Of a DNA stretch of 38,179 bases, positions 1-38,179 are shown one piece after another. The DNA comes from a virus. The DNA lies in IMG/VR virus record IMGVR_UViG_3300020154_000010, positions 1 through 38,179 of that record; one strand, 5' to 3'. Under the pieces are notes generated by a model that saw only the letters and a program-made list of their open reading frames with translations, searched no databases and was not told the DNA's origin. How positions within the stretch are numbered: the first letter of the stretch is position 1; each line of letters opens with the position of its first letter. A program made the position numbers and the translations under genes.

Positions 1-168
1 GCAGGGATGGAGCGGGAACGCCTGGAGGCCCTTGACGGCCGTACAGGAGGAACAGGCCTTGGCGGGGACACCGCGGGCCAGCAGAAGGCGGTTCAGTCTT
101 GTACGGGCCTGCCTGGAGGCCAGGGGAGAGGCTGGGGAGGTGGCGGAGAGGGACTGGGGGAGGGTCAC
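1..168 (-). CDS. Partial CDS cut by window edge; zinc-knuckle protein, possibly endonuclease VII-like
   Basis: A GTG start at 168-166 opens a frame that stays open to the edge of the window (56 residues seen). A GGAGG inside the last codons of the upstream zinc-ribbon gene lies about ten bases before the start, with a GTTAAC between. Near the end is ACSSCTAVKGLQAFPLHP. A Cys-x-x-Cys followed by V-K-x-L-x-x-F resembles the N-terminal zinc knuckle of phage recombination endonuclease VII/HNH proteins. The catalytic part would lie outside the window, so the family call is a guess. It would be co-transcribed with the gene at 171-545. Confidence 0.4.
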   Translation of the reverse strand, partial: MTLPQSLSATSPASPLASRQARTRLNRLLLARGVPAKACSSCTAVKGLQAFPLHPC

Positions 169-170
169 GG

Positions 171-545
171 TTAACGGTTCCTCCGGTAGGTGCGCGTCTT
201 GCAGGCGGGGGAGGCGAACCGAGGGGGACGACCACGGCCGGCGTAGGTGAGGGTCTGGCCGCAGCCACACGCGCACGTGGCTCCCTCCCGAGCAGCCATT
301 CGGGCGGCCTGGGCATCCTCTTCGTCGTCCTGGAGACGCTGGCAGTACTCGTCGGCGTCCTCGTAGGGGCAGAGGGTCTGCAGACCCTTGCCGGTCGGCT
401 TGAACGGCTGGTTGCACAGTCGGCAGGTGCGCAGGGGCGCGGACTTGCGCTGTATGGCCTTTCGGCAGCGGGGAGAACAGGTGCGGCGCTGCCGGCCGGT
501 CAGCGGTTCGCCGCAGTTAGCACAGTGAGTCTCGTACGTGGGCAA
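171..545 (-). CDS. Small zinc-ribbon-rich protein
   Basis: Basic protein of 124 residues, probably starting at TTG, with GGGAGG four bases upstream. It has three cysteine clusters in a row: CANCGEPLTG with CSPRC (about residues 8-27), CRLCNQPF with two later Cys (about 41-68), and CACGCGQTL with a final Cys (about 91-115). The pattern suggests three zinc ribbons or treble clefs. These often bind nucleic acid, but no catalytic motif is visible and I do not know the function. The stop codon lies inside a GGTTAACG motif. It follows the integrase, the 89-bp repeat and the E1 element, so it probably has its own transcript rather than being an integrase partner. Confidence 0.7.
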   Translation of the reverse strand: MPTYETHCANCGEPLTGRQRRTCSPRCRKAIQRKSAPLRTCRLCNQPFKPTGKGLQTLCPYEDADEYCQRLQDDEEDAQAARMAAREGATCACGCGQTLTYAGRGRPPRFASPACKTRTYRRNR

Positions 546-574
546 GGGGCCTCCCAGTCAGGCGGGCGGGTGCG

Positions 575-600
575 CTACCTGACCGGGAAGGGTGTCCCTT
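575..600 (-). promoter_or_regulatory. E1: copy of the intergenic GGGGACGTCC-type element (variant)
   Basis: On the minus strand this reads AGGGACACCCTTCCCGG followed by TCAGGTAG. It is one of nine related elements between genes and ends about 30 bases before the TTG start at 545. E1 and E8 are the only copies with ACACCC in place of ACGTCC or ACATCC, and both have the 89-bp repeat just upstream. Promoter is the favoured role; an RNA hairpin or protein operator is possible. Confidence 0.55.
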
Positions 601-633
601 GGCTGGTGGAGGGAGTGTTCCCAAACTTTTGTT

Positions 634-722
634 TTGTCCCAGCTTCTGGGGTAAGCCCCAAAGAGCTGAAAGAGCGGAGTATTATTTTTTAAGTGGGACT
701 AAACAAAAATATAGAAACAACT
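634..722 (-). repeat. 89-bp perfect direct repeat, copy 1 (AT-rich)
   Basis: Identical over 89 bases to 18531-18619 in the same orientation, 17,897 bp apart. It is about 39% GC (35 of 89 by hand count), far below its surroundings. It contains a nested hairpin (AGCT...TGGGG/CCCCA...AGCT), an outer GTCCCA/TGGGAC inverted pair, and a tandem AAAGAGCTG AAAGAGCGG. On the plus strand it also carries ATTATTTTTTAAG and AAACAAAAATATAG. It lies 22 bases after the integrase stop and 33 bases upstream of E1. An upstream control site, a replication origin, a structured RNA or a mobile remnant are all possible. Confidence 0.95.
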
Positions 723-744
723 CCTCCGCTGTAGCTCCTTGCTC

Positions 745-2268
745 CTACTCCTCGTCGTCCCCGGCGTCCGGCTCCTCCGCCCACTGCCGCCGTAGCCGCT
801 CCGGGTCGAACCCCTTCCGCCCGCGGCGGCCAGGCAGTACGGTCAGCTCCGCGAACGCGTCGGCCAAGAGGTCACGGCGGTCATCGGTCATGGCGGTGGC
901 CCAGTGTTCGGCCATCGTCTGTCCGGTCGGCACTAGCTCTGTCCGCGTGGCCATGTCCTGTCCGGACAGCTCTCGCTGTCTGGTCTGCAGCCGCTGCAGC
1001 CGGGCGAACGTGTCCGCGTCCGCGTCCGTGGCCAAGTCGGCCAATGTCTCCTTGATGTCCGCCTCCACGGCCAGCAGTTCCTCCAGGCCGGAGACGGTTG
1101 TCCGCTCCCGGTACATCGGTAGGTGGCCAACGGTGGACAGGTACAGGTCCGTAACGTACTCCTCTACAGGTACTGCGGACACCGTGACCGGCTGGCCACA
1201 CGTTCCGCCTAGGCCGCGTGTGTTACAGCGGTAGACGTACTCTGGACCGCGGACGTTGGCCGCACGCTTGTCCACTCGCAGCGTAGCTCCGCAGTCGTGG
1301 CAGGACAGGAGTCCGGACAGCAGTCGGGTCGGATGGCGGCCACCCTTACGCAGGTTCGGTTCCTTGACGGCCAGCGCCGCACGCAAGGCGGCCAGTTGGC
1401 CAGGCGTCAGGATCGGGGGGAAGGGGGTCAGGTACTCGCCCTCCTCGTCCCGAAGCGGCTTGCCGTGCTCAATGACCCTGCCCAAGATGGCGTCACTGGT
1501 GAGCACCTGAATGAGGGTTTTCCGGGTCCACGCTGCTGCGCGTCGCGGCTTGATGCCCGCGTGGTTCATGCGTCGAGAGACTCGTGTGGGGTTGTCGGGG
1601 GCGTGTGAACGCAAGATGGCGTCAGCGGCGTCCCGTATCGCGGCTGCTTCCTGCGGCTCAATCGTCAGCACCTTGCCTGGCCCATCGGGGTTGTCGATGG
1701 CCTGGTACCCGAAAGGTGTCTCCCCGCCAGTCCATCGGCCGGCGCGGTGGAGACGTCGGGCGCGGTCCCGGTTGCGCTGTCGGATACGTTCCCGCTCTGC
1801 GCGTCCCACCTCTGCCTGGATCACGAACCGGAAGCGGAACGCGTCGCCATGAAGGGAATCCAAGCCAAAGCAGTCGACCAGCCGAACAGGCCGATGGGCG
1901 ATGCGCCCGGTTGTCGGGTCCTTCCCTTCCAGGGTGTCCAGGATGGCCGCAGCGACGTTTAGGCCCTCGCGTGTCAGCCGGTCAGTGTGGTATGGGACCA
2001 GGACGTCACAGATTCCCGTCCGAGCGTCGTTCAGCCAGGCGTTGAAACCGTCGCGGTCCCGTCGACCCCCTGACTTACCATCGTCAATGTGCAGTGCCAC
2101 CTCTTCTAGGTTCTCGCGCTGGCAGAGTGCGCGCATGTCCTCCACCATGCCGTCAAGTGAAACGTTCTCGGCGTCGGAAGCTCGGGACAGTCGTGCGTAG
2201 AGGCTGGCCCTTGGCCGTCGTTTGGTCACCCGCCTAGCGTACCGTGCAAGATGTGGGTTTGGTTGCAC
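745..2268 (-). CDS. int: Large serine recombinase (phage integrase)
   Basis: Catalyses site-specific recombination between phage attP and host attB through a 5' phosphoserine link. The N-terminal resolvase domain carries YARLSRAS, with the likely nucleophile at Ser28, then DGKSGGRRDRDGF and YHTDRLTRE with the usual arginines. A recombinase domain follows (GGETPFGYQAI to about residue 270). A zinc ribbon comes next (CHDCGATL, later C and C, about 325-360), then a coiled coil (about 395-445) typical of these integrases. At 507 residues it is at the short end for the class. The start is uncertain: the longest frame begins with GTG at 2268. A GTG at 2229 gives MTKRRPRASLYARLS, has a TACGCT -10-like box seven bases before it, and could be leaderless. 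It is the last minus-strand gene before the divergent plus-strand trio. Confidence 0.95.
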   Translation of the reverse strand: MQPNPHLARYARRVTKRRPRASLYARLSRASDAENVSLDGMVEDMRALCQRENLEEVALHIDDGKSGGRRDRDGFNAWLNDARTGICDVLVPYHTDRLTREGLNVAAAILDTLEGKDPTTGRIAHRPVRLVDCFGLDSLHGDAFRFRFVIQAEVGRAERERIRQRNRDRARRLHRAGRWTGGETPFGYQAIDNPDGPGKVLTIEPQEAAAIRDAADAILRSHAPDNPTRVSRRMNHAGIKPRRAAAWTRKTLIQVLTSDAILGRVIEHGKPLRDEEGEYLTPFPPILTPGQLAALRAALAVKEPNLRKGGRHPTRLLSGLLSCHDCGATLRVDKRAANVRGPEYVYRCNTRGLGGTCGQPVTVSAVPVEEYVTDLYLSTVGHLPMYRERTTVSGLEELLAVEADIKETLADLATDADADTFARLQRLQTRQRELSGQDMATRTELVPTGQTMAEHWATAMTDDRRDLLADAFAELTVLPGRRGRKGFDPERLRRQWAEEPDAGDDEE

Positions 2269-2416
2269 CTTTGACGTCGCGGGGGTACCCTCAAAACCAC
2301 ATCACGCGAGGGCAAACTACCAGGTGAGCCCGTGGGGGTGACGGTACGCTGATGTCCTGGCGCTGGCACTGGCTGGCACCTACTCTGAAAGCCCGTCAAC
2401 GCCCCCAGGAGTGAAT
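2269..2416. other. Divergent intergenic region between integrase and plus-strand operon; candidate attP/promoter zone
   Basis: No gene is seen here. It holds TTTGAGGGTACC and GACGTCAAA (minus strand), which form a small TTTGA/TCAAA inverted pair. On the plus side it holds the ribosome site AGGAG at 2407-2411. Serine-integrase attP sites often lie beside int, so this and the stretch 3' of int are the natural places to look. No att core can be read from sequence alone. Confidence 0.3.
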
Positions 2417-2716
2417 GTGAAGATCCGTCCTGCCTACCGCGTGACTGTGCTGCACAAGGGTGAGCAAGTGGGCGACCGGCCCGCGGCAGACTGGACATCG
2501 GTCCGCAAGGAGGTTGGGGACATGGTCGAACAGGTCATGGCTGGCCTGGACGACAACGCCACGGAAGACGCAACCATGATGGATCTGCCCGCGCTGAACA
2601 GGGCCCTGACGGACCCCCAGACGCAGCGCACGGTGGACACATCCGGCGCCTGGCGCGGGGCCCTCCCGATGGCCAGGGCTTCCGTCACGATCACGAGACT
2701 GTTGGAGGGACAGTGA
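2417..2716 (+). CDS. Unknown protein, first gene of plus-strand trio
   Basis: Predicted 99 residues. AGGAG at 2407-2411 is five bases before GTG 2417; an earlier in-frame GTG at 2411 overlaps that site and is rejected. The sequence begins MKIRPAYRVTVLHKGEQVGD and continues as a short beta-rich part, then a helical middle, ending TITRLLEGQ. I do not recognise a family. The stop overlaps the next GTG start by four bases, so the gene is translationally coupled to the two paralogous genes downstream. This is one of very few plus-strand transcription units and is divergent from the integrase. Confidence 0.65.
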   Translation: MKIRPAYRVTVLHKGEQVGDRPAADWTSVRKEVGDMVEQVMAGLDDNATEDATMMDLPALNRALTDPQTQRTVDTSGAWRGALPMARASVTITRLLEGQ

Positions 2717-2940
2717 AGCGGTACGCGGTTGGGCCCGTTAACGAGTCACGGTCGTTCGGGCACGTTCGGTACGGCATCTGGGACCGGAAGCTGCACTGGT
2801 ACTGCGCATTGCCAGACAGCGCAGGGAACATGATCCCGCTGGAGTGGAGGACGCCGGCAGGCGCAGAGGCCTGGCTGCTTCGCTGCCACGCGGCCTGGTA
2901 CACGGGAGAGATTCCGGCTCCTGCTGGGTGGCGCGGATGA
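2713..2940 (+). CDS. Unknown small Trp-rich protein (paralogue of next gene)
   Basis: 75 residues, GTG start overlapping the previous stop (GTGA), preceded by GGAGGGACA. Sequence runs MKRYAVGPVNESRS, then FGHVRYGIWDRKLHWYC, LEWRTPAGAEAWLLRCHAAWYTG. It shares a pattern with the next gene: F-G-x-x-x-x-G-I-W-D, then a W-rich segment, A-x-x-W-L-x-x-C-x-x-x-W. The two look like tandem duplicates. No known domain is recognised; the fold may be a small alpha/beta domain. A CGTTAACG motif lies inside the coding region as Val-Asn. Confidence 0.65.
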   Translation: MKRYAVGPVNESRSFGHVRYGIWDRKLHWYCALPDSAGNMIPLEWRTPAGAEAWLLRCHAAWYTGEIPAPAGWRG

Positions 2941-3248
2941 AGTCCAGGTACGAGGTCCGACCCATGCCCAGGGGAACCATGTTCGGCATCTGGGACTTGC
3001 GGTTCGGGGAGTTCTGTGGCTTGCCGAGCCGGCGCCCAAACGAGGGGCCCGACGGTCGTTTGGTATGGCCAGAGGGCGAAGATTCCTGGTGGCTGGAGTT
3101 CAGCACTCCGGAGCGGGCACAGAGGTGGCTCCGCTGGTGTGTCGACACGTGGAAGACTTGGCCGCAGGAGTTCGCTCCCAGCGGCTACGGGCGACGGCCG
3201 GAGAAGACACGGCCCGCGGCTACGAGGCGTCGGCAAGCCGACTCATAG
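2937..3248 (+). CDS. Unknown Trp-rich protein (paralogue of previous gene)
   Basis: 103 residues from ATG 2937, which overlaps the previous stop by four bases (ATGA). Upstream in-frame ATG codons would lie deep in the previous gene. MFGIWDLRFGEFCGL and WWLEFSTPERAQRWLRWC mirror the GIWD and W-L-x-x-C motifs of the gene before. A basic tail (GYGRRPEKTRPAATRRR) follows. The 3' end overlaps, tail to tail, the minus-strand gene ending at 3220. Function unknown. Confidence 0.6.
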   Translation: MKSRYEVRPMPRGTMFGIWDLRFGEFCGLPSRRPNEGPDGRLVWPEGEDSWWLEFSTPERAQRWLRWCVDTWKTWPQEFAPSGYGRRPEKTRPAATRRRQADS

Positions 3249-3606
3249 GGGCGTCTGTGGAGGCCTCCCGGGATAAGTCCTGGGGGGCCTTTGTGCTGCG
3301 CGGAACCCACGGCTCTCCACACTCCGTGTACCGCCCCAGGTCGGCTTCCCACGCCCACTCGTCGCGGCCGTAGACGAGTCCCGACCCAGCTCCGTAGACG
3401 GTGATGATGAAGCGTTCCCCCGCGTCTGTCGGCCGCAGCATGAACGCCACGACAGACCCGTACGACCGGAGCAGCCGCGGAAGCTCGTCGGTAGACTGAA
3501 CGGTTTCTCTGGCCAGCGGGTCATCTCCGCTCCACGGGACCCATATCCAGCCGAACGACGTTTGCGAAGGTACGAACGCGCGCAACGCGACACGTAGATG
3601 TGCCAT
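3220..3606 (-). CDS. Unknown protein, single-gene unit
   Basis: 128 residues from ATG 3606, chosen because TAGGAG lies five bases upstream; a longer frame from 3699 has no ribosome site. It reads MAHLRVALRAFVPSQTSFGW, then a mixed beta-rich middle with FIITVYGAGSGLVYGRDEW, ending in a polar tail. It looks like a soluble alpha/beta protein of no family I know. Upstream, TATTCT about 37 bases before the ATG could be a -10 box. The region 3607-3700 also has two CGTAACA repeats. It is insulated by the terminator at 3708-3728, so it is probably transcribed alone, and it converges on the plus-strand trio. Confidence 0.6.
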   Translation of the reverse strand: MAHLRVALRAFVPSQTSFGWIWVPWSGDDPLARETVQSTDELPRLLRSYGSVVAFMLRPTDAGERFIITVYGAGSGLVYGRDEWAWEADLGRYTECGEPWVPRSTKAPQDLSREASTDAPMSRLADAS

Positions 3607-3707
3607 GCGATCTCCTACAAAGGTCCAACTTTCAATGAGAATACGCGAATCGGACACACCGTCTACACATCGTTCGTAACACCTGCGTAACAGCGCCACA
3701 CAACGAC

Positions 3708-3728
3708 AAAGGGCCCCCGAAGGGGCCC
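3708..3728 (-). terminator. Intrinsic terminator after the membrane-HTH gene
   Basis: Minus strand GGGCCCCTTCGGGGGCCC followed by TTTG: a seven-pair GC stem with a short TTCG-containing loop, just after the stop of the gene at 3743. Confidence 0.8.
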
Positions 3729-3742
3729 ATGGGTGTCGCTGG

Positions 3743-4537
3743 TCACGCGGGTTGCAGCTCCGCCTTCATGCGCTTCGCTGCCCGGTCGGCTTCCCAGTCC
3801 TTCAAGTACCGCCTACCGGACCGGTCGCTGACGCCGAAGTACTGCGCGAGGGCCTTGCCGGTAAGGGGCTCGTTGTCGCTGCGCAGATCCTCCACGGCCT
3901 GGTTGATCTCTTCAAGCGTCGGCTTGGTTGACGGGGTGAACACCGCCACTACCGATTCGTCGGGAACATCCTCGTTAACGCATTCAACCTCTGGACCATC
4001 GTCCTCGTCCGCATCCACCGTGTCGTTAACGGCCGTCAGGTGCTGCAGCTCCTCGTCCAGGATCTCAGCGAACTCGTCCGACACCTGCAACACCTGCCCT
4101 GCCAGCATCGGCGTCTCCTGCACCTCCACGTCCTTCCCTGCGGCCACGGCCACATGGATCTGACGCATAAGCGCACCGAACGCCAGCAGGGCGGCAGTGG
4201 GCGGCACAGCGGCCACGATGTACTCAATGGCCGGGGCGTCAGGCCCCACACCGTACACGTTCAGCCCGATGGAGCCGACCGAGCCGGCCACGGTCAGGCC
4301 GATGGCCCACCCGTCCTTGCGCTTGGCCAGGGCAGCCACCAGCATCATGACCTCGCCCGCGACGATGAAGAGGTCAAGGGTCGCTGGCCAGGCCCAGGAC
4401 CTGATTGGGGAGTTCCCGAGTCCGTACGTCGCTGCCACCTCCTGGAGATGTGCGTACGACAGCCAGAACGCTACGGCGGTCAGGACGACGATTACCGCGC
4501 CGGCTGCCACGGTGAGTCGGGTACGGATCGAGTTCAC
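3743..4537 (-). CDS. DUF2637-like membrane protein with C-terminal helix-turn-helix
   Basis: 264 residues, GTG start with AAAGGGA nine bases upstream. The first 130 residues hold about four membrane segments: AAGAVIVVLTAVAFWLSYAH, a stretch around LDLFIVAGEVMMLVAALAK, one around IGLTVAGSVGSIGLNVYGV, and AAVPPTAALLAFGALM. This is the arrangement of the DUF2637/Spd-type proteins of actinobacterial plasmids and phages. An acidic linker follows (about 150-200), then LTGKALAQYFGVSDRSGRRY, a clear helix-turn-helix, near residues 222-245. It could be a membrane-tethered DNA-binding regulator or DNA-anchoring protein. It sits alone between promoter P1, which has a palindromic operator, and a terminator. 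No soluble phage repressor is seen elsewhere, so it is a candidate regulator; that role is inference. Confidence 0.8.
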   Translation of the reverse strand: MNSIRTRLTVAAGAVIVVLTAVAFWLSYAHLQEVAATYGLGNSPIRSWAWPATLDLFIVAGEVMMLVAALAKRKDGWAIGLTVAGSVGSIGLNVYGVGPDAPAIEYIVAAVPPTAALLAFGALMRQIHVAVAAGKDVEVQETPMLAGQVLQVSDEFAEILDEELQHLTAVNDTVDADEDDGPEVECVNEDVPDESVVAVFTPSTKPTLEEINQAVEDLRSDNEPLTGKALAQYFGVSDRSGRRYLKDWEADRAAKRMKAELQPA

Positions 4538-4559
4538 GGTGTGGTCCCTTTCGTCAGAT

Positions 4560-4577
4560 GCCCCTCTTGGGGCGGCT
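4560..4577. repeat. 18-bp dispersed repeat with hairpin, copy 1
   Basis: GCCCCTCTTGGGGCGGCT occurs here and at 6751-6768, identical. GCCCC/GGGGC form a stem. This copy lies in the 5' leader of the membrane-HTH gene, about ten bases after the P1 -10 box. Weaker relatives occur at 6444-6458 and 14893-14910. Confidence 0.75.
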
Positions 4578-4586
4578 GATGGTGTG

Positions 4587-4616
4587 AAAGTAGTCGACTC
4601 AATCGAGTCACGTCAA
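4587..4616 (-). promoter_or_regulatory. P1: sigma70-like promoter with palindromic operator in spacer
   Basis: Minus strand TTGACG (4616-4611), an 18-bp spacer, then TACTTT (4592-4587). The spacer contains the perfect palindrome GACTCGATTGAGTC (4596-4609). The same -35, spacer length and TACTTTCACA are found in P2. It drives the gene at 3743-4537; its -35 overlaps the stop of the gene at 4613. Confidence 0.75.
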
Positions 4617-5026
4617 CCTGCAGCGCCGTTGTCCCCGGTCGGACCGTCTTCCAACTGCACCGTGAACAGCGCGGTCATAGCCTGGCCGATGTATCCCCCT
4701 TCCCCGCCGACGCTGATGGCGTGATCCACCAGTACCGCGCTGCTGTGCCGCTTCTCGCCAAGGGCCTCCGCGGCTTCTGTCTCCGACATGTCCAGCAGGA
4801 TCGCTGCCGTCCGCGGGCCCATCGTTACTCCGCAACCCGTGTCCTGCGACAGTGCCAGCATCAGGAGCGCAGCGTGCTCGCGGACCAGGTTCAGTTCCGC
4901 GTACAGCGCGTCGATGTGCGCCGACTCGTTCAGGGATTCCAGATCCCGCTCTATCAGCGGCTCGTACGGCGCGCAGAGGGGGGTGCACTTGTGCTCGGGG
5001 TTGGTGGCGGCGTCAAAGTCGGACAT
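4613..5026 (-). CDS. Unknown protein after the sigma-like gene
   Basis: 137 residues from ATG 5026, with GAGAGG six bases upstream. It opens MSDFDAATNPEHKCTPLC, continues as a helical region (YEPLIERDLESLNESAHIDALYAELNLV), then VTMGPRTAAILLDMSETEAA and an acidic C-terminus. The Cys-x-x-x-Cys near residues 14-18 may bind metal, but no family is recognised. E2, a hairpin and a CGTTAACG lie between it and the sigma-like gene. The stop overlaps the P1 -35 box, making a compact junction. Confidence 0.7.
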   Translation of the reverse strand: MSDFDAATNPEHKCTPLCAPYEPLIERDLESLNESAHIDALYAELNLVREHAALLMLALSQDTGCGVTMGPRTAAILLDMSETEAAEALGEKRHSSAVLVDHAISVGGEGGYIGQAMTALFTVQLEDGPTGDNGAAG

Positions 5027-5075
5027 GAGGTGCCTCTCGTTAACGGGAGAGGGGCCCCAGGCCGGGACCCCTCTG

Positions 5076-5100
5076 CTACTGCTCCGGGAAGGACGTCCCC
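5076..5100 (-). promoter_or_regulatory. E2: intergenic GGGGACGTCC element
   Basis: Minus strand GGGGACGTCCTTCCCGG then AGCAGTAGCAGAGGGG. It begins at the stop of the sigma-like gene and lies about 50 bases before the ATG at 5026. A hairpin (GAGGGG...CCCCTC) and CGTTAACG (near 5039) follow before the ribosome site. Confidence 0.6.
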
Positions 5101-6435
5101 TCAGCCCTCGGTCAGCGCGTCCACCAGGGACACTCCCTGCTTCGCTGCTGCAGCCTCCAGGGCGAACCGCTCCGACCCTGCCTTGGTCACCAGGTCCAGC
5201 CACTTCTTCGTGAACGCAGCGCGGGCCTTGTCTCGGTCCTTGCGGACCCTGGCCGGCTCCAGGTCGGCAATGCCTTCGCGCTTCATCGTGCGGGCAAGCT
5301 GCGCGTCGTCCTTGAACCGGCCCATGAAACCGAATGACGCGGCCATGATGTACGCCTGACGCGGAGACAGCATGCCGAGCACGCGACGGACGAGGGCCCG
5401 CTTCACGGCGTCCTCGGTGGCCCGCTCCAGGATGGCGCGCTGTGCGTTCAGGGCGACCGAGCCGCGGCCCAGGGCGGCGTTCATCTGAGCCTCTGCTGTG
5501 GACGCCTCAGGGTCGGACTGCCGCTGCGTGTGGAGGGCGCGGAGCATGTCGACAGCGGCGCCGAACTCCGCATTGCGGCAGGGCTGTGCCTCCATCAGGT
5601 CCAGGTCCTCTTCCGTCACGGTGCCGGCCTGGAATCGCTCAATAGCGAGCAACAGGGCCTTGCGCGTCTCCTGGTCAGCCGGCAACGGCATGTTGTCGTA
5701 GATGGCGCGTGCCGGGATGGTCCATTGGACGGGCCGGTAACCGGCCGGAACCACGTCCGTGTCGTTAACGGGCGTCGAGTCGGTCAGTGTGTCCGCAATG
5801 GTGACCGCCTCATTCGCAGTCCCCAAGCCAACAGTCCCGGCAGCCGGCGTGTAGATGCTGACCACGCCCTGGTAGGCCAGGCGGGCAGCGTAGGCAGCTT
5901 CCGGAGACATGCGGACCCTGGATTTGTATGCTCCGCCGTTCAGGGTGGCGACAAGGGCCTTGTCCTGTACCGCGGACTCCGCCATGTTCAGGTAGTCGGC
6001 CTCTGTCAGCGTGTGGTTCACGTCGGCAGCGCGGAAGTGCTTGACCATCTGCCCGAACAGCTTCTTCCCCACGCTGTCGTCGTCGGTGCCGTTCAGCATG
6101 TCGCGGGCACGGGCCGGCAACTCACGCTCCACGTAGCGGTAGGCGTAGGCCCGGAAGCCGTCAACGCTGTCCCCCTCGTACGACACCAGGCACTCCCACG
6201 CAATCAGCATGGCCTCCTGCGTCAAGTCCTCCACATACGCGGCCTTCAGGCCTTCACTGGCGTCCCCTTCGGTGCGTGCGGCAGCGCGACGGGCCAGGGC
6301 GGACAGCTTGGAGTCCAGGTCAAACAGGATGGTCGCGCCAGCGTCCCGGTCGCCTGCCTTGGCTGCAGCAAGAGTCTCGTCAGTGCCGACGTCGGAGAGA
6401 AGAGAGCCGATGACCTGGGCACGAGTGGTGTTCAC
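5101..6435 (-). CDS. Divergent sigma-70-family-like transcription factor
   Basis: 444 residues from GTG 6435, with AAAGAGGGG upstream; this GTG-AAC start mirrors the membrane-HTH gene. Residues about 25-111 look like sigma region 2: AAAKAGDRDAGATILFDL, then VEDLTQEAMLIAWECLVSY and FRAYAYRYVERELPARAR. The DLTQEA and aromatic/basic segment match the core-binding and -10 recognition helices. Residues about 350-412 resemble region 4: VLGMLSPRQAYIMAASFGF, DDAQLARTMKR, then VRKDRDKARAAF. The middle of about 230 residues is unlike common sigma factors. If functional it would redirect host RNA polymerase to phage promoters. It has its own sigma70-type promoter (P2) and a long leader. The family call is from motifs only. 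Confidence 0.65.
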   Translation of the reverse strand: MNTTRAQVIGSLLSDVGTDETLAAAKAGDRDAGATILFDLDSKLSALARRAAARTEGDASEGLKAAYVEDLTQEAMLIAWECLVSYEGDSVDGFRAYAYRYVERELPARARDMLNGTDDDSVGKKLFGQMVKHFRAADVNHTLTEADYLNMAESAVQDKALVATLNGGAYKSRVRMSPEAAYAARLAYQGVVSIYTPAAGTVGLGTANEAVTIADTLTDSTPVNDTDVVPAGYRPVQWTIPARAIYDNMPLPADQETRKALLLAIERFQAGTVTEEDLDLMEAQPCRNAEFGAAVDMLRALHTQRQSDPEASTAEAQMNAALGRGSVALNAQRAILERATEDAVKRALVRRVLGMLSPRQAYIMAASFGFMGRFKDDAQLARTMKREGIADLEPARVRKDRDKARAAFTKKWLDLVTKAGSERFALEAAAAKQGVSLVDALTEG

Positions 6436-6561
6436 GATGTGCTGCCCCTCTTTTGGGCATGCCGGATGGAGGCACGGCGGTGCCACGGCATGGGTTGGTG
6501 GGAGTTCGTCAGGAACCAGCGGCCCGGGTGATCGGTCCCGGCCGCGTGTGACGACAATGTG
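6436..6561 (-). other. Structured 5' leader of sigma-like gene, possible leader peptide
   Basis: Between the P2 -10 box and the GTG start, GGCACCGCCGTGCC forms a hairpin nested inside ATGCCG...CGGCAT. A 19-codon frame, ATG (6491) MPWHRRASIRHAQKRGSTS, ends in TCGTGA and so overlaps the GTG start by four bases. It lacks a good ribosome site, so it may be chance. The leader could allow translational control. Confidence 0.35.
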
Positions 6562-6591
6562 AAAGTACGCGCCTCAATTGAGTCGCGTCAA
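6562..6591 (-). promoter_or_regulatory. P2: sigma70-like promoter with palindromic operator
   Basis: Minus strand TTGACG (6591-6586), an 18-bp spacer containing CTCAATTGAG (6573-6582), and TACTTT (6567-6562) followed by CACA. It is almost identical to P1 in both boxes, spacing and the position of the palindrome. It drives the sigma-like gene. Confidence 0.75.
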
Positions 6592-6786
6592 CTCTTCGTT
6601 CACAACACTGACACACCGTGTGCGCACCAAAGCCCCTGGTAACCGAGGTGCAACGCAGATCGTGCCTAGGTATGAGGCGATAACGACCCGTGGATGGCAT
6701 GTGAAGGTTGGGATTGTGTGAAGAGTTGACCTTGGGAACAGGCGCCAGACGCCCCTCTTGGGGCGGCTATCGCAGGCGCAGAGCCG
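6592..6786. other. Intergenic stretch between P2 and the polymerase terminator
   Basis: No gene is supported in about 195 bases. The only minus-strand frame here (start 6700) would run through P2. It contains the second copy of the 18-bp repeat at 6751-6768. Confidence 0.5.
6751..6768. repeat. 18-bp dispersed repeat with hairpin, copy 2
   Basis: GCCCCTCTTGGGGCGGCT, identical to 4560-4577. Here it lies downstream of the polymerase terminator and about 160 bases before P2, not in a clear leader. Confidence 0.75.
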
Positions 6787-6821
6787 AAAAGGGCCCCCTG
6801 GGGGTGGTCACCAAGGGGCCC
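6787..6821 (-). terminator. Intrinsic terminator after DNA polymerase
   Basis: Minus strand GGGCCCC, a 21-base loop region, GGGGCCC, then TTTTC. It lies seven bases after the polymerase stop. Confidence 0.75.
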
Positions 6822-6827
6822 GGTCGG

Positions 6828-8684
6828 TCAGTAGTCAGCGCCGTAGAGCGACCCCCACGACCGTCCGCCGATCTCGGCGTCAGCGGCGATGGGGACGCCC
6901 TTCAGGTCGAACGTCATGCACTCGGTGATGGTGCGAGCGACGTCCGCCGCGTCCTCTTTGGGGGCAGACGCGAGGACTTCATCGTGAATCGGCAGGCGCA
7001 GGAAGGGGACCAGTCCGCGCTGGTCCATGTGGATCAAGGCCTGGCCCAGGCAGTCACGGGCCGTGGACTGAACCAGGTAGTTCGTCACGGCGTACGTACG
7101 ATCCCGGTCCAGCGGCAGGCGGTGCCCCGTAATGGACACGGCCACCATCTGGTTGTTGAAGGCCTCAATGCGCCAGTCCTTGGCCGCGCGGCCGATCTCC
7201 GGGTACACACGGTCGTACGTCGCCATGGCGGACTGAACCTGCGCGAGTGGAGCGCCAGTCTGCCGAGACACGGTTGCTGCCCCACCGCCGTAGACCTTGC
7301 CGAACGCGATTCCCTTGGACACCTTGCGGTCCTTGTCCGTGAACCCTTCACCGAACACGAGTCGTGCCGTAAACGAGTGCAGGTCCTCGCCGGCCGCAAT
7401 GGCGGTCTTCATCCTCTTCACGTCGGCCAGCGCTGCCAGTACCCGCAGCTCCACGGCCTGGAAGTCGGTGCTGATGATGACGTGACCCTCGTCGGCCAGC
7501 AGCGCGCGGCGAATCATCTTGTCCGACGACGGCAGGGTCTGGACTGCGGGGTTCGTGACGGACATGCGGAACGTCCGGGCCTGCATGGACTGAATGTTGG
7601 GGTGGATAAGCCCCTTGGCGTCCACGTTGTCCAGGAAGTTCTGGGCATATGCGCTTCGCCACTTGCCGGCCCTCTTGGACCGCAGCACGGCGTCAGCCAG
7701 CAGGTTCGACCGTCGGGAGCCGATCGGCTTCCAGTCGCGGTCCAGGTCGGCCAGCGCCATCAGGACCGCCTTGTCGACCTTCCAGTTGCCAGAAGCGGTC
7801 TTCTCGGACAGGTGCTCTCCCATGCCGAGAAGTGCATCCGCCACCTTGCGGCCAGAGTTGACGGAATCGACGCCGTACCGGCCGGCCACTGCGGCGAACT
7901 TGTCCGCCTGCTGCGCAAGGTCCCTCTCCAGGCTCTCCGCGTACTCCTGGTCAAGGACCATGCCGGTACGGACCATCTGTGCGCAGATGCGGGCCACGGT
8001 GTGCTCGTAAACGGCCAGCCTCTTCGGGACGCCGAGATTGGCCAGCGTCGCCTCCAGGCGGGGACGCAGGCGGGACGTCAGGATCACGTCCAGGAGGCCG
8101 TACTCCAGGTACGTGGGGTGGTCCAGGGGGACCTTGGCGAACCCCTCCGCAACCTTCAGCTTCAGCTCCTTGAAGACGGACTTGAGGCCGTCCTGCGTGT
8201 CCGGCGCTGCAGGGTCCACGTAGTGCGCTGACAGCGGCTTGAGACCAGAACCAACGCCGCCTTCCATCTGCTGCCGCGGGTCGATGAGCTTGGCCAGGAT
8301 CTGCGTATCCGTGGCCTTGGCGCAGGTGGCCTCCAGGGGGACCCCCAGGTGCTCGTCACAGACCAGCGCGTCGAACCCTGCCCAGTTGTGCCCCGTGATG
8401 TCCGGCAGGACCTCCAGGGCCCAACGAGCGGCTTCTACGTACAGCGGACCGTGTTCGATGGGGAGTGCGTACGCTTCCGTCTCCGTACCGAACTGGGCCA
8501 GGCGGAGGAAGCCGGGGCCCCAGGCGTAGATCTTCAGGCCGCACGTCTCCGTGTCGACAGCGACAGGTGTGCGGGATTCGGCCTGCCGTCGAACCCAGTC
8601 CTGGAAGTGCGCCAAGTCGTGGTGTCGTTCGACCACGAATCCGTCCCAGGCCTGGCCGTTCAGACTTCCGCTGAAATGGCGCAT
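6828..8684 (-). CDS. polA: Family A (pol I-like) DNA polymerase with 3'-5' exonuclease domain
   Basis: Replicates phage DNA. 618 residues from ATG 8684, with GAGAGGGG upstream. The exonuclease domain shows VDTETCGL (Asp44, Glu46), HNWAGFDAL (Asp105) and EYGLLDV (Tyr195, Asp199), so proofreading residues are present. The polymerase part has motif A STDFQAVELRVLA (Asp407, Glu412), motif B RKVSKGIAFGKVYG (Arg453, Lys457) and motif C LPIHDEV (His567, Asp568, Glu569). There is no 5'-3' exonuclease domain, as is usual for phage pol I-like enzymes. The 5' leader carries E3, a hairpin and CGTTAACG; a terminator follows the gene, so it appears to be its own unit. Confidence 0.97.
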   Translation of the reverse strand: MRHFSGSLNGQAWDGFVVERHHDLAHFQDWVRRQAESRTPVAVDTETCGLKIYAWGPGFLRLAQFGTETEAYALPIEHGPLYVEAARWALEVLPDITGHNWAGFDALVCDEHLGVPLEATCAKATDTQILAKLIDPRQQMEGGVGSGLKPLSAHYVDPAAPDTQDGLKSVFKELKLKVAEGFAKVPLDHPTYLEYGLLDVILTSRLRPRLEATLANLGVPKRLAVYEHTVARICAQMVRTGMVLDQEYAESLERDLAQQADKFAAVAGRYGVDSVNSGRKVADALLGMGEHLSEKTASGNWKVDKAVLMALADLDRDWKPIGSRRSNLLADAVLRSKRAGKWRSAYAQNFLDNVDAKGLIHPNIQSMQARTFRMSVTNPAVQTLPSSDKMIRRALLADEGHVIISTDFQAVELRVLAALADVKRMKTAIAAGEDLHSFTARLVFGEGFTDKDRKVSKGIAFGKVYGGGAATVSRQTGAPLAQVQSAMATYDRVYPEIGRAAKDWRIEAFNNQMVAVSITGHRLPLDRDRTYAVTNYLVQSTARDCLGQALIHMDQRGLVPFLRLPIHDEVLASAPKEDAADVARTITECMTFDLKGVPIAADAEIGGRSWGSLYGADY

Positions 8685-8725
8685 GCGGGCGTCCCCTCTC
8701 CGTTAACGCTTGTGGACAGGGGCAA

Positions 8726-8753
8726 GGCCGGACCCCCGTCAGGAGGCCCGGCC
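8726..8753 (-). other. Leader hairpin H1 (junction hairpin family)
   Basis: Minus strand GGCCGGGCC ... GGTCCGGCC, with CTCCTGACGG in the loop. Similar stems occur at 13819, 14294, 14930 and 15192. It lies between E3 and the polymerase start and has no U-tract, so it is more likely a leader structure than a strong terminator. Confidence 0.6.
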
Positions 8754-8763
8754 TGGGCTTGCA

Positions 8764-8790
8764 CTACTGGTCCGGGAAGGACGTCCCCTA
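8764..8790 (-). promoter_or_regulatory. E3: intergenic GGGGACGTCC element
   Basis: Minus strand TAGGGGACGTCCTTCCCGG then ACCAGTAGTG. The first TAG is the stop codon of the small gene at 8788. It lies about 80 bases before the polymerase start. Confidence 0.6.
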
Positions 8791-8898
8791 GCGACGCGGA
8801 CCAGGGTGGATACGACCGCATCGGCACTGCGGATTCCGGAGCCTGGCCCGGTCAGACCGGTAGTGGTACCGCCGTAGTCGCAGCAGAAGAGCAATCAC
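8788..8898 (-). CDS. 36-residue basic protein coupled to primase-helicase
   Basis: GTG at 8898 overlaps the primase-helicase stop by four bases (GTGA). The frame encodes MIALLLRLRRYHYRSD, then RNPQCRCGRIHPGPRR. It is Arg-rich with a Cys-x-Cys, and its stop abuts E3. Coupling, and the fact that it exactly fills the gap, support it; there is no family match and no independent ribosome site. It could be chance. Confidence 0.4.
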   Translation of the reverse strand: MIALLLRLRRYHYRSDRARLRNPQCRCGRIHPGPRR

Positions 8899-11402
8899 GA
8901 CACACCCCCGAAGATGCCGGGCCCGTCGGCCGGCGCGTCGGCATGGTCAGCGGTGACGCGGATTCCCACCAGGGCCACACCAGTCGTGGTGTTCCGGCGC
9001 TGTACCTGCCGCTCCTCCATTGCGTCCAGGAAGGTTCGGCGGGTCCAGCGTTCACGCATGGGCAGGCCCTCCGCCTCACACCAGTGCGTGTAGACCTGGT
9101 ACGCCTGGCCCGCGGACAGCTCTCCGTCCTCGCACGGCTCAAGTACGCCGGGGTAGAAGCCGGCCAGGGCGTCGGACGTGCGCCGGTAGTCCTTGGTGGC
9201 GTCGATGATGCGCTGCGGGTCCTGGAGACCGTGCTGGTACCAGTCCATGGCACCCTGAACGGCCCACGCGGCGATACCCTCCGCCTCTGCCATCAGCTTC
9301 CGGTCCAGCGTGTGATCCCGCTCGTCAGGCTCAAAGAACCGCTTGAAGGGGATGAGCTTGACGCGTCGCCAGAGGCCTTCGTCCTGGCCACGGAACTTAG
9401 GCTTGAAGTTCGTGGCCAGCATCAGCAGGAACGTGGGCTTGAAGGTGAAGAACTCCTGACGCAGGAAGCGTGCGGAGATCTCGTCCTTGCCCGTGATGCG
9501 CTTCAGGACAGCCTCCGACATGGGCTTGCCGGACTCGCCCTCCGACGCCATCACGAACCGGCTGCCGCGCAGGGCCGCAATGTCGTTGGGGATGCCGCCG
9601 CTGGCCCGCTCCTCGAACGTGCTGAACGGCGTCGTCTCCGTGATGGGACGGAAGACGGTCGTCAGTGTGTCCGTAAGCACGCTCTTGCCGTTGGCGCCCT
9701 TGCCGTGCAGCACAGCGAAGCACTGCTCTGAGGTGTGGCCGGTCGTGCCGTAACCGACGAGCCGCTGCATGTACGCCGGCATGTCCGGCATTCCGGGGAA
9801 GATCTCTTCCAGGAACTGGAGGAATCGCGGGCAGGTCGCGCCAGGCCGGTAGTCCAGGTCCAGGCAGTACGTCAGCAGGTCCTCCTTTCGATGCTCACGG
9901 ATGGCGCCCGTGCGCAGGTCCACCGTGCCGTTTCGGAAGGACAGGAGGTCCGGCCGGTCATCAAAGTCCGTAGGGTTCACGTGAACAGCAGGCACCGACT
10001 GAAGCTCGGTCAGGAGATCGTCAATCTTGCGCCGAGTCGTAAACCCCCTGGCGGCCTTGCGCAGGGCCTCCCCAGGGTCTTCCTTCTGGTCGGGGGTCTT
10101 CTCCGCGGACTTCTCCTTGGCAGCGGCCATCAGGGCACGGCCGATGAAGTGGACCGCCTGTCGGACCTTGGTGTCGCTGCGCTTCCAGACACGGCCAGTC
10201 CACACGAAGAAGCCGAGTCCCTCCGCGTACTTGATCGCCCCGTCAGCGAAGGACACCAGGAGGTACGCGTTCAGGACGTCGGACGTGCCGTAGGCCCGCA
10301 GTGCCTCGTAGTACAGATCCGTGACACGGCGGACCTGTTCCGGGTCGGGCACGAGATCCCCCGTGTCGACGTCGGTCAGGCCGACCGGCTGCGGAGTGGC
10401 CGTGGAGGCTGCGTTAACGGCCTCGTCCAGCTCATCCTTGAATGAGGTCACTCGGGTCTCCCGCCAGTGCGTCAGGTCAGTCTTGGGCCCCAGGTCGGGG
10501 ATCGCGAGCTTGTGCGCGGTGACGCCGTTCGCGGCCAGGCCATCCACCAGCCGCTGCGTGAAGCCGCTGCCGGCCGTGTCGTTGTCGCCGGCCAGGATCA
10601 CCCGCTTGTTCTTCAGGCCTGCGGCGAGTTCGGCAACGAGGTCCGGGGAGTTGACGAGGGAGGCCCCGCGGATGATGACCGCGTTGTATCCGGCCGCAAC
10701 CGCGGTCAGGCCGTCGCCAGGGCCCTCCGTGACGATGTACGTGTCCGTGTCCTCGTTGGCCAGGAGCACGCCGTACGCTGCCCAGCGCAGGCCGTCGGGG
10801 TTGGTCAGGGATACCCAGCGGGCGGGGCAGTCTCCGGACACGTCACGGCCCTGGAGACCGCGGGCCACGCCATCGAACCCGTACAGGGGGACGATCAGGC
10901 GCGGGAACTTGCGGAAGCCGGGGGAGCGATAGTTGCGCTGCCGCCCCTCCGCGTCCGTGAACCGCAGGCCGGGAAGCTGTCCGTCGTCCAGGCCAAGGCC
11001 TAGGCGAACCAGATCACCATCGATCCCGAACCGGTCGTTGGCGTACATGCGTGCTGCTGAGGCAGTCTCCGTCTCGCCCCACTGCAATGCCTCCGCTGCA
11101 CTGTCCAGGTACACCCGCAGGGCGGCCACCTCTGCTGTGCCGACCGTTTCCGGCTTGGCAGCGCTCACCGTGCGGGCCGCACCCGTGGCGCCGAACATGT
11201 CGGGCCAGCGCAGGCCTGCAGCGCGAATGACGTCGCTGGTGTCGCAGCCGGCGCGGCACGTCATGCGGACCCTGCCGTCGTCCCCTATCCAGATACGCAG
11301 CGACGGTCGGCTGTCGTTGTGATGCGGACAGCGCGCGATGTACCCGCCATCCGGCTGGTAGTCCACGTCCTGGAAGCGGGCCAGGATCGCGTTAACGTCC
11401 AT
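8895..11402 (-). CDS. Primase-helicase: CHC2 zinc finger, TOPRIM, D5/SF3 helicase
   Basis: Makes primers and unwinds DNA at the phage fork. 835 residues. The N-terminus has a CHC2-type zinc site (Cys25, His28, Cys49, Cys53, in YIARCPHHND and MTCRAGCD). A TOPRIM core follows: YIVTEGPGDGLTAV (about 215), then VILAGDNDTAGSG. The C-terminal half is a D5-type superfamily 3 helicase: VLHGKGANGKSVLTDTL (Walker A, about 570), RFVMASEGESGKPMSE, and FKPTFLLMLATNFKP (sensor region). Fusion of a primase with a D5 helicase is common in actinophages. The start ATG gives MDVNAIL, with CGTTAACG inside codons 3-5 and GAGAGGAG upstream. E4 lies about 35 bases upstream. Confidence 0.95.
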   Translation of the reverse strand: MDVNAILARFQDVDYQPDGGYIARCPHHNDSRPSLRIWIGDDGRVRMTCRAGCDTSDVIRAAGLRWPDMFGATGAARTVSAAKPETVGTAEVAALRVYLDSAAEALQWGETETASAARMYANDRFGIDGDLVRLGLGLDDGQLPGLRFTDAEGRQRNYRSPGFRKFPRLIVPLYGFDGVARGLQGRDVSGDCPARWVSLTNPDGLRWAAYGVLLANEDTDTYIVTEGPGDGLTAVAAGYNAVIIRGASLVNSPDLVAELAAGLKNKRVILAGDNDTAGSGFTQRLVDGLAANGVTAHKLAIPDLGPKTDLTHWRETRVTSFKDELDEAVNAASTATPQPVGLTDVDTGDLVPDPEQVRRVTDLYYEALRAYGTSDVLNAYLLVSFADGAIKYAEGLGFFVWTGRVWKRSDTKVRQAVHFIGRALMAAAKEKSAEKTPDQKEDPGEALRKAARGFTTRRKIDDLLTELQSVPAVHVNPTDFDDRPDLLSFRNGTVDLRTGAIREHRKEDLLTYCLDLDYRPGATCPRFLQFLEEIFPGMPDMPAYMQRLVGYGTTGHTSEQCFAVLHGKGANGKSVLTDTLTTVFRPITETTPFSTFEERASGGIPNDIAALRGSRFVMASEGESGKPMSEAVLKRITGKDEISARFLRQEFFTFKPTFLLMLATNFKPKFRGQDEGLWRRVKLIPFKRFFEPDERDHTLDRKLMAEAEGIAAWAVQGAMDWYQHGLQDPQRIIDATKDYRRTSDALAGFYPGVLEPCEDGELSAGQAYQVYTHWCEAEGLPMRERWTRRTFLDAMEERQVQRRNTTTGVALVGIRVTADHADAPADGPGIFGGVS

Positions 11403-11436
11403 GTGCGGGGACTCCTCTCGTCAGGGGTCTGTCAAT

Positions 11437-11460
11437 CCCTGACCGGGAAGGACGTCCCCT
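11437..11460 (-). promoter_or_regulatory. E4: intergenic GGGGACGTCC element
   Basis: Minus strand AGGGGACGTCCTTCCCGG then TCAGGGATTGACAG. It lies immediately after the terminator at 11469-11497 and about 35 bases before the primase-helicase start. A post-terminator position favours a promoter. It lacks the GTAG seen in the other copies. Confidence 0.6.
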
Positions 11461-11468
11461 GCAACGAC

Positions 11469-11497
11469 AAAGCCCCCGGCCAGCAAGGGCCAGGGGC
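11469..11497 (-). terminator. Intrinsic terminator after resolvase-like gene
   Basis: Minus strand GCCCCTGGCC, loop CTTGCT, GGCCGGGGGC, then TTTG. Ten pairs with one G-T wobble. Confidence 0.75.
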
Positions 11498-11507
11498 AGG
11501 TGTCGGA

Positions 11508-12008
11508 TCAAGCGTTAACGGCAGGCTGCGCGGCTCGGACAGCGGCCAGTACCGCGGCGAACTCGGACAGGGTCCAGGTCCAGTAGCCTCGCGCGTTGTT
11601 GATCAGCGGCGGAGGTATTTCCAGGGTCAGCGGGAAACGTGCGTACATCTCCGCTGTGATGTGCACGCGGGCCAGGGCCGGACCCTTGCCACGCGTCTTG
11701 TGGATGACAACGCCGTAGGGGAAGCCTGCGTTAACGGCCTCCACTTCGGCCTGTCGCAGCCATGTGGGCACGGCCGGCGACTTGACGTCCTTGGCCTCCA
11801 GGATGAACGGCCAGGCGTGCAGGTCACCGACGTCCAGGGCGCCTTCCTGCTGCTGCCGCTTGATGTTGCGCCAGTCCAGCGCGTTCAGGAAGCGTCGCGC
11901 AGGCGGGAGGTCCATCCAGTCGTCCCGGTATAGGCCCAGAGTGACGTTCAGGAAGTCGCGTATGGCGGACTCCCAGGCGGTACCGCGGGCCTTGGAGGGG
12001 TTGGTCAC
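11508..12008 (-). CDS. PD-(D/E)XK nuclease, Holliday-junction-resolvase-like
   Basis: 166 residues, ATG overlapping the upstream stop by four bases. KARGTAWESAIRDFL (Glu13) followed by GDLHAWPFILEAKDVK gives Asp62, Glu71 and Lys73, the D...ExK active site of PD-(D/E)XK enzymes; the early Glu is typical of resolvases. The rest, with FPYGVVIHKTRGKG, fits a compact nuclease that resolves branched DNA before packaging. Last gene of a chain of coupled small genes and followed by a terminator. A role in replication or recombination agrees with the nearby primase, polymerase and exonuclease. A VRR-NUC-type nuclease is an alternative. Confidence 0.75.
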   Translation of the reverse strand: MTNPSKARGTAWESAIRDFLNVTLGLYRDDWMDLPPARRFLNALDWRNIKRQQQEGALDVGDLHAWPFILEAKDVKSPAVPTWLRQAEVEAVNAGFPYGVVIHKTRGKGPALARVHITAEMYARFPLTLEIPPPLINNARGYWTWTLSEFAAVLAAVRAAQPAVNA

Positions 12009-12946
12009 CGCGCCCCCTTGACGATCGACTGGATGGACCGAATCAGATGCGCGTCCGAGGCTCCGCCGTTCTTGATGTTGGACTCGATGCGGGTCAGCGC
12101 GTCGCGCAGCTTCGCGTTCTCGTCCCGAGCACGGTTGAGATCGAACGCCAACCGCTTGCCGTAGTTGTGCTGCCCGCGAAGCTCCGCGCGCAGGCGGGCG
12201 TTCTCGTCACGCGCGCTCTCAAGCTCCGACAGGTTGAAATCCGCACGCTCCCGCTCGCTGTCCATCAGGGCGTCGACTCGTTCAAAGTCAGCGCGCAGGC
12301 GGGCGTTCTCGGCGGCAAGCCCCTGCACCTGCGCATGGCAGTCGGCCAGCAACTCGCTGTGCTCTGCGTCAGCCACGGCCATGGCGCGCGTAACAGCCTT
12401 GTCGGCCAGGGGCAGGGAACCCTTGATCGCTTCCTCGTAGCACTCTCGCCGGTCGTTCCGCTCGTCAGCGGCAGGTGCCTGGTCCGTGGGGCAGCCACAC
12501 CCCCAGTTGTGCGTGAGGGGTGTCGGGCAGGCGCGTTCGGCAGCGTCGTATTTGCTACCACCGATCACAGCGGGGTTGCCGTGCGACGGACAGTCCTCGT
12601 CCGGGTACTGAGGGCCCTCTGTGCGGTAGTCACCGACCGGGCCACACGTGCACGCGCTGTCACGCACCCTTCGCCGGGGCACGGTCCCTTCCTGCAAGCG
12701 CCGTTGGAGTTCCGCCGCAGCCTCGTCAGACATGGGGGCGGTCAGCCTCCGATCAAATTCAGCAGCGTGGTCAACCGGGCAGTCCTCGGGAGGTGCAGGG
12801 TCACAGACGCATTCCGGGGTACTGCCATCGCTGTCGTACTGGTCAGACCACTCCGGAAACGCGTGCCCGAATCGGGTATCCAGATCGCTGCCGTCCAAGA
12901 ACGCTCTCTTGTCGGCGTTCGCACCCTTGCTGTGCTCGTTGCTCAT
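12005..12946 (-). CDS. Cys-rich, coiled-coil protein of unknown function
   Basis: 313 residues, ATG overlapping the upstream stop (ATGA). The N-terminal half is acidic with several Cys pairs: CVCDPAPPEDC, CTCGPVG, ACPTPLTHNWGCGC. The C-terminal half is a long coiled coil with heptad repeats AAENARLRADF, ARDENARLRAEL and ARDENAKLRDAL, which are repeated at DNA level too. The Cys pairs may bind zinc. The layout suggests an oligomerising scaffold or DNA-binding accessory, but no family is recognised. It is coupled at both ends to neighbours. Confidence 0.75.
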   Translation of the reverse strand: MSNEHSKGANADKRAFLDGSDLDTRFGHAFPEWSDQYDSDGSTPECVCDPAPPEDCPVDHAAEFDRRLTAPMSDEAAAELQRRLQEGTVPRRRVRDSACTCGPVGDYRTEGPQYPDEDCPSHGNPAVIGGSKYDAAERACPTPLTHNWGCGCPTDQAPAADERNDRRECYEEAIKGSLPLADKAVTRAMAVADAEHSELLADCHAQVQGLAAENARLRADFERVDALMDSERERADFNLSELESARDENARLRAELRGQHNYGKRLAFDLNRARDENAKLRDALTRIESNIKNGGASDAHLIRSIQSIVKGAR

Positions 12947-13086
12947 GACCCCTCCACTTCGTTAACCAACTCAGGTGTGATCCACGCTGCGCGGACAGCG
13001 GGAGTGAGGCAGGCGACGTCGACAGGCTCTTGGTCAGGCACGGGCCAGACCGGGTGGCAGTTGTCGGGGATGCCGGTTCGGTTCAC
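12943..13086 (-). CDS. 47-residue protein, coupled at both ends
   Basis: GTG 13086 overlaps the upstream stop by four bases, with GGAGG five bases before it. The stop TGA overlaps the next ATG (ATGA). Encodes MNRTGIPDNCHPVWPVPDQE, then PVDVACLTPAVRAAWITPEL. No family recognised. Perfect fit between two coupled genes and a strong ribosome site make it convincing. Confidence 0.7.
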   Translation of the reverse strand: MNRTGIPDNCHPVWPVPDQEPVDVACLTPAVRAAWITPELVNEVEGS

Positions 13087-13280
13087 GAGTCCTCCAGTTC
13101 ACGGCGCCAGAGTCGCGCTTCCGTTCGGCGGATCTGCCGACGGTGCTGACGGCCGTTGTCGCCCTCGTCCATGTAGCGGTTGGGCAGGATGCGGGAGTTG
13201 CCGGACACCCCGCTGTTGCGCTTGAAGCGTCGGTGCCAGCGCCAGCGGCCAGTGAGGGGGACAGGGTCACGACGGAACAT
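13083..13280 (-). CDS. Very basic 65-residue protein
   Basis: ATG 13280, chosen because AAGGAGG lies ten bases upstream with CGTTAACG filling the whole gap between ribosome site and start. Sequence MFRRDPVPLTGRWRWHRRFK, later RQHRRQIRRTEARLWRRELE, is rich in Arg and Trp. Possibly a nucleic-acid-binding peptide; no family recognised. The stop overlaps the next GTG. Confidence 0.65.
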   Translation of the reverse strand: MFRRDPVPLTGRWRWHRRFKRNSGVSGNSRILPNRYMDEGDNGRQHRRQIRRTEARLWRRELEDS

Positions 13281-13282
13281 CG

Positions 13283-13384
13283 TTAACGCCTCCTTCTCCA
13301 CGGGCGGACGTCCAGGGCCCAGCAGAGGGCAGTGATGACGGACAGGAGGGTCAGGACTCGGAACAGGACGTCGATGGGGGTCAC
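13283..13384 (-). CDS. 33-residue single-pass membrane peptide
   Basis: GTG 13384 overlaps the upstream stop by four bases. MTPIDVLFRVLTLLSVITAL continues CWALDVRPWRRRR: one hydrophobic helix followed by a positive tail, predicting the C-terminus inside. The stop TAA lies in the CGTTAACG that precedes the next start, two bases away. The role is unknown. Confidence 0.6.
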   Translation of the reverse strand: MTPIDVLFRVLTLLSVITALCWALDVRPWRRRR

Positions 13385-13590
13385 GGCTGTACCTCCGTCA
13401 CTTCCACGCGGATACGGAAGGTTGCCGTGTCTCCGCCGTTGGCCGGCGTCTCGTACTCGACCGTGATTGAGTCGTCGTCCCCGCCAGTCATGCGAATCCG
13501 GCTCTGCGGTCCGCTGTTCGGGAAGGTGTACCCCGGCAGCCATTCAGCGAGGGTGCTCAGGGCGTCGTCTGTGATGTTCTCTGGGGTCAC
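13381..13590 (-). CDS. Acidic 69-residue protein of unknown function
   Basis: GTG 13590 overlaps the upstream stop by four bases. It begins MTPENITDDALSTLAEWLPG, a helix, followed by beta-rich DSITVEYETPANGGDTATFR and a C-terminal strand. No known family recognised. It is part of the seven-gene coupled chain 13778 to 11508. Confidence 0.65.
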   Translation of the reverse strand: MTPENITDDALSTLAEWLPGYTFPNSGPQSRIRMTGGDDDSITVEYETPANGGDTATFRIRVEVTEVQP

Positions 13591-13778
13591 TGGCCGGCCC
13601 CCTGCACTGTCTGGCGAACCTCAGCGCCGCGGGCCACGGCCTGGCCGATGGCGTCCTGGTACCGGCCCCAGTCCTTGCGCTGTGTCGCGTTGGGACAGAC
13701 GACAATGACGTCCCCCAGTCCCATGACCCTGATGTCTCCCAGAGGAGCGGCGTACAGCTTGCCTACCAGTCGGCGCAT
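13587..13778 (-). CDS. 63-residue protein of unknown function
   Basis: ATG 13778 with AGGGAG seven bases upstream and CGTTAACG (near 13793) before that. MRRLVGKLYAAPLGDIRVMG followed by DVIVVCPNATQRKDWGRYQD suggests a small alpha/beta protein. It heads the coupled chain; a leader hairpin (13819-13844) lies upstream. Confidence 0.65.
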   Translation of the reverse strand: MRRLVGKLYAAPLGDIRVMGLGDVIVVCPNATQRKDWGRYQDAIGQAVARGAEVRQTVQGAGQ

Positions 13779-13818
13779 GTGCGTCTCCCTGTCGTTAACG
13801 GCTGTTGGCACGGCCCAA

Positions 13819-13844
13819 GCCGGACCCCAGGGAAGGGGCCCGGC
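13819..13844 (-). other. Leader hairpin H2
   Basis: Minus strand GCCGGGCCCC, loop TTCCCT, GGGGTCCGGC, followed by TTGGGCCGTGCCAACAG. Ten pairs with one G-T wobble. Confidence 0.65.
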
Positions 13845-13859
13845 CGGTGGCAGGGAGGG

Positions 13860-14255
13860 TCAGATCTTGGTGAGTCTGGAGCCGTAGTTGTAGTGGCTGA
13901 CCAGGACAGGCAGCGTCCAGTTCTGGTAAGCGTCACCGACGTCAGGTTCGGTGCAGGAGAACAGCGGCATACCGCTGCCGTCGTACGCTCCCGTGAACGC
14001 CCACATGTCGCCCGAGGGGTCCCGGTACTTGGCCTTCAGGTCGTACGTCACGCCCTCGTACTCGTAGGTGTCGTCGGCCTGGGCCGTCGGTGCCATCAGG
14101 GCGTCGTAAACGCGCCCGTTGGCCCCGTCACCAGCGCCGTAGAGTTGCTTGCCCGTAAGGCTCACAAGCCAGGCGTGCTCCTCAGCGGACAGGGTCAGCG
14201 TGTAGACGTCCTCCGTGGTGGTGATCTCGCGCGTCGTCTTGATGGCTTCAGCCAT
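13860..14255 (-). CDS. 131-residue protein of unknown function
   Basis: ATG 14255 with GAGAGGA about six bases upstream. It starts MAEAIKTTREITTTEDVYTL, continues TLSAEEHAWLVSLTGKQLY, then a beta-rich region with YEYEGVTYDLKAKYRDPSGD and TLPVLVSHYNYGSRLTKI. The pattern of short strands suggests a small beta domain. No domain recognised. Hairpins flank it on both sides. Confidence 0.7.
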   Translation of the reverse strand: MAEAIKTTREITTTEDVYTLTLSAEEHAWLVSLTGKQLYGAGDGANGRVYDALMAPTAQADDTYEYEGVTYDLKAKYRDPSGDMWAFTGAYDGSGMPLFSCTEPDVGDAYQNWTLPVLVSHYNYGSRLTKI

Positions 14256-14293
14256 TGCAGGTCCTCTCATGGAAGGGGTCTGGCACGGCCCAA

Positions 14294-14319
14294 GCCGGAC
14301 CCCCGTCAGGAGGCCCGGC
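14294..14319 (-). other. Leader hairpin H3
   Basis: Minus strand GCCGGGCC, CTCCTGACGG region, GGTCCGGC, then TTGGGCCGTGCCAGACC. Stem, wobble position and flank match H2. Confidence 0.65.
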
Positions 14320-14333
14320 CAGCGGCAGGGAGG

Positions 14334-14870
14334 TCAGCGCTTGCGGAGGTACGGGGGAAAGACGTACGCGCTGTGCCTGCCGTCCGCGGATGTCACGTAG
14401 TAATCCCCGTCGGTGTCGGGGCCGTACGACACCGTTGCGTATCCCGAGAACTCCGCGGGGTAGCCGCCCGCACTCCTTGCATCGCGAGAGACCATGACCC
14501 TGTCGCCTTCAGCGAACGTCTGGTCCTCGAACGACTGGCTCTCGGCGGGGGACATGTAGCGCTCGGTCGTGGTCAGGTGGTTACCGTTGCCATCCCGCAG
14601 GACGTACAGGCTGCTGCGCTCCGCGCTCTGGAACGGGCCGGCCGCGACAGTGAGCGGGTCGGGACCGAACACCTCCACCGTGACACGGTCGTTAACGGCG
14701 AACGCGGGCAGCGCGGTCAGGTTCTGCTCCGAATAGCCGCCCGACCGGCCGTCTGAGAACTCCACCAGGTGGAGCGGCTTGTCACTGAGTCGACCCGTGT
14801 ACGGCCCGTAAACGACCGTGCCGACGCCGTGAATCTCGTGCTTGACCTTGTCCCCGACCTTGAACGTCAT
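14334..14870 (-). CDS. Protein with three tandem SH3/KOW-like modules
   Basis: 178 residues from ATG 14870, with GAAGAGGGA upstream. Three similar beta modules are visible: FKVGDKVKHEIHGVGTVVYG (residue 3 on), FAVNDRVTVEVFGPDPLTV (about 56 on) and FAEGDRVMVSRDARSAGGYP (about 115 on). Each starts F-x-x-x-D-x-V and goes on to a G-rich strand and a Y/V strand, as in SH3-like or KOW-like barrels. Such modules bind nucleic acid or protein. The function in this phage is unknown. Confidence 0.7.
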   Translation of the reverse strand: MTFKVGDKVKHEIHGVGTVVYGPYTGRLSDKPLHLVEFSDGRSGGYSEQNLTALPAFAVNDRVTVEVFGPDPLTVAAGPFQSAERSSLYVLRDGNGNHLTTTERYMSPAESQSFEDQTFAEGDRVMVSRDARSAGGYPAEFSGYATVSYGPDTDGDYYVTSADGRHSAYVFPPYLRKR

Positions 14871-14929
14871 GGCGTGTCCCTCTTCCGTTAACGCCCCTAT
14901 GAGGGCGGCTGGCTGTTGGCACCCCGAAG

Positions 14930-14955
14930 GCCTGGCCCCCGTCAAGGGACCAGGC
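14930..14955 (-). other. Leader hairpin H4
   Basis: Minus strand GCCTGGTCCC, TTGAC loop, GGGGGCCAGGC, then CTTCGGGGTGCCAACAG. The stem bases differ from H2/H3 (CTGG for CGGG) but pairing is kept. A second small stem (CGCCCT/AGGGGCG) and CGTTAACG lie nearer the start at 14870. Confidence 0.6.
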
Positions 14956-14964
14956 AGGTGCGGG

Positions 14965-15156
14965 TCAGGCGGTGCAGCGGACAGGAGAGGACTGGCGGGC
15001 ACGGTGGAGAGCGGCCAGCGTCGCAACGGCTTCACTGCGGGCCTTACGAACAGTGCTGATAACATCCCCGTCGCTGTTCAGTGTCACGAACTCGGTCAGG
15101 CCGTTGGACAGGCGGGCAGCGCGGACGGTGGAGCCGTTAACGAGGTTGAATACCAT
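14965..15156 (-). CDS. 63-residue protein of unknown function
   Basis: ATG 15156, with GGAGG seven bases upstream. MVFNLVNGSTVRAARLSNGL followed by TEFVTLNSDGDVISTVRKAR suggests a beta hairpin pair and a C-terminal helix. CGTTAACG encodes Val-Asn at residues 6-7. No family recognised. Confidence 0.65.
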   Translation of the reverse strand: MVFNLVNGSTVRAARLSNGLTEFVTLNSDGDVISTVRKARSEAVATLAALHRARQSSPVRCTA

Positions 15157-15191
15157 GCGGGACCTCCAGGAAGGGTGTTGGCACGGCCCAA

Positions 15192-15217
15192 GGCCTGACC
15201 CCGTCAAGGGCCAGGCC
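15192..15217 (-). other. Leader hairpin H5
   Basis: Minus strand GGCCTGGCCC, TTGAC loop, GGGGTCAGGCC, then TTGGGCCGTGCCAACACC. The flank is the same as in H2 and H3. Confidence 0.65.
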
Positions 15218-15222
15218 AAGGG

Positions 15223-15438
15223 TCATGCCGGGAAGGCCTCCATCAGGTCGGTGTCCTCGTCATCGGACAGGGCGGCGACGTCGATACGCTCATCGGGGAT
15301 GCCGAAGCGTCGGCGGCGTTCGTGCAGGACGGGCTTGCGGGCGGCAGGGGCGAAATCCCACAGCGGACGGAGGATCTCCTCGTCCGGCGCGGTCTGCAGG
15401 GCAGCCGTCACCAGCCGCTGACCAAGGTCACTCAGCAT
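15223..15438 (-). CDS. 71-residue protein following the RDF candidate
   Basis: ATG 15438 lies inside the last codons of the RDF-like gene (11-base overlap). MLSDLGQRLVTAALQTAPDE continues EILRPLWDFAPAARKPVLHE, and ends in an acidic tail (DDEDTDLMEAFPA). Mostly helical. No family recognised; translation is probably coupled to the gene upstream. Confidence 0.6.
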   Translation of the reverse strand: MLSDLGQRLVTAALQTAPDEEILRPLWDFAPAARKPVLHERRRRFGIPDERIDVAALSDDEDTDLMEAFPA

Positions 15439-16138
15439 GCGGGTCGGACGCGATGGCGTCGTTGTACGAGGAGACGACGTCCAGGACCGGCTTCGTGAAC
15501 GACTTGGTCTCACCGTTCTTCTCGTACTCCACGTACTCCAGGCGCAGCGTGCACAGCGCCAAGCCATCGATGCGGGAGAGGGCCTTCATCGTGTAGGGCA
15601 GGTCCTCGGCGAACGACCAGGCCGTGGCGGTGTACTTGCCCGTGCCCAGGTCCTCGTCATCCGGAAGCTGAATCGGGATGACGATGTTCGGCTTGGGGCC
15701 GCGACGCTGACGGGCCTTCTCCTTGCGCTCCGCCAGGATCTTCGGGCAGTCGCACGGCTTGCCCTTGTCCTCTTCGGGGGACAGGAACACGCTGCCGTCG
15801 CACTCGTGGATCGGCAGGCCGTCCGCCCACTGGATGAGCTTGCTCTCGATCTTGGAGGCGTCCACGACGACGGAGATGCTGTCAGTGTCGGTGTCAACCG
15901 CGTAGTCCCCGTTCGGGGCTTCACTGATGGTGCCGTTGTACAGCTCCTTCAGGGCCTGGGCCACATCGTGCTTGGGGGTGGTGATGCGCCACTTGCGGAG
16001 ACTGATCGGCTGGTTGCCAACGCGCTTGCCAGAGCGGAACTGAAAGGCCCACTCCGGGCGCTTGGACGCCGCCTTGGCGGCCTCCCGTTCCTCGCGCTGG
16101 GCCTTGGCCTCGGGGTCGGTGGCAAAGATGTCAAGCAT
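15428..16138 (-). CDS. Probable recombination directionality factor, phiC31 gp3-like
   Basis: 236 residues from ATG 16138, with GGAGGG nine bases upstream. The opening MLDIFATDPEAKAQREEREA, the segment FRSGKRVGNQPISLRKWRIT, and the Cys cluster (IHECDG, then KGKPCDCPKILAERK) followed by GPKPNIVIPIQLPDDEDLG and ATAWSFAEDLP match my memory of the gp3-type family of serine-integrase directionality factors, also about 240 residues. These proteins bind the integrase coiled coil and switch it from attP x attB to attL x attR recombination. Presence of a serine integrase in the same genome and an early-region location agree. Family members also occur without proven RDF activity, so the role is likely but not shown. 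Confidence 0.6.
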   Translation of the reverse strand: MLDIFATDPEAKAQREEREAAKAASKRPEWAFQFRSGKRVGNQPISLRKWRITTPKHDVAQALKELYNGTISEAPNGDYAVDTDTDSISVVVDASKIESKLIQWADGLPIHECDGSVFLSPEEDKGKPCDCPKILAERKEKARQRRGPKPNIVIPIQLPDDEDLGTGKYTATAWSFAEDLPYTMKALSRIDGLALCTLRLEYVEYEKNGETKSFTKPVLDVVSSYNDAIASDPHAE

Positions 16139-16195
16139 GCGGAACCCTCCACGGGGTGGCTGACGAGTGACTGAAGATGGGGCGCGAACCCTCTG

Positions 16196-16220
16196 CTACT
16201 GACCGGGGAGGACGTCCCCT
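16196..16220 (-). promoter_or_regulatory. E5: intergenic GGGGACGTCC element
   Basis: Minus strand AGGGGACGTCCTCCCCGG then TCAGTAGCAGAGGG. About 58 bases before the RDF-like start. GGGGA/TCCCC can pair around a five-base loop. Confidence 0.6.
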
Positions 16221-16254
16221 GGCGGCAGGGGCGGGCCGCGCGATTGCCCCTCTG

Positions 16255-16279
16255 CTACTGACCGGGCAGGACGTCCCCC
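16255..16279 (-). promoter_or_regulatory. E6: GGGGACGTCC element overlapping a gene end
   Basis: Minus strand GGGGGACGTCCTGCCCGG then TCAGTAGCAGAGGG. It encodes the last residues (DVLPGQ) and TAG stop of the gene at 16255-16695. It is 59 bases from E5, so the two form a tandem pair. Confidence 0.6.
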
Positions 16280-16695
16280 GCGGTGAACAGGGCCAGTTGG
16301 TCCGTCTTCAGCGGCAGCCGGCCGACGCGGACCGGGGCAGCGGAACGGGCACAGAAGACGACCTGGCCGTGCTCACCCACGCGGGCCCTGTCGCTCGGGA
16401 CGTCGTACTGCCAGAGACGGAAGCCAAGCCGGTCCAGCATGGGGAGATGATCCGCGAACCAGGCGGACAGAGCTTCCAGGGAGCTGAAGCCACAGACTTC
16501 GTGCTTCTCAATGCCCAGGGTCGGATCTTGCTTGGGGGAGTTGTGCCAGTCGTCGTTGTGGTCCCACCACATGGTCAGCAGATCGTCAGGTACTCCACGC
16601 TCGAACCGCTGGCCGGCCGCGTACGGTCCGCAGGGAAACGGGTGGCCGGCAACTTCGCGCGTGCTGGACTCATGGGCGACGCGGAAAACGCGCAT
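16255..16695 (-). CDS. 146-residue protein of unknown function
   Basis: ATG 16695, with GAGGAG directly followed by CGTTAACG and then ATG. It begins MRVFRVAHESSTREVAGHPF, then PDDLLTMWWDHNDDWHNSPK, HEVCGFSSLEALSAWF and LGFRLWQYDVPSDRARVGEH. The mix of a Trp/His-rich middle and a helix-strand end suggests a soluble alpha/beta enzyme-like domain, but no family is recognised. Its 3' end is the E6 element. E7 and a terminator lie upstream, so it starts a transcription unit. Confidence 0.7.
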   Translation of the reverse strand: MRVFRVAHESSTREVAGHPFPCGPYAAGQRFERGVPDDLLTMWWDHNDDWHNSPKQDPTLGIEKHEVCGFSSLEALSAWFADHLPMLDRLGFRLWQYDVPSDRARVGEHGQVVFCARSAAPVRVGRLPLKTDQLALFTAGDVLPGQ

Positions 16696-16724
16696 CGTTA
16701 ACGCTCCTCGGTCGATGGTCTGTC

Positions 16725-16752
16725 GCTACCAGTCCGGGGAGGACGTCCCCTG
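16725..16752 (-). promoter_or_regulatory. E7: intergenic GGGGACGTCC element
   Basis: Minus strand CAGGGGACGTCCTCCCCGG then ACTGGTAGCGACAG. It lies right after the strongest terminator of the window (16769-16810) and about 35 bases before an ATG. This position is the best support for a promoter role. Confidence 0.65.
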
Positions 16753-16768
16753 GTCCGCGGGCGCAACG

Positions 16769-16810
16769 AAAAAAGGCCCCCGACCAGGCTCGAAAGCCAG
16801 GCCGGGGGCC
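16769..16810 (-). terminator. Strong intrinsic terminator of the exonuclease operon
   Basis: Minus strand GGCCCCCGGCCTGGCTTTCG then AGCCTGGTCGGGGGCC and TTTTTTCG. A long stem with one G-T wobble and a six-T tract. Confidence 0.9.
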
Positions 16811-16832
16811 ATGTGGGGGACAGCGGGGAGGG

Positions 16833-16934
16833 TCAGCGATGAGCCTTCGAGCCACACTTGCAGCCGCAGGTCCAGCAGTAGTCCGGGTCCCGCTGCTCCT
16901 CTTCAGTCGCGGACAGGATCGCGGTCGGGGGCAA
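16833..16934 (-). CDS. 33-residue Cys-cluster peptide
   Basis: TTG 16934 with AAGGAGG eight bases upstream, immediately after the stop of the 96-residue gene. Encodes MPPTAILSATEEEQRDPDYC then WTCGCKCGSKAHR. Four Cys in C-x-x-C-x-C-x-C with a nearby His could bind one zinc. A small acidic part precedes it. It ends 22 bases before the terminator stem, so it is the last gene of the exonuclease operon. No family known. Confidence 0.6.
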   Translation of the reverse strand: MPPTAILSATEEEQRDPDYCWTCGCKCGSKAHR

Positions 16935-16936
16935 GG

Positions 16937-17227
16937 TCAGGCCTCCTTGGTCGACTCGGACAGGAAGTCGCGGACCAGTTCCGGTATGGTCCCGTCCGCT
17001 TTGCACAGCACGATCACGTTGTCACCCATGAGTTGCCGGCGACGGGTCACGTCCTCGCGGATGCCGTTAACGAAGGACTGAGACACCTCCATACCGGACG
17101 TATGCCCGTACCGGCCCTGCCCCGCGTAGACACGGCCCAGCTTCATGCGTCCGCCCGTAGTCGACGCGGACAGCACGTAGTCGCCTGGTTCGAGCGGCTC
17201 CCCCAGGGAGTCAGTGCGCTGCGGCAT
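16937..17227 (-). CDS. 96-residue protein of unknown function
   Basis: ATG 17227 overlaps the upstream stop by one base (TGATG) with AGGAGG upstream. MPQRTDSLGEPLEPGDYVLS continues ASTTGGRMKLGRVYAGQGRY, resembling a small beta barrel, then FVNGIREDVTRRRQLMGDNV and a helical end. No family recognised. Second of the small genes after the exonuclease. Confidence 0.7.
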   Translation of the reverse strand: MPQRTDSLGEPLEPGDYVLSASTTGGRMKLGRVYAGQGRYGHTSGMEVSQSFVNGIREDVTRRRQLMGDNVIVLCKADGTIPELVRDFLSESTKEA

Positions 17228-17577
17228 CAGGCCTCCTGTCTGGAGTCGCCGGCCAGGAAGCGGGCCAGTCTCTCGACCGCGTCCACCTTGTCAGCGAAGC
17301 GGACACCGTCCTGATAGCCGCGGCCGTTCGTGGACAGGGCGTTGACGTGCTCCGTGGCCTTGGCCAGAGCCTCTTCACGGGTCATGGCGGGAGTCTCCTC
17401 GGGGTCCGGGGGCGGAATGGGGCAGTCGGTGTCCGGGTCGTTAACGGGAGTCAGGGGGCCGTACTCGTATTCCAGCTCCGTCAGGGACCGAGGAGCGTAT
17501 ACGCTGAAGTGGTACAGGCCGTTACTGTCCCGCGTCCACACATCGCCTTCGCTGTCCTTGTACGCAAGCGCGCTCAT
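17227..17577 (-). CDS. 116-residue protein of unknown function
   Basis: ATG 17577 with AGGGGGAAG upstream, one base after the exonuclease stop. MSALAYKDSEGDVWTRDSNG and LYHFSVYAPRSLTELEYEYG form a beta-rich first part; a Pro-rich link with CPIPPPDPEET follows, then helices MTREEALAKATEHVNAL and KVDAVERLARFLAGD. No family recognised; its place after the exonuclease hints at an accessory role. Confidence 0.7.
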   Translation of the reverse strand: MSALAYKDSEGDVWTRDSNGLYHFSVYAPRSLTELEYEYGPLTPVNDPDTDCPIPPPDPEETPAMTREEALAKATEHVNALSTNGRGYQDGVRFADKVDAVERLARFLAGDSRQEA

Positions 17578-17578
17578 G

Positions 17579-18436
17579 TCACTTCCCCCTTCGCTGCGTG
17601 CCGGTCACCATGGCGCCCTTGGACGAGGCCAGGGGCTTGCCGATGACGTCCTTGGAGTCCTCGCGGACCCATCGGAACGTCTTGCGGAGGTTCAGGAACG
17701 CGTCGAACACGTCACGGTCAGCGCGGACGCCCTTGAAGGCCCACTGGTCATCGGTGATGTGCAGGACCGCGGCAGAGTTGACGGCCGGCATCGGCTCCTC
17801 GTTGCCGTCCGGGTCGATCACGACGTCCGCGTAGCGGTAGGCCGCGAGCTGCAAGGCCACGTCTGAGTAGGTGTCCTTGCTGGTCTTATAGTCGACCATC
17901 ACCAGGATCGGCGTACCGGAGCGGTCAGGGGTGACGCTGACGTTGCCCTTGGCATCGACTCGAACCCAGACGCGAAGGATGGCGTCGAAAGAACCGGCGT
18001 AGTCGTGCTCGTAGGACCAGGCCACGTCCTCAGCGCGAACCAGCTCGGGGTTGACAGCGGCCAGGAACTCGCGGAAGTGCTGGACGTGGTTAACGATGTC
18101 CGAGTGGACGACGTCCAGTTCCTCGCCGTTCATCAGCCGCTCGAACGCGTCGTGAGCGCGACTGCCCAGCTTGGACCGGGCCTCTGTGTAGCGGCGGGCA
18201 GCGCCAGAGATGTACCGCTTGGCCCCGGCACGGTCGCGGGCGGCCATCTGCTGCAGGTAGTCGAACGAGTCGATGGCCAGATCAGCGGCCATGCCGGCTT
18301 GCCACGGACCTAGGAAGTCCTGCTTCGGGATCATGCCGATGATGCTGGTGACGCCAGGGACGGTGATGTTGGGTCGGGCATCGTTCACGTAGAAACGTGC
18401 GCCTGCCTTCTTCATGGTGCCGATGGTCGGGGACAC
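17579..18436 (-). CDS. PD-(D/E)XK exonuclease, Cas4/RecB-like
   Basis: 285 residues from GTG 18436, with GGAGG five bases upstream. LGSRAHDAFERLMNGEE (His95), YAGSFDAILRVWV (Asp151), VMVDYKTSKDT (Asp182, Lys184) and DVALQLAAYRYADVV (Gln196, Tyr200) make the full H-D-DxK-Q-Y signature of RecB/Cas4-like nucleases. The enzyme probably resects double-stranded ends for phage recombination or replication. No iron-sulphur Cys cluster is visible, unlike true Cas4. First gene of an operon that ends at the terminator 16769-16810. Its upstream region holds E8 and the 89-bp repeat. Confidence 0.9.
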   Translation of the reverse strand: MSPTIGTMKKAGARFYVNDARPNITVPGVTSIIGMIPKQDFLGPWQAGMAADLAIDSFDYLQQMAARDRAGAKRYISGAARRYTEARSKLGSRAHDAFERLMNGEELDVVHSDIVNHVQHFREFLAAVNPELVRAEDVAWSYEHDYAGSFDAILRVWVRVDAKGNVSVTPDRSGTPILVMVDYKTSKDTYSDVALQLAAYRYADVVIDPDGNEEPMPAVNSAAVLHITDDQWAFKGVRADRDVFDAFLNLRKTFRWVREDSKDVIGKPLASSKGAMVTGTQRRGK

Positions 18437-18470
18437 GGGGGCCTCCAGTAGTGGGGCGGAATTGCCGTCA

Positions 18471-18496
18471 CTACTGACCGGGAAGGGTGTCCCCCA
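18471..18496 (-). promoter_or_regulatory. E8: GGGGACGTCC-type element (variant)
   Basis: Minus strand GGGGGACACCCTTCCCGG then TCAGTAGTGACGG. It shares the ACACCC variant with E1 only, and is 34 bases downstream of the 89-bp repeat, as E1 is from copy 1. Confidence 0.6.
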
Positions 18497-18530
18497 GCGG
18501 AGAGGGGAGGGCGTTGCTAAAGCCGAGGTA

Positions 18531-18619
18531 TTGTCCCAGCTTCTGGGGTAAGCCCCAAAGAGCTGAAAGAGCGGAGTATTATTTTTTAAGTGGGACTAAA
18601 CAAAAATATAGAAACAACT
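18531..18619 (-). repeat. 89-bp perfect direct repeat, copy 2
   Basis: Identical to 634-722 in sequence and orientation. It lies between terminator T5 of the upstream gene and E8, upstream of the exonuclease operon. Flanks on both sides differ from copy 1, so the duplicated unit is exactly these 89 bases. Confidence 0.95.
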
Positions 18620-18648
18620 AGAGCTTTCGCCTCTCCTTCCCTTCGCTG

Positions 18649-18686
18649 AAAACACAAAGGGCCGACCCCTGGCAGGGGCCGACCCG
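18649..18686 (-). terminator. Intrinsic terminator after the 314-residue gene
   Basis: Minus strand GGGTCGGCCCCT/AGGGGTCGGCCC stem with two G-T wobbles, then TTTGTGTTTTC. It separates the 314-residue gene from the 89-bp repeat, so the repeat is outside that transcript. Confidence 0.75.
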
Positions 18687-18701
18687 GACGCACGTGCGCT
18701 G

Positions 18702-19646
18702 CTACAGCGCTGCCGCCTGCACCGCAAGGTTGGCGATCATTTCGTTGATGCGAGCCTTCAGCGCCGCACGCTGGTCAGGGTCCAGCTTCTCGGCCCGCTT
18801 GGTCGTTGTGATGAACGACCGCTCCACCCGCTCCAATGCCTCCAGGTCCCGCTTCAGCTCCTCCTCCGCCGATACCTCGTCCTCGGGGTCAGCGGCCGGC
18901 AGCTCACCGCGCATCGCTGCTGCCACGATCTCCGCACGGCGCCGAGCATCCTCGCGGGCCAGCTCCGTGCGCCCCTTCCTGGGCAGGTTCGTGCCGTGCT
19001 TCTCGTACAGCGCGTAAACCGCCTCCGTGGGGGACAGGCGCGGGAACGCCTCCTTGGCCTCCGGATACAGCCGCTCGAACGTGGCCCGGTCGCTGTCCAG
19101 ACTGCGCAGATGCTCCACCACCACATCAGACATGCGGTTGCGCACGGCCTTGGCCAGTGACTTGTGCGTGGCCCAGCGGTGCACGTCCTCTTCCGTGACG
19201 CCCTCCCGCGCACGCACGAACAGGTCCCTGGCGATGTCCTTCGTGAACTTCCGCTCAGCGATGATGTCCGGCAGGCCAGCCTTGTTGCGCATCTTCAGCC
19301 GGGCCTCCAGCAGGATCTCCGCCAGAACGCGGGCCTGGTCCGCGGCCTCCAGGCCCAAGTCGACAGCCTTGCGCGTCTTCTCCACAGCCTCGTCAAGCAG
19401 CGGGTCGACGCCCTCCACATCGTGGTACGAGGCAATCTGTAGCTCCGTGCTGGCCTGCGCTGCGGCCAGTGCCACGGACAGCGCGTTTAGCAGCGGCTGA
19501 CGGTCCTGCGGCCGGCATGCGTCGATAGCAGCCCTGGCGGTCTGGGCAGCACTGTCCCGGTCCTGCTGGCTGGCCCCGTCCACAACCAGGGATCGCACGC
19601 GGTCTACAGCCTGTTGTGCTACCTGCTTGTTCGTCTGCCTGGGCAT
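18702..19646 (-). CDS. Helical 314-residue protein of unknown function
   Basis: ATG 19646 with GGGGAG five bases upstream. Almost wholly helical and charged: MPRQTNKQVAQQAVDRVRSL, a coiled-coil-like first 130 residues, then DIIAERKFTKDIARDLFVRA, EEDVHRWATHKSLAKAVRNR, and a C-terminal coiled coil with VSAEEELKRDLEALERVERS. No membrane segment or catalytic motif. I do not recognise it. It is bounded by a terminator on each side and has its own upstream region with a 9-bp inverted repeat, so it is probably a separately regulated single gene. Confidence 0.8.
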   Translation of the reverse strand: MPRQTNKQVAQQAVDRVRSLVVDGASQQDRDSAAQTARAAIDACRPQDRQPLLNALSVALAAAQASTELQIASYHDVEGVDPLLDEAVEKTRKAVDLGLEAADQARVLAEILLEARLKMRNKAGLPDIIAERKFTKDIARDLFVRAREGVTEEDVHRWATHKSLAKAVRNRMSDVVVEHLRSLDSDRATFERLYPEAKEAFPRLSPTEAVYALYEKHGTNLPRKGRTELAREDARRRAEIVAAAMRGELPAADPEDEVSAEEELKRDLEALERVERSFITTTKRAEKLDPDQRAALKARINEMIANLAVQAAAL

Positions 19647-19655
19647 GCCGACTCC

Positions 19656-19710
19656 CCATGATCGTAAACGTATGGTCGTCAGCAGAGTAGCGCAGCCGCC
19701 CCGATCATGG
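19656..19710. promoter_or_regulatory. Inverted repeat in the promoter region of the 314-residue gene
   Basis: CCATGATCG (19656-19664) and CGATCATGG (19702-19710) are perfect inverted copies with 37 bases between, including CGTAAACG. The pair brackets the only space for a promoter between terminator T6 and the ATG at 19646. It may be a two-site operator. No convincing -35/-10 pair is seen. Confidence 0.45.
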
Positions 19711-19723
19711 CGCCTGACATGGG

Positions 19724-19747
19724 AAAAGGGGCCCCCGAAGGGACCCC
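19724..19747 (-). terminator. Intrinsic terminator after dNMP kinase
   Basis: Minus strand GGGGTCCCTTCGGGGGCCCC then TTTTCCC. Confidence 0.85.
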
Positions 19748-19760
19748 TAATTGGCCAGTC

Positions 19761-20312
19761 TCAGTAGACCAGGCTGTCAGCCAAGGCGACCAGCGCCTCT
19801 ACAGACCCTCCGTTCACCAGCGTACGACTGACCGGGCAGTCCAGCATCTCCCGCTCGCTGGCATGGTCGCCAGGAACGAGGCCGGGACGTTCGATGCGGA
19901 CGAGGGAGAACCGATTGGCCAGGAACGCAGCTTCGTTCCTGTATCGGACATCGGTCACGACGACGGGCCGGCCGTCGGCCCAGGCAGTGCGGACAGCGTG
20001 GCCAACGGCCTTGATCCAGAACATGGGGTCGATCTCTCGGACGGCCTGGCCGTAGTGCTGGAGGAAGCGCCGGACCTCAGGGAATCGATCCTTTGCTGCT
20101 TCCCAGCCGTGGTACTCCACGACAGCGGAGAGGCGAGTGCCTGGGGTGTCCCAGTCATCATCGTCCGTGACAACGATCGGGTCAGCCTTCAGGGCCGACT
20201 CCTTCAGGGCGTCAGCGAACGCCACGCGGACGTAGCCGTGCTGCTCCACCAGCCTGGCCGCGACAGTGTCTTTGCCGGCGCGGGCCAGGCCAGTGAGCGC
20301 GATGTTCTGCAT
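19761..20312 (-). CDS. Deoxynucleoside monophosphate kinase
   Basis: 183 residues from ATG 20312, with GAGGAGG six bases upstream. The P-loop LTGLARAGKDTVAARLVEQH (residues 6-25), then YVRVAFADALKESALKADPI and a late VVVTDVRYRNEA match the phage dNMP kinase family (T4 gene 1 type). It phosphorylates deoxynucleoside monophosphates to feed DNA synthesis. It sits between the lysis genes and the early region, with E9 upstream and a terminator downstream, so it may be expressed with the early genes although it is next to late ones. Confidence 0.9.
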   Translation of the reverse strand: MQNIALTGLARAGKDTVAARLVEQHGYVRVAFADALKESALKADPIVVTDDDDWDTPGTRLSAVVEYHGWEAAKDRFPEVRRFLQHYGQAVREIDPMFWIKAVGHAVRTAWADGRPVVVTDVRYRNEAAFLANRFSLVRIERPGLVPGDHASEREMLDCPVSRTLVNGGSVEALVALADSLVY

Positions 20313-20340
20313 GCATCCTCCTCAGTTGGTGGCGCTGTCG

Positions 20341-20367
20341 CTACCAGTCCGGGGAGGATGTCCCCCG
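20341..20367 (-). promoter_or_regulatory. E9: intergenic GGGGACGTCC-type element
   Basis: Minus strand CGGGGGACATCCTCCCCGG then ACTGGTAGCGACAG, very like E7. About 30 bases before the dNMP kinase start and two bases after the stop of the 51-residue gene. Confidence 0.6.
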
Positions 20368-20368
20368 G

Positions 20369-20524
20369 TCAGGTGCTGAGAAGGGCGGTCAGGAAGTTAA
20401 CGATGTGGTCCGTAGGCAGTCCCGGGACGTAGCGCGCTGCGTACGCGACACCCGCCACGACAACCGGCAGGACGACGGCCTTGTGTTCACGGGCCCAAGC
20501 CAGGGCCACCTTCATCTTGTCCAT
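20369..20524 (-). CDS. 51-residue single-pass membrane protein (lysis region)
   Basis: ATG 20524, two bases after the stop of the holin-like gene. MDKMKVALAWAREHKAVVLP then VVVAGVAYAARYVPGLPTDH: a charged N-terminus, one hydrophobic helix (about residues 16-31), then an amphipathic tail ending FLTALLST. Size, membrane helix and place beside the endolysin suggest a second holin or a pinholin/antiholin-like protein. TTAAC of GTTAACG encodes part of the tail. Function is inferred from context. Confidence 0.65.
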   Translation of the reverse strand: MDKMKVALAWAREHKAVVLPVVVAGVAYAARYVPGLPTDHIVNFLTALLST

Positions 20525-20526
20525 AA

Positions 20527-20766
20527 TCAGCCCTTTCCGAGCTTCGTGTAGACGGCAACCCCTGCGGCTAACACCGACGTTGCCAGCGTGACAGCGGGGG
20601 AGTACTTCCAGCGCTCCACGGCGCGTATGCGGTCTTCGTGGTCGGTCAGCTTCGCGGCCACGGCGGCGTGGGTCAGCGTGGACTCCTGCACCTCTGCCCG
20701 CATGGCCACGAGTTCGTCATAGATCTCTCGTGCGCCGATGGTCACCGACCCCAGATCGTCACTCAT
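20527..20766 (-). CDS. Holin-like protein: coiled coil plus one membrane helix
   Basis: 79 residues. A helical, charged N-terminus (REIYDELVAMRAEVQESTLT to ERWKYS) is followed by SPAVTLATSVLAAGVAVYTK, a single hydrophobic helix, and a basic end. This form is frequent beside endolysins of actinophages and is usually annotated as holin. It would make the membrane holes that release the amidase. Follows the endolysin gene, separated by a CTGGCCGC/GCGGCCAG hairpin. Confidence 0.7.
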   Translation of the reverse strand: MSDDLGSVTIGAREIYDELVAMRAEVQESTLTHAAVAAKLTDHEDRIRAVERWKYSPAVTLATSVLAAGVAVYTKLGKG

Positions 20767-20828
20767 GTGTCCTCCAGGCTGGCCGCAGGATGGTCATGTC
20801 CCGCGGCCAGCGGTCAGGCAGTGTCCGG

Positions 20829-21803
20829 TCAGGCGGTCGTGACCATGCGGACAGAAATGGACTCGATGGCCGCTCGGATCTCCGCCTTCAGCGCGGACAG
20901 GTCAGCGCTGGTCCCCGCGGCCACGGCGTCCACCAGCTTGTCAATGGTGGCCTGCTGCGCGGTCAGCTTGGCCAGGATGAGATCCGTGTTGTCCGCAGCT
21001 CGGCGTGCCTGGCCGTAGCCAGAGGACAGGGCCGTGGCCACGGTGATCCCGTCCTGGAGGCCCTTGTCCTCCTTCCAGCGGTCCTTCATCCACTGGCTGA
21101 CCGCGAGGTTGTCCCGCAGATCCATGCTGTCCTCCTTGGGGGTGGCCGGCGTGGACGGCTTGTCCGGGGCAGGCTCGGTCGGCTTGTCCGCCTGTCCGGA
21201 CAGCGTGGCCGCAATGTCGTCGCGAACAGCGGACATGTCCATCATCTTGCCGGGGGCGTGGCCGGGGTCCCACTTGCCGGGGGAACCCCACTCACCGTGT
21301 CCAATGACCGACTTGGCCGACCAGCCGTGCGCATCGCAGATGGCCGCGGACAGCTTCCGCAGAGCGGCGTACTGCGCGTCGGTCATCTTGTGACTGCCGC
21401 TGTACCAGATCTCCACGCCGTAGAAGCGGGCGTTGCCGTCAACGCTGGACTGGTTGTCCGCTGGGGGACGCTGGCCGTATGACTCATTGATGACCGCGGC
21501 CAGGACGTCCGGGTCACCAGCGCCGGCATGGTTCGCGCGGCCATGGCCAATCAGGTGGACAGTGCCGTCCTGGGCCAGACCGAACTGGGCCAGCGGACCG
21601 GGCAGGCCGGACACACCGTCCCGCAAGAGGGCGCGCTGGTCGCGGCTGTCAGAGCCAGTGTGGTGAACCATGAGACCGTGAACCGGCCCCCACGCGCCCA
21701 TGTGGTTCCGGTTGTGCGTGCGCCAGTTGCCGTACTCCTCGTACCTGACGCCCCACTTCCGGAGCTGGGACAGGAGCTTGTCCGCGGACATGGGAGTGGC
21801 CAT
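20829..21803 (-). CDS. Endolysin: N-acetylmuramoyl-L-alanine amidase (Amidase_2/PGRP)
   Basis: 324 residues from ATG 21803, with GAAAGGA seven bases upstream. The amidase fold is shown by GLMVHHTGSDSRDQ (His47/His48), GVEIWYSGS (Glu131) and IGHGEWGSPGKWDPG (His169, Lys177, Asp179), the zinc and catalytic positions of the family. It cuts the amide bond between muramic acid and the peptide. A linker rich in Pro, Thr and Lys (about 195-220) joins a C-terminal helical part (about 225-324) that may bind the wall or oligomerise; no named wall-binding domain is recognised. Followed by two membrane proteins, forming a lysis cassette. Confidence 0.93.
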   Translation of the reverse strand: MATPMSADKLLSQLRKWGVRYEEYGNWRTHNRNHMGAWGPVHGLMVHHTGSDSRDQRALLRDGVSGLPGPLAQFGLAQDGTVHLIGHGRANHAGAGDPDVLAAVINESYGQRPPADNQSSVDGNARFYGVEIWYSGSHKMTDAQYAALRKLSAAICDAHGWSAKSVIGHGEWGSPGKWDPGHAPGKMMDMSAVRDDIAATLSGQADKPTEPAPDKPSTPATPKEDSMDLRDNLAVSQWMKDRWKEDKGLQDGITVATALSSGYGQARRAADNTDLILAKLTAQQATIDKLVDAVAAGTSADLSALKAEIRAAIESISVRMVTTA

Positions 21804-21826
21804 GCGGTGTCCTTTCAAAGGGGACA

Positions 21827-21862
21827 GCCCCCGGACAGGCAGCGATGCCAGAGACCGGGGGC
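21827..21862 (-). other. Hairpin between fibre and endolysin genes
   Basis: Minus strand GCCCCCGG ... CCGGGGGC with a 20-base loop; CGTTAACG lies next to it near 21865. No T-tract follows, so termination would be weak at best. Confidence 0.45.
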
Positions 21863-21880
21863 CGTTAACGAGTGTGGGGG

Positions 21881-23479
21881 TCAGGAGACGAGGTTGGCGC
21901 CAGGCACCGTGCTGCCGCCCGTGAACGCAGTCGTCGCAGCAGAGGTGAAGACGAGGGCCGCAGAGTCTGTCCAGCCGTTCCCCGTCAGGTCGTTGTTCGC
22001 CACCGTGTTACCGGCAGCGGACGTGCCAGAGATGGTGATGCCGTTGGTACCAGAGCCCTTGATGATGCGGTTGTTCGACACCATGCCGTCCTGCGCTCCG
22101 TCGCTGAGACGGATGCCGGCCTGCGCCGCGCCCTCAACACGGTTGCCCGTGACCACGAAATCATTCGACGTGGCAACGAATATGCCGTGCGTCCCGGTCA
22201 CGTCCACCGTGTTGCCGGCCACGTTCGCGCCAGAGGAGTCGGATACGTTGATCCCGTTGGAGCCGGCAGTCCGGACCACGTTGGAGCCGATCTGGGCACC
22301 CGCGCTGTTGAAGCAGACGATGCCCGTGGACTGTACGCCGCTGACCGTGTTACCCGTGACGTTCGGTCGGTCGCAGTACTCCACGTGGATGCCGTTGGAG
22401 GCATCGGTCACGAACCCGAGCACACTGTTGCCCGTGATCGTCACCTGGTCGTAGGTGCCGCCCGCCGAGCCGAACACTCGAATGCCAGAAGCCGTCAGGG
22501 CGCCCTCCACCGTATTGCCCGTAATCGCGATGTTGCGGCCGTTTACGGTGAACCCCACTTCAGCGGGGTCGGGGCGGGAGAGCTGGATACCCGACATGCC
22601 CGAGTTGGTGATGACGTTGTTAGCGATGACGACGCGGCGCCAGCCGAACCCGTAGATGCCCTGCTGCCTGGTGCCCTCAATACGGTTGCCAATGATCTGG
22701 ATACCGTAGTAGTAGGTGCCAGACTCCAGCTTGTGCGAGCCGACACCGCGGCCGAAGCTACCCAAGCGGTCGGACGGCCCGACGTAACAGCCCTCTACCA
22801 GCATGTTCCTGGACGGGGTGCCGTCGAACAGGCCGATAGCCGATGAACCAGTGACTGCCATGTCGAACTGGATTGCTTCGCTGAAGGCCCGACTGCCGTT
22901 ACCGCTGTTGTCCAGGTAGCCCAGGAAACGGCAGTTCAGGACGCGTCCGCCATCAGTTGAGTTGAACTCCACGCCGTGTGCGCTGGACACGTTCGTGATC
23001 GTTGCATCCCGGACCGTGATGTCAGCGCAGTGGATGAACCCCATGGCGTTCGTTGTGGCGGACACGGTACCGGTCGTACCGTCGAACGCGTTCGCGTCCC
23101 AGGTACCACCCAGGACAGTGATGTGGGAGTGGCCAGCATACCCGCCGAATACCTCGTCGCTGCGGAAGTTGCGAAGCAGGCCCGTGTTCCCCACAGAGCG
23201 AATCGTTGCCCCGTAAGCCTCTATCGTCGTGTGATCGTAAACCACCAGAAAGGTCGTGATGGCGTACGTCTTGCCAGGCTGGAACTGGACGATGCCGCCC
23301 CCCTGATCACGGGCAGCGTCCAGAGCCGACTGGATAGCCTCCGTGTCATCAGTGACACCGTCCCCGACAGCGCCGTATGCGTCCACGCGGATCGACGTGC
23401 CAAGCCGCTCAAGCATGTACTGAAGCCGGCCAGCCGTGATGTCCATGCCGACAAGCCACTGATCAACAGGAGTGGACAA
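21881..23479 (-). CDS. Tail fibre/spike with pectate-lyase-like right-handed beta-helix
   Basis: 532 residues from TTG 23479, with AAGGAG six bases upstream. VDAYGAVGDGVTDDTEAIQS (about residues 33-52) is the entry signature of the pectate_lyase_3 family. Then come many short N-x-V-x-G repeats (ITGNTVEG, ITGNSVLG, VTGNTVSG, VTGNRVEG) that form the rungs of a parallel beta-helix. Such spikes bind, and often cut, host surface polysaccharide; a receptor-binding role is likely. The short N-terminus would attach to the minor tail protein encoded upstream. Enzyme activity cannot be read from the sequence. Confidence 0.85.
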   Translation of the reverse strand: MSTPVDQWLVGMDITAGRLQYMLERLGTSIRVDAYGAVGDGVTDDTEAIQSALDAARDQGGGIVQFQPGKTYAITTFLVVYDHTTIEAYGATIRSVGNTGLLRNFRSDEVFGGYAGHSHITVLGGTWDANAFDGTTGTVSATTNAMGFIHCADITVRDATITNVSSAHGVEFNSTDGGRVLNCRFLGYLDNSGNGSRAFSEAIQFDMAVTGSSAIGLFDGTPSRNMLVEGCYVGPSDRLGSFGRGVGSHKLESGTYYYGIQIIGNRIEGTRQQGIYGFGWRRVVIANNVITNSGMSGIQLSRPDPAEVGFTVNGRNIAITGNTVEGALTASGIRVFGSAGGTYDQVTITGNSVLGFVTDASNGIHVEYCDRPNVTGNTVSGVQSTGIVCFNSAGAQIGSNVVRTAGSNGINVSDSSGANVAGNTVDVTGTHGIFVATSNDFVVTGNRVEGAAQAGIRLSDGAQDGMVSNNRIIKGSGTNGITISGTSAAGNTVANNDLTGNGWTDSAALVFTSAATTAFTGGSTVPGANLVS

Positions 23480-23488
23480 GAGATCTCC

Positions 23489-26224
23489 TTAAAGAGAAGC
23501 GATGGAGGGATGCGCCAGAGTCACAGCGGCGCCGGCAGCGTGAGACTTCACGACACCGTTAACGGACCTCTGGACAGTCATCGTGAACGTGCCGTCGACA
23601 GGCGCGCTGACAGCCGTGACCTGCATCTCCTCACCGCCGACACTGATAGGCAGCGGGAAAAAGGCAGGGTCGGTGGTCCACATCGGCCCAGCCGTTACGC
23701 GGGCCGTCAGAACCGTGTCCGTCGCCGTGACAGGCTCGTCCAGAACCGTGCCGTCAGTGCCCGCCCTGCTGTACTCAGGGTGATCGGCCTGGGCCAGATT
23801 CCAGGGACCGCCAGGGGCGCAGTTGAACGTGACCTCCCAGCGGTACGGCTCCAGGAGTTCGGACCAGCCGTTAACGATGAGATCCACGGGGACGGTCGAT
23901 ACCCACTTGGGCAGGTCCGTGAGGCGGATCTTGTCTCCCTCGCGCAAGGCCAGGACAGCGGGAATGAGAACCTCAGCACCAGGCTTGTGGAGCATGACCG
24001 TTACCTGGGGATACCTGGCTCCGTCGTACGTGCCCAGGTGCAGACGCCAGTACGCGTGCTGCTCTGGCTGCGTGTCGTTTGCAAGGGACACCGTGTAAGC
24101 AGCGTCATACAGGCCGATGCCGTTGGGCGGAGGCTGGACAGACAGCGGGCCAGTCTCCAGGACAGCGCGGGCGGATGATCCCCCGTCGCGCGTGACCGTT
24201 ACGTCGTTGCGGACGTCGCTGTCATCATCGACAGGTCGGATATCCGGGCCCAGGCCAGGCTCCGTGTAGGAGAGGGTCAGGGCGGGGTCCTGCGTGTAGA
24301 GGGTGGACCGGTCACGGTATCGCAGGCCGATGCGCCGCGGGTCCTCGGAGAGGATTCCCCCATCCGCGTCCGCTGCAGCCTCCAGCAGGTTGAGGAGCGT
24401 GTCCGGGCGCTGGTAGCCGACCAGCTCAGGGACCAGGGGTCCGGGCTGCCGGGTGACCGACAAGGATTCCTCGTCGCTCAGTCGGTAGATGCGGGTACCG
24501 GCGTTCTCGCCTATGTACGCATTGTCGGAACCATCCATGACCGAGACATCAGCGGCAGGGAACACCGCCAGGTGGCCGAATGCCCAGCCCTCTGTCAGCG
24601 GTCCCCAGTCAGCGGTAACAGAGATGACGCTGCCGCACGTACCAGCGGACGAATGACTGACACCGCCTGCGCTGCCACCGACGTCCTGCCAGTCCAGTCG
24701 GTACGTGAACGTGTTGTCGCCGTTGTCGCGGACCCAGAATCGCAGTCGGGTCCACTCCGTGAAGACGTCCGACCCAATGTCGATGAAGTGTTCAACAACA
24801 GGGGTGGCATCCTTGGGCCAGGCCCGACCGCGGAGGATGGCACGTCCCTCCCGCATGTGCAGGTCCCAGTACCGCAGCGTGCCGTTCGTGTTGTACGCGA
24901 TGATCGGGGCATCAGGTCCGGAGGCCGGGGGCACCTTGCCGTCAGCGAAATAGACGAACTCGACTTGCCATGCTCCAGACGCGAACGCAGGCACAGGGGC
25001 GAACAGCGAACCGTCCTTGGTCAGTCGGGGAAGCGGGGACGAAGAGGGGAGAGAGTCCCACTGCGCGTACTCCACGCCGGCCGCAGTCGCGGGACGAACG
25101 CCAGAGATGGGCGAGTACGCTCTCGTGGCCTCTGCTTGCTCCTCGAACGGCCAGTACGCGACCGGGTTACCGGACGGAATGCGTCGGCGGAGCGTAGAGT
25201 CAAGAGCCTTCTGGCCCTGGCCCATGCGGCGGAGGATTCCGGAAGCCTGGACGGGGGTCCATACGTCGACATCGTCCGTCGACCACTCCAGCGGCCAGGA
25301 TGAGATCTCACCTACGAACCGATCCTCTCGGTCCCGAATCTCGGCAGTCCCCTCCAGGGACCAGGCCAGACCCTCCGAGTCCGTAAACGCCGTTATGCCG
25401 GCAGGCAGGGCCCGGAAGTCGGGAGCAGCCACAACCGGGCCGTCGATGCTGCTGCGGACCTCAGCGCGTAGGACTCGGCCGCTGACCGGCAAACGGCCAG
25501 GGCCAGAACTCGTGGTCGGGTCCGTGATGCCGATGCGCAGCGCGGCGCCCCCGTCGAAAATGGGCCGCGGGCCGGCAAGCGTTACGACGCTGAATTCGGT
25601 CCACGGGCCTTCAAGGGAGGTGGCCCAGTAGAACCGGGTCTCACGGTCGCCTGCCGAGTTCGCAGCGCTGTACGTGATGCGCACCGCGGCACGCTCAGGG
25701 AGGACCGGAAGGGACGCACCGTAGAAGTTGTAACCTCCATCAGACTCTTCGCCATCAGAGGACGTCCAGAAGTACAGGGCACCGCCCCAGATCTCCATAA
25801 GCCAGGACTCCGCGCCCGCGTCCCACTTGCCGATGACGCCTTGCCGACGCGGGCTGTACCAGTCGGCCTCCATCTCTACGCGCGCGTCAATGTCGACCAC
25901 CAGCGATGCCGGGTCCGCGGCACTGACGGACTGGCCGGCCGCGTACTCAAGCTGGAGATAGTGGTCACCGCCGCTGGGGATGGACACGCGGACGGGAGTG
26001 TTCTGACCCAGGAGACCGTACAGCGGGGACTCCGCGTTACGGCGGGAATAGAGTCCGCCCTTGTTGTTGATCGTAAACGACAGGGACGAGGGGTCAGCAA
26101 TGGTGCCCAGGTCCGGCTTGCCACGCGTGATCTGCATAGCGTCGCGCAGGTAGACGTCTGCTGAGACGTCCGTCCAGACGCCACCTAGCGCGAACTCTGT
26201 GCGGATATCGAGCGGGAATGCCAC
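23489..26224 (-). CDS. Minor tail protein with concanavalin-like domains
   Basis: 911 residues from GTG 26224, with AGGAGAGGGG upstream. The N-terminus (FALGGVWTDVSADVYLRDAM to GLYSRRNAESPLYGLLGQ) resembles the start of the actinophage baseplate/tail-tip proteins that follow the tape measure. Two jelly-roll segments are visible: LVVDIDARVEMEADW with GVIGKWDAGAESWLMEIWGG (about 110-190), and NPVAYWPFEEQAEATRAYSP with GAWQVEFVYFADGK (about 350-480), like concanavalin/LamG folds. The C-terminal part (about 610-800) looks like a tail-hub domain. Probable role: tail tip and host-wall contact. It lies between tape measure and fibre. Confidence 0.85.
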   Translation of the reverse strand: MAFPLDIRTEFALGGVWTDVSADVYLRDAMQITRGKPDLGTIADPSSLSFTINNKGGLYSRRNAESPLYGLLGQNTPVRVSIPSGGDHYLQLEYAAGQSVSAADPASLVVDIDARVEMEADWYSPRRQGVIGKWDAGAESWLMEIWGGALYFWTSSDGEESDGGYNFYGASLPVLPERAAVRITYSAANSAGDRETRFYWATSLEGPWTEFSVVTLAGPRPIFDGGAALRIGITDPTTSSGPGRLPVSGRVLRAEVRSSIDGPVVAAPDFRALPAGITAFTDSEGLAWSLEGTAEIRDREDRFVGEISSWPLEWSTDDVDVWTPVQASGILRRMGQGQKALDSTLRRRIPSGNPVAYWPFEEQAEATRAYSPISGVRPATAAGVEYAQWDSLPSSSPLPRLTKDGSLFAPVPAFASGAWQVEFVYFADGKVPPASGPDAPIIAYNTNGTLRYWDLHMREGRAILRGRAWPKDATPVVEHFIDIGSDVFTEWTRLRFWVRDNGDNTFTYRLDWQDVGGSAGGVSHSSAGTCGSVISVTADWGPLTEGWAFGHLAVFPAADVSVMDGSDNAYIGENAGTRIYRLSDEESLSVTRQPGPLVPELVGYQRPDTLLNLLEAAADADGGILSEDPRRIGLRYRDRSTLYTQDPALTLSYTEPGLGPDIRPVDDDSDVRNDVTVTRDGGSSARAVLETGPLSVQPPPNGIGLYDAAYTVSLANDTQPEQHAYWRLHLGTYDGARYPQVTVMLHKPGAEVLIPAVLALREGDKIRLTDLPKWVSTVPVDLIVNGWSELLEPYRWEVTFNCAPGGPWNLAQADHPEYSRAGTDGTVLDEPVTATDTVLTARVTAGPMWTTDPAFFPLPISVGGEEMQVTAVSAPVDGTFTMTVQRSVNGVVKSHAAGAAVTLAHPSIASL

Positions 26225-26239
26225 CGCTGACCCCTCTCC

Positions 26240-28390
26240 TTAGCGAGTACCAAAGGCCGTCTGCACGTTGCCCCGGCCGTCGTTCTTGACGATGCGGCGA
26301 ATGAGCCGCTTCATGTCCTCGTCGGCGCCCGTCACGTCGATCACGACGCGCTGGTCCTGACGGACAGCGGCGCGCATGACGCCCTTGGGGGATACGTCCA
26401 TGGCCATGCCCGGCAGGTCCGCGGTCAGGTCCTGCAACTGGCGCCGCAGGGCAGGTACCTGGGCCCTGATGCCATCCTGGAAACCACCGATGACCATGCG
26501 GCCGGCAGGGGAGAGGATGCGCTTGTCCAGGGACTCCGGGCCCTTCCAAGAGGTCAGGCTGGAGGTCAGGTTCTGCAGCGTGCTGCGGACTCCGCCAATG
26601 GCGCTCTTAATGCCGTTGATGAAGCCGTTGATCAGAGACCGGCCAGCGTTGGCCAGGACCCCGTTCAGGCTGCCCAGGGCAGACCGGGCACGGGACGGCA
26701 AGCCCTTGACCCAGGAGACCGCAGAGGCCAGCTTGTCGCGAGTGGCGTTAACGAGTGCCGTGCCCGCGGCCAGGGCCCGCTCCTTCAGCACGCCAGGCAG
26801 AGCCGCCAGAACTACAGCCACCTTGGTCGGCATCGTGCTCAGCCACTCCACGGCGGCGTTGAAGTGCGTGACAACCCAGTCCTTGGCCTGGCCGAACCAG
26901 TCAGAGAACTTCCCGGGGAGGGTACCGAACCACGAGATAGCGGCCACGATTCCCGCGACTGCGCCCTTGACAGCGGCCAGCACGGCGGACCAGACAGCTT
27001 GGACGATGTTGCGGAACGTCTCACTGCGCTGGTACGCAATGACGATGATCGCTACCAGGCCGACTATCAGGGCGATGATCAGGCCGACGGGGTTGGCCCG
27101 CATGACCGCGTTGAGGATGCCCTGTGCAACGGCCCAGGCGCGCGTGACCATGGCGGCCACCCGCACGTAGAGCGTGTACGCCTTGATGGCAACCGAGATG
27201 GCCAGCCAGCCAGCGCCGATGGCAGTCAGTACGTCGGGCGGTAGGGCGTTGATCAGCTTGGCCGCATAGGTAGCCAGCTTCGCAGTGACCCCGATGACCG
27301 GAGACAGCGCGGTGAAGACGTCAAGAGCAGCCTTGGCCAGAGTGCCCAGGGTCTCACTGCCCTCGCGGGCCAGGTCCAGGAACACCTGAAGGCCGTCGCT
27401 GCCCTTCAGGCTGGTTGCCCAATCTGCGAACGCCGCAGTCAGGTCGGCCAGGCCTCCCGTCATGCCCGTAGACGCAGGGAGGAACGCCTGCAGGAGACCA
27501 CCGAAACCGACAGCAAGGTTCTTGATGATGGCCAGGAAGTTGGACAGGGCCGGGCCAGCGGCGTTGGCCATGTCATCGGCCCACTCCTTGAAGCGCGCCG
27601 ACTTCACGCCCTTGGCCACACCGTCCAGAAAGCCACTGAAAGCCTTGGCCGCGGACTTCACGAACGGAGTCAAGGTCGGCAAGAGATCCCGGAGGATCTG
27701 CACGCCCTTGGTGTAGACAGGCATCGTCGTGCTTGCGAGGCTGTCCGACCAGGCCTGCTGGTCCTTCTTCAGGTCCTGGAGGGCGGTAGCGTACTTGCGG
27801 GTGGCCGGGGGCAGACCGTCAAGCTGCTGCTGGTACGCAGCATCGGCTTCCTTAGCTGCCTTGGTGGCGGACTCCGCCTCCTTCAGGGCTTGCTTGTACT
27901 CGTCACCGCCCTTGGCTGCTAGCTTCTGGGCCTGGGCCGTCTTCAGGGTGGCAGTCTGGTGTGCTTTCTCTGCCGCCTCAGCGCTGGCAGACGCCTCAGC
28001 AACCGCGTCTAGCTGCGGCTGTGCCGCCATCTGGAACGCCTTCACGGAGGCACCCGCGGCTACGGCGCCGGCTGCCAGGCCTGCCAGGGCGGTAGTTGCG
28101 GAAGCAGCGGCGGCAGGAACGCCGACGGCCAGTACCTTTATCAGGCTCTGCAGCCCTGTACGGGCATGCTCCAGCCCGCTGCTCAGCCCTCTGCCCAGTC
28201 CGCTGCCCAGGGATCGGCCTGCTGCAGCGAAGCGTCCCCGAGAATCGCGCAGTCTGCCCTCAGCGTCGGTGGTCACATCGTCAACGGCAGGGACAAGCCG
28301 CCGCAGGGACGCAACAGCGCGCTGCACTCCCGATGCCACGGGGGACGAGTCGATGCCCAGACGGACAGTCAGCGACTGAAGAGTGGCCAT
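26240..28390 (-). CDS. Tape measure protein
   Basis: 716 residues, ATG with GGGGAGG seven bases upstream. It starts MATLQSLTVRLGIDSSPVAS, has an Ala/Gly-rich hydrophobic helix (VGVPAAAASATTALAGLAAG), a long coiled-coil Ala/Lys/Gln region, then a membrane-like segment (GLIIALIVGLVAIIVIAYQR, about 435-455), and a C-terminal helical part ending TAFGTR. These are the normal marks of tape measure proteins, which set tail length at roughly 1.5 angstrom per residue, here near 105-110 nm. It follows the frameshifted chaperone genes, which is its fixed place. Confidence 0.95.
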   Translation of the reverse strand: MATLQSLTVRLGIDSSPVASGVQRAVASLRRLVPAVDDVTTDAEGRLRDSRGRFAAAGRSLGSGLGRGLSSGLEHARTGLQSLIKVLAVGVPAAAASATTALAGLAAGAVAAGASVKAFQMAAQPQLDAVAEASASAEAAEKAHQTATLKTAQAQKLAAKGGDEYKQALKEAESATKAAKEADAAYQQQLDGLPPATRKYATALQDLKKDQQAWSDSLASTTMPVYTKGVQILRDLLPTLTPFVKSAAKAFSGFLDGVAKGVKSARFKEWADDMANAAGPALSNFLAIIKNLAVGFGGLLQAFLPASTGMTGGLADLTAAFADWATSLKGSDGLQVFLDLAREGSETLGTLAKAALDVFTALSPVIGVTAKLATYAAKLINALPPDVLTAIGAGWLAISVAIKAYTLYVRVAAMVTRAWAVAQGILNAVMRANPVGLIIALIVGLVAIIVIAYQRSETFRNIVQAVWSAVLAAVKGAVAGIVAAISWFGTLPGKFSDWFGQAKDWVVTHFNAAVEWLSTMPTKVAVVLAALPGVLKERALAAGTALVNATRDKLASAVSWVKGLPSRARSALGSLNGVLANAGRSLINGFINGIKSAIGGVRSTLQNLTSSLTSWKGPESLDKRILSPAGRMVIGGFQDGIRAQVPALRRQLQDLTADLPGMAMDVSPKGVMRAAVRQDQRVVIDVTGADEDMKRLIRRIVKNDGRGNVQTAFGTR

Positions 28391-28403
28391 GGTGAACCTC
28401 CCC

Positions 28404-28738
28404 TCAGTCTTTTGTTTTCACGGTGCCGCCGAGTGCGGCGTTGGCCCTGACGACGTCCTGCCAGATCTCGGCCGGCGTCTTCTTACGCTTGAACCAGGTG
28501 GGGATGAAGTCGGAGACCTTGGCCCGCTTCTTAGGACCCTGCGAGTTCACGATGGTCGCGGAGACGATGCCCGCAGCGATGTCCCCGCGGAGACGAGAAT
28601 CCAGCGGGCCCGTGATCTTCTCGTAGGCCAGCCACTCCGACAGTTCGCGGGAGGACGTGCGGGCCAGCAGTTCACGGACAGGCATACCGAGGTAGCCGGC
28701 CAGGCGGAAATAGAACTGCCGCTCTGGCCGGTCCGTCA
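28404..28738 (-). CDS. Tail assembly chaperone, frameshifted downstream part
   Basis: Frame -1 to the upstream chaperone, read as a fusion by frameshift at GGGAAAC. After the slip it continues LTDRPERQFYFRLAGYLGMP, then ELLARTSSRELSEWLAYEKI, ending AALGGTVKTKD. An internal ATG at 28685 exists but has no ribosome site, so independent translation is unlikely. The fused protein from 29110 would have 235 residues. As in lambda G/GT, the long form probably helps assemble the tail tube round the tape measure encoded directly downstream. Confidence 0.85.
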
Positions 28739-29110
28739 GTTTCCCGTCAGCTCCTTCACGTCGTCATCGGAGAGGCCGGACAGGCGGGAAGAGACCTCCA
28801 CGACGCGGGTCAGGGCCTGCGCGTTCTTCGCGCCGAGCCGCTTCACGACAGCGTCACCGCGGAACAACCGGGCGCCGTTCTCGTCCACGATCGTGGCAGC
28901 GGCCAGGCGGGCGCGGTAGTTGTCCATGGCTTTATCCTTGGACACGCCGGACATGTTGTCCTTCAGCATGGCCGCCTCGAACTGGTCACGCTCCGTGCCG
29001 GTCATACCGCGTACCAGGACGGTGCCGCCCCACTCCGGGACGTCGACCGGCTCCGGCTTCAGGTCCTCAGCGTTCAGGATGTCATCAGCAGACAGGTACA
29101 TGGGGTTCAC
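28736..29110 (-). CDS. Tail assembly chaperone, short form
   Basis: 124 residues. MNPMYLSADDILNAEDLKPE then GTVLVRGMTGTERDQFEAAM and DDDVKELTGN. Small acidic protein just before the tape measure, with the typical V-R-x-M-T-x-x-E segment of these chaperones in actinophages. Its start overlaps the tail tube stop by four bases. The end carries the slippery heptamer that yields the longer fusion. Confidence 0.9.
   Translation of the reverse strand: MNPMYLSADDILNAEDLKPEPVDVPEWGGTVLVRGMTGTERDQFEAAMLKDNMSGVSKDKAMDNYRARLAAATIVDENGARLFRGDAVVKRLGAKNAQALTRVVEVSSRLSGLSDDDVKELTGN
28739..28745 (-). other. Programmed -1 frameshift site GGGAAAC
   Basis: In the frame of the short chaperone the codons are GGA-AAC-TGA; slipping back one base reads GGG-AAA-CTG and enters the downstream frame. 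It fits X-XXY-YYZ exactly, and the slip site abuts the stop codon. Confidence 0.9.
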
Positions 29111-29535
29111 GCTCCGGGGGTGATGGTCGGCTTGCCGGACACCTTGAAGGTCAGCTCTGCAGTGAGCTGACCGTCCACGGGGGCCTCAGGGGAGAAGCCG
29201 GTCAGGATGAGCTTCAGTTCCCAGGAACCGCCACCTGCGGTAGCGGGGAACACCAGCTTGTAGTCACGCGGCACGGCATCCCCGAAGTCGTCAATCAGGG
29301 TGTCGTGCTTCTCGGGGTCATAGTTGACCTCCAGAGACACCTCCCCACCGTCCTTCAGGCCGCCGATGAACTCACGCCAGCCGTCGGTGTTGTCATGCGC
29401 GGTGACGTCGTACGTCTCCCGCTCCAGCTCCGGACCGCCGACGTTGGTCACGTTGGCGATAGTGGTGAAGACGGGGGTAGTGGGGGCCATGTCGGACCGC
29501 TGCAGCGCGATTCCGAACGCGTCAATGCCAGCCAT
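29107..29535 (-). CDS. Major tail (tube) protein
   Basis: 142 residues, ATG with TAGGAG seven bases upstream. MAGIDAFGIALQRSDMAPTT, then ANVTNVGGPELERETYDVTA and HDNTDGWREFIGGLKDGGEV are typical of siphovirus tube proteins: a Thr-Asn-rich loop and the E-T-Y-D-V-T-x-H-D motif before a conserved W-R-E-F-x-G-G. The protein polymerises as hexameric rings. It lies between the tail terminator and the chaperones, as usual. Confidence 0.9.
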   Translation of the reverse strand: MAGIDAFGIALQRSDMAPTTPVFTTIANVTNVGGPELERETYDVTAHDNTDGWREFIGGLKDGGEVSLEVNYDPEKHDTLIDDFGDAVPRDYKLVFPATAGGGSWELKLILTGFSPEAPVDGQLTAELTFKVSGKPTITPGA

Positions 29536-29543
29536 GAAGGCTC

Positions 29544-29948
29544 CTAAGAAGATCGGGTGAGCATGACCCGGTACTCAGCGTTCACGTGGCGAATCGCAGG
29601 ATCGGGGTCAGCGATGAACTGGTGGTTGTCGTGTTTGATCGTGATGTCAGTCCAGCCAGCGGCGGTGAGGGGTTGACGATCCAGGGCCGCGTCAAGGGCT
29701 GCGAAGATGTCCGCGGCTTCCCCGTTCCCCGGGTACTTGGACCAGACATGCAGCACGACCATGACGTCCAGGCCCTGCCGGTCGTGCGCGTCGGACACGG
29801 TCTCTGTAATGGCGCCGATGGCGACGTACGGGAACGGGGCTGGCTCGGGAACCTCGTCGTAAACACCAGACACCAGGGCCATGAGTTCGGGACTGGCGGT
29901 CAGCTTCTGGTAGATGGCCGTCTGTAGCGGCCGTAGGGCAGTGGCCAC
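29544..29948 (-). CDS. Tail terminator / completion protein (DUF3168-like)
   Basis: 134 residues, GTG start. MATALRPLQTAIYQKLTASP, then PFPYVAIGAITETVSDAHDR, LDVMVVLHVWSKYPGNGEAA and a final EYRVMLTRSS. The PFPYV-x-I-G and the V-x-L-H-V-W-S strands are characteristic of the DUF3168/tail-terminator fold. It caps the finished tail tube and binds the head-tail connector. Confidence 0.85.
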   Translation of the reverse strand: MATALRPLQTAIYQKLTASPELMALVSGVYDEVPEPAPFPYVAIGAITETVSDAHDRQGLDVMVVLHVWSKYPGNGEAADIFAALDAALDRQPLTAAGWTDITIKHDNHQFIADPDPAIRHVNAEYRVMLTRSS

Positions 29949-29950
29949 AG

Positions 29951-30313
29951 CTACCGCCCCAGCCAGCGGGGGACAGCGCGACGAACAGCACGCTCCCCAG
30001 TGCGACGATGGATCTGCGCGGCAGGACCAAGGAAGGGCTGGGCCTCCATCTTGGACGTGCCTTTCTCGACGTAGTACGCGTACTGCAGTGCTCTGCCGTA
30101 GACCGCAACCCAGGCCGTGCCAGAGTTCACGTTCTTGCGGGCCTGAATGTCATCGCGCAGGACCCCGCGCCGAATCGGGGCAAGGTCCTTGGCTGTCTGG
30201 GCCAGGGCGTCCGCCCACTCGTCCAGTGCCTCGTTACGGGCGTTGTTCAGGCGGTTGGGCAGGTTGCGCAGGCTGCGTACCAGTCGGTTCATGCCCAGGA
30301 CGCGGGACGCCAT
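29951..30313 (-). CDS. HK97 gp10-like tail/neck protein
   Basis: 120 residues, ATG with TAAGGAG six bases upstream. Basic, with NARNEALDEWADALAQTAKD, APIRRGVLRDDIQARKNVNS, then YGRALQYAYYVEKGTSKMEA and QPFLGPA. The pattern P-x-x-x-G-x-L-x-x-x-I ... Y-A-x-x-V-E-x-G-T-x-x-M-x-A-x-P-F-L is the usual mark of the HK97 gp10-like family, a neck component between the stopper and the tail terminator. Confidence 0.85.
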   Translation of the reverse strand: MASRVLGMNRLVRSLRNLPNRLNNARNEALDEWADALAQTAKDLAPIRRGVLRDDIQARKNVNSGTAWVAVYGRALQYAYYVEKGTSKMEAQPFLGPAAQIHRRTGERAVRRAVPRWLGR

Positions 30314-30322
30314 GGGGTCTCC

Positions 30323-30658
30323 TTACTGGTGGGGCTGACGTTCCTCGCAGTTCGCGCGCAGGTACGTGCCCGGGACGGAGGGTTCGAACGTGGCCAGGAC
30401 CTCCAGTGCGCGGGGGCCAAGGCGGAGTTCATCGCTTCGGCGGACATCCGCGTCATGCGGGAGATAGACGACGTGGGTAAGCCGGGCCTGGGCAGCGTCG
30501 GCAAGGACGCGTTCACGCGCTGTCGGCTGCGATAGGCGAGCCCTGACCGTGCCAACCTGGGACCAGGTCTCCAGCCAGCCGCCCATACCGTCGGACGTGC
30601 GCGTGAACCGCCACACTTCAAGCTGTGCGTTCAACAGCGCAGAGATGCGGCTCACCAT
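30323..30658 (-). CDS. Head closure (stopper) protein
   Basis: 111 residues, overlapping the upstream gene by seven bases. MVSRISALLNAQLEVWRFTR, then TSDGMGGWLETWSQVGTVRA and a beta-barrel-like rest. The D-G-x-G-G-W segment followed by a V-R-A-R-L strand is typical of SPP1 gp16/HK97 gp9-like closure proteins, which seal the filled head under the adaptor. The call uses pattern and gene order together. Confidence 0.75.
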   Translation of the reverse strand: MVSRISALLNAQLEVWRFTRTSDGMGGWLETWSQVGTVRARLSQPTARERVLADAAQARLTHVVYLPHDADVRRSDELRLGPRALEVLATFEPSVPGTYLRANCEERQPHQ

Positions 30659-31233
30659 GAACGCACCACCCTGGCGCCATTGCCGAACCGTGCGGCCAAG
30701 CTGTCGCGCTGATAGCGAGTCAGGTGCAGCGGGCCAGCCTCGGAGGCACCCGCGTACTTCACGGCGTAGTCCCCGATTCGTTCATCGGAGATCTCGCGGG
30801 CCAGGGCGTCACCCCCACGGAAAGCGGCGAGAGACTGGCCAGCCATGCGGCAGACCATGTCCACGATGTCCTCAGGGACCTCAGGGAGGCCGTGAACGTA
30901 CGACACGGTGACCTCAGACGGTTCACAACCCGACTGCCAGCCAGCCGCCCTTATGAGGGCACCTGACCGCAGGACCCAGTCCGTGACCGCAGTACCGTTA
31001 ATGGCTACCGCGGACACGGACTGGACAGGCAGGCCAGGCAGGAGAAGCCGTCGGCCAGGATCGCCCTCCAGCGTGACCGTGCTGACTGTCTCACTGATTG
31101 GGGCGCCGGCCGCGGTACGAATGACAGCGGAAGCAGTGGCCAGAGAGGTGTTAACGAACTCGACCTCTTCGGGCGCGACGGTGACGCCACGGGCTTCCAG
31201 GTCAGCGACGGTTGCCAGGGGAGGCAGTGACAT
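30652..31233 (-). CDS. Head-tail adaptor protein
   Basis: 193 residues, ATG with GGAGG nine bases upstream. MSLPPLATVADLEARGVTVA, an N-terminal helical part, then the strands VSAVAINGTAVTDWVLRSGA and ALIRAAGWQSG, SEVTVSYVHGLPEVPEDIVD, and a C-terminal helix with LTRYQRDSLAARFG. The T-V-T-Y-x-H-G-x-x-x-x-P-x-x-I pattern is common in HK97 gp6-like adaptors, which form the ring under the portal. Confidence 0.8.
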   Translation of the reverse strand: MSLPPLATVADLEARGVTVAPEEVEFVNTSLATASAVIRTAAGAPISETVSTVTLEGDPGRRLLLPGLPVQSVSAVAINGTAVTDWVLRSGALIRAAGWQSGCEPSEVTVSYVHGLPEVPEDIVDMVCRMAGQSLAAFRGGDALAREISDERIGDYAVKYAGASEAGPLHLTRYQRDSLAARFGNGARVVRSW

Positions 31234-31432
31234 GGGGTTCCGCCTCCTTCGGCTTCACAGTGCGTCGCGGCGCACGCTTCCGCGGTTCGGCCTTGGTGCG
31301 GTCCGGCTCTGCTGCCGGCGTCGGGGAGGCAGGCGCGTAGGCGTACCCGCGCTCCCCGTTGCCGACCAGTGACCGGGCCACGTCGTCAGGGACAAACGTC
31401 TCGACCCCGTTGGGTCCGATCACCGACGCCAT
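31202..31432 (-). CDS. Small Pro/Lys-rich protein after the capsid gene
   Basis: 76 residues, ATG overlapping the capsid stop by one base (TGATG). A short folded start, MASVIGPNGVETFVPDDVAR then SLVGNGERGYAY, is followed by a disordered tail rich in Pro, Ala, Lys and Arg. Its end overlaps the adaptor start by 32 bases. Such genes are frequent between capsid and adaptor in actinophages; a capsid or connector accessory role is plausible but not shown. Confidence 0.75.
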   Translation of the reverse strand: MASVIGPNGVETFVPDDVARSLVGNGERGYAYAPASPTPAAEPDRTKAEPRKRAPRRTVKPKEAEPHVTASPGNRR

Positions 31433-32265
31433 CAGACGGAGGTGTCCGTGTAGACAGCCACGCCCTTGGGGCGGATGACCTTGCCGCCGTAGACGTGCAG
31501 GCCACGCAGGCGGTCAGCGAACTTGTCCTGAGCGCGCATGGCTTCAGTCTTGTCGATCTGAGAGACGTAGGCCACGGCCGGCCGGTAGAAGGCGAGAGCC
31601 TGCGGCTTGTCGACGGTCGGCAGGTTCTCCGACATGTAGACGTCAAAGTTCAGGAGGCGCCCCAGGAACGCATTCCGGAGACCCTCCGAGGAACCGGAGA
31701 CGTCCACGCTGGTCAGCTTGGAGTTCGCACCCAGGAGAAGAGCCTCGAACTCAGCGTTGACGATGAGGACGCGCTGAGCACCCGGGACGAGCTGCTTGTT
31801 CAGCAGCTTGCGGAGGTCGCGAATGACGTCGAACGCGGCGTCCCCAGTGGTCACGCCCGTGGCGTCGTTGAGGACGTTGGCAGGCAGCGCGCCGGTAACG
31901 GCAGTCGACAGGACGAACTTGTCCGCGTCTTCGGCCAGGCCCTCGCCAGCGCTGCGGGTGAACGCGTCCATGGACCCTGCGGCCTGCGCACGGTCGATGT
32001 CATCCACGTAGAAGTCGAAGTTCTTCTCCTGGTCAATCAGGAGATCCTGGGACGTGGTCGACACGGCGTCAGCGCTGGTGGTCCGGCCGGCAGCCTTGTA
32101 ATCCTTGACCGCCACGTCAACGGCAGAGTTGATCTTGACCACGTTGCCCGAAGACGCGTTGCCCTCGTACTCGCGGTTAGTGAGCGCAGCGGCCACCGCC
32201 TGCTGTCGGAAGTCGGTCAGAAGCTGAGCATTCCAGATCTCAGGGATGAATGACGTAACGGCCAC
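31432..32265 (-). CDS. Major capsid protein (HK97 fold)
   Basis: 277 residues from GTG 32265, with GGAGG seven bases upstream. MAVTSFIPEIWNAQLLTDFR, then YEGNASSGNVVKINSAVDVA, LLIDQEKNFDFYVDDIDRAQ, VPGAQRVLIVNAEFEALLLG and RGLHVYGGKVIRPKGVAVYT follow the order of N-arm, E-loop, spine helix, P-domain and final strands in P22-coat-like and related HK97-fold capsids. No large protease domain or delta region is seen at the N-terminus, which agrees with a separate scaffold encoded upstream. Confidence 0.93.
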   Translation of the reverse strand: MAVTSFIPEIWNAQLLTDFRQQAVAAALTNREYEGNASSGNVVKINSAVDVAVKDYKAAGRTTSADAVSTTSQDLLIDQEKNFDFYVDDIDRAQAAGSMDAFTRSAGEGLAEDADKFVLSTAVTGALPANVLNDATGVTTGDAAFDVIRDLRKLLNKQLVPGAQRVLIVNAEFEALLLGANSKLTSVDVSGSSEGLRNAFLGRLLNFDVYMSENLPTVDKPQALAFYRPAVAYVSQIDKTEAMRAQDKFADRLRGLHVYGGKVIRPKGVAVYTDTSV

Positions 32266-32299
32266 GGTGGACCCTCCGGTTCAGTGAGTGGGTCCGGCT

Positions 32300-32971
32300 T
32301 CAGTTGCCGGACAGGATGTTCTTCAGGCGCCCCTCACGCTTTGCCTTGACGATTTCGTCAGGACTCATGTTCTGAAGGGCTTCACGGGTGAGCTGAGTCG
32401 GGCCCGCGGGAGTACGTGCGGCGCCACCGTCGCCAGAGCCCTGGAATCGGGGTCGGGTCGCGGCAGCAAGGTGTGGCTTCTTAGTCAGAAGCTCATCGAT
32501 CGCGTCGGCCAGTTCGGTAGCGTCTACCTCACCGTCCTCGCTGACCTCGAACTGCGCAGGGTCCAGGTAGACCAGGACGTCAGTCGGGTCAGCCATCTTG
32601 CCCGTAGCCGCGGCCTTCAGCTCAGCGCGCACAAGTCGCGCGTTGGCCTTGGCCGTCGCCTCTCGGGTGGCCTCAGCGCGAATGGCGTCCGGGTCGGTGG
32701 TGTCCCCGCTGCCGGCCGATGCCGCTTCCAGGGCTGCCAGTCGCTCCTCCGCAGCACGTCGCTTGTCACGCTCGTCTCGCCACTTGCCCTTCATGGCGTC
32801 CAGGGCGCGCTTGCCGGCGTCTCCAAGGGCGTCAGCACCATCAGGGGTGCCCGTGTCGGTGCTGGTGTCTGTGCTGGTGTCGGTGCCGTCCGTCGGCTGG
32901 TCCGCTGCTGAGACGTCTGCAGTAGCGGTGCCGTCGGTCGTGGCCGTGCCAGTGTCGGCGGTGTCGGACAT
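32300..32971 (-). CDS. Scaffolding protein
   Basis: 223 residues from ATG 32971, with GGAGG ten bases upstream. The start is a Thr/Asp/Ala low-complexity stretch (TDGTDTSTDTSTDTGTPDGA), followed by a coiled coil (MKGKWRDERDKRRAAEERLA), an acidic middle (LDPAQFEVSEDGEVDATELA) and a C-terminal helix (SPDEIVKAKREGRLKNILSG). Acidic, helical, with the basic C-terminal helix that contacts the capsid: typical of phage scaffolds. It lies directly before the capsid gene. Confidence 0.88.
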   Translation of the reverse strand: MSDTADTGTATTDGTATADVSAADQPTDGTDTSTDTSTDTGTPDGADALGDAGKRALDAMKGKWRDERDKRRAAEERLAALEAASAGSGDTTDPDAIRAEATREATAKANARLVRAELKAAATGKMADPTDVLVYLDPAQFEVSEDGEVDATELADAIDELLTKKPHLAAATRPRFQGSGDGGAARTPAGPTQLTREALQNMSPDEIVKAKREGRLKNILSGN

Positions 32972-33017
32972 GAGTGATGAACCTCCATTGCGGGGGATCA
33001 GCGCAACGCATTGCGCG

Positions 33018-33932
33018 TCAGCGCAGGTAACCGTTCTTGTACAAAAGCCGAATCGCCTGGTTGCGGTCATCGCCAGCCAGGCGGTAGATCTCTTCCGGCA
33101 TGAGGCGCGGCGGACGCTTCTTCTTTCGGCTGCCAGTGCCGGTATACGTGGCCTGCACGGTCCGGCCGAACATCTCGACCTGGGCCATGCCTTTACGGGC
33201 GTTAACGACACTGGAGATCCTGGCCCCGTCGTCAATGGCCCGTGTGCCCGCCTCACCGAACGTCTTCCGACGCTGCTCCGGAGTCATGGACTCGAACAGG
33301 TCCTCAGCGTCCAGGACAGGGGCCTTGCGTCGCTTGACCACCGGCTCCATCGTGCAGTCGCAGCGCGGGTGACGGAGGAAGCCCTGCGAAACGCTGTACT
33401 CGCGGCCGGCAAGGATGATGCAGCGCGAGCACGCGGGAAGCTCCACGACGCGCACGTACGAGGTCACCGCTCGGGTCCCGACCATTGCGGCCTGGTCCGA
33501 TTGACGACCTGTGTCAGAGACGACCGTCCGAACCACCATGTCCAGGAATGCCGCTCCACGGGCCATTGCGGCTCGCGGAGACAGGCCCGCTGAACGGGAT
33601 CGGAGTGCCGTCGGAATAGCTCGGGCCAGCAGGCCCATTGCGTCGCGCCCCTCTGGCGTCTGAGAGGCGAACTGCTCTGGAACTACCTGGGCAACGTCAA
33701 CGTCCGGCCCCAGCAGCTCCTTCATGAACGTGTGCGTGCCTTCAGCGGCGTGAAGCTGGCCGGCCTGCACGTACGCCGTGACCCGCGGCAGGAGTCGCCC
33801 CCAGTCGCGCGCCACTGCCTCCGGACTGACCTTGGCCCACTCCGCGAGAACGCTTCGGGCCGTGGCCTCTGCTAGGGCAGCGCGCCGTTCCTGGTGTTTA
33901 CGCGACAGCCGGCTCAGCGCCACGGTCATCAC
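33018..33932 (-). CDS. MuF/VG15-like minor capsid protein
   Basis: 304 residues, starting GTG 33932 or ATG 33929 within the portal end (35-base overlap). Helical N-terminus (LSRLSRKHQERRAALAEATA), then a zinc-like site: ACSRCIILAGREYSVSQGFL with RHPRCDCTMEPV (Cys-x-x-Cys and His-x-x-Cys-x-Cys, about residues 168-196). This is the signature of MuF/VG15-type proteins encoded after portals. The C-terminus (EEIYRLAGDDRNQAIRLLYK) is basic. A few MuF proteins are maturation proteases or toxins; no such motif is seen. Probable role: portal-proximal head protein, perhaps ejected. Confidence 0.85.
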   Translation of the reverse strand: MMTVALSRLSRKHQERRAALAEATARSVLAEWAKVSPEAVARDWGRLLPRVTAYVQAGQLHAAEGTHTFMKELLGPDVDVAQVVPEQFASQTPEGRDAMGLLARAIPTALRSRSAGLSPRAAMARGAAFLDMVVRTVVSDTGRQSDQAAMVGTRAVTSYVRVVELPACSRCIILAGREYSVSQGFLRHPRCDCTMEPVVKRRKAPVLDAEDLFESMTPEQRRKTFGEAGTRAIDDGARISSVVNARKGMAQVEMFGRTVQATYTGTGSRKKKRPPRLMPEEIYRLAGDDRNQAIRLLYKNGYLR

Positions 33933-35388
33933 CAGTCTCTTCAGGTGCTGCGGCGCCCTGTTCCGAGTCGTGCGCCATCAACTGTGTGATAGCCCCCATC
34001 GGGTCCGCGGCCAACTCCTTGTCCTTCATCCGCATGAGGTCCGCAACCTCGGTCGGCGTCAGGCCGAAACGCAGGGCCAGCCACTCGAACGGGAAACCAA
34101 TCTGGCGGAGCTTGGTCAGCGCGTCGGCAAGCTGGGCCTGGCTGCGGGACTCCGCGTCGGCCCACAGGACACGTCCACCTGAGATCGACCGGGCCTTGGC
34201 GTCGTTGCCCTGGGCCAGTGCGATGAGACGGAACATCTCTCGGAGGGCCTGGCCGAACCAGATCTGTTTCTCCTCCACACGCTTGACGAGGCCAGTCTCC
34301 GCGGCCAGGAGAGCGTCACCCGAGAGGTTCGCCATCTTGCCGATGAGATAGTGCTGCGGTGTCCTCGTCTGTGCAGCGATGTGGCCCACGGCCACCTCAA
34401 TGATGTCTGCGTACGCGTTCAGGTTCGCCGCTGACCACTCACTGGTGTTGACGTTGTCGCCAGTGAAGAACATGACTCGGTCGACTGCGAACTTCTCCAG
34501 GTCGACCGGACGAGAGCCCACGATCTGGCCGTCAGCGTCCAGGACAGGGATCTCCGGTATCTCGGCGCCAGTCACGATCCGCTGCGGGAACGATGCGTAG
34601 TCCGCAGCCGTGAACAACTGGGCCCACAGAAGATTGACAGCGTCCTGCATGGGGATCACGCCGGTCACGTCGCTGATGGGGTCCTCTGCCAGCGACGGCC
34701 GGTTCGGAAGCTCCACCATCGGGACAACGCCCATGGGGTTCGGCTGTGGGTTCGGCTCCATCTCGCCCATGTCCCGCAGGCTCCAGGAATCCATCTCCTC
34801 GTCAACCTGCTGCATCTGCGGGGACTTGTCGCTAGACCCGAGCATTGCCCGCTCGAACTTCCAGACCTCGTCAGGCAGGTACAGCGTGGCGAAGGAACGA
34901 CCACCGTCATCCCATCGCTTCAGCGCGGCACGGCGACGACGCCGCGAACCAGGCACGTACGCGACGATGCACTGAGACGCGTCCTCGAACGTGACTTCCG
35001 GCGTCTCCTCGTCATCAGGGTTGCCCCAGACCAGGACGAAGGAGCGGGCACTGTTCACGGCCCCGAGGAAACCGAGCTGCGAGTCAGCGTCCAGACCATT
35101 GGCCTGCCAGACACGCCACGACTCCTGGTCGGCTTCAGTCACGCCGGACGGGAGGATGCCGTTAACGGTCAGCCGCTCCACGGGGGAGTCAGACACAACC
35201 TGCACCCAGTTGTCCGCGAAGTTGCGGTACCGATTCGCGTGGAACTTGCGGAACTGGTCCGACGCGAACGCCAGTCGCTGCCCGTCTCCCCGGTAGTAGC
35301 CGGAAGTGAGCTGGATCTGGGGGCGCCTGCGCAGCAGCTCGGACTCAAGCAGTCCGACCAGCGCAAGGGCTTGATCTACGGTGGCCAT
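33898..35388 (-). CDS. Portal protein (SPP1 gp6-like)
   Basis: 496 residues from ATG 35388, with AGGAAGGAG five bases upstream; an earlier GTG two codons before is less well placed. FHANRYRNFADNWVQVVSDS, the segment FLGAVNSARSFVLVWGNPDD, IPMQDAVNLLWAQLFTAADY, and GHIAAQTRTPQHYLIGKMAN are the recurring motifs of SPP1-type portals in actinophages. The acidic C-terminus (EETGDDRGAEPAVA) is usual. It forms the dodecameric ring through which DNA is packaged. Position between terminase and MuF protein is standard. Confidence 0.93.
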   Translation of the reverse strand: MATVDQALALVGLLESELLRRRPQIQLTSGYYRGDGQRLAFASDQFRKFHANRYRNFADNWVQVVSDSPVERLTVNGILPSGVTEADQESWRVWQANGLDADSQLGFLGAVNSARSFVLVWGNPDDEETPEVTFEDASQCIVAYVPGSRRRRRAALKRWDDGGRSFATLYLPDEVWKFERAMLGSSDKSPQMQQVDEEMDSWSLRDMGEMEPNPQPNPMGVVPMVELPNRPSLAEDPISDVTGVIPMQDAVNLLWAQLFTAADYASFPQRIVTGAEIPEIPVLDADGQIVGSRPVDLEKFAVDRVMFFTGDNVNTSEWSAANLNAYADIIEVAVGHIAAQTRTPQHYLIGKMANLSGDALLAAETGLVKRVEEKQIWFGQALREMFRLIALAQGNDAKARSISGGRVLWADAESRSQAQLADALTKLRQIGFPFEWLALRFGLTPTEVADLMRMKDKELAADPMGAITQLMAHDSEQGAAAPEETGDDRGAEPAVA

Positions 35389-35400
35389 CCACACTCCTTC

Positions 35401-37011
35401 CTAGGCGGAGAGGTACAGGGGCTTTTTCTTCAGCAGGCCGGCAGCCAGGGCGTCACAGGCGGCCTCATGTGCGAGCACGCTCACGACGGCAAGGTCGATC
35501 TTGCGCTTGTGCTCTGGCTTGGCCAGGACGTAGCGGTCCGACGGCCGCGCGGCCATGCGGGTGTTGAAGATGTGGCGCTCAGTCAGCGGACAGCCGTCGT
35601 GCGTGAACCCAGAGTCACGCTTGATGATGTCCGTTTTCAGCCGCTCCGCTGCCGCGTGCATCTGCACGATGCGGCGAGTGAGCCAGCGGATGACACGGCG
35701 TTCGCCGTACCGCTCCGACCACTGGTCGACCTCTGTTTCCCAGTACGGCGGGTCGCAGTACATGAGTTTGACGTCGTACTTGGTGAACAGCTCAGACACG
35801 GCCGCGTCGACTTCAAGACGGGGAACCTGTCCGCCCCACTCCGCGGGGTCCCAGACCGTAGGCAGGTTGCTGGGGCCGTACGTCGGGGTGAACTGGAAAC
35901 CGTCCAGTGTCTCGGCGCGGATGCCCGTCCAGTCGTCCATGTCACTGCCGTCAAACCCGAGAACGATCGGGACCTTCAGCAGCTTGTGATGCGTCGGGGC
36001 TGGCTTCTCGCGGTCAACAGCGCGGGCCAGCCACTGCGGGGCGTCGATCCACGCACCGTGACCAGCAACGATCCGGTTACCGAAGAACCGCTCTGCCTGG
36101 CCCGGGTCGGTCTCCAACAGCTCCGCGGCCTCAGCTTCAATCGCGTCCAGGTCGATGTGCGGGCAGTCCGCGTACACGGCCCTGTGGATACGGCGCCGCT
36201 CCTGCTTGTTCCTGTAGGACAGCGTGGGGAGAGCCTGCGGGAAGTACCGGTACACGTCTTCAGCGGAGGATTCGTGCGTGCGCTGGGCCGTGGAGTACTC
36301 CGACGGGTCGTACGCGTTCGTCGTTTCCATGCTTCGGCCGGACATGCCGGCCAGGCCGCGGCGCATCGTCTCCGCCGTTTTGATCATCTTGTTCGTGACG
36401 GTGTACGTGCCTGTCTCGTCCTGGATAGCGAAGGTGATCGGGTTACCAAGACGGGACTGCGCAGAGGACGTGACGACGTCGATACGGCCCTCGTCACCGA
36501 CCCTGACGAACCCCTCCAAGGGCTTCATGAGGGAGGACAGGGGGCCGTGCTTGATCATCGCTACCAGCGGCCGGTAGACGTTCGCGACCTGGTCCTCAGA
36601 CGTGGCCAGGAGCTGAATCAGGGGCGTCGGCTGCGGGACGGCCATCGGCTCGTCCGTGTCGTAAACGTACGACCACCCGCAGGGGCATCCCCAGTCACTG
36701 CAGCGGTACGACTCCCCGCCCTCGGCAAAGCCTGCGAAGACGGTCGGGCCGGCAGCTTCTGCCAGGACGACAGCGGCTGCGAAAGGTCCCTTGCCCGACT
36801 TCTGTGGCATAATGACCTGGGCACGGCGGTACAGGAAGGCCGTGGACTTCTGGCCGACCTGAGCGTCGTCGCGGACCGTATAGAAGCTACTGGCCACCTT
36901 CAGTTGCCACGGCAGCATCGTGAACCGCTGGCCCTGGCTGAAGCCGTCAGGGATCACAGCATGCTGTTCGATCCAGGCCAGGGTGACGACCATGCACTTA
37001 CCGTCACTCAT
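35401..37011 (-). CDS. Terminase large subunit
   Basis: 536 residues, start overlapping the small-subunit stop by eight bases. The ATPase has Walker A VIMPQKSGKGPFAAA (about 67-81) and Walker B ITFAIQDETG (Asp198, Glu199). The nuclease shows VLGFDGSDMDDW (Asp354), then LMYCDPPYWETEVDQW, and a late KRKIDLAVVSVLAH. Between them a small Cys set, YRCSDWGCPCGWSY (Cys104, Cys109, Cys111), may bind metal. It pumps phage DNA into the head and cuts it. Both activities appear intact. Confidence 0.95.
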   Translation of the reverse strand: MSDGKCMVVTLAWIEQHAVIPDGFSQGQRFTMLPWQLKVASSFYTVRDDAQVGQKSTAFLYRRAQVIMPQKSGKGPFAAAVVLAEAAGPTVFAGFAEGGESYRCSDWGCPCGWSYVYDTDEPMAVPQPTPLIQLLATSEDQVANVYRPLVAMIKHGPLSSLMKPLEGFVRVGDEGRIDVVTSSAQSRLGNPITFAIQDETGTYTVTNKMIKTAETMRRGLAGMSGRSMETTNAYDPSEYSTAQRTHESSAEDVYRYFPQALPTLSYRNKQERRRIHRAVYADCPHIDLDAIEAEAAELLETDPGQAERFFGNRIVAGHGAWIDAPQWLARAVDREKPAPTHHKLLKVPIVLGFDGSDMDDWTGIRAETLDGFQFTPTYGPSNLPTVWDPAEWGGQVPRLEVDAAVSELFTKYDVKLMYCDPPYWETEVDQWSERYGERRVIRWLTRRIVQMHAAAERLKTDIIKRDSGFTHDGCPLTERHIFNTRMAARPSDRYVLAKPEHKRKIDLAVVSVLAHEAACDALAAGLLKKKPLYLSA

Positions 37012-37474
37012 TGCTGACCGCCCGAATGCGGTCCTTCAGGGACGTGACAGAGGAGACAGCGGACGGGGTGGCGGGCTGGTCGTCGGCAGGGTCGTTAACG
37101 GGCGCGATGGTCCATCGGTTGCGCTGCATGCCGGACACGGACAGGCCCAGGGACTCAGCGAACTGCTTGACCTGCCCCCAGACGATGGCGGAGGAACCAG
37201 GCTTCTCAGCGCGGACGAGGAGACGGACGTACGATGCCACCTCGAACTCTTGGTTCAACTGCTCCCACATCGTGGCCTGAGGTGTCTCCCAGAGCCTTTC
37301 CCAGAGCGCCATCTCGCGGTCACTCGGGGCGGATAGCGGGAACGCCGGCAGCGGTCCGTCACGGCCGTCAGCAGGAAGGGTCGTCCACCCTTGGGCGTCA
37401 GCCTGAGCCTTGTGGCTGCGCTCGGTTGACGTCGGCGCGGGGCCGGATCGTGCGCGGGGGCCGCCTCTGGCCAT
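37004..37474 (-). CDS. Terminase small subunit
   Basis: 156 residues from ATG 37474, with CAGGAGGTG eight bases upstream. Disordered basic start (MARGGPRARSGPAPTSTERS), then DREMALWERLWETPQATMWE and YVRLLVRAEKPGSSAIVWGQ, VKQFAESLGLSVSGMQRNRW and a polar tail. The W-E-x-L-W-x-x-P-Q-A segment and the S-L-G-L-S-x-x-G-x-x-R-x-R/N-W motif are typical of actinophage small terminases. It recognises the packaging site. First gene of the late operon. Confidence 0.9.
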   Translation of the reverse strand: MARGGPRARSGPAPTSTERSHKAQADAQGWTTLPADGRDGPLPAFPLSAPSDREMALWERLWETPQATMWEQLNQEFEVASYVRLLVRAEKPGSSAIVWGQVKQFAESLGLSVSGMQRNRWTIAPVNDPADDQPATPSAVSSVTSLKDRIRAVSNE

Positions 37475-37487
37475 GCGTGGACACCTC

Positions 37488-37515
37488 CTGACGACTCAAT
37501 TGGGGTGGCTACTTG
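37488..37515 (+). promoter_or_regulatory. P3: third member of the ACTCAATTG promoter family
   Basis: Plus strand CTGACG (37488-37493), a 16-bp spacer ACTCAATTGGGGTGGC, TACTTG (37510-37515). It aligns with P1/P2 apart from a two-base shorter spacer. A second possible -35, TTGACG (37513-37518), is followed by TGTACT at 18-bp spacing. Either could drive the gene at 37587. It lies upstream of the terminase operon on the other strand. Confidence 0.5.
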
Positions 37516-37586
37516 ACGTCGCCCGGGTGGGAGTGCTGTACTCATTCAAGCACCCAAATAGGGGCGGCTAACGGAAGGGGGCGGGG

Positions 37587-38078
37587 ATGAGCTACCAGCG
37601 GAAGCACCGATACTGCGGGGGCAAGGGCTTTATACGTCTTGCGTCGGGCGCTGACGGTCACTGCTTCGGGTGCAAAGGCACCGGTATGCAGACGGTCTAC
37701 ACGGTGGCGGAGAGGTCGGCCAAGCGGGCTAAGCGGGAGCGCTGGGAAGATGCTCGCAAGCTGGTTGGTACGCAGGCTCGACGTATGTCGCCCCCGCCCG
37801 GGGTGCCCGCGCTGGTATTCCGCCTTGACGTCGTCGCTGGCTTTGATTCGCTGGGGGAACAGGAGCCGGAGCGCATGGAAAAGCTGTACGCCTCCCTTGA
37901 CGCCGGCCGAGCTGACGACGTGGTCCGCGCGCTGTATGCGTACCGGGTGACAATGCGCAGCGAAGGTGAGTGTTGTATCAGGTGCGGGAAGGGTGACTTG
38001 CCGAGAGGTTGGATGTGTGACCGGGGCGGTGTAGTGAGCGGCTTGTGTCTGCGTTGCTGCCCGCACAACCACGGCTGA
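37587..38078 (+). CDS. DnaJ-type zinc-finger-like protein, divergent from terminase
   Basis: 163 residues, ATG with GGAAGGGGGCGGGG upstream. The N-terminus shows YCGGKGFIRL and HCFGCKGTGMQT, resembling the C-x-x-C-x-G-x-G repeats of DnaJ zinc fingers, though the first repeat has only one Cys. A middle helical part with LDVVAGFDSLGEQEPERMEK follows. The C-terminus has CCIRCGKGDLPRGWMCDRGG and LCLRCCPHNHG, a second zinc-binding cluster. Proteins of this form are common at actinophage genome ends and are of unknown role. It is one of four plus-strand genes in the window. Confidence 0.8.
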   Translation: MSYQRKHRYCGGKGFIRLASGADGHCFGCKGTGMQTVYTVAERSAKRAKRERWEDARKLVGTQARRMSPPPGVPALVFRLDVVAGFDSLGEQEPERMEKLYASLDAGRADDVVRALYAYRVTMRSEGECCIRCGKGDLPRGWMCDRGGVVSGLCLRCCPHNHG

Positions 38079-38091
38079 CGATCGACGTCGG

Positions 38092-38116
38092 GCCCCTGGC
38101 TATCTCGGCCAGGGGC
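38092..38116 (+). terminator. Hairpin after the DnaJ-type gene
   Basis: GCCCCTGGC, loop TATCTCG, GCCAGGGGC; nine pairs, 13 bases after the stop. No T-tract, so termination is probable rather than clear. The remaining 63 bases to the window edge show nothing identifiable; a cos end is possible. Confidence 0.55.
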
Positions 38117-38179
38117 GTCGGCGTGTTCACGGTCGGTCACTGATTCAGGTGTTTGAACCGGGCGGACCGGGCAGAGCCC

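Follow-up and report, generated by a model that had tools for sequence, protein, structure and literature searches.

Results

The window, by which we mean the whole virus record of 38,179 bases, has the Streptomyces phages Dubu and phiSASD1 as its closest named relatives, with ~77-78% identity over the alignable parts. The minus strand carries its late and early genes, and we describe it in the sense of transcription. The gene order is as in phiC31, namely c, X1, exonuclease, RDF, primase, polymerase, sigma, integrase and X2, where X is the name given here to a paired site with one copy in the gap between c and the exonuclease gene (X1) and another downstream of the integrase (X2). Matches of the repressor ORF by tblastn were confined to phiC31/Dubu-type Streptomyces phages. 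The genes and features concerned are:

18702..19646, minus strand: repressor of the phiC31 c family (PF25746, E 4.9e-63)
18531..18619, minus strand: X1, repeat copy identical to X2, after repressor c and ahead of the exonuclease gene
18588..18601, minus strand: upstream arm of X1, GTTTAGTCCCACTT
18531..18542, minus strand: downstream arm of X1, AAGCTGGGACAA
18478..18494, minus strand: E8, element of the lytic-promoter type, GGGGACACCCTTCCCGG
17579..18436, minus strand: exonuclease gene, counterpart of phiC31 gene 1 and first gene after X1/E8
5101..6486, minus strand: phage sigma factor (phrog_15865), candidate reader of the E promoters
745..2268, minus strand: serine integrase, with its stop codon 22 bp from X2
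634..722, minus strand: X2, 89-bp repeat copy between int (transcriptionally upstream) and ORF 171-545
691..704, minus strand: upstream arm of X2, GTTTAGTCCCACTT, with core GTCCCA at 694-699
634..645, minus strand: downstream arm of X2, AAGCTGGGACAA, with core TGGGAC at 636-641; the two cores are 52 nt apart
583..599, minus strand: E1, element of the lytic-promoter type, AGGGACACCCTTCCCGG, at the place that the annotated late lytic promoter has in phiC31
171..545, minus strand: first gene after X2/E1, with no assigned function

Comparison within the window showed the two repeat copies to be identical over 89 bases, with flanks that part immediately. The second-longest exact direct repeat is only 27 bases, a difference that rules out chance. 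At a G+C content of 39% (0.393) in a genome of 65.5% (0.655) the repeat is AT-rich, and on both points the initial annotation was right. At both sites the transcriptional order is repeat, E element, gene, and all genes concerned lie on the minus strand. Of the structures that had been pointed out, the AAAGAGC tandem and a GGGG/CCCC hairpin are indeed present in the window repeat, but relatives keep neither. As for the suggested loss of the 17.9 kb between the repeats, such a deletion would remove the primase, polymerase and sigma genes and should be lethal.

The window holds nine E elements, all on one strand, against 0.09 expected from shuffles. Every c-family phage has a short element of its own, situated ~40-50 nt before the starts of early genes. 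There are up to about a dozen copies per phage, all on the gene strand. In phiC31 this element is GGTTGCCGACTCCCTTA, and bases 174-194 of GenBank X91149.1, TCAGGTTGCCGACAACCTTCA, are annotated 'promoter, late lytic'; that promoter is the E element 29 nt past phiC31 X2. Since an annotated late lytic promoter occupies the E place in phiC31, we take E1 and E8 to be lytic promoters on the ground of their analogous position and not of sequence identity. The type of element follows the sigma factor: the window, phiSASD1 and G001 share an E type with sigma identity of 70-71%, and other E types are found in G003, G004, Dubu and G002, where sigma identity is 52-56%.

To place the repeat within the family, the 300 bases ahead of the exonuclease gene were compared with the remainder of the same genome in 15 c-family phages. 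The X pair was present at the same two places in all 15 of these Streptomyces phages. In 14 the best self-match of the c-exonuclease gap adjoins the integrase end, at positions ranging from 29 bases before the integrase stop codon to 180 beyond it, and in RemusLoopin it is the second-best that adjoins this end. X is built as a pair of inverted arms flanking an AT-rich centre, and both copies have the same inverted arms in phiSASD1, Dubu, phiC31, BT1, TG1, Vash, Shawty, AbbeyMikolon, Heather, Sebastisaurus, Samora, Shaeky and Lilbooboo. The features by which we define X, a copy at the c-exonuclease gap, a copy past int, shared inverted arms and a promoter downstream, were all found. Two additional viral genomes (G004 and G006) also show both copies; the second was not found in G001 and G002, in which the DNA downstream of int may lie outside these sequences. 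No X-type pair was found in phiJoe, a Streptomyces phage without a c-family repressor match. In phiSASD1 c is mostly lost and int is truncated, and the retention of both X copies despite these losses argues that X serves lytic growth. The public records that we examined annotate neither copy, though the phiC31 literature of the 1990s may already describe the duplication.

Across the family the end of X lies 0-57 nt upstream of an E promoter, that is within 60 nt, at 29 of 30 sites, and the exception is a distance of 187 nt at TG1 X2; with spacing as variable as this, a fixed X-E composite was rejected. Within the window the gap from repeat to element measures 34-37 nt, depending on the E start chosen, which is close to the 33-34 of the initial annotation, and comparison bore out its remark that the intervening sequence is unconserved. 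Its proposal of a composite control unit holds in that at both places the repeat precedes a promoter-type E element, in the window as in 14 other c-family phages. By our count E1 and E8 are, as it had stated, the only carriers of ACACCC among the nine E elements of the window.

The further idea, that the ACACCC variant depends on the repeat, did not survive comparison, as no repeat was found near the ACACCC promoter that L027 has at 11885, and most phages pair X with ordinary promoters. The two X-side promoters have the lowest scores of the nine in the window and the lowest in phiC31 too, and those of phiSASD1 rank last and second to last. Among the closest relatives it is the exonuclease-side promoter that tends to vary (G001, L027, G003). 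The X-side promoters score highest, however, in Dubu, Vash and Shaeky and fall in the middle of the range in BT1, TG1, Shawty and Lilbooboo, so variant promoters beside X were rejected as a rule. In BT1, TG1, Vash, Shawty, Dubu and Lilbooboo, the promoters next to the repeat score no worse than the others.

The arms are common to both copies within one phage but differ between phage groups, with the motifs GTCCCA, TTTGA, GTGAYG, GTGCA and GTGTCGATTCTGAG. The arm types and the phages that carry them are:

GTTTnGTCCCA: window, phiSASD1, L005, L027, L009, L007
TTGTTTGA: Dubu, L006
GTGAYG units every 8 nt: phiC31 group, and similar in AbbeyMikolon
GTGCA units: Heather group
GTGTCGATTCTGAG: Shaeky

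Throughout the GTCCCA group the core-to-core gap is 52-53 nt, and the sequence in between is poorly conserved. X1 and X2 are just 73-88% alike in relatives, and the perfect identity of the window copies is thus likely to mark recent copying or gene conversion, an explanation already offered by the initial annotation. In the phiC31 group, copies from the same phage average 0.84 alike versus 0.79 for the same locus across phages; the Heather group shows the reverse, at 0.75 for copies of the same phage and 0.88 for the same locus across phages. As these averages differ in direction, conversion would be occasional. The averages cover these two groups; a third group, which includes L025, was left out.

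Discussion

We put at roughly even odds (a probability of about 0.5) that X is an upstream DNA control site of two lytic promoters, bound by a putative phage regulator. This reading draws on what is directly seen of X, namely its position, its duplication, its inverted arms, the fixed arm distance in the GTCCCA group and the promoter-type element downstream. X1 precedes the early operon that opens with the exonuclease gene, and X2 precedes the right-end operon leading to the late genes, where phiC31 has its annotated late lytic promoter. A group-specific protein encoded by the phage would bind the inverted arms as a dimer or a higher complex, and once bound might switch or boost the adjoining promoter, placing both operons under one signal. 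A recent gene conversion between the copies, together with the constraint on both to fit the same protein, would then best account for the perfect identity in the window phage.

The partner of X is probably phage-encoded, given that Dubu and Shawty share one host species (S. platensis) and have different arms. It does not appear to be c, as the window and Dubu have the same c operator but different arms, nor the sigma factor, as G003 and G004 have the arms of the window but neither its E type nor a close sigma. Beyond excluding c and sigma, the co-variation screen for a binder named no protein. The small ORF 17227-17577 co-varies with the arms, L027 excepted, and is a weak candidate.

Both regions have counterparts in known phages. 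The phiC31 (Lomovskayavirus C31) lp1 and c-gene 1 regions (X91149.1, NC_001978.3) have inverted arms and an AT-rich centre at the same two places, with the annotated late lytic promoter just past one copy. They differ in having arms of GTGAYG repeats 8 nt apart and the promoter GGTTGCCGACTCCCTTA, which are unrelated to the GTCCCA arms and GGGGACGTCCTCCCCGG of the window, and in that the phiC31 copies are 80% alike rather than identical and are unannotated. The arms of the window recur in phiSASD1 (Sasdunavirus), which has GTCCCA/TGGGAC arms, a gap of 52-53 nt, the same places and the same E type; it differs in that its copies are 76% alike, c is almost wholly lost and int is truncated. The CIR sites of phiC31, bound by c, resemble X as repeated, inverted, intergenic DNA sites of the same phages, but each is a single 17-bp palindrome present in about 15 copies, whereas X lacks any CIR and has two copies, each made of two arms separated by about 50-60 nt. 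Cluster K mycobacteriophages have ESAS/SAS elements, in which subcluster-specific 17-bp inverted repeats precede a short element that recurs close to gene starts (PMC3203893). X shares with these the group-specific inverted repeats ahead of a short repeated element, but ESAS has spacers of 4-13 bp, many copies and a start-associated sequence (PMC3203893), in contrast to the two copies, gap of >50 nt and promoter of X. The stoperators of R4 are many single sites at which the R4 repressor binds and blocks elongation (PMC10276819); they too are dispersed regulatory sites in Streptomyces phages, but X is a paired dyad that, judged by its sequence, would not be bound by c.

Among other explanations, a pair of phage replication origins deserves consideration, in which an initiator would act on the arms, the AT-rich centre would melt and transcription from the nearby promoter would help. 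SPP1 is a two-origin phage and a model for paired origins. We judge this unlikely, although an origin predicts much of the same anatomy as a control site, so that the suggestion of an origin made in the initial annotation is compatible with the inverted arms, which in phiC31-group phages contain repeats spaced 8 nt apart, with the AT-rich centre, with the separation of the copies by 40-51% of the genome and with the retention of X in phiSASD1 without c. Against it, GC skew gives no positive evidence, there being no recurrent GC- or AT-skew change at X though nearly all genes point one way; moreover, the X1-X2 spacing follows from gene order, X is always accompanied by a promoter and no initiator gene was recognised. 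The same annotation had also left room for a structured RNA, which as a leader, a put/nut-type antiterminator or a small RNA would stand in two copies at operon heads. The arms are complementary in all phages despite sequence change and folding beats shuffles (mean z about -2.5), yet the two strands fold equally (mean z -2.49 vs -2.47), and on the gene strand G-U mismatches (55) are rarer than A-C (95), the opposite of what an RNA read from that strand would give, with P only indicative as the sequences are related. Equal folding of the strands and the deficit of G-U mean that a DNA dyad fits better, and an RNA is improbable: no Rfam family was found, and the annotated phiC31 promoter lies downstream of X, which places X2 outside that transcript. 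For a put/nut-type antiterminator in particular, we rejected the idea because RNA structure specific to the transcribed strand was not found.

It is comparably improbable that X is a host-type early promoter with c operators, the phiC31-family equivalent of lambda PL/PR. X is AT-rich, adjoins c and precedes the first early gene, and a TTGTTT-N16-TAATAC can be read in the window; however, the X copies have no -35/-10 pair in common, and a sigma-70 promoter inside X was rejected as its hexamers are unconserved. X91149.1 annotates CIR7 and CIR8 (CCTACTCACGTGAGTAG) as repressor sites, and CCTACTCACGTGAGTAG is absent from X. Instead, TTGAC...TAC promoters of the window, Dubu and phiSASD1 contain GACTCAATTGAGTC-like palindromes, which in the window group lie upstream of sigma and of another gene:

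6571..6584, minus strand: c-type operator GACTCAATTGAGGC, within a TTGAC...TACTTT promoter that precedes the sigma gene
4596..4609, minus strand: another such operator, GACTCGATTGAGTC, within a TTGAC...TACTTT promoter that precedes ORF 3743-4537

We also considered CGTTAACG as the c operator of the window, but it has 25 copies, mostly within genes and with unconserved flanks. As the repressor operator is a different palindrome, X is, on comparison of the sites, not the c operator (CIR), and the unlike arms of the window and Dubu beside their one operator point the same way; the host-type promoter and c-operator reading is thus mostly refuted. Slightly less probable again is a module boundary without regulatory role, kept by recombination between phages. 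The early module does lie between the two copies, and these undergo conversion, but borders kept by recombination need no inverted arms, no fixed gap and no arms that change jointly. A serine integrase attP was rejected, as X has two copies instead of a single ~50-bp site next to int and is common to phages with unrelated integrases (about 25% identity), and the attP-like dyad of phiC31 sits upstream of int. No tRNA was found for the repeat, and a plasmid search with it gave no match.

Returning to X as an upstream control site, the arms suggest that the specificity of the regulator changed several times while the architecture was kept, with the two places in the genome in step. Tentatively, and with less confidence than in the control site itself, we propose that these phages may have a third layer of control beside c and the phage sigma, in which a group-specific DNA-binding protein with exactly two dyad sites would couple early and late lytic transcription or start replication. 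The phage phiC31 is the parent of the most used integration vectors, and the coordination of its early with its late lytic genes is understood only in part. As a site that all c-family phages examined possess, that their records leave unannotated and that is attached to an annotated late promoter, X offers a small and testable target.

Candidate X-binding protein and E elements

A small ORF (window 17227-17577) sits after the exonuclease gene, and relatives of it are present in phiSASD1 and in three related sequences (L005, L009 and L007), all carrying GTCCCA arms at X, the paired, probable control site of phiC31-family Streptomyces phages. No relatives were found in Dubu or L006, which have another arm type, and in L027, a further GTCCCA-arm relative, the counterpart is absent from nearby DNA. 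By this distribution the ORF may be considered a candidate X-binding protein, as a weak lead. Another viral contig (L024, 2190-2310) has GGTGTTTC...GAAACACC arms flanking an AT-rich centre downstream of a related integrase, possibly a further X arm type.

Phages of the phiC31 group have an E, the short lytic-promoter type element, whose end is complementary to the ribosome-binding site of the gene, giving long hairpins (L028, 16791-16840; L014, 28174-28215). In the window, E8 GGGGACAC has its complement, GTGTCCCC, where the exonuclease gene begins. E may have a role in translation. The 8-mer CGTTAACG occurs 25 times in the window against 0.23 expected, mostly within genes, with no conservation found in the flanks of these copies; phiSASD1 has seven.

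Lysogeny genes and likely repressor operators

Two ORFs are candidate RDFs:

15428-16138, match to Gp3-like RDF (PF18897)
3743-4537, DUF2637, named excisionase in relatives

In phiSASD1 the repressor gene c is reduced to a remnant and the integrase is truncated (L003, 18480-18880 and 33088-33852); a literature title nevertheless terms this phage temperate.

Likely c-repressor operators lie within two TTGAC-TACTTT promoters of the window:

6571-6584, upstream of the sigma gene
4596-4609, upstream of ORF 3743-4537

This arrangement suggests that the phage sigma factor is silenced by c, and that the E promoters are then read by this sigma factor.

What the first reader, a model, noticed from the sequence alone, without database searches (positions are those of the whole stretch)
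5101..6435. Phage sigma-like factor as possible switch for the early regulon
Regions resembling sigma 2 and sigma 4 flank an unusual 230-residue middle. The gene has a sigma70-type promoter of its own while other early genes have E elements. This suggests a cascade: host polymerase reads P2, the sigma-like protein then opens E elements. I am not aware of a described pair of this kind in this phage type. The fold call rests on motifs only.
Basis: partly seen in the sequence, partly recalled or inferred. Interest (0 to 1): 0.75.

Follow-up and report, generated by a model that had tools for sequence, protein, structure and literature searches.

The report
Phage sigma factor and its promoters
A Streptomyces phage carries a gene for its own sigma factor, the part that tells the cell's RNA polymerase where to start, and a repeated DNA motif in front of its early genes looks like that protein's promoter; similar pairs occur in relatives of phage phiC31, so this is a well-supported but untested example of a known kind of viral switch.

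Summary
Window 5101-6435 (minus strand, GTG at 6435, 444 aa) encodes a divergent sigma-70-family protein. Region 2 passes Pfam's cut-off. Region 4 is found by profile against PDB and by a confident AlphaFold2 model. The gene lies after DNA polymerase I, as in phiSASD1, Dubu, TG1 and phiC31. RefSeq already calls several homologues "RNA polymerase sigma factor"; the phiC31 and phiSASD1 depositors gave no function.

E elements are real: GGGGACGTCCTNCCCGG, 9 copies with up to 3 mismatches, against 1.75 expected, all on the gene strand, all before early genes. The sigma gene has none; it has a conserved host-type promoter with a palindrome in its spacer. The window encodes a phiC31-type repressor.

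Relatives carry different versions of the motif beside their own sigma gene. Best model: repressor holds the sigma promoter; once free, host polymerase makes sigma; sigma opens E elements. The last step is inferred. Motif and recognition-helix divergence could not be separated from general divergence. New member of a known kind.

The parts
5101..6435 (-). phage sigma factor gene, 444 aa
   Evidence: Pfam Sigma70_r2, PHROG 15865 'RNA polymerase sigma factor' E 1.1e-118, homologues in the same place in phiSASD1, Dubu, TG1, phiC31
6091..6378 (-). sigma region 2 (about residues 20-115)
   Evidence: VIA rows for this part with rmsd about 3 over 80-95 residues, e.g. 5h6x Z 9.9, rmsd 3.1, 93 aligned
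5419..6090 (-). variable middle (about residues 116-339), partly low-confidence in the model
5188..5418 (-). sigma region 4 (about residues 340-416)
   Evidence: AlphaFold2 of residues 328-428: pLDDT 86, pTM 0.73; structural matches; profile match to RpoD/SigA region 4, best E 3.7e-4
6570..6585 (.). palindrome in the spacer of that promoter (CGACTCAATTGAGTCG, one mismatch here), likely repressor operator
   Evidence: operator role inferred
5084..5100 (-). E element directly after the sigma stop, before gene 4613-5026
   Evidence: 0 mismatches; placement
8772..8788 (-). E element before DNA polymerase I
   Evidence: 0 mismatches
11443..11459 (-). E element before primase/helicase
   Evidence: 0 mismatches; a terminator-like hairpin lies just upstream at 11472-11497
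16203..16219 (-). E element before the RDF-like gene 15428-16138
   Evidence: 0 mismatches; PF18897 Gp3-like
16262..16278 (-). second E element before the RDF-like gene, overlapping the end of ORF 16255-16695
   Evidence: 0 mismatches, placement
16734..16750 (-). E element before ORF 16255-16695
   Evidence: 0 mismatches
18478..18494 (-). E element before the exonuclease gene 17579-18436
   Evidence: 2 mismatches; exonuclease PHROG 298
20349..20365 (-). E element before the dNMP kinase gene 19761-20312
   Evidence: 1 mismatch; PF21448 DNMK
583..599 (-). weak E element before gene 171-545
   Evidence: 3 mismatches
4583..4616 (-). second host-type promoter with the same palindrome, before the DUF2637 gene 3743-4537
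   Evidence: DUF2637
18702..19646 (-). phage repressor c homologue
   Evidence: PF25746 E 4.9e-63

Best explanation
The gene encodes a phage sigma factor that redirects the Streptomyces RNA polymerase core to the E elements, which are its early promoters. Its own transcription starts at a host-type promoter with a palindrome in the spacer. In a lysogen the phage repressor (18702-19646) probably sits on that palindrome; on infection or induction the host holoenzyme reads it, sigma accumulates, and region 4 (upstream 17-bp block) and region 2 (weaker block about 20-28 bases from its 5' end) open the E elements before the exonuclease, RDF, primase, polymerase, dNMP kinase and other early genes. 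Shown: sigma regions 2 and 4 by sequence and model, E elements above chance and placed before early genes, conservation of promoter, palindrome and E positions. Inferred: binding to core polymerase, recognition of E, repressor binding to the palindrome.
For: Sigma folds. E elements above chance and in front of early genes. In 8 of 8 rows of this clade (window, L003, L004, L005, L009, L010, L013, L014; L005 and L010 have identical proteins) a clade-specific E copy begins within about 3 nt of the end of the sigma stop codon, no copy with fewer than 3 mismatches to any tested consensus lies in the 120 nt before the sigma start, and the palindrome lies upstream (perfect in 7, one mismatch in the window); TTGAC-N18-TAnnnT was found in 6 of 8 (palindrome of the window). 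In the other 23 rows a motif copy begins 47-55 nt before the sigma start in 22; the exception, L035, has its own motif 51 nt before an alternative start. The motif type changes with the sigma region-4 helix. A pattern close to E (GGGGACGTCCTNYCCGG) occurred in 26 IMG/VR contigs; the 2 with more than one copy (6 and 3) are the 2 whose fetched stretches encode this sigma. In three phages with the other motif types (phiC31, Rowa, TG1) a copy stands 129-147 nt before a tRNA gene, which fits a promoter better than a translation signal.
Against: No experiment. Foldseek gave no match at E up to 0.001 for the whole model (best 0.052) or for region 4 alone (best 0.72); the whole-protein model is poor (pLDDT 68, pTM 0.31). 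No Pfam region-4 family was listed for any of 29 members at E up to 0.1. A 17-bp upstream block is long for a -35 element, and in this clade it has partial dyad symmetry. Motif distance correlates with the region-4 helix (0.61) no better than with DNA polymerase (0.63); the partial correlations are 0.37 and 0.41. The downstream block is weak. The consensus motifs were derived from the same loci in which they were then placed.
Confidence: 0.75

Rival explanations
1. E elements are binding sites of another phage activator that recruits the host holoenzyme; the sigma-like protein serves other promoters.
For: The upstream block is long (17 bp) and partly symmetric in this clade, which suits a dimeric DNA-binding protein.
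Against: The symmetry is not kept in the L014 version or in the phiC31-type motifs. The sigma gene is the neighbour of a motif copy in every row (for L035). No other regulator was tested for the same pattern, so this is not excluded.
Confidence: 0.13
2. E elements act in RNA (antitermination, processing or translation), not as promoters.
For: In this clade the block can pair with itself (GGGGA...TCCCC), and stem-loops follow some copies (read by eye).
Against: The pairing is not kept in L014 or in the phiC31-type motifs; copies of the other motif types stand before tRNA genes; the window has no Rfam match at gathering score.
Confidence: 0.07
3. The protein is a sigma relative that has lost promoter recognition and only blocks or re-tunes the host polymerase.
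For: Region 4 is divergent and unseen by Pfam.
Against: Region 4 still models as a sigma-4 fold and is present in all 29 aligned members.
Confidence: 0.05

Closest known systems
phiC31 gp12 family (phiC31, phiBT1, TG1; RefSeq 'RNA polymerase sigma factor')
   Same: Homologous protein (26% identity to phiC31 gp12), same place after DNA polymerase I, repeated motif before early genes, palindromes upstream of the sigma gene
   Different: Motif GGTYRCCGACTCCCTTM instead of E; a motif copy 47-51 nt before the sigma gene itself; palindrome CTACTCACGTGAGTAG
phiSASD1 gp13 and Dubu gp36 (Sasdunavirus, Dubuvirus)
   Same: 72% and 55% identity, same gene order, same promoter-palindrome, E-type elements
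   Different: Dubu uses GGRGAGGTYCTCTCCGG; phiSASD1 has no annotated repressor gene
Phage-encoded sigma factors with their own promoters (7-11 and phiEco32; PMC4331800, abstract seen)
   Same: A phage sigma factor with its own promoters beside promoters of the host sigma
   Different: Different host and phage type; no sequence comparison was made here

Membership tests
sigma-70 family | region 2 (core binding, -10 recognition) | tested here: met
   PF04542 above the curated cut-off in the window protein; 26 of 29 members match at E up to 0.1; region-2 structures among the listed VIA rows
sigma-70 family | region 4 helix-turn-helix (-35 recognition) | tested here: met
   Profile A3 against PDB: 42 hits at E up to 0.1, all named sigma factors, best 3.7e-4; model pLDDT 86; all 50 listed VIA rows come from RNA polymerase or sigma-factor entries by title, Z 8.0-9.3. 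Against: Foldseek E 0.72 at best, no Pfam region-4 match
sigma-70 family | binds core RNA polymerase and directs initiation | not testable with these tools
   needs biochemistry
phiC31 gp12 / PHROG 15865 sigma family | sequence homology over most of the length | tested here: met
   PHROG 15865 E 1.1e-118 over residues 18-436; tblastn to phiC31 gp12 over residues 65-372; alignment and tree of 29 rows, in which the 7 rows of this clade are one side of a branch with 100/100 support
phiC31 gp12 / PHROG 15865 sigma family | gene directly after DNA polymerase I | tested here: met
repressor-controlled early switch of the phiC31 type | repressor c gene | tested here: met
   PF25746 E 4.9e-63
repressor-controlled early switch of the phiC31 type | repressor binds the palindrome at the sigma promoter | not testable with these tools
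   palindrome conserved; binding not shown

The most novel reading that the evidence does not exclude
phiC31-like Streptomyces phages carry a series of diverged sigma/promoter pairs, each sigma reading its own 14-17-bp block, that act as the master switch of the lytic programme under the repressor; the clade of this window has given up sigma self-activation, or never had it, and keeps the gene under a host promoter and repressor operator alone.
Probability: 0.5. Interest if true: 0.65.

Novelty: new member of a known kind. Interest (0 to 1): 0.5.

Why it matters
If true, it names the activator of the early promoters in the phage group that gives Streptomyces genetics its vectors, and offers a ready set of sigma/promoter pairs that may not cross-talk and could be used as switches in Streptomyces.

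Tried and rejected
Promoter scan: found no sigma70-type promoter in 3000-20500 under its rule, and terminator-like sites hardly more often than in shuffles (9 against 7.8), so terminators before E elements are only suggestive. De novo motif counts without an intergenic mask often returned coding repeats; a masked version was needed for the remaining loci. A test whether motif distance follows the region-4 helix beyond general divergence (20 of 21 loci with a motif class, L017 dropped as a near-copy of L018) was not decisive. Swervy, a Microbacterium phage with a related primase, gave no credible sigma hit and no E-like motif, but it is one control only. AbbeyMikolon has a sigma of the same group and its own motif. 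GenBank records of the phiC31 early region list no promoter features. Paper searches for the sigma/promoter pair showed no description in their listings or in the passages I read; the phiC31 originals are not held. Foldseek for the whole model and for region 4 gave no E up to 0.001.

Rows dropped: of 33 relatives, A2 used 28 plus the window; L011, L022, L027, L034 and L040 were left out as apparent near-copies by their match data, without a separate test. A3 used 28 of those 29 (L005 is identical to L010). Dubu is not in A2.

Full report
What it is. The window is an IMG/VR virus record of 38179 bases, a Streptomyces phage read in reverse, related to phiSASD1 and Dubu. It has an integrase, an RDF-like protein and a repressor c homologue, so it looks temperate. 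The finding's gene is on the minus strand, 5101-6435, after primase (8895-11402) and DNA polymerase I (6828-8684), the order also seen in phiSASD1, Dubu, phiC31 and TG1.

Is it a sigma factor? Sigma region 2 passes Pfam's cut-off and PHROG 15865, labelled RNA polymerase sigma factor, matches at E 1.1e-118. A profile of 29 members against PDB sequences gave 50 hits at E up to 1; 48 are sigma factors by name (the other two are 8zfk and 9sob), some through the N-terminal part, most through the C-terminal part. The C-terminal part alone gave 42 hits at E up to 0.1, all named sigma factors, best 3.7e-4. The whole-protein model is weak, but its listed structural matches are dominated by sigma factors. 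The C-terminal part folds with pLDDT 86 and pTM 0.73, and all 50 listed VIA rows come from RNA polymerase or sigma-factor entries, Z 8.0-9.3. Against this, Foldseek E-values are poor and no Pfam region-4 family matched. I take regions 2 and 4 as established at the level of homology.

E elements. The consensus GGGGACGTCCTNCCCGG has 9 matches with up to 3 mismatches, where shuffles give 1.75 on average and 6 at most. All are on the gene strand, between 583 and 20365, 36-123 nt before a start codon. The late region has none. A weaker block, CAGTAGTG-like, follows 1-2 nt after the upstream block in 20 of 28 copies from four phages; its score was 213, against 182-191 in 5 shuffles.

The sigma gene's own promoter. 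In 8 of 8 rows of this clade no motif copy with fewer than 3 mismatches lies in the 120 nt before the sigma start. They have the palindrome CGACTCAATTGAGTCG (one mismatch in the window) and, in 6 of 8, TTGAC-N18-TAnnnT around it. The same promoter and palindrome stand before the DUF2637 gene in the window, and the palindrome also recurs downstream of the sigma gene, before the next larger gene, in Dubu, phiSASD1 and L005. In the phiC31-type rows a palindrome of the CTACTCACGTGAGTAG kind lies 211-220 nt before the sigma gene in 11 of 12. I recall, without access to the papers, that the phiC31 repressor binds such repeats and that phiC31 early promoters work only in infected cells.

Comparison. 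Other family members carry other motifs: GGTYRCCGACTCCCTTM in the phiC31 type, GGCATTCGACTCNCT in the Rowa type, GGTAACCGACTCGCTAG in L025, L032 and L038, GGRGAGGTYCTCTCCGG in Dubu, GGAGAGGTCCTCACCTG in L013. In 22 of 23 rows outside the window's clade a copy begins 47-55 nt before the sigma gene; the last, L035, has a copy 51 nt before an alternative start. So the other clades look self-activating and this one does not. The motif type changes with the region-4 helix, but equally with polymerase divergence, so co-divergence alone is not proof. In IMG/VR, an E-like pattern is found more than once only in the two contigs that encode this sigma; for the 24 single-copy contigs only the fetched stretch was checked.

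Mechanism and novelty. The most likely order is repressor, then host-type promoter of sigma, then sigma, then E elements. Homologues are named as sigma factors in RefSeq and in one paper's gene table (PMC8782336, passage), but the original depositors gave no function, and the listings and passages seen do not describe the pair. It is a new member of a known kind with a clear, cheap test.

Noticed in passing
window, 25 places from 2736 to 37093: The 8-base palindrome CGTTAACG occurs 25 times; GTTAAC occurs 30 times against 2.5 in shuffles. Of the 17 copies inside genes of my list, 16 are in the same reading frame. It is also present, less often, in phiSASD1 and L005. It may be a genome-wide protein-binding site.
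   Followed up: partly
window 631-722 and 18528-18619: A 92-base A+T-rich repeat, 99% identical, lies after the integrase gene and after the repressor gene, each about 30 bases upstream of a weak E element (583-599 and 18478-18494; one search shows the stretches).
   Followed up: partly
window 4583-4616: A second host-type promoter with the same palindrome precedes the DUF2637 gene, which suggests that this gene is expressed together with sigma as an immediate-early gene.
   Followed up: partly
L003 18490-19051: phiSASD1 has no annotated repressor gene where Dubu has one and the window has a repressor homologue, yet it keeps the palindromes.
   Followed up: no
L016 20611, L021 19035, L006 31116: In phiC31, Rowa and TG1 a motif copy stands 129-147 nt before a tRNA gene, so the supposed sigma regulon may include tRNAs.
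   Followed up: partly
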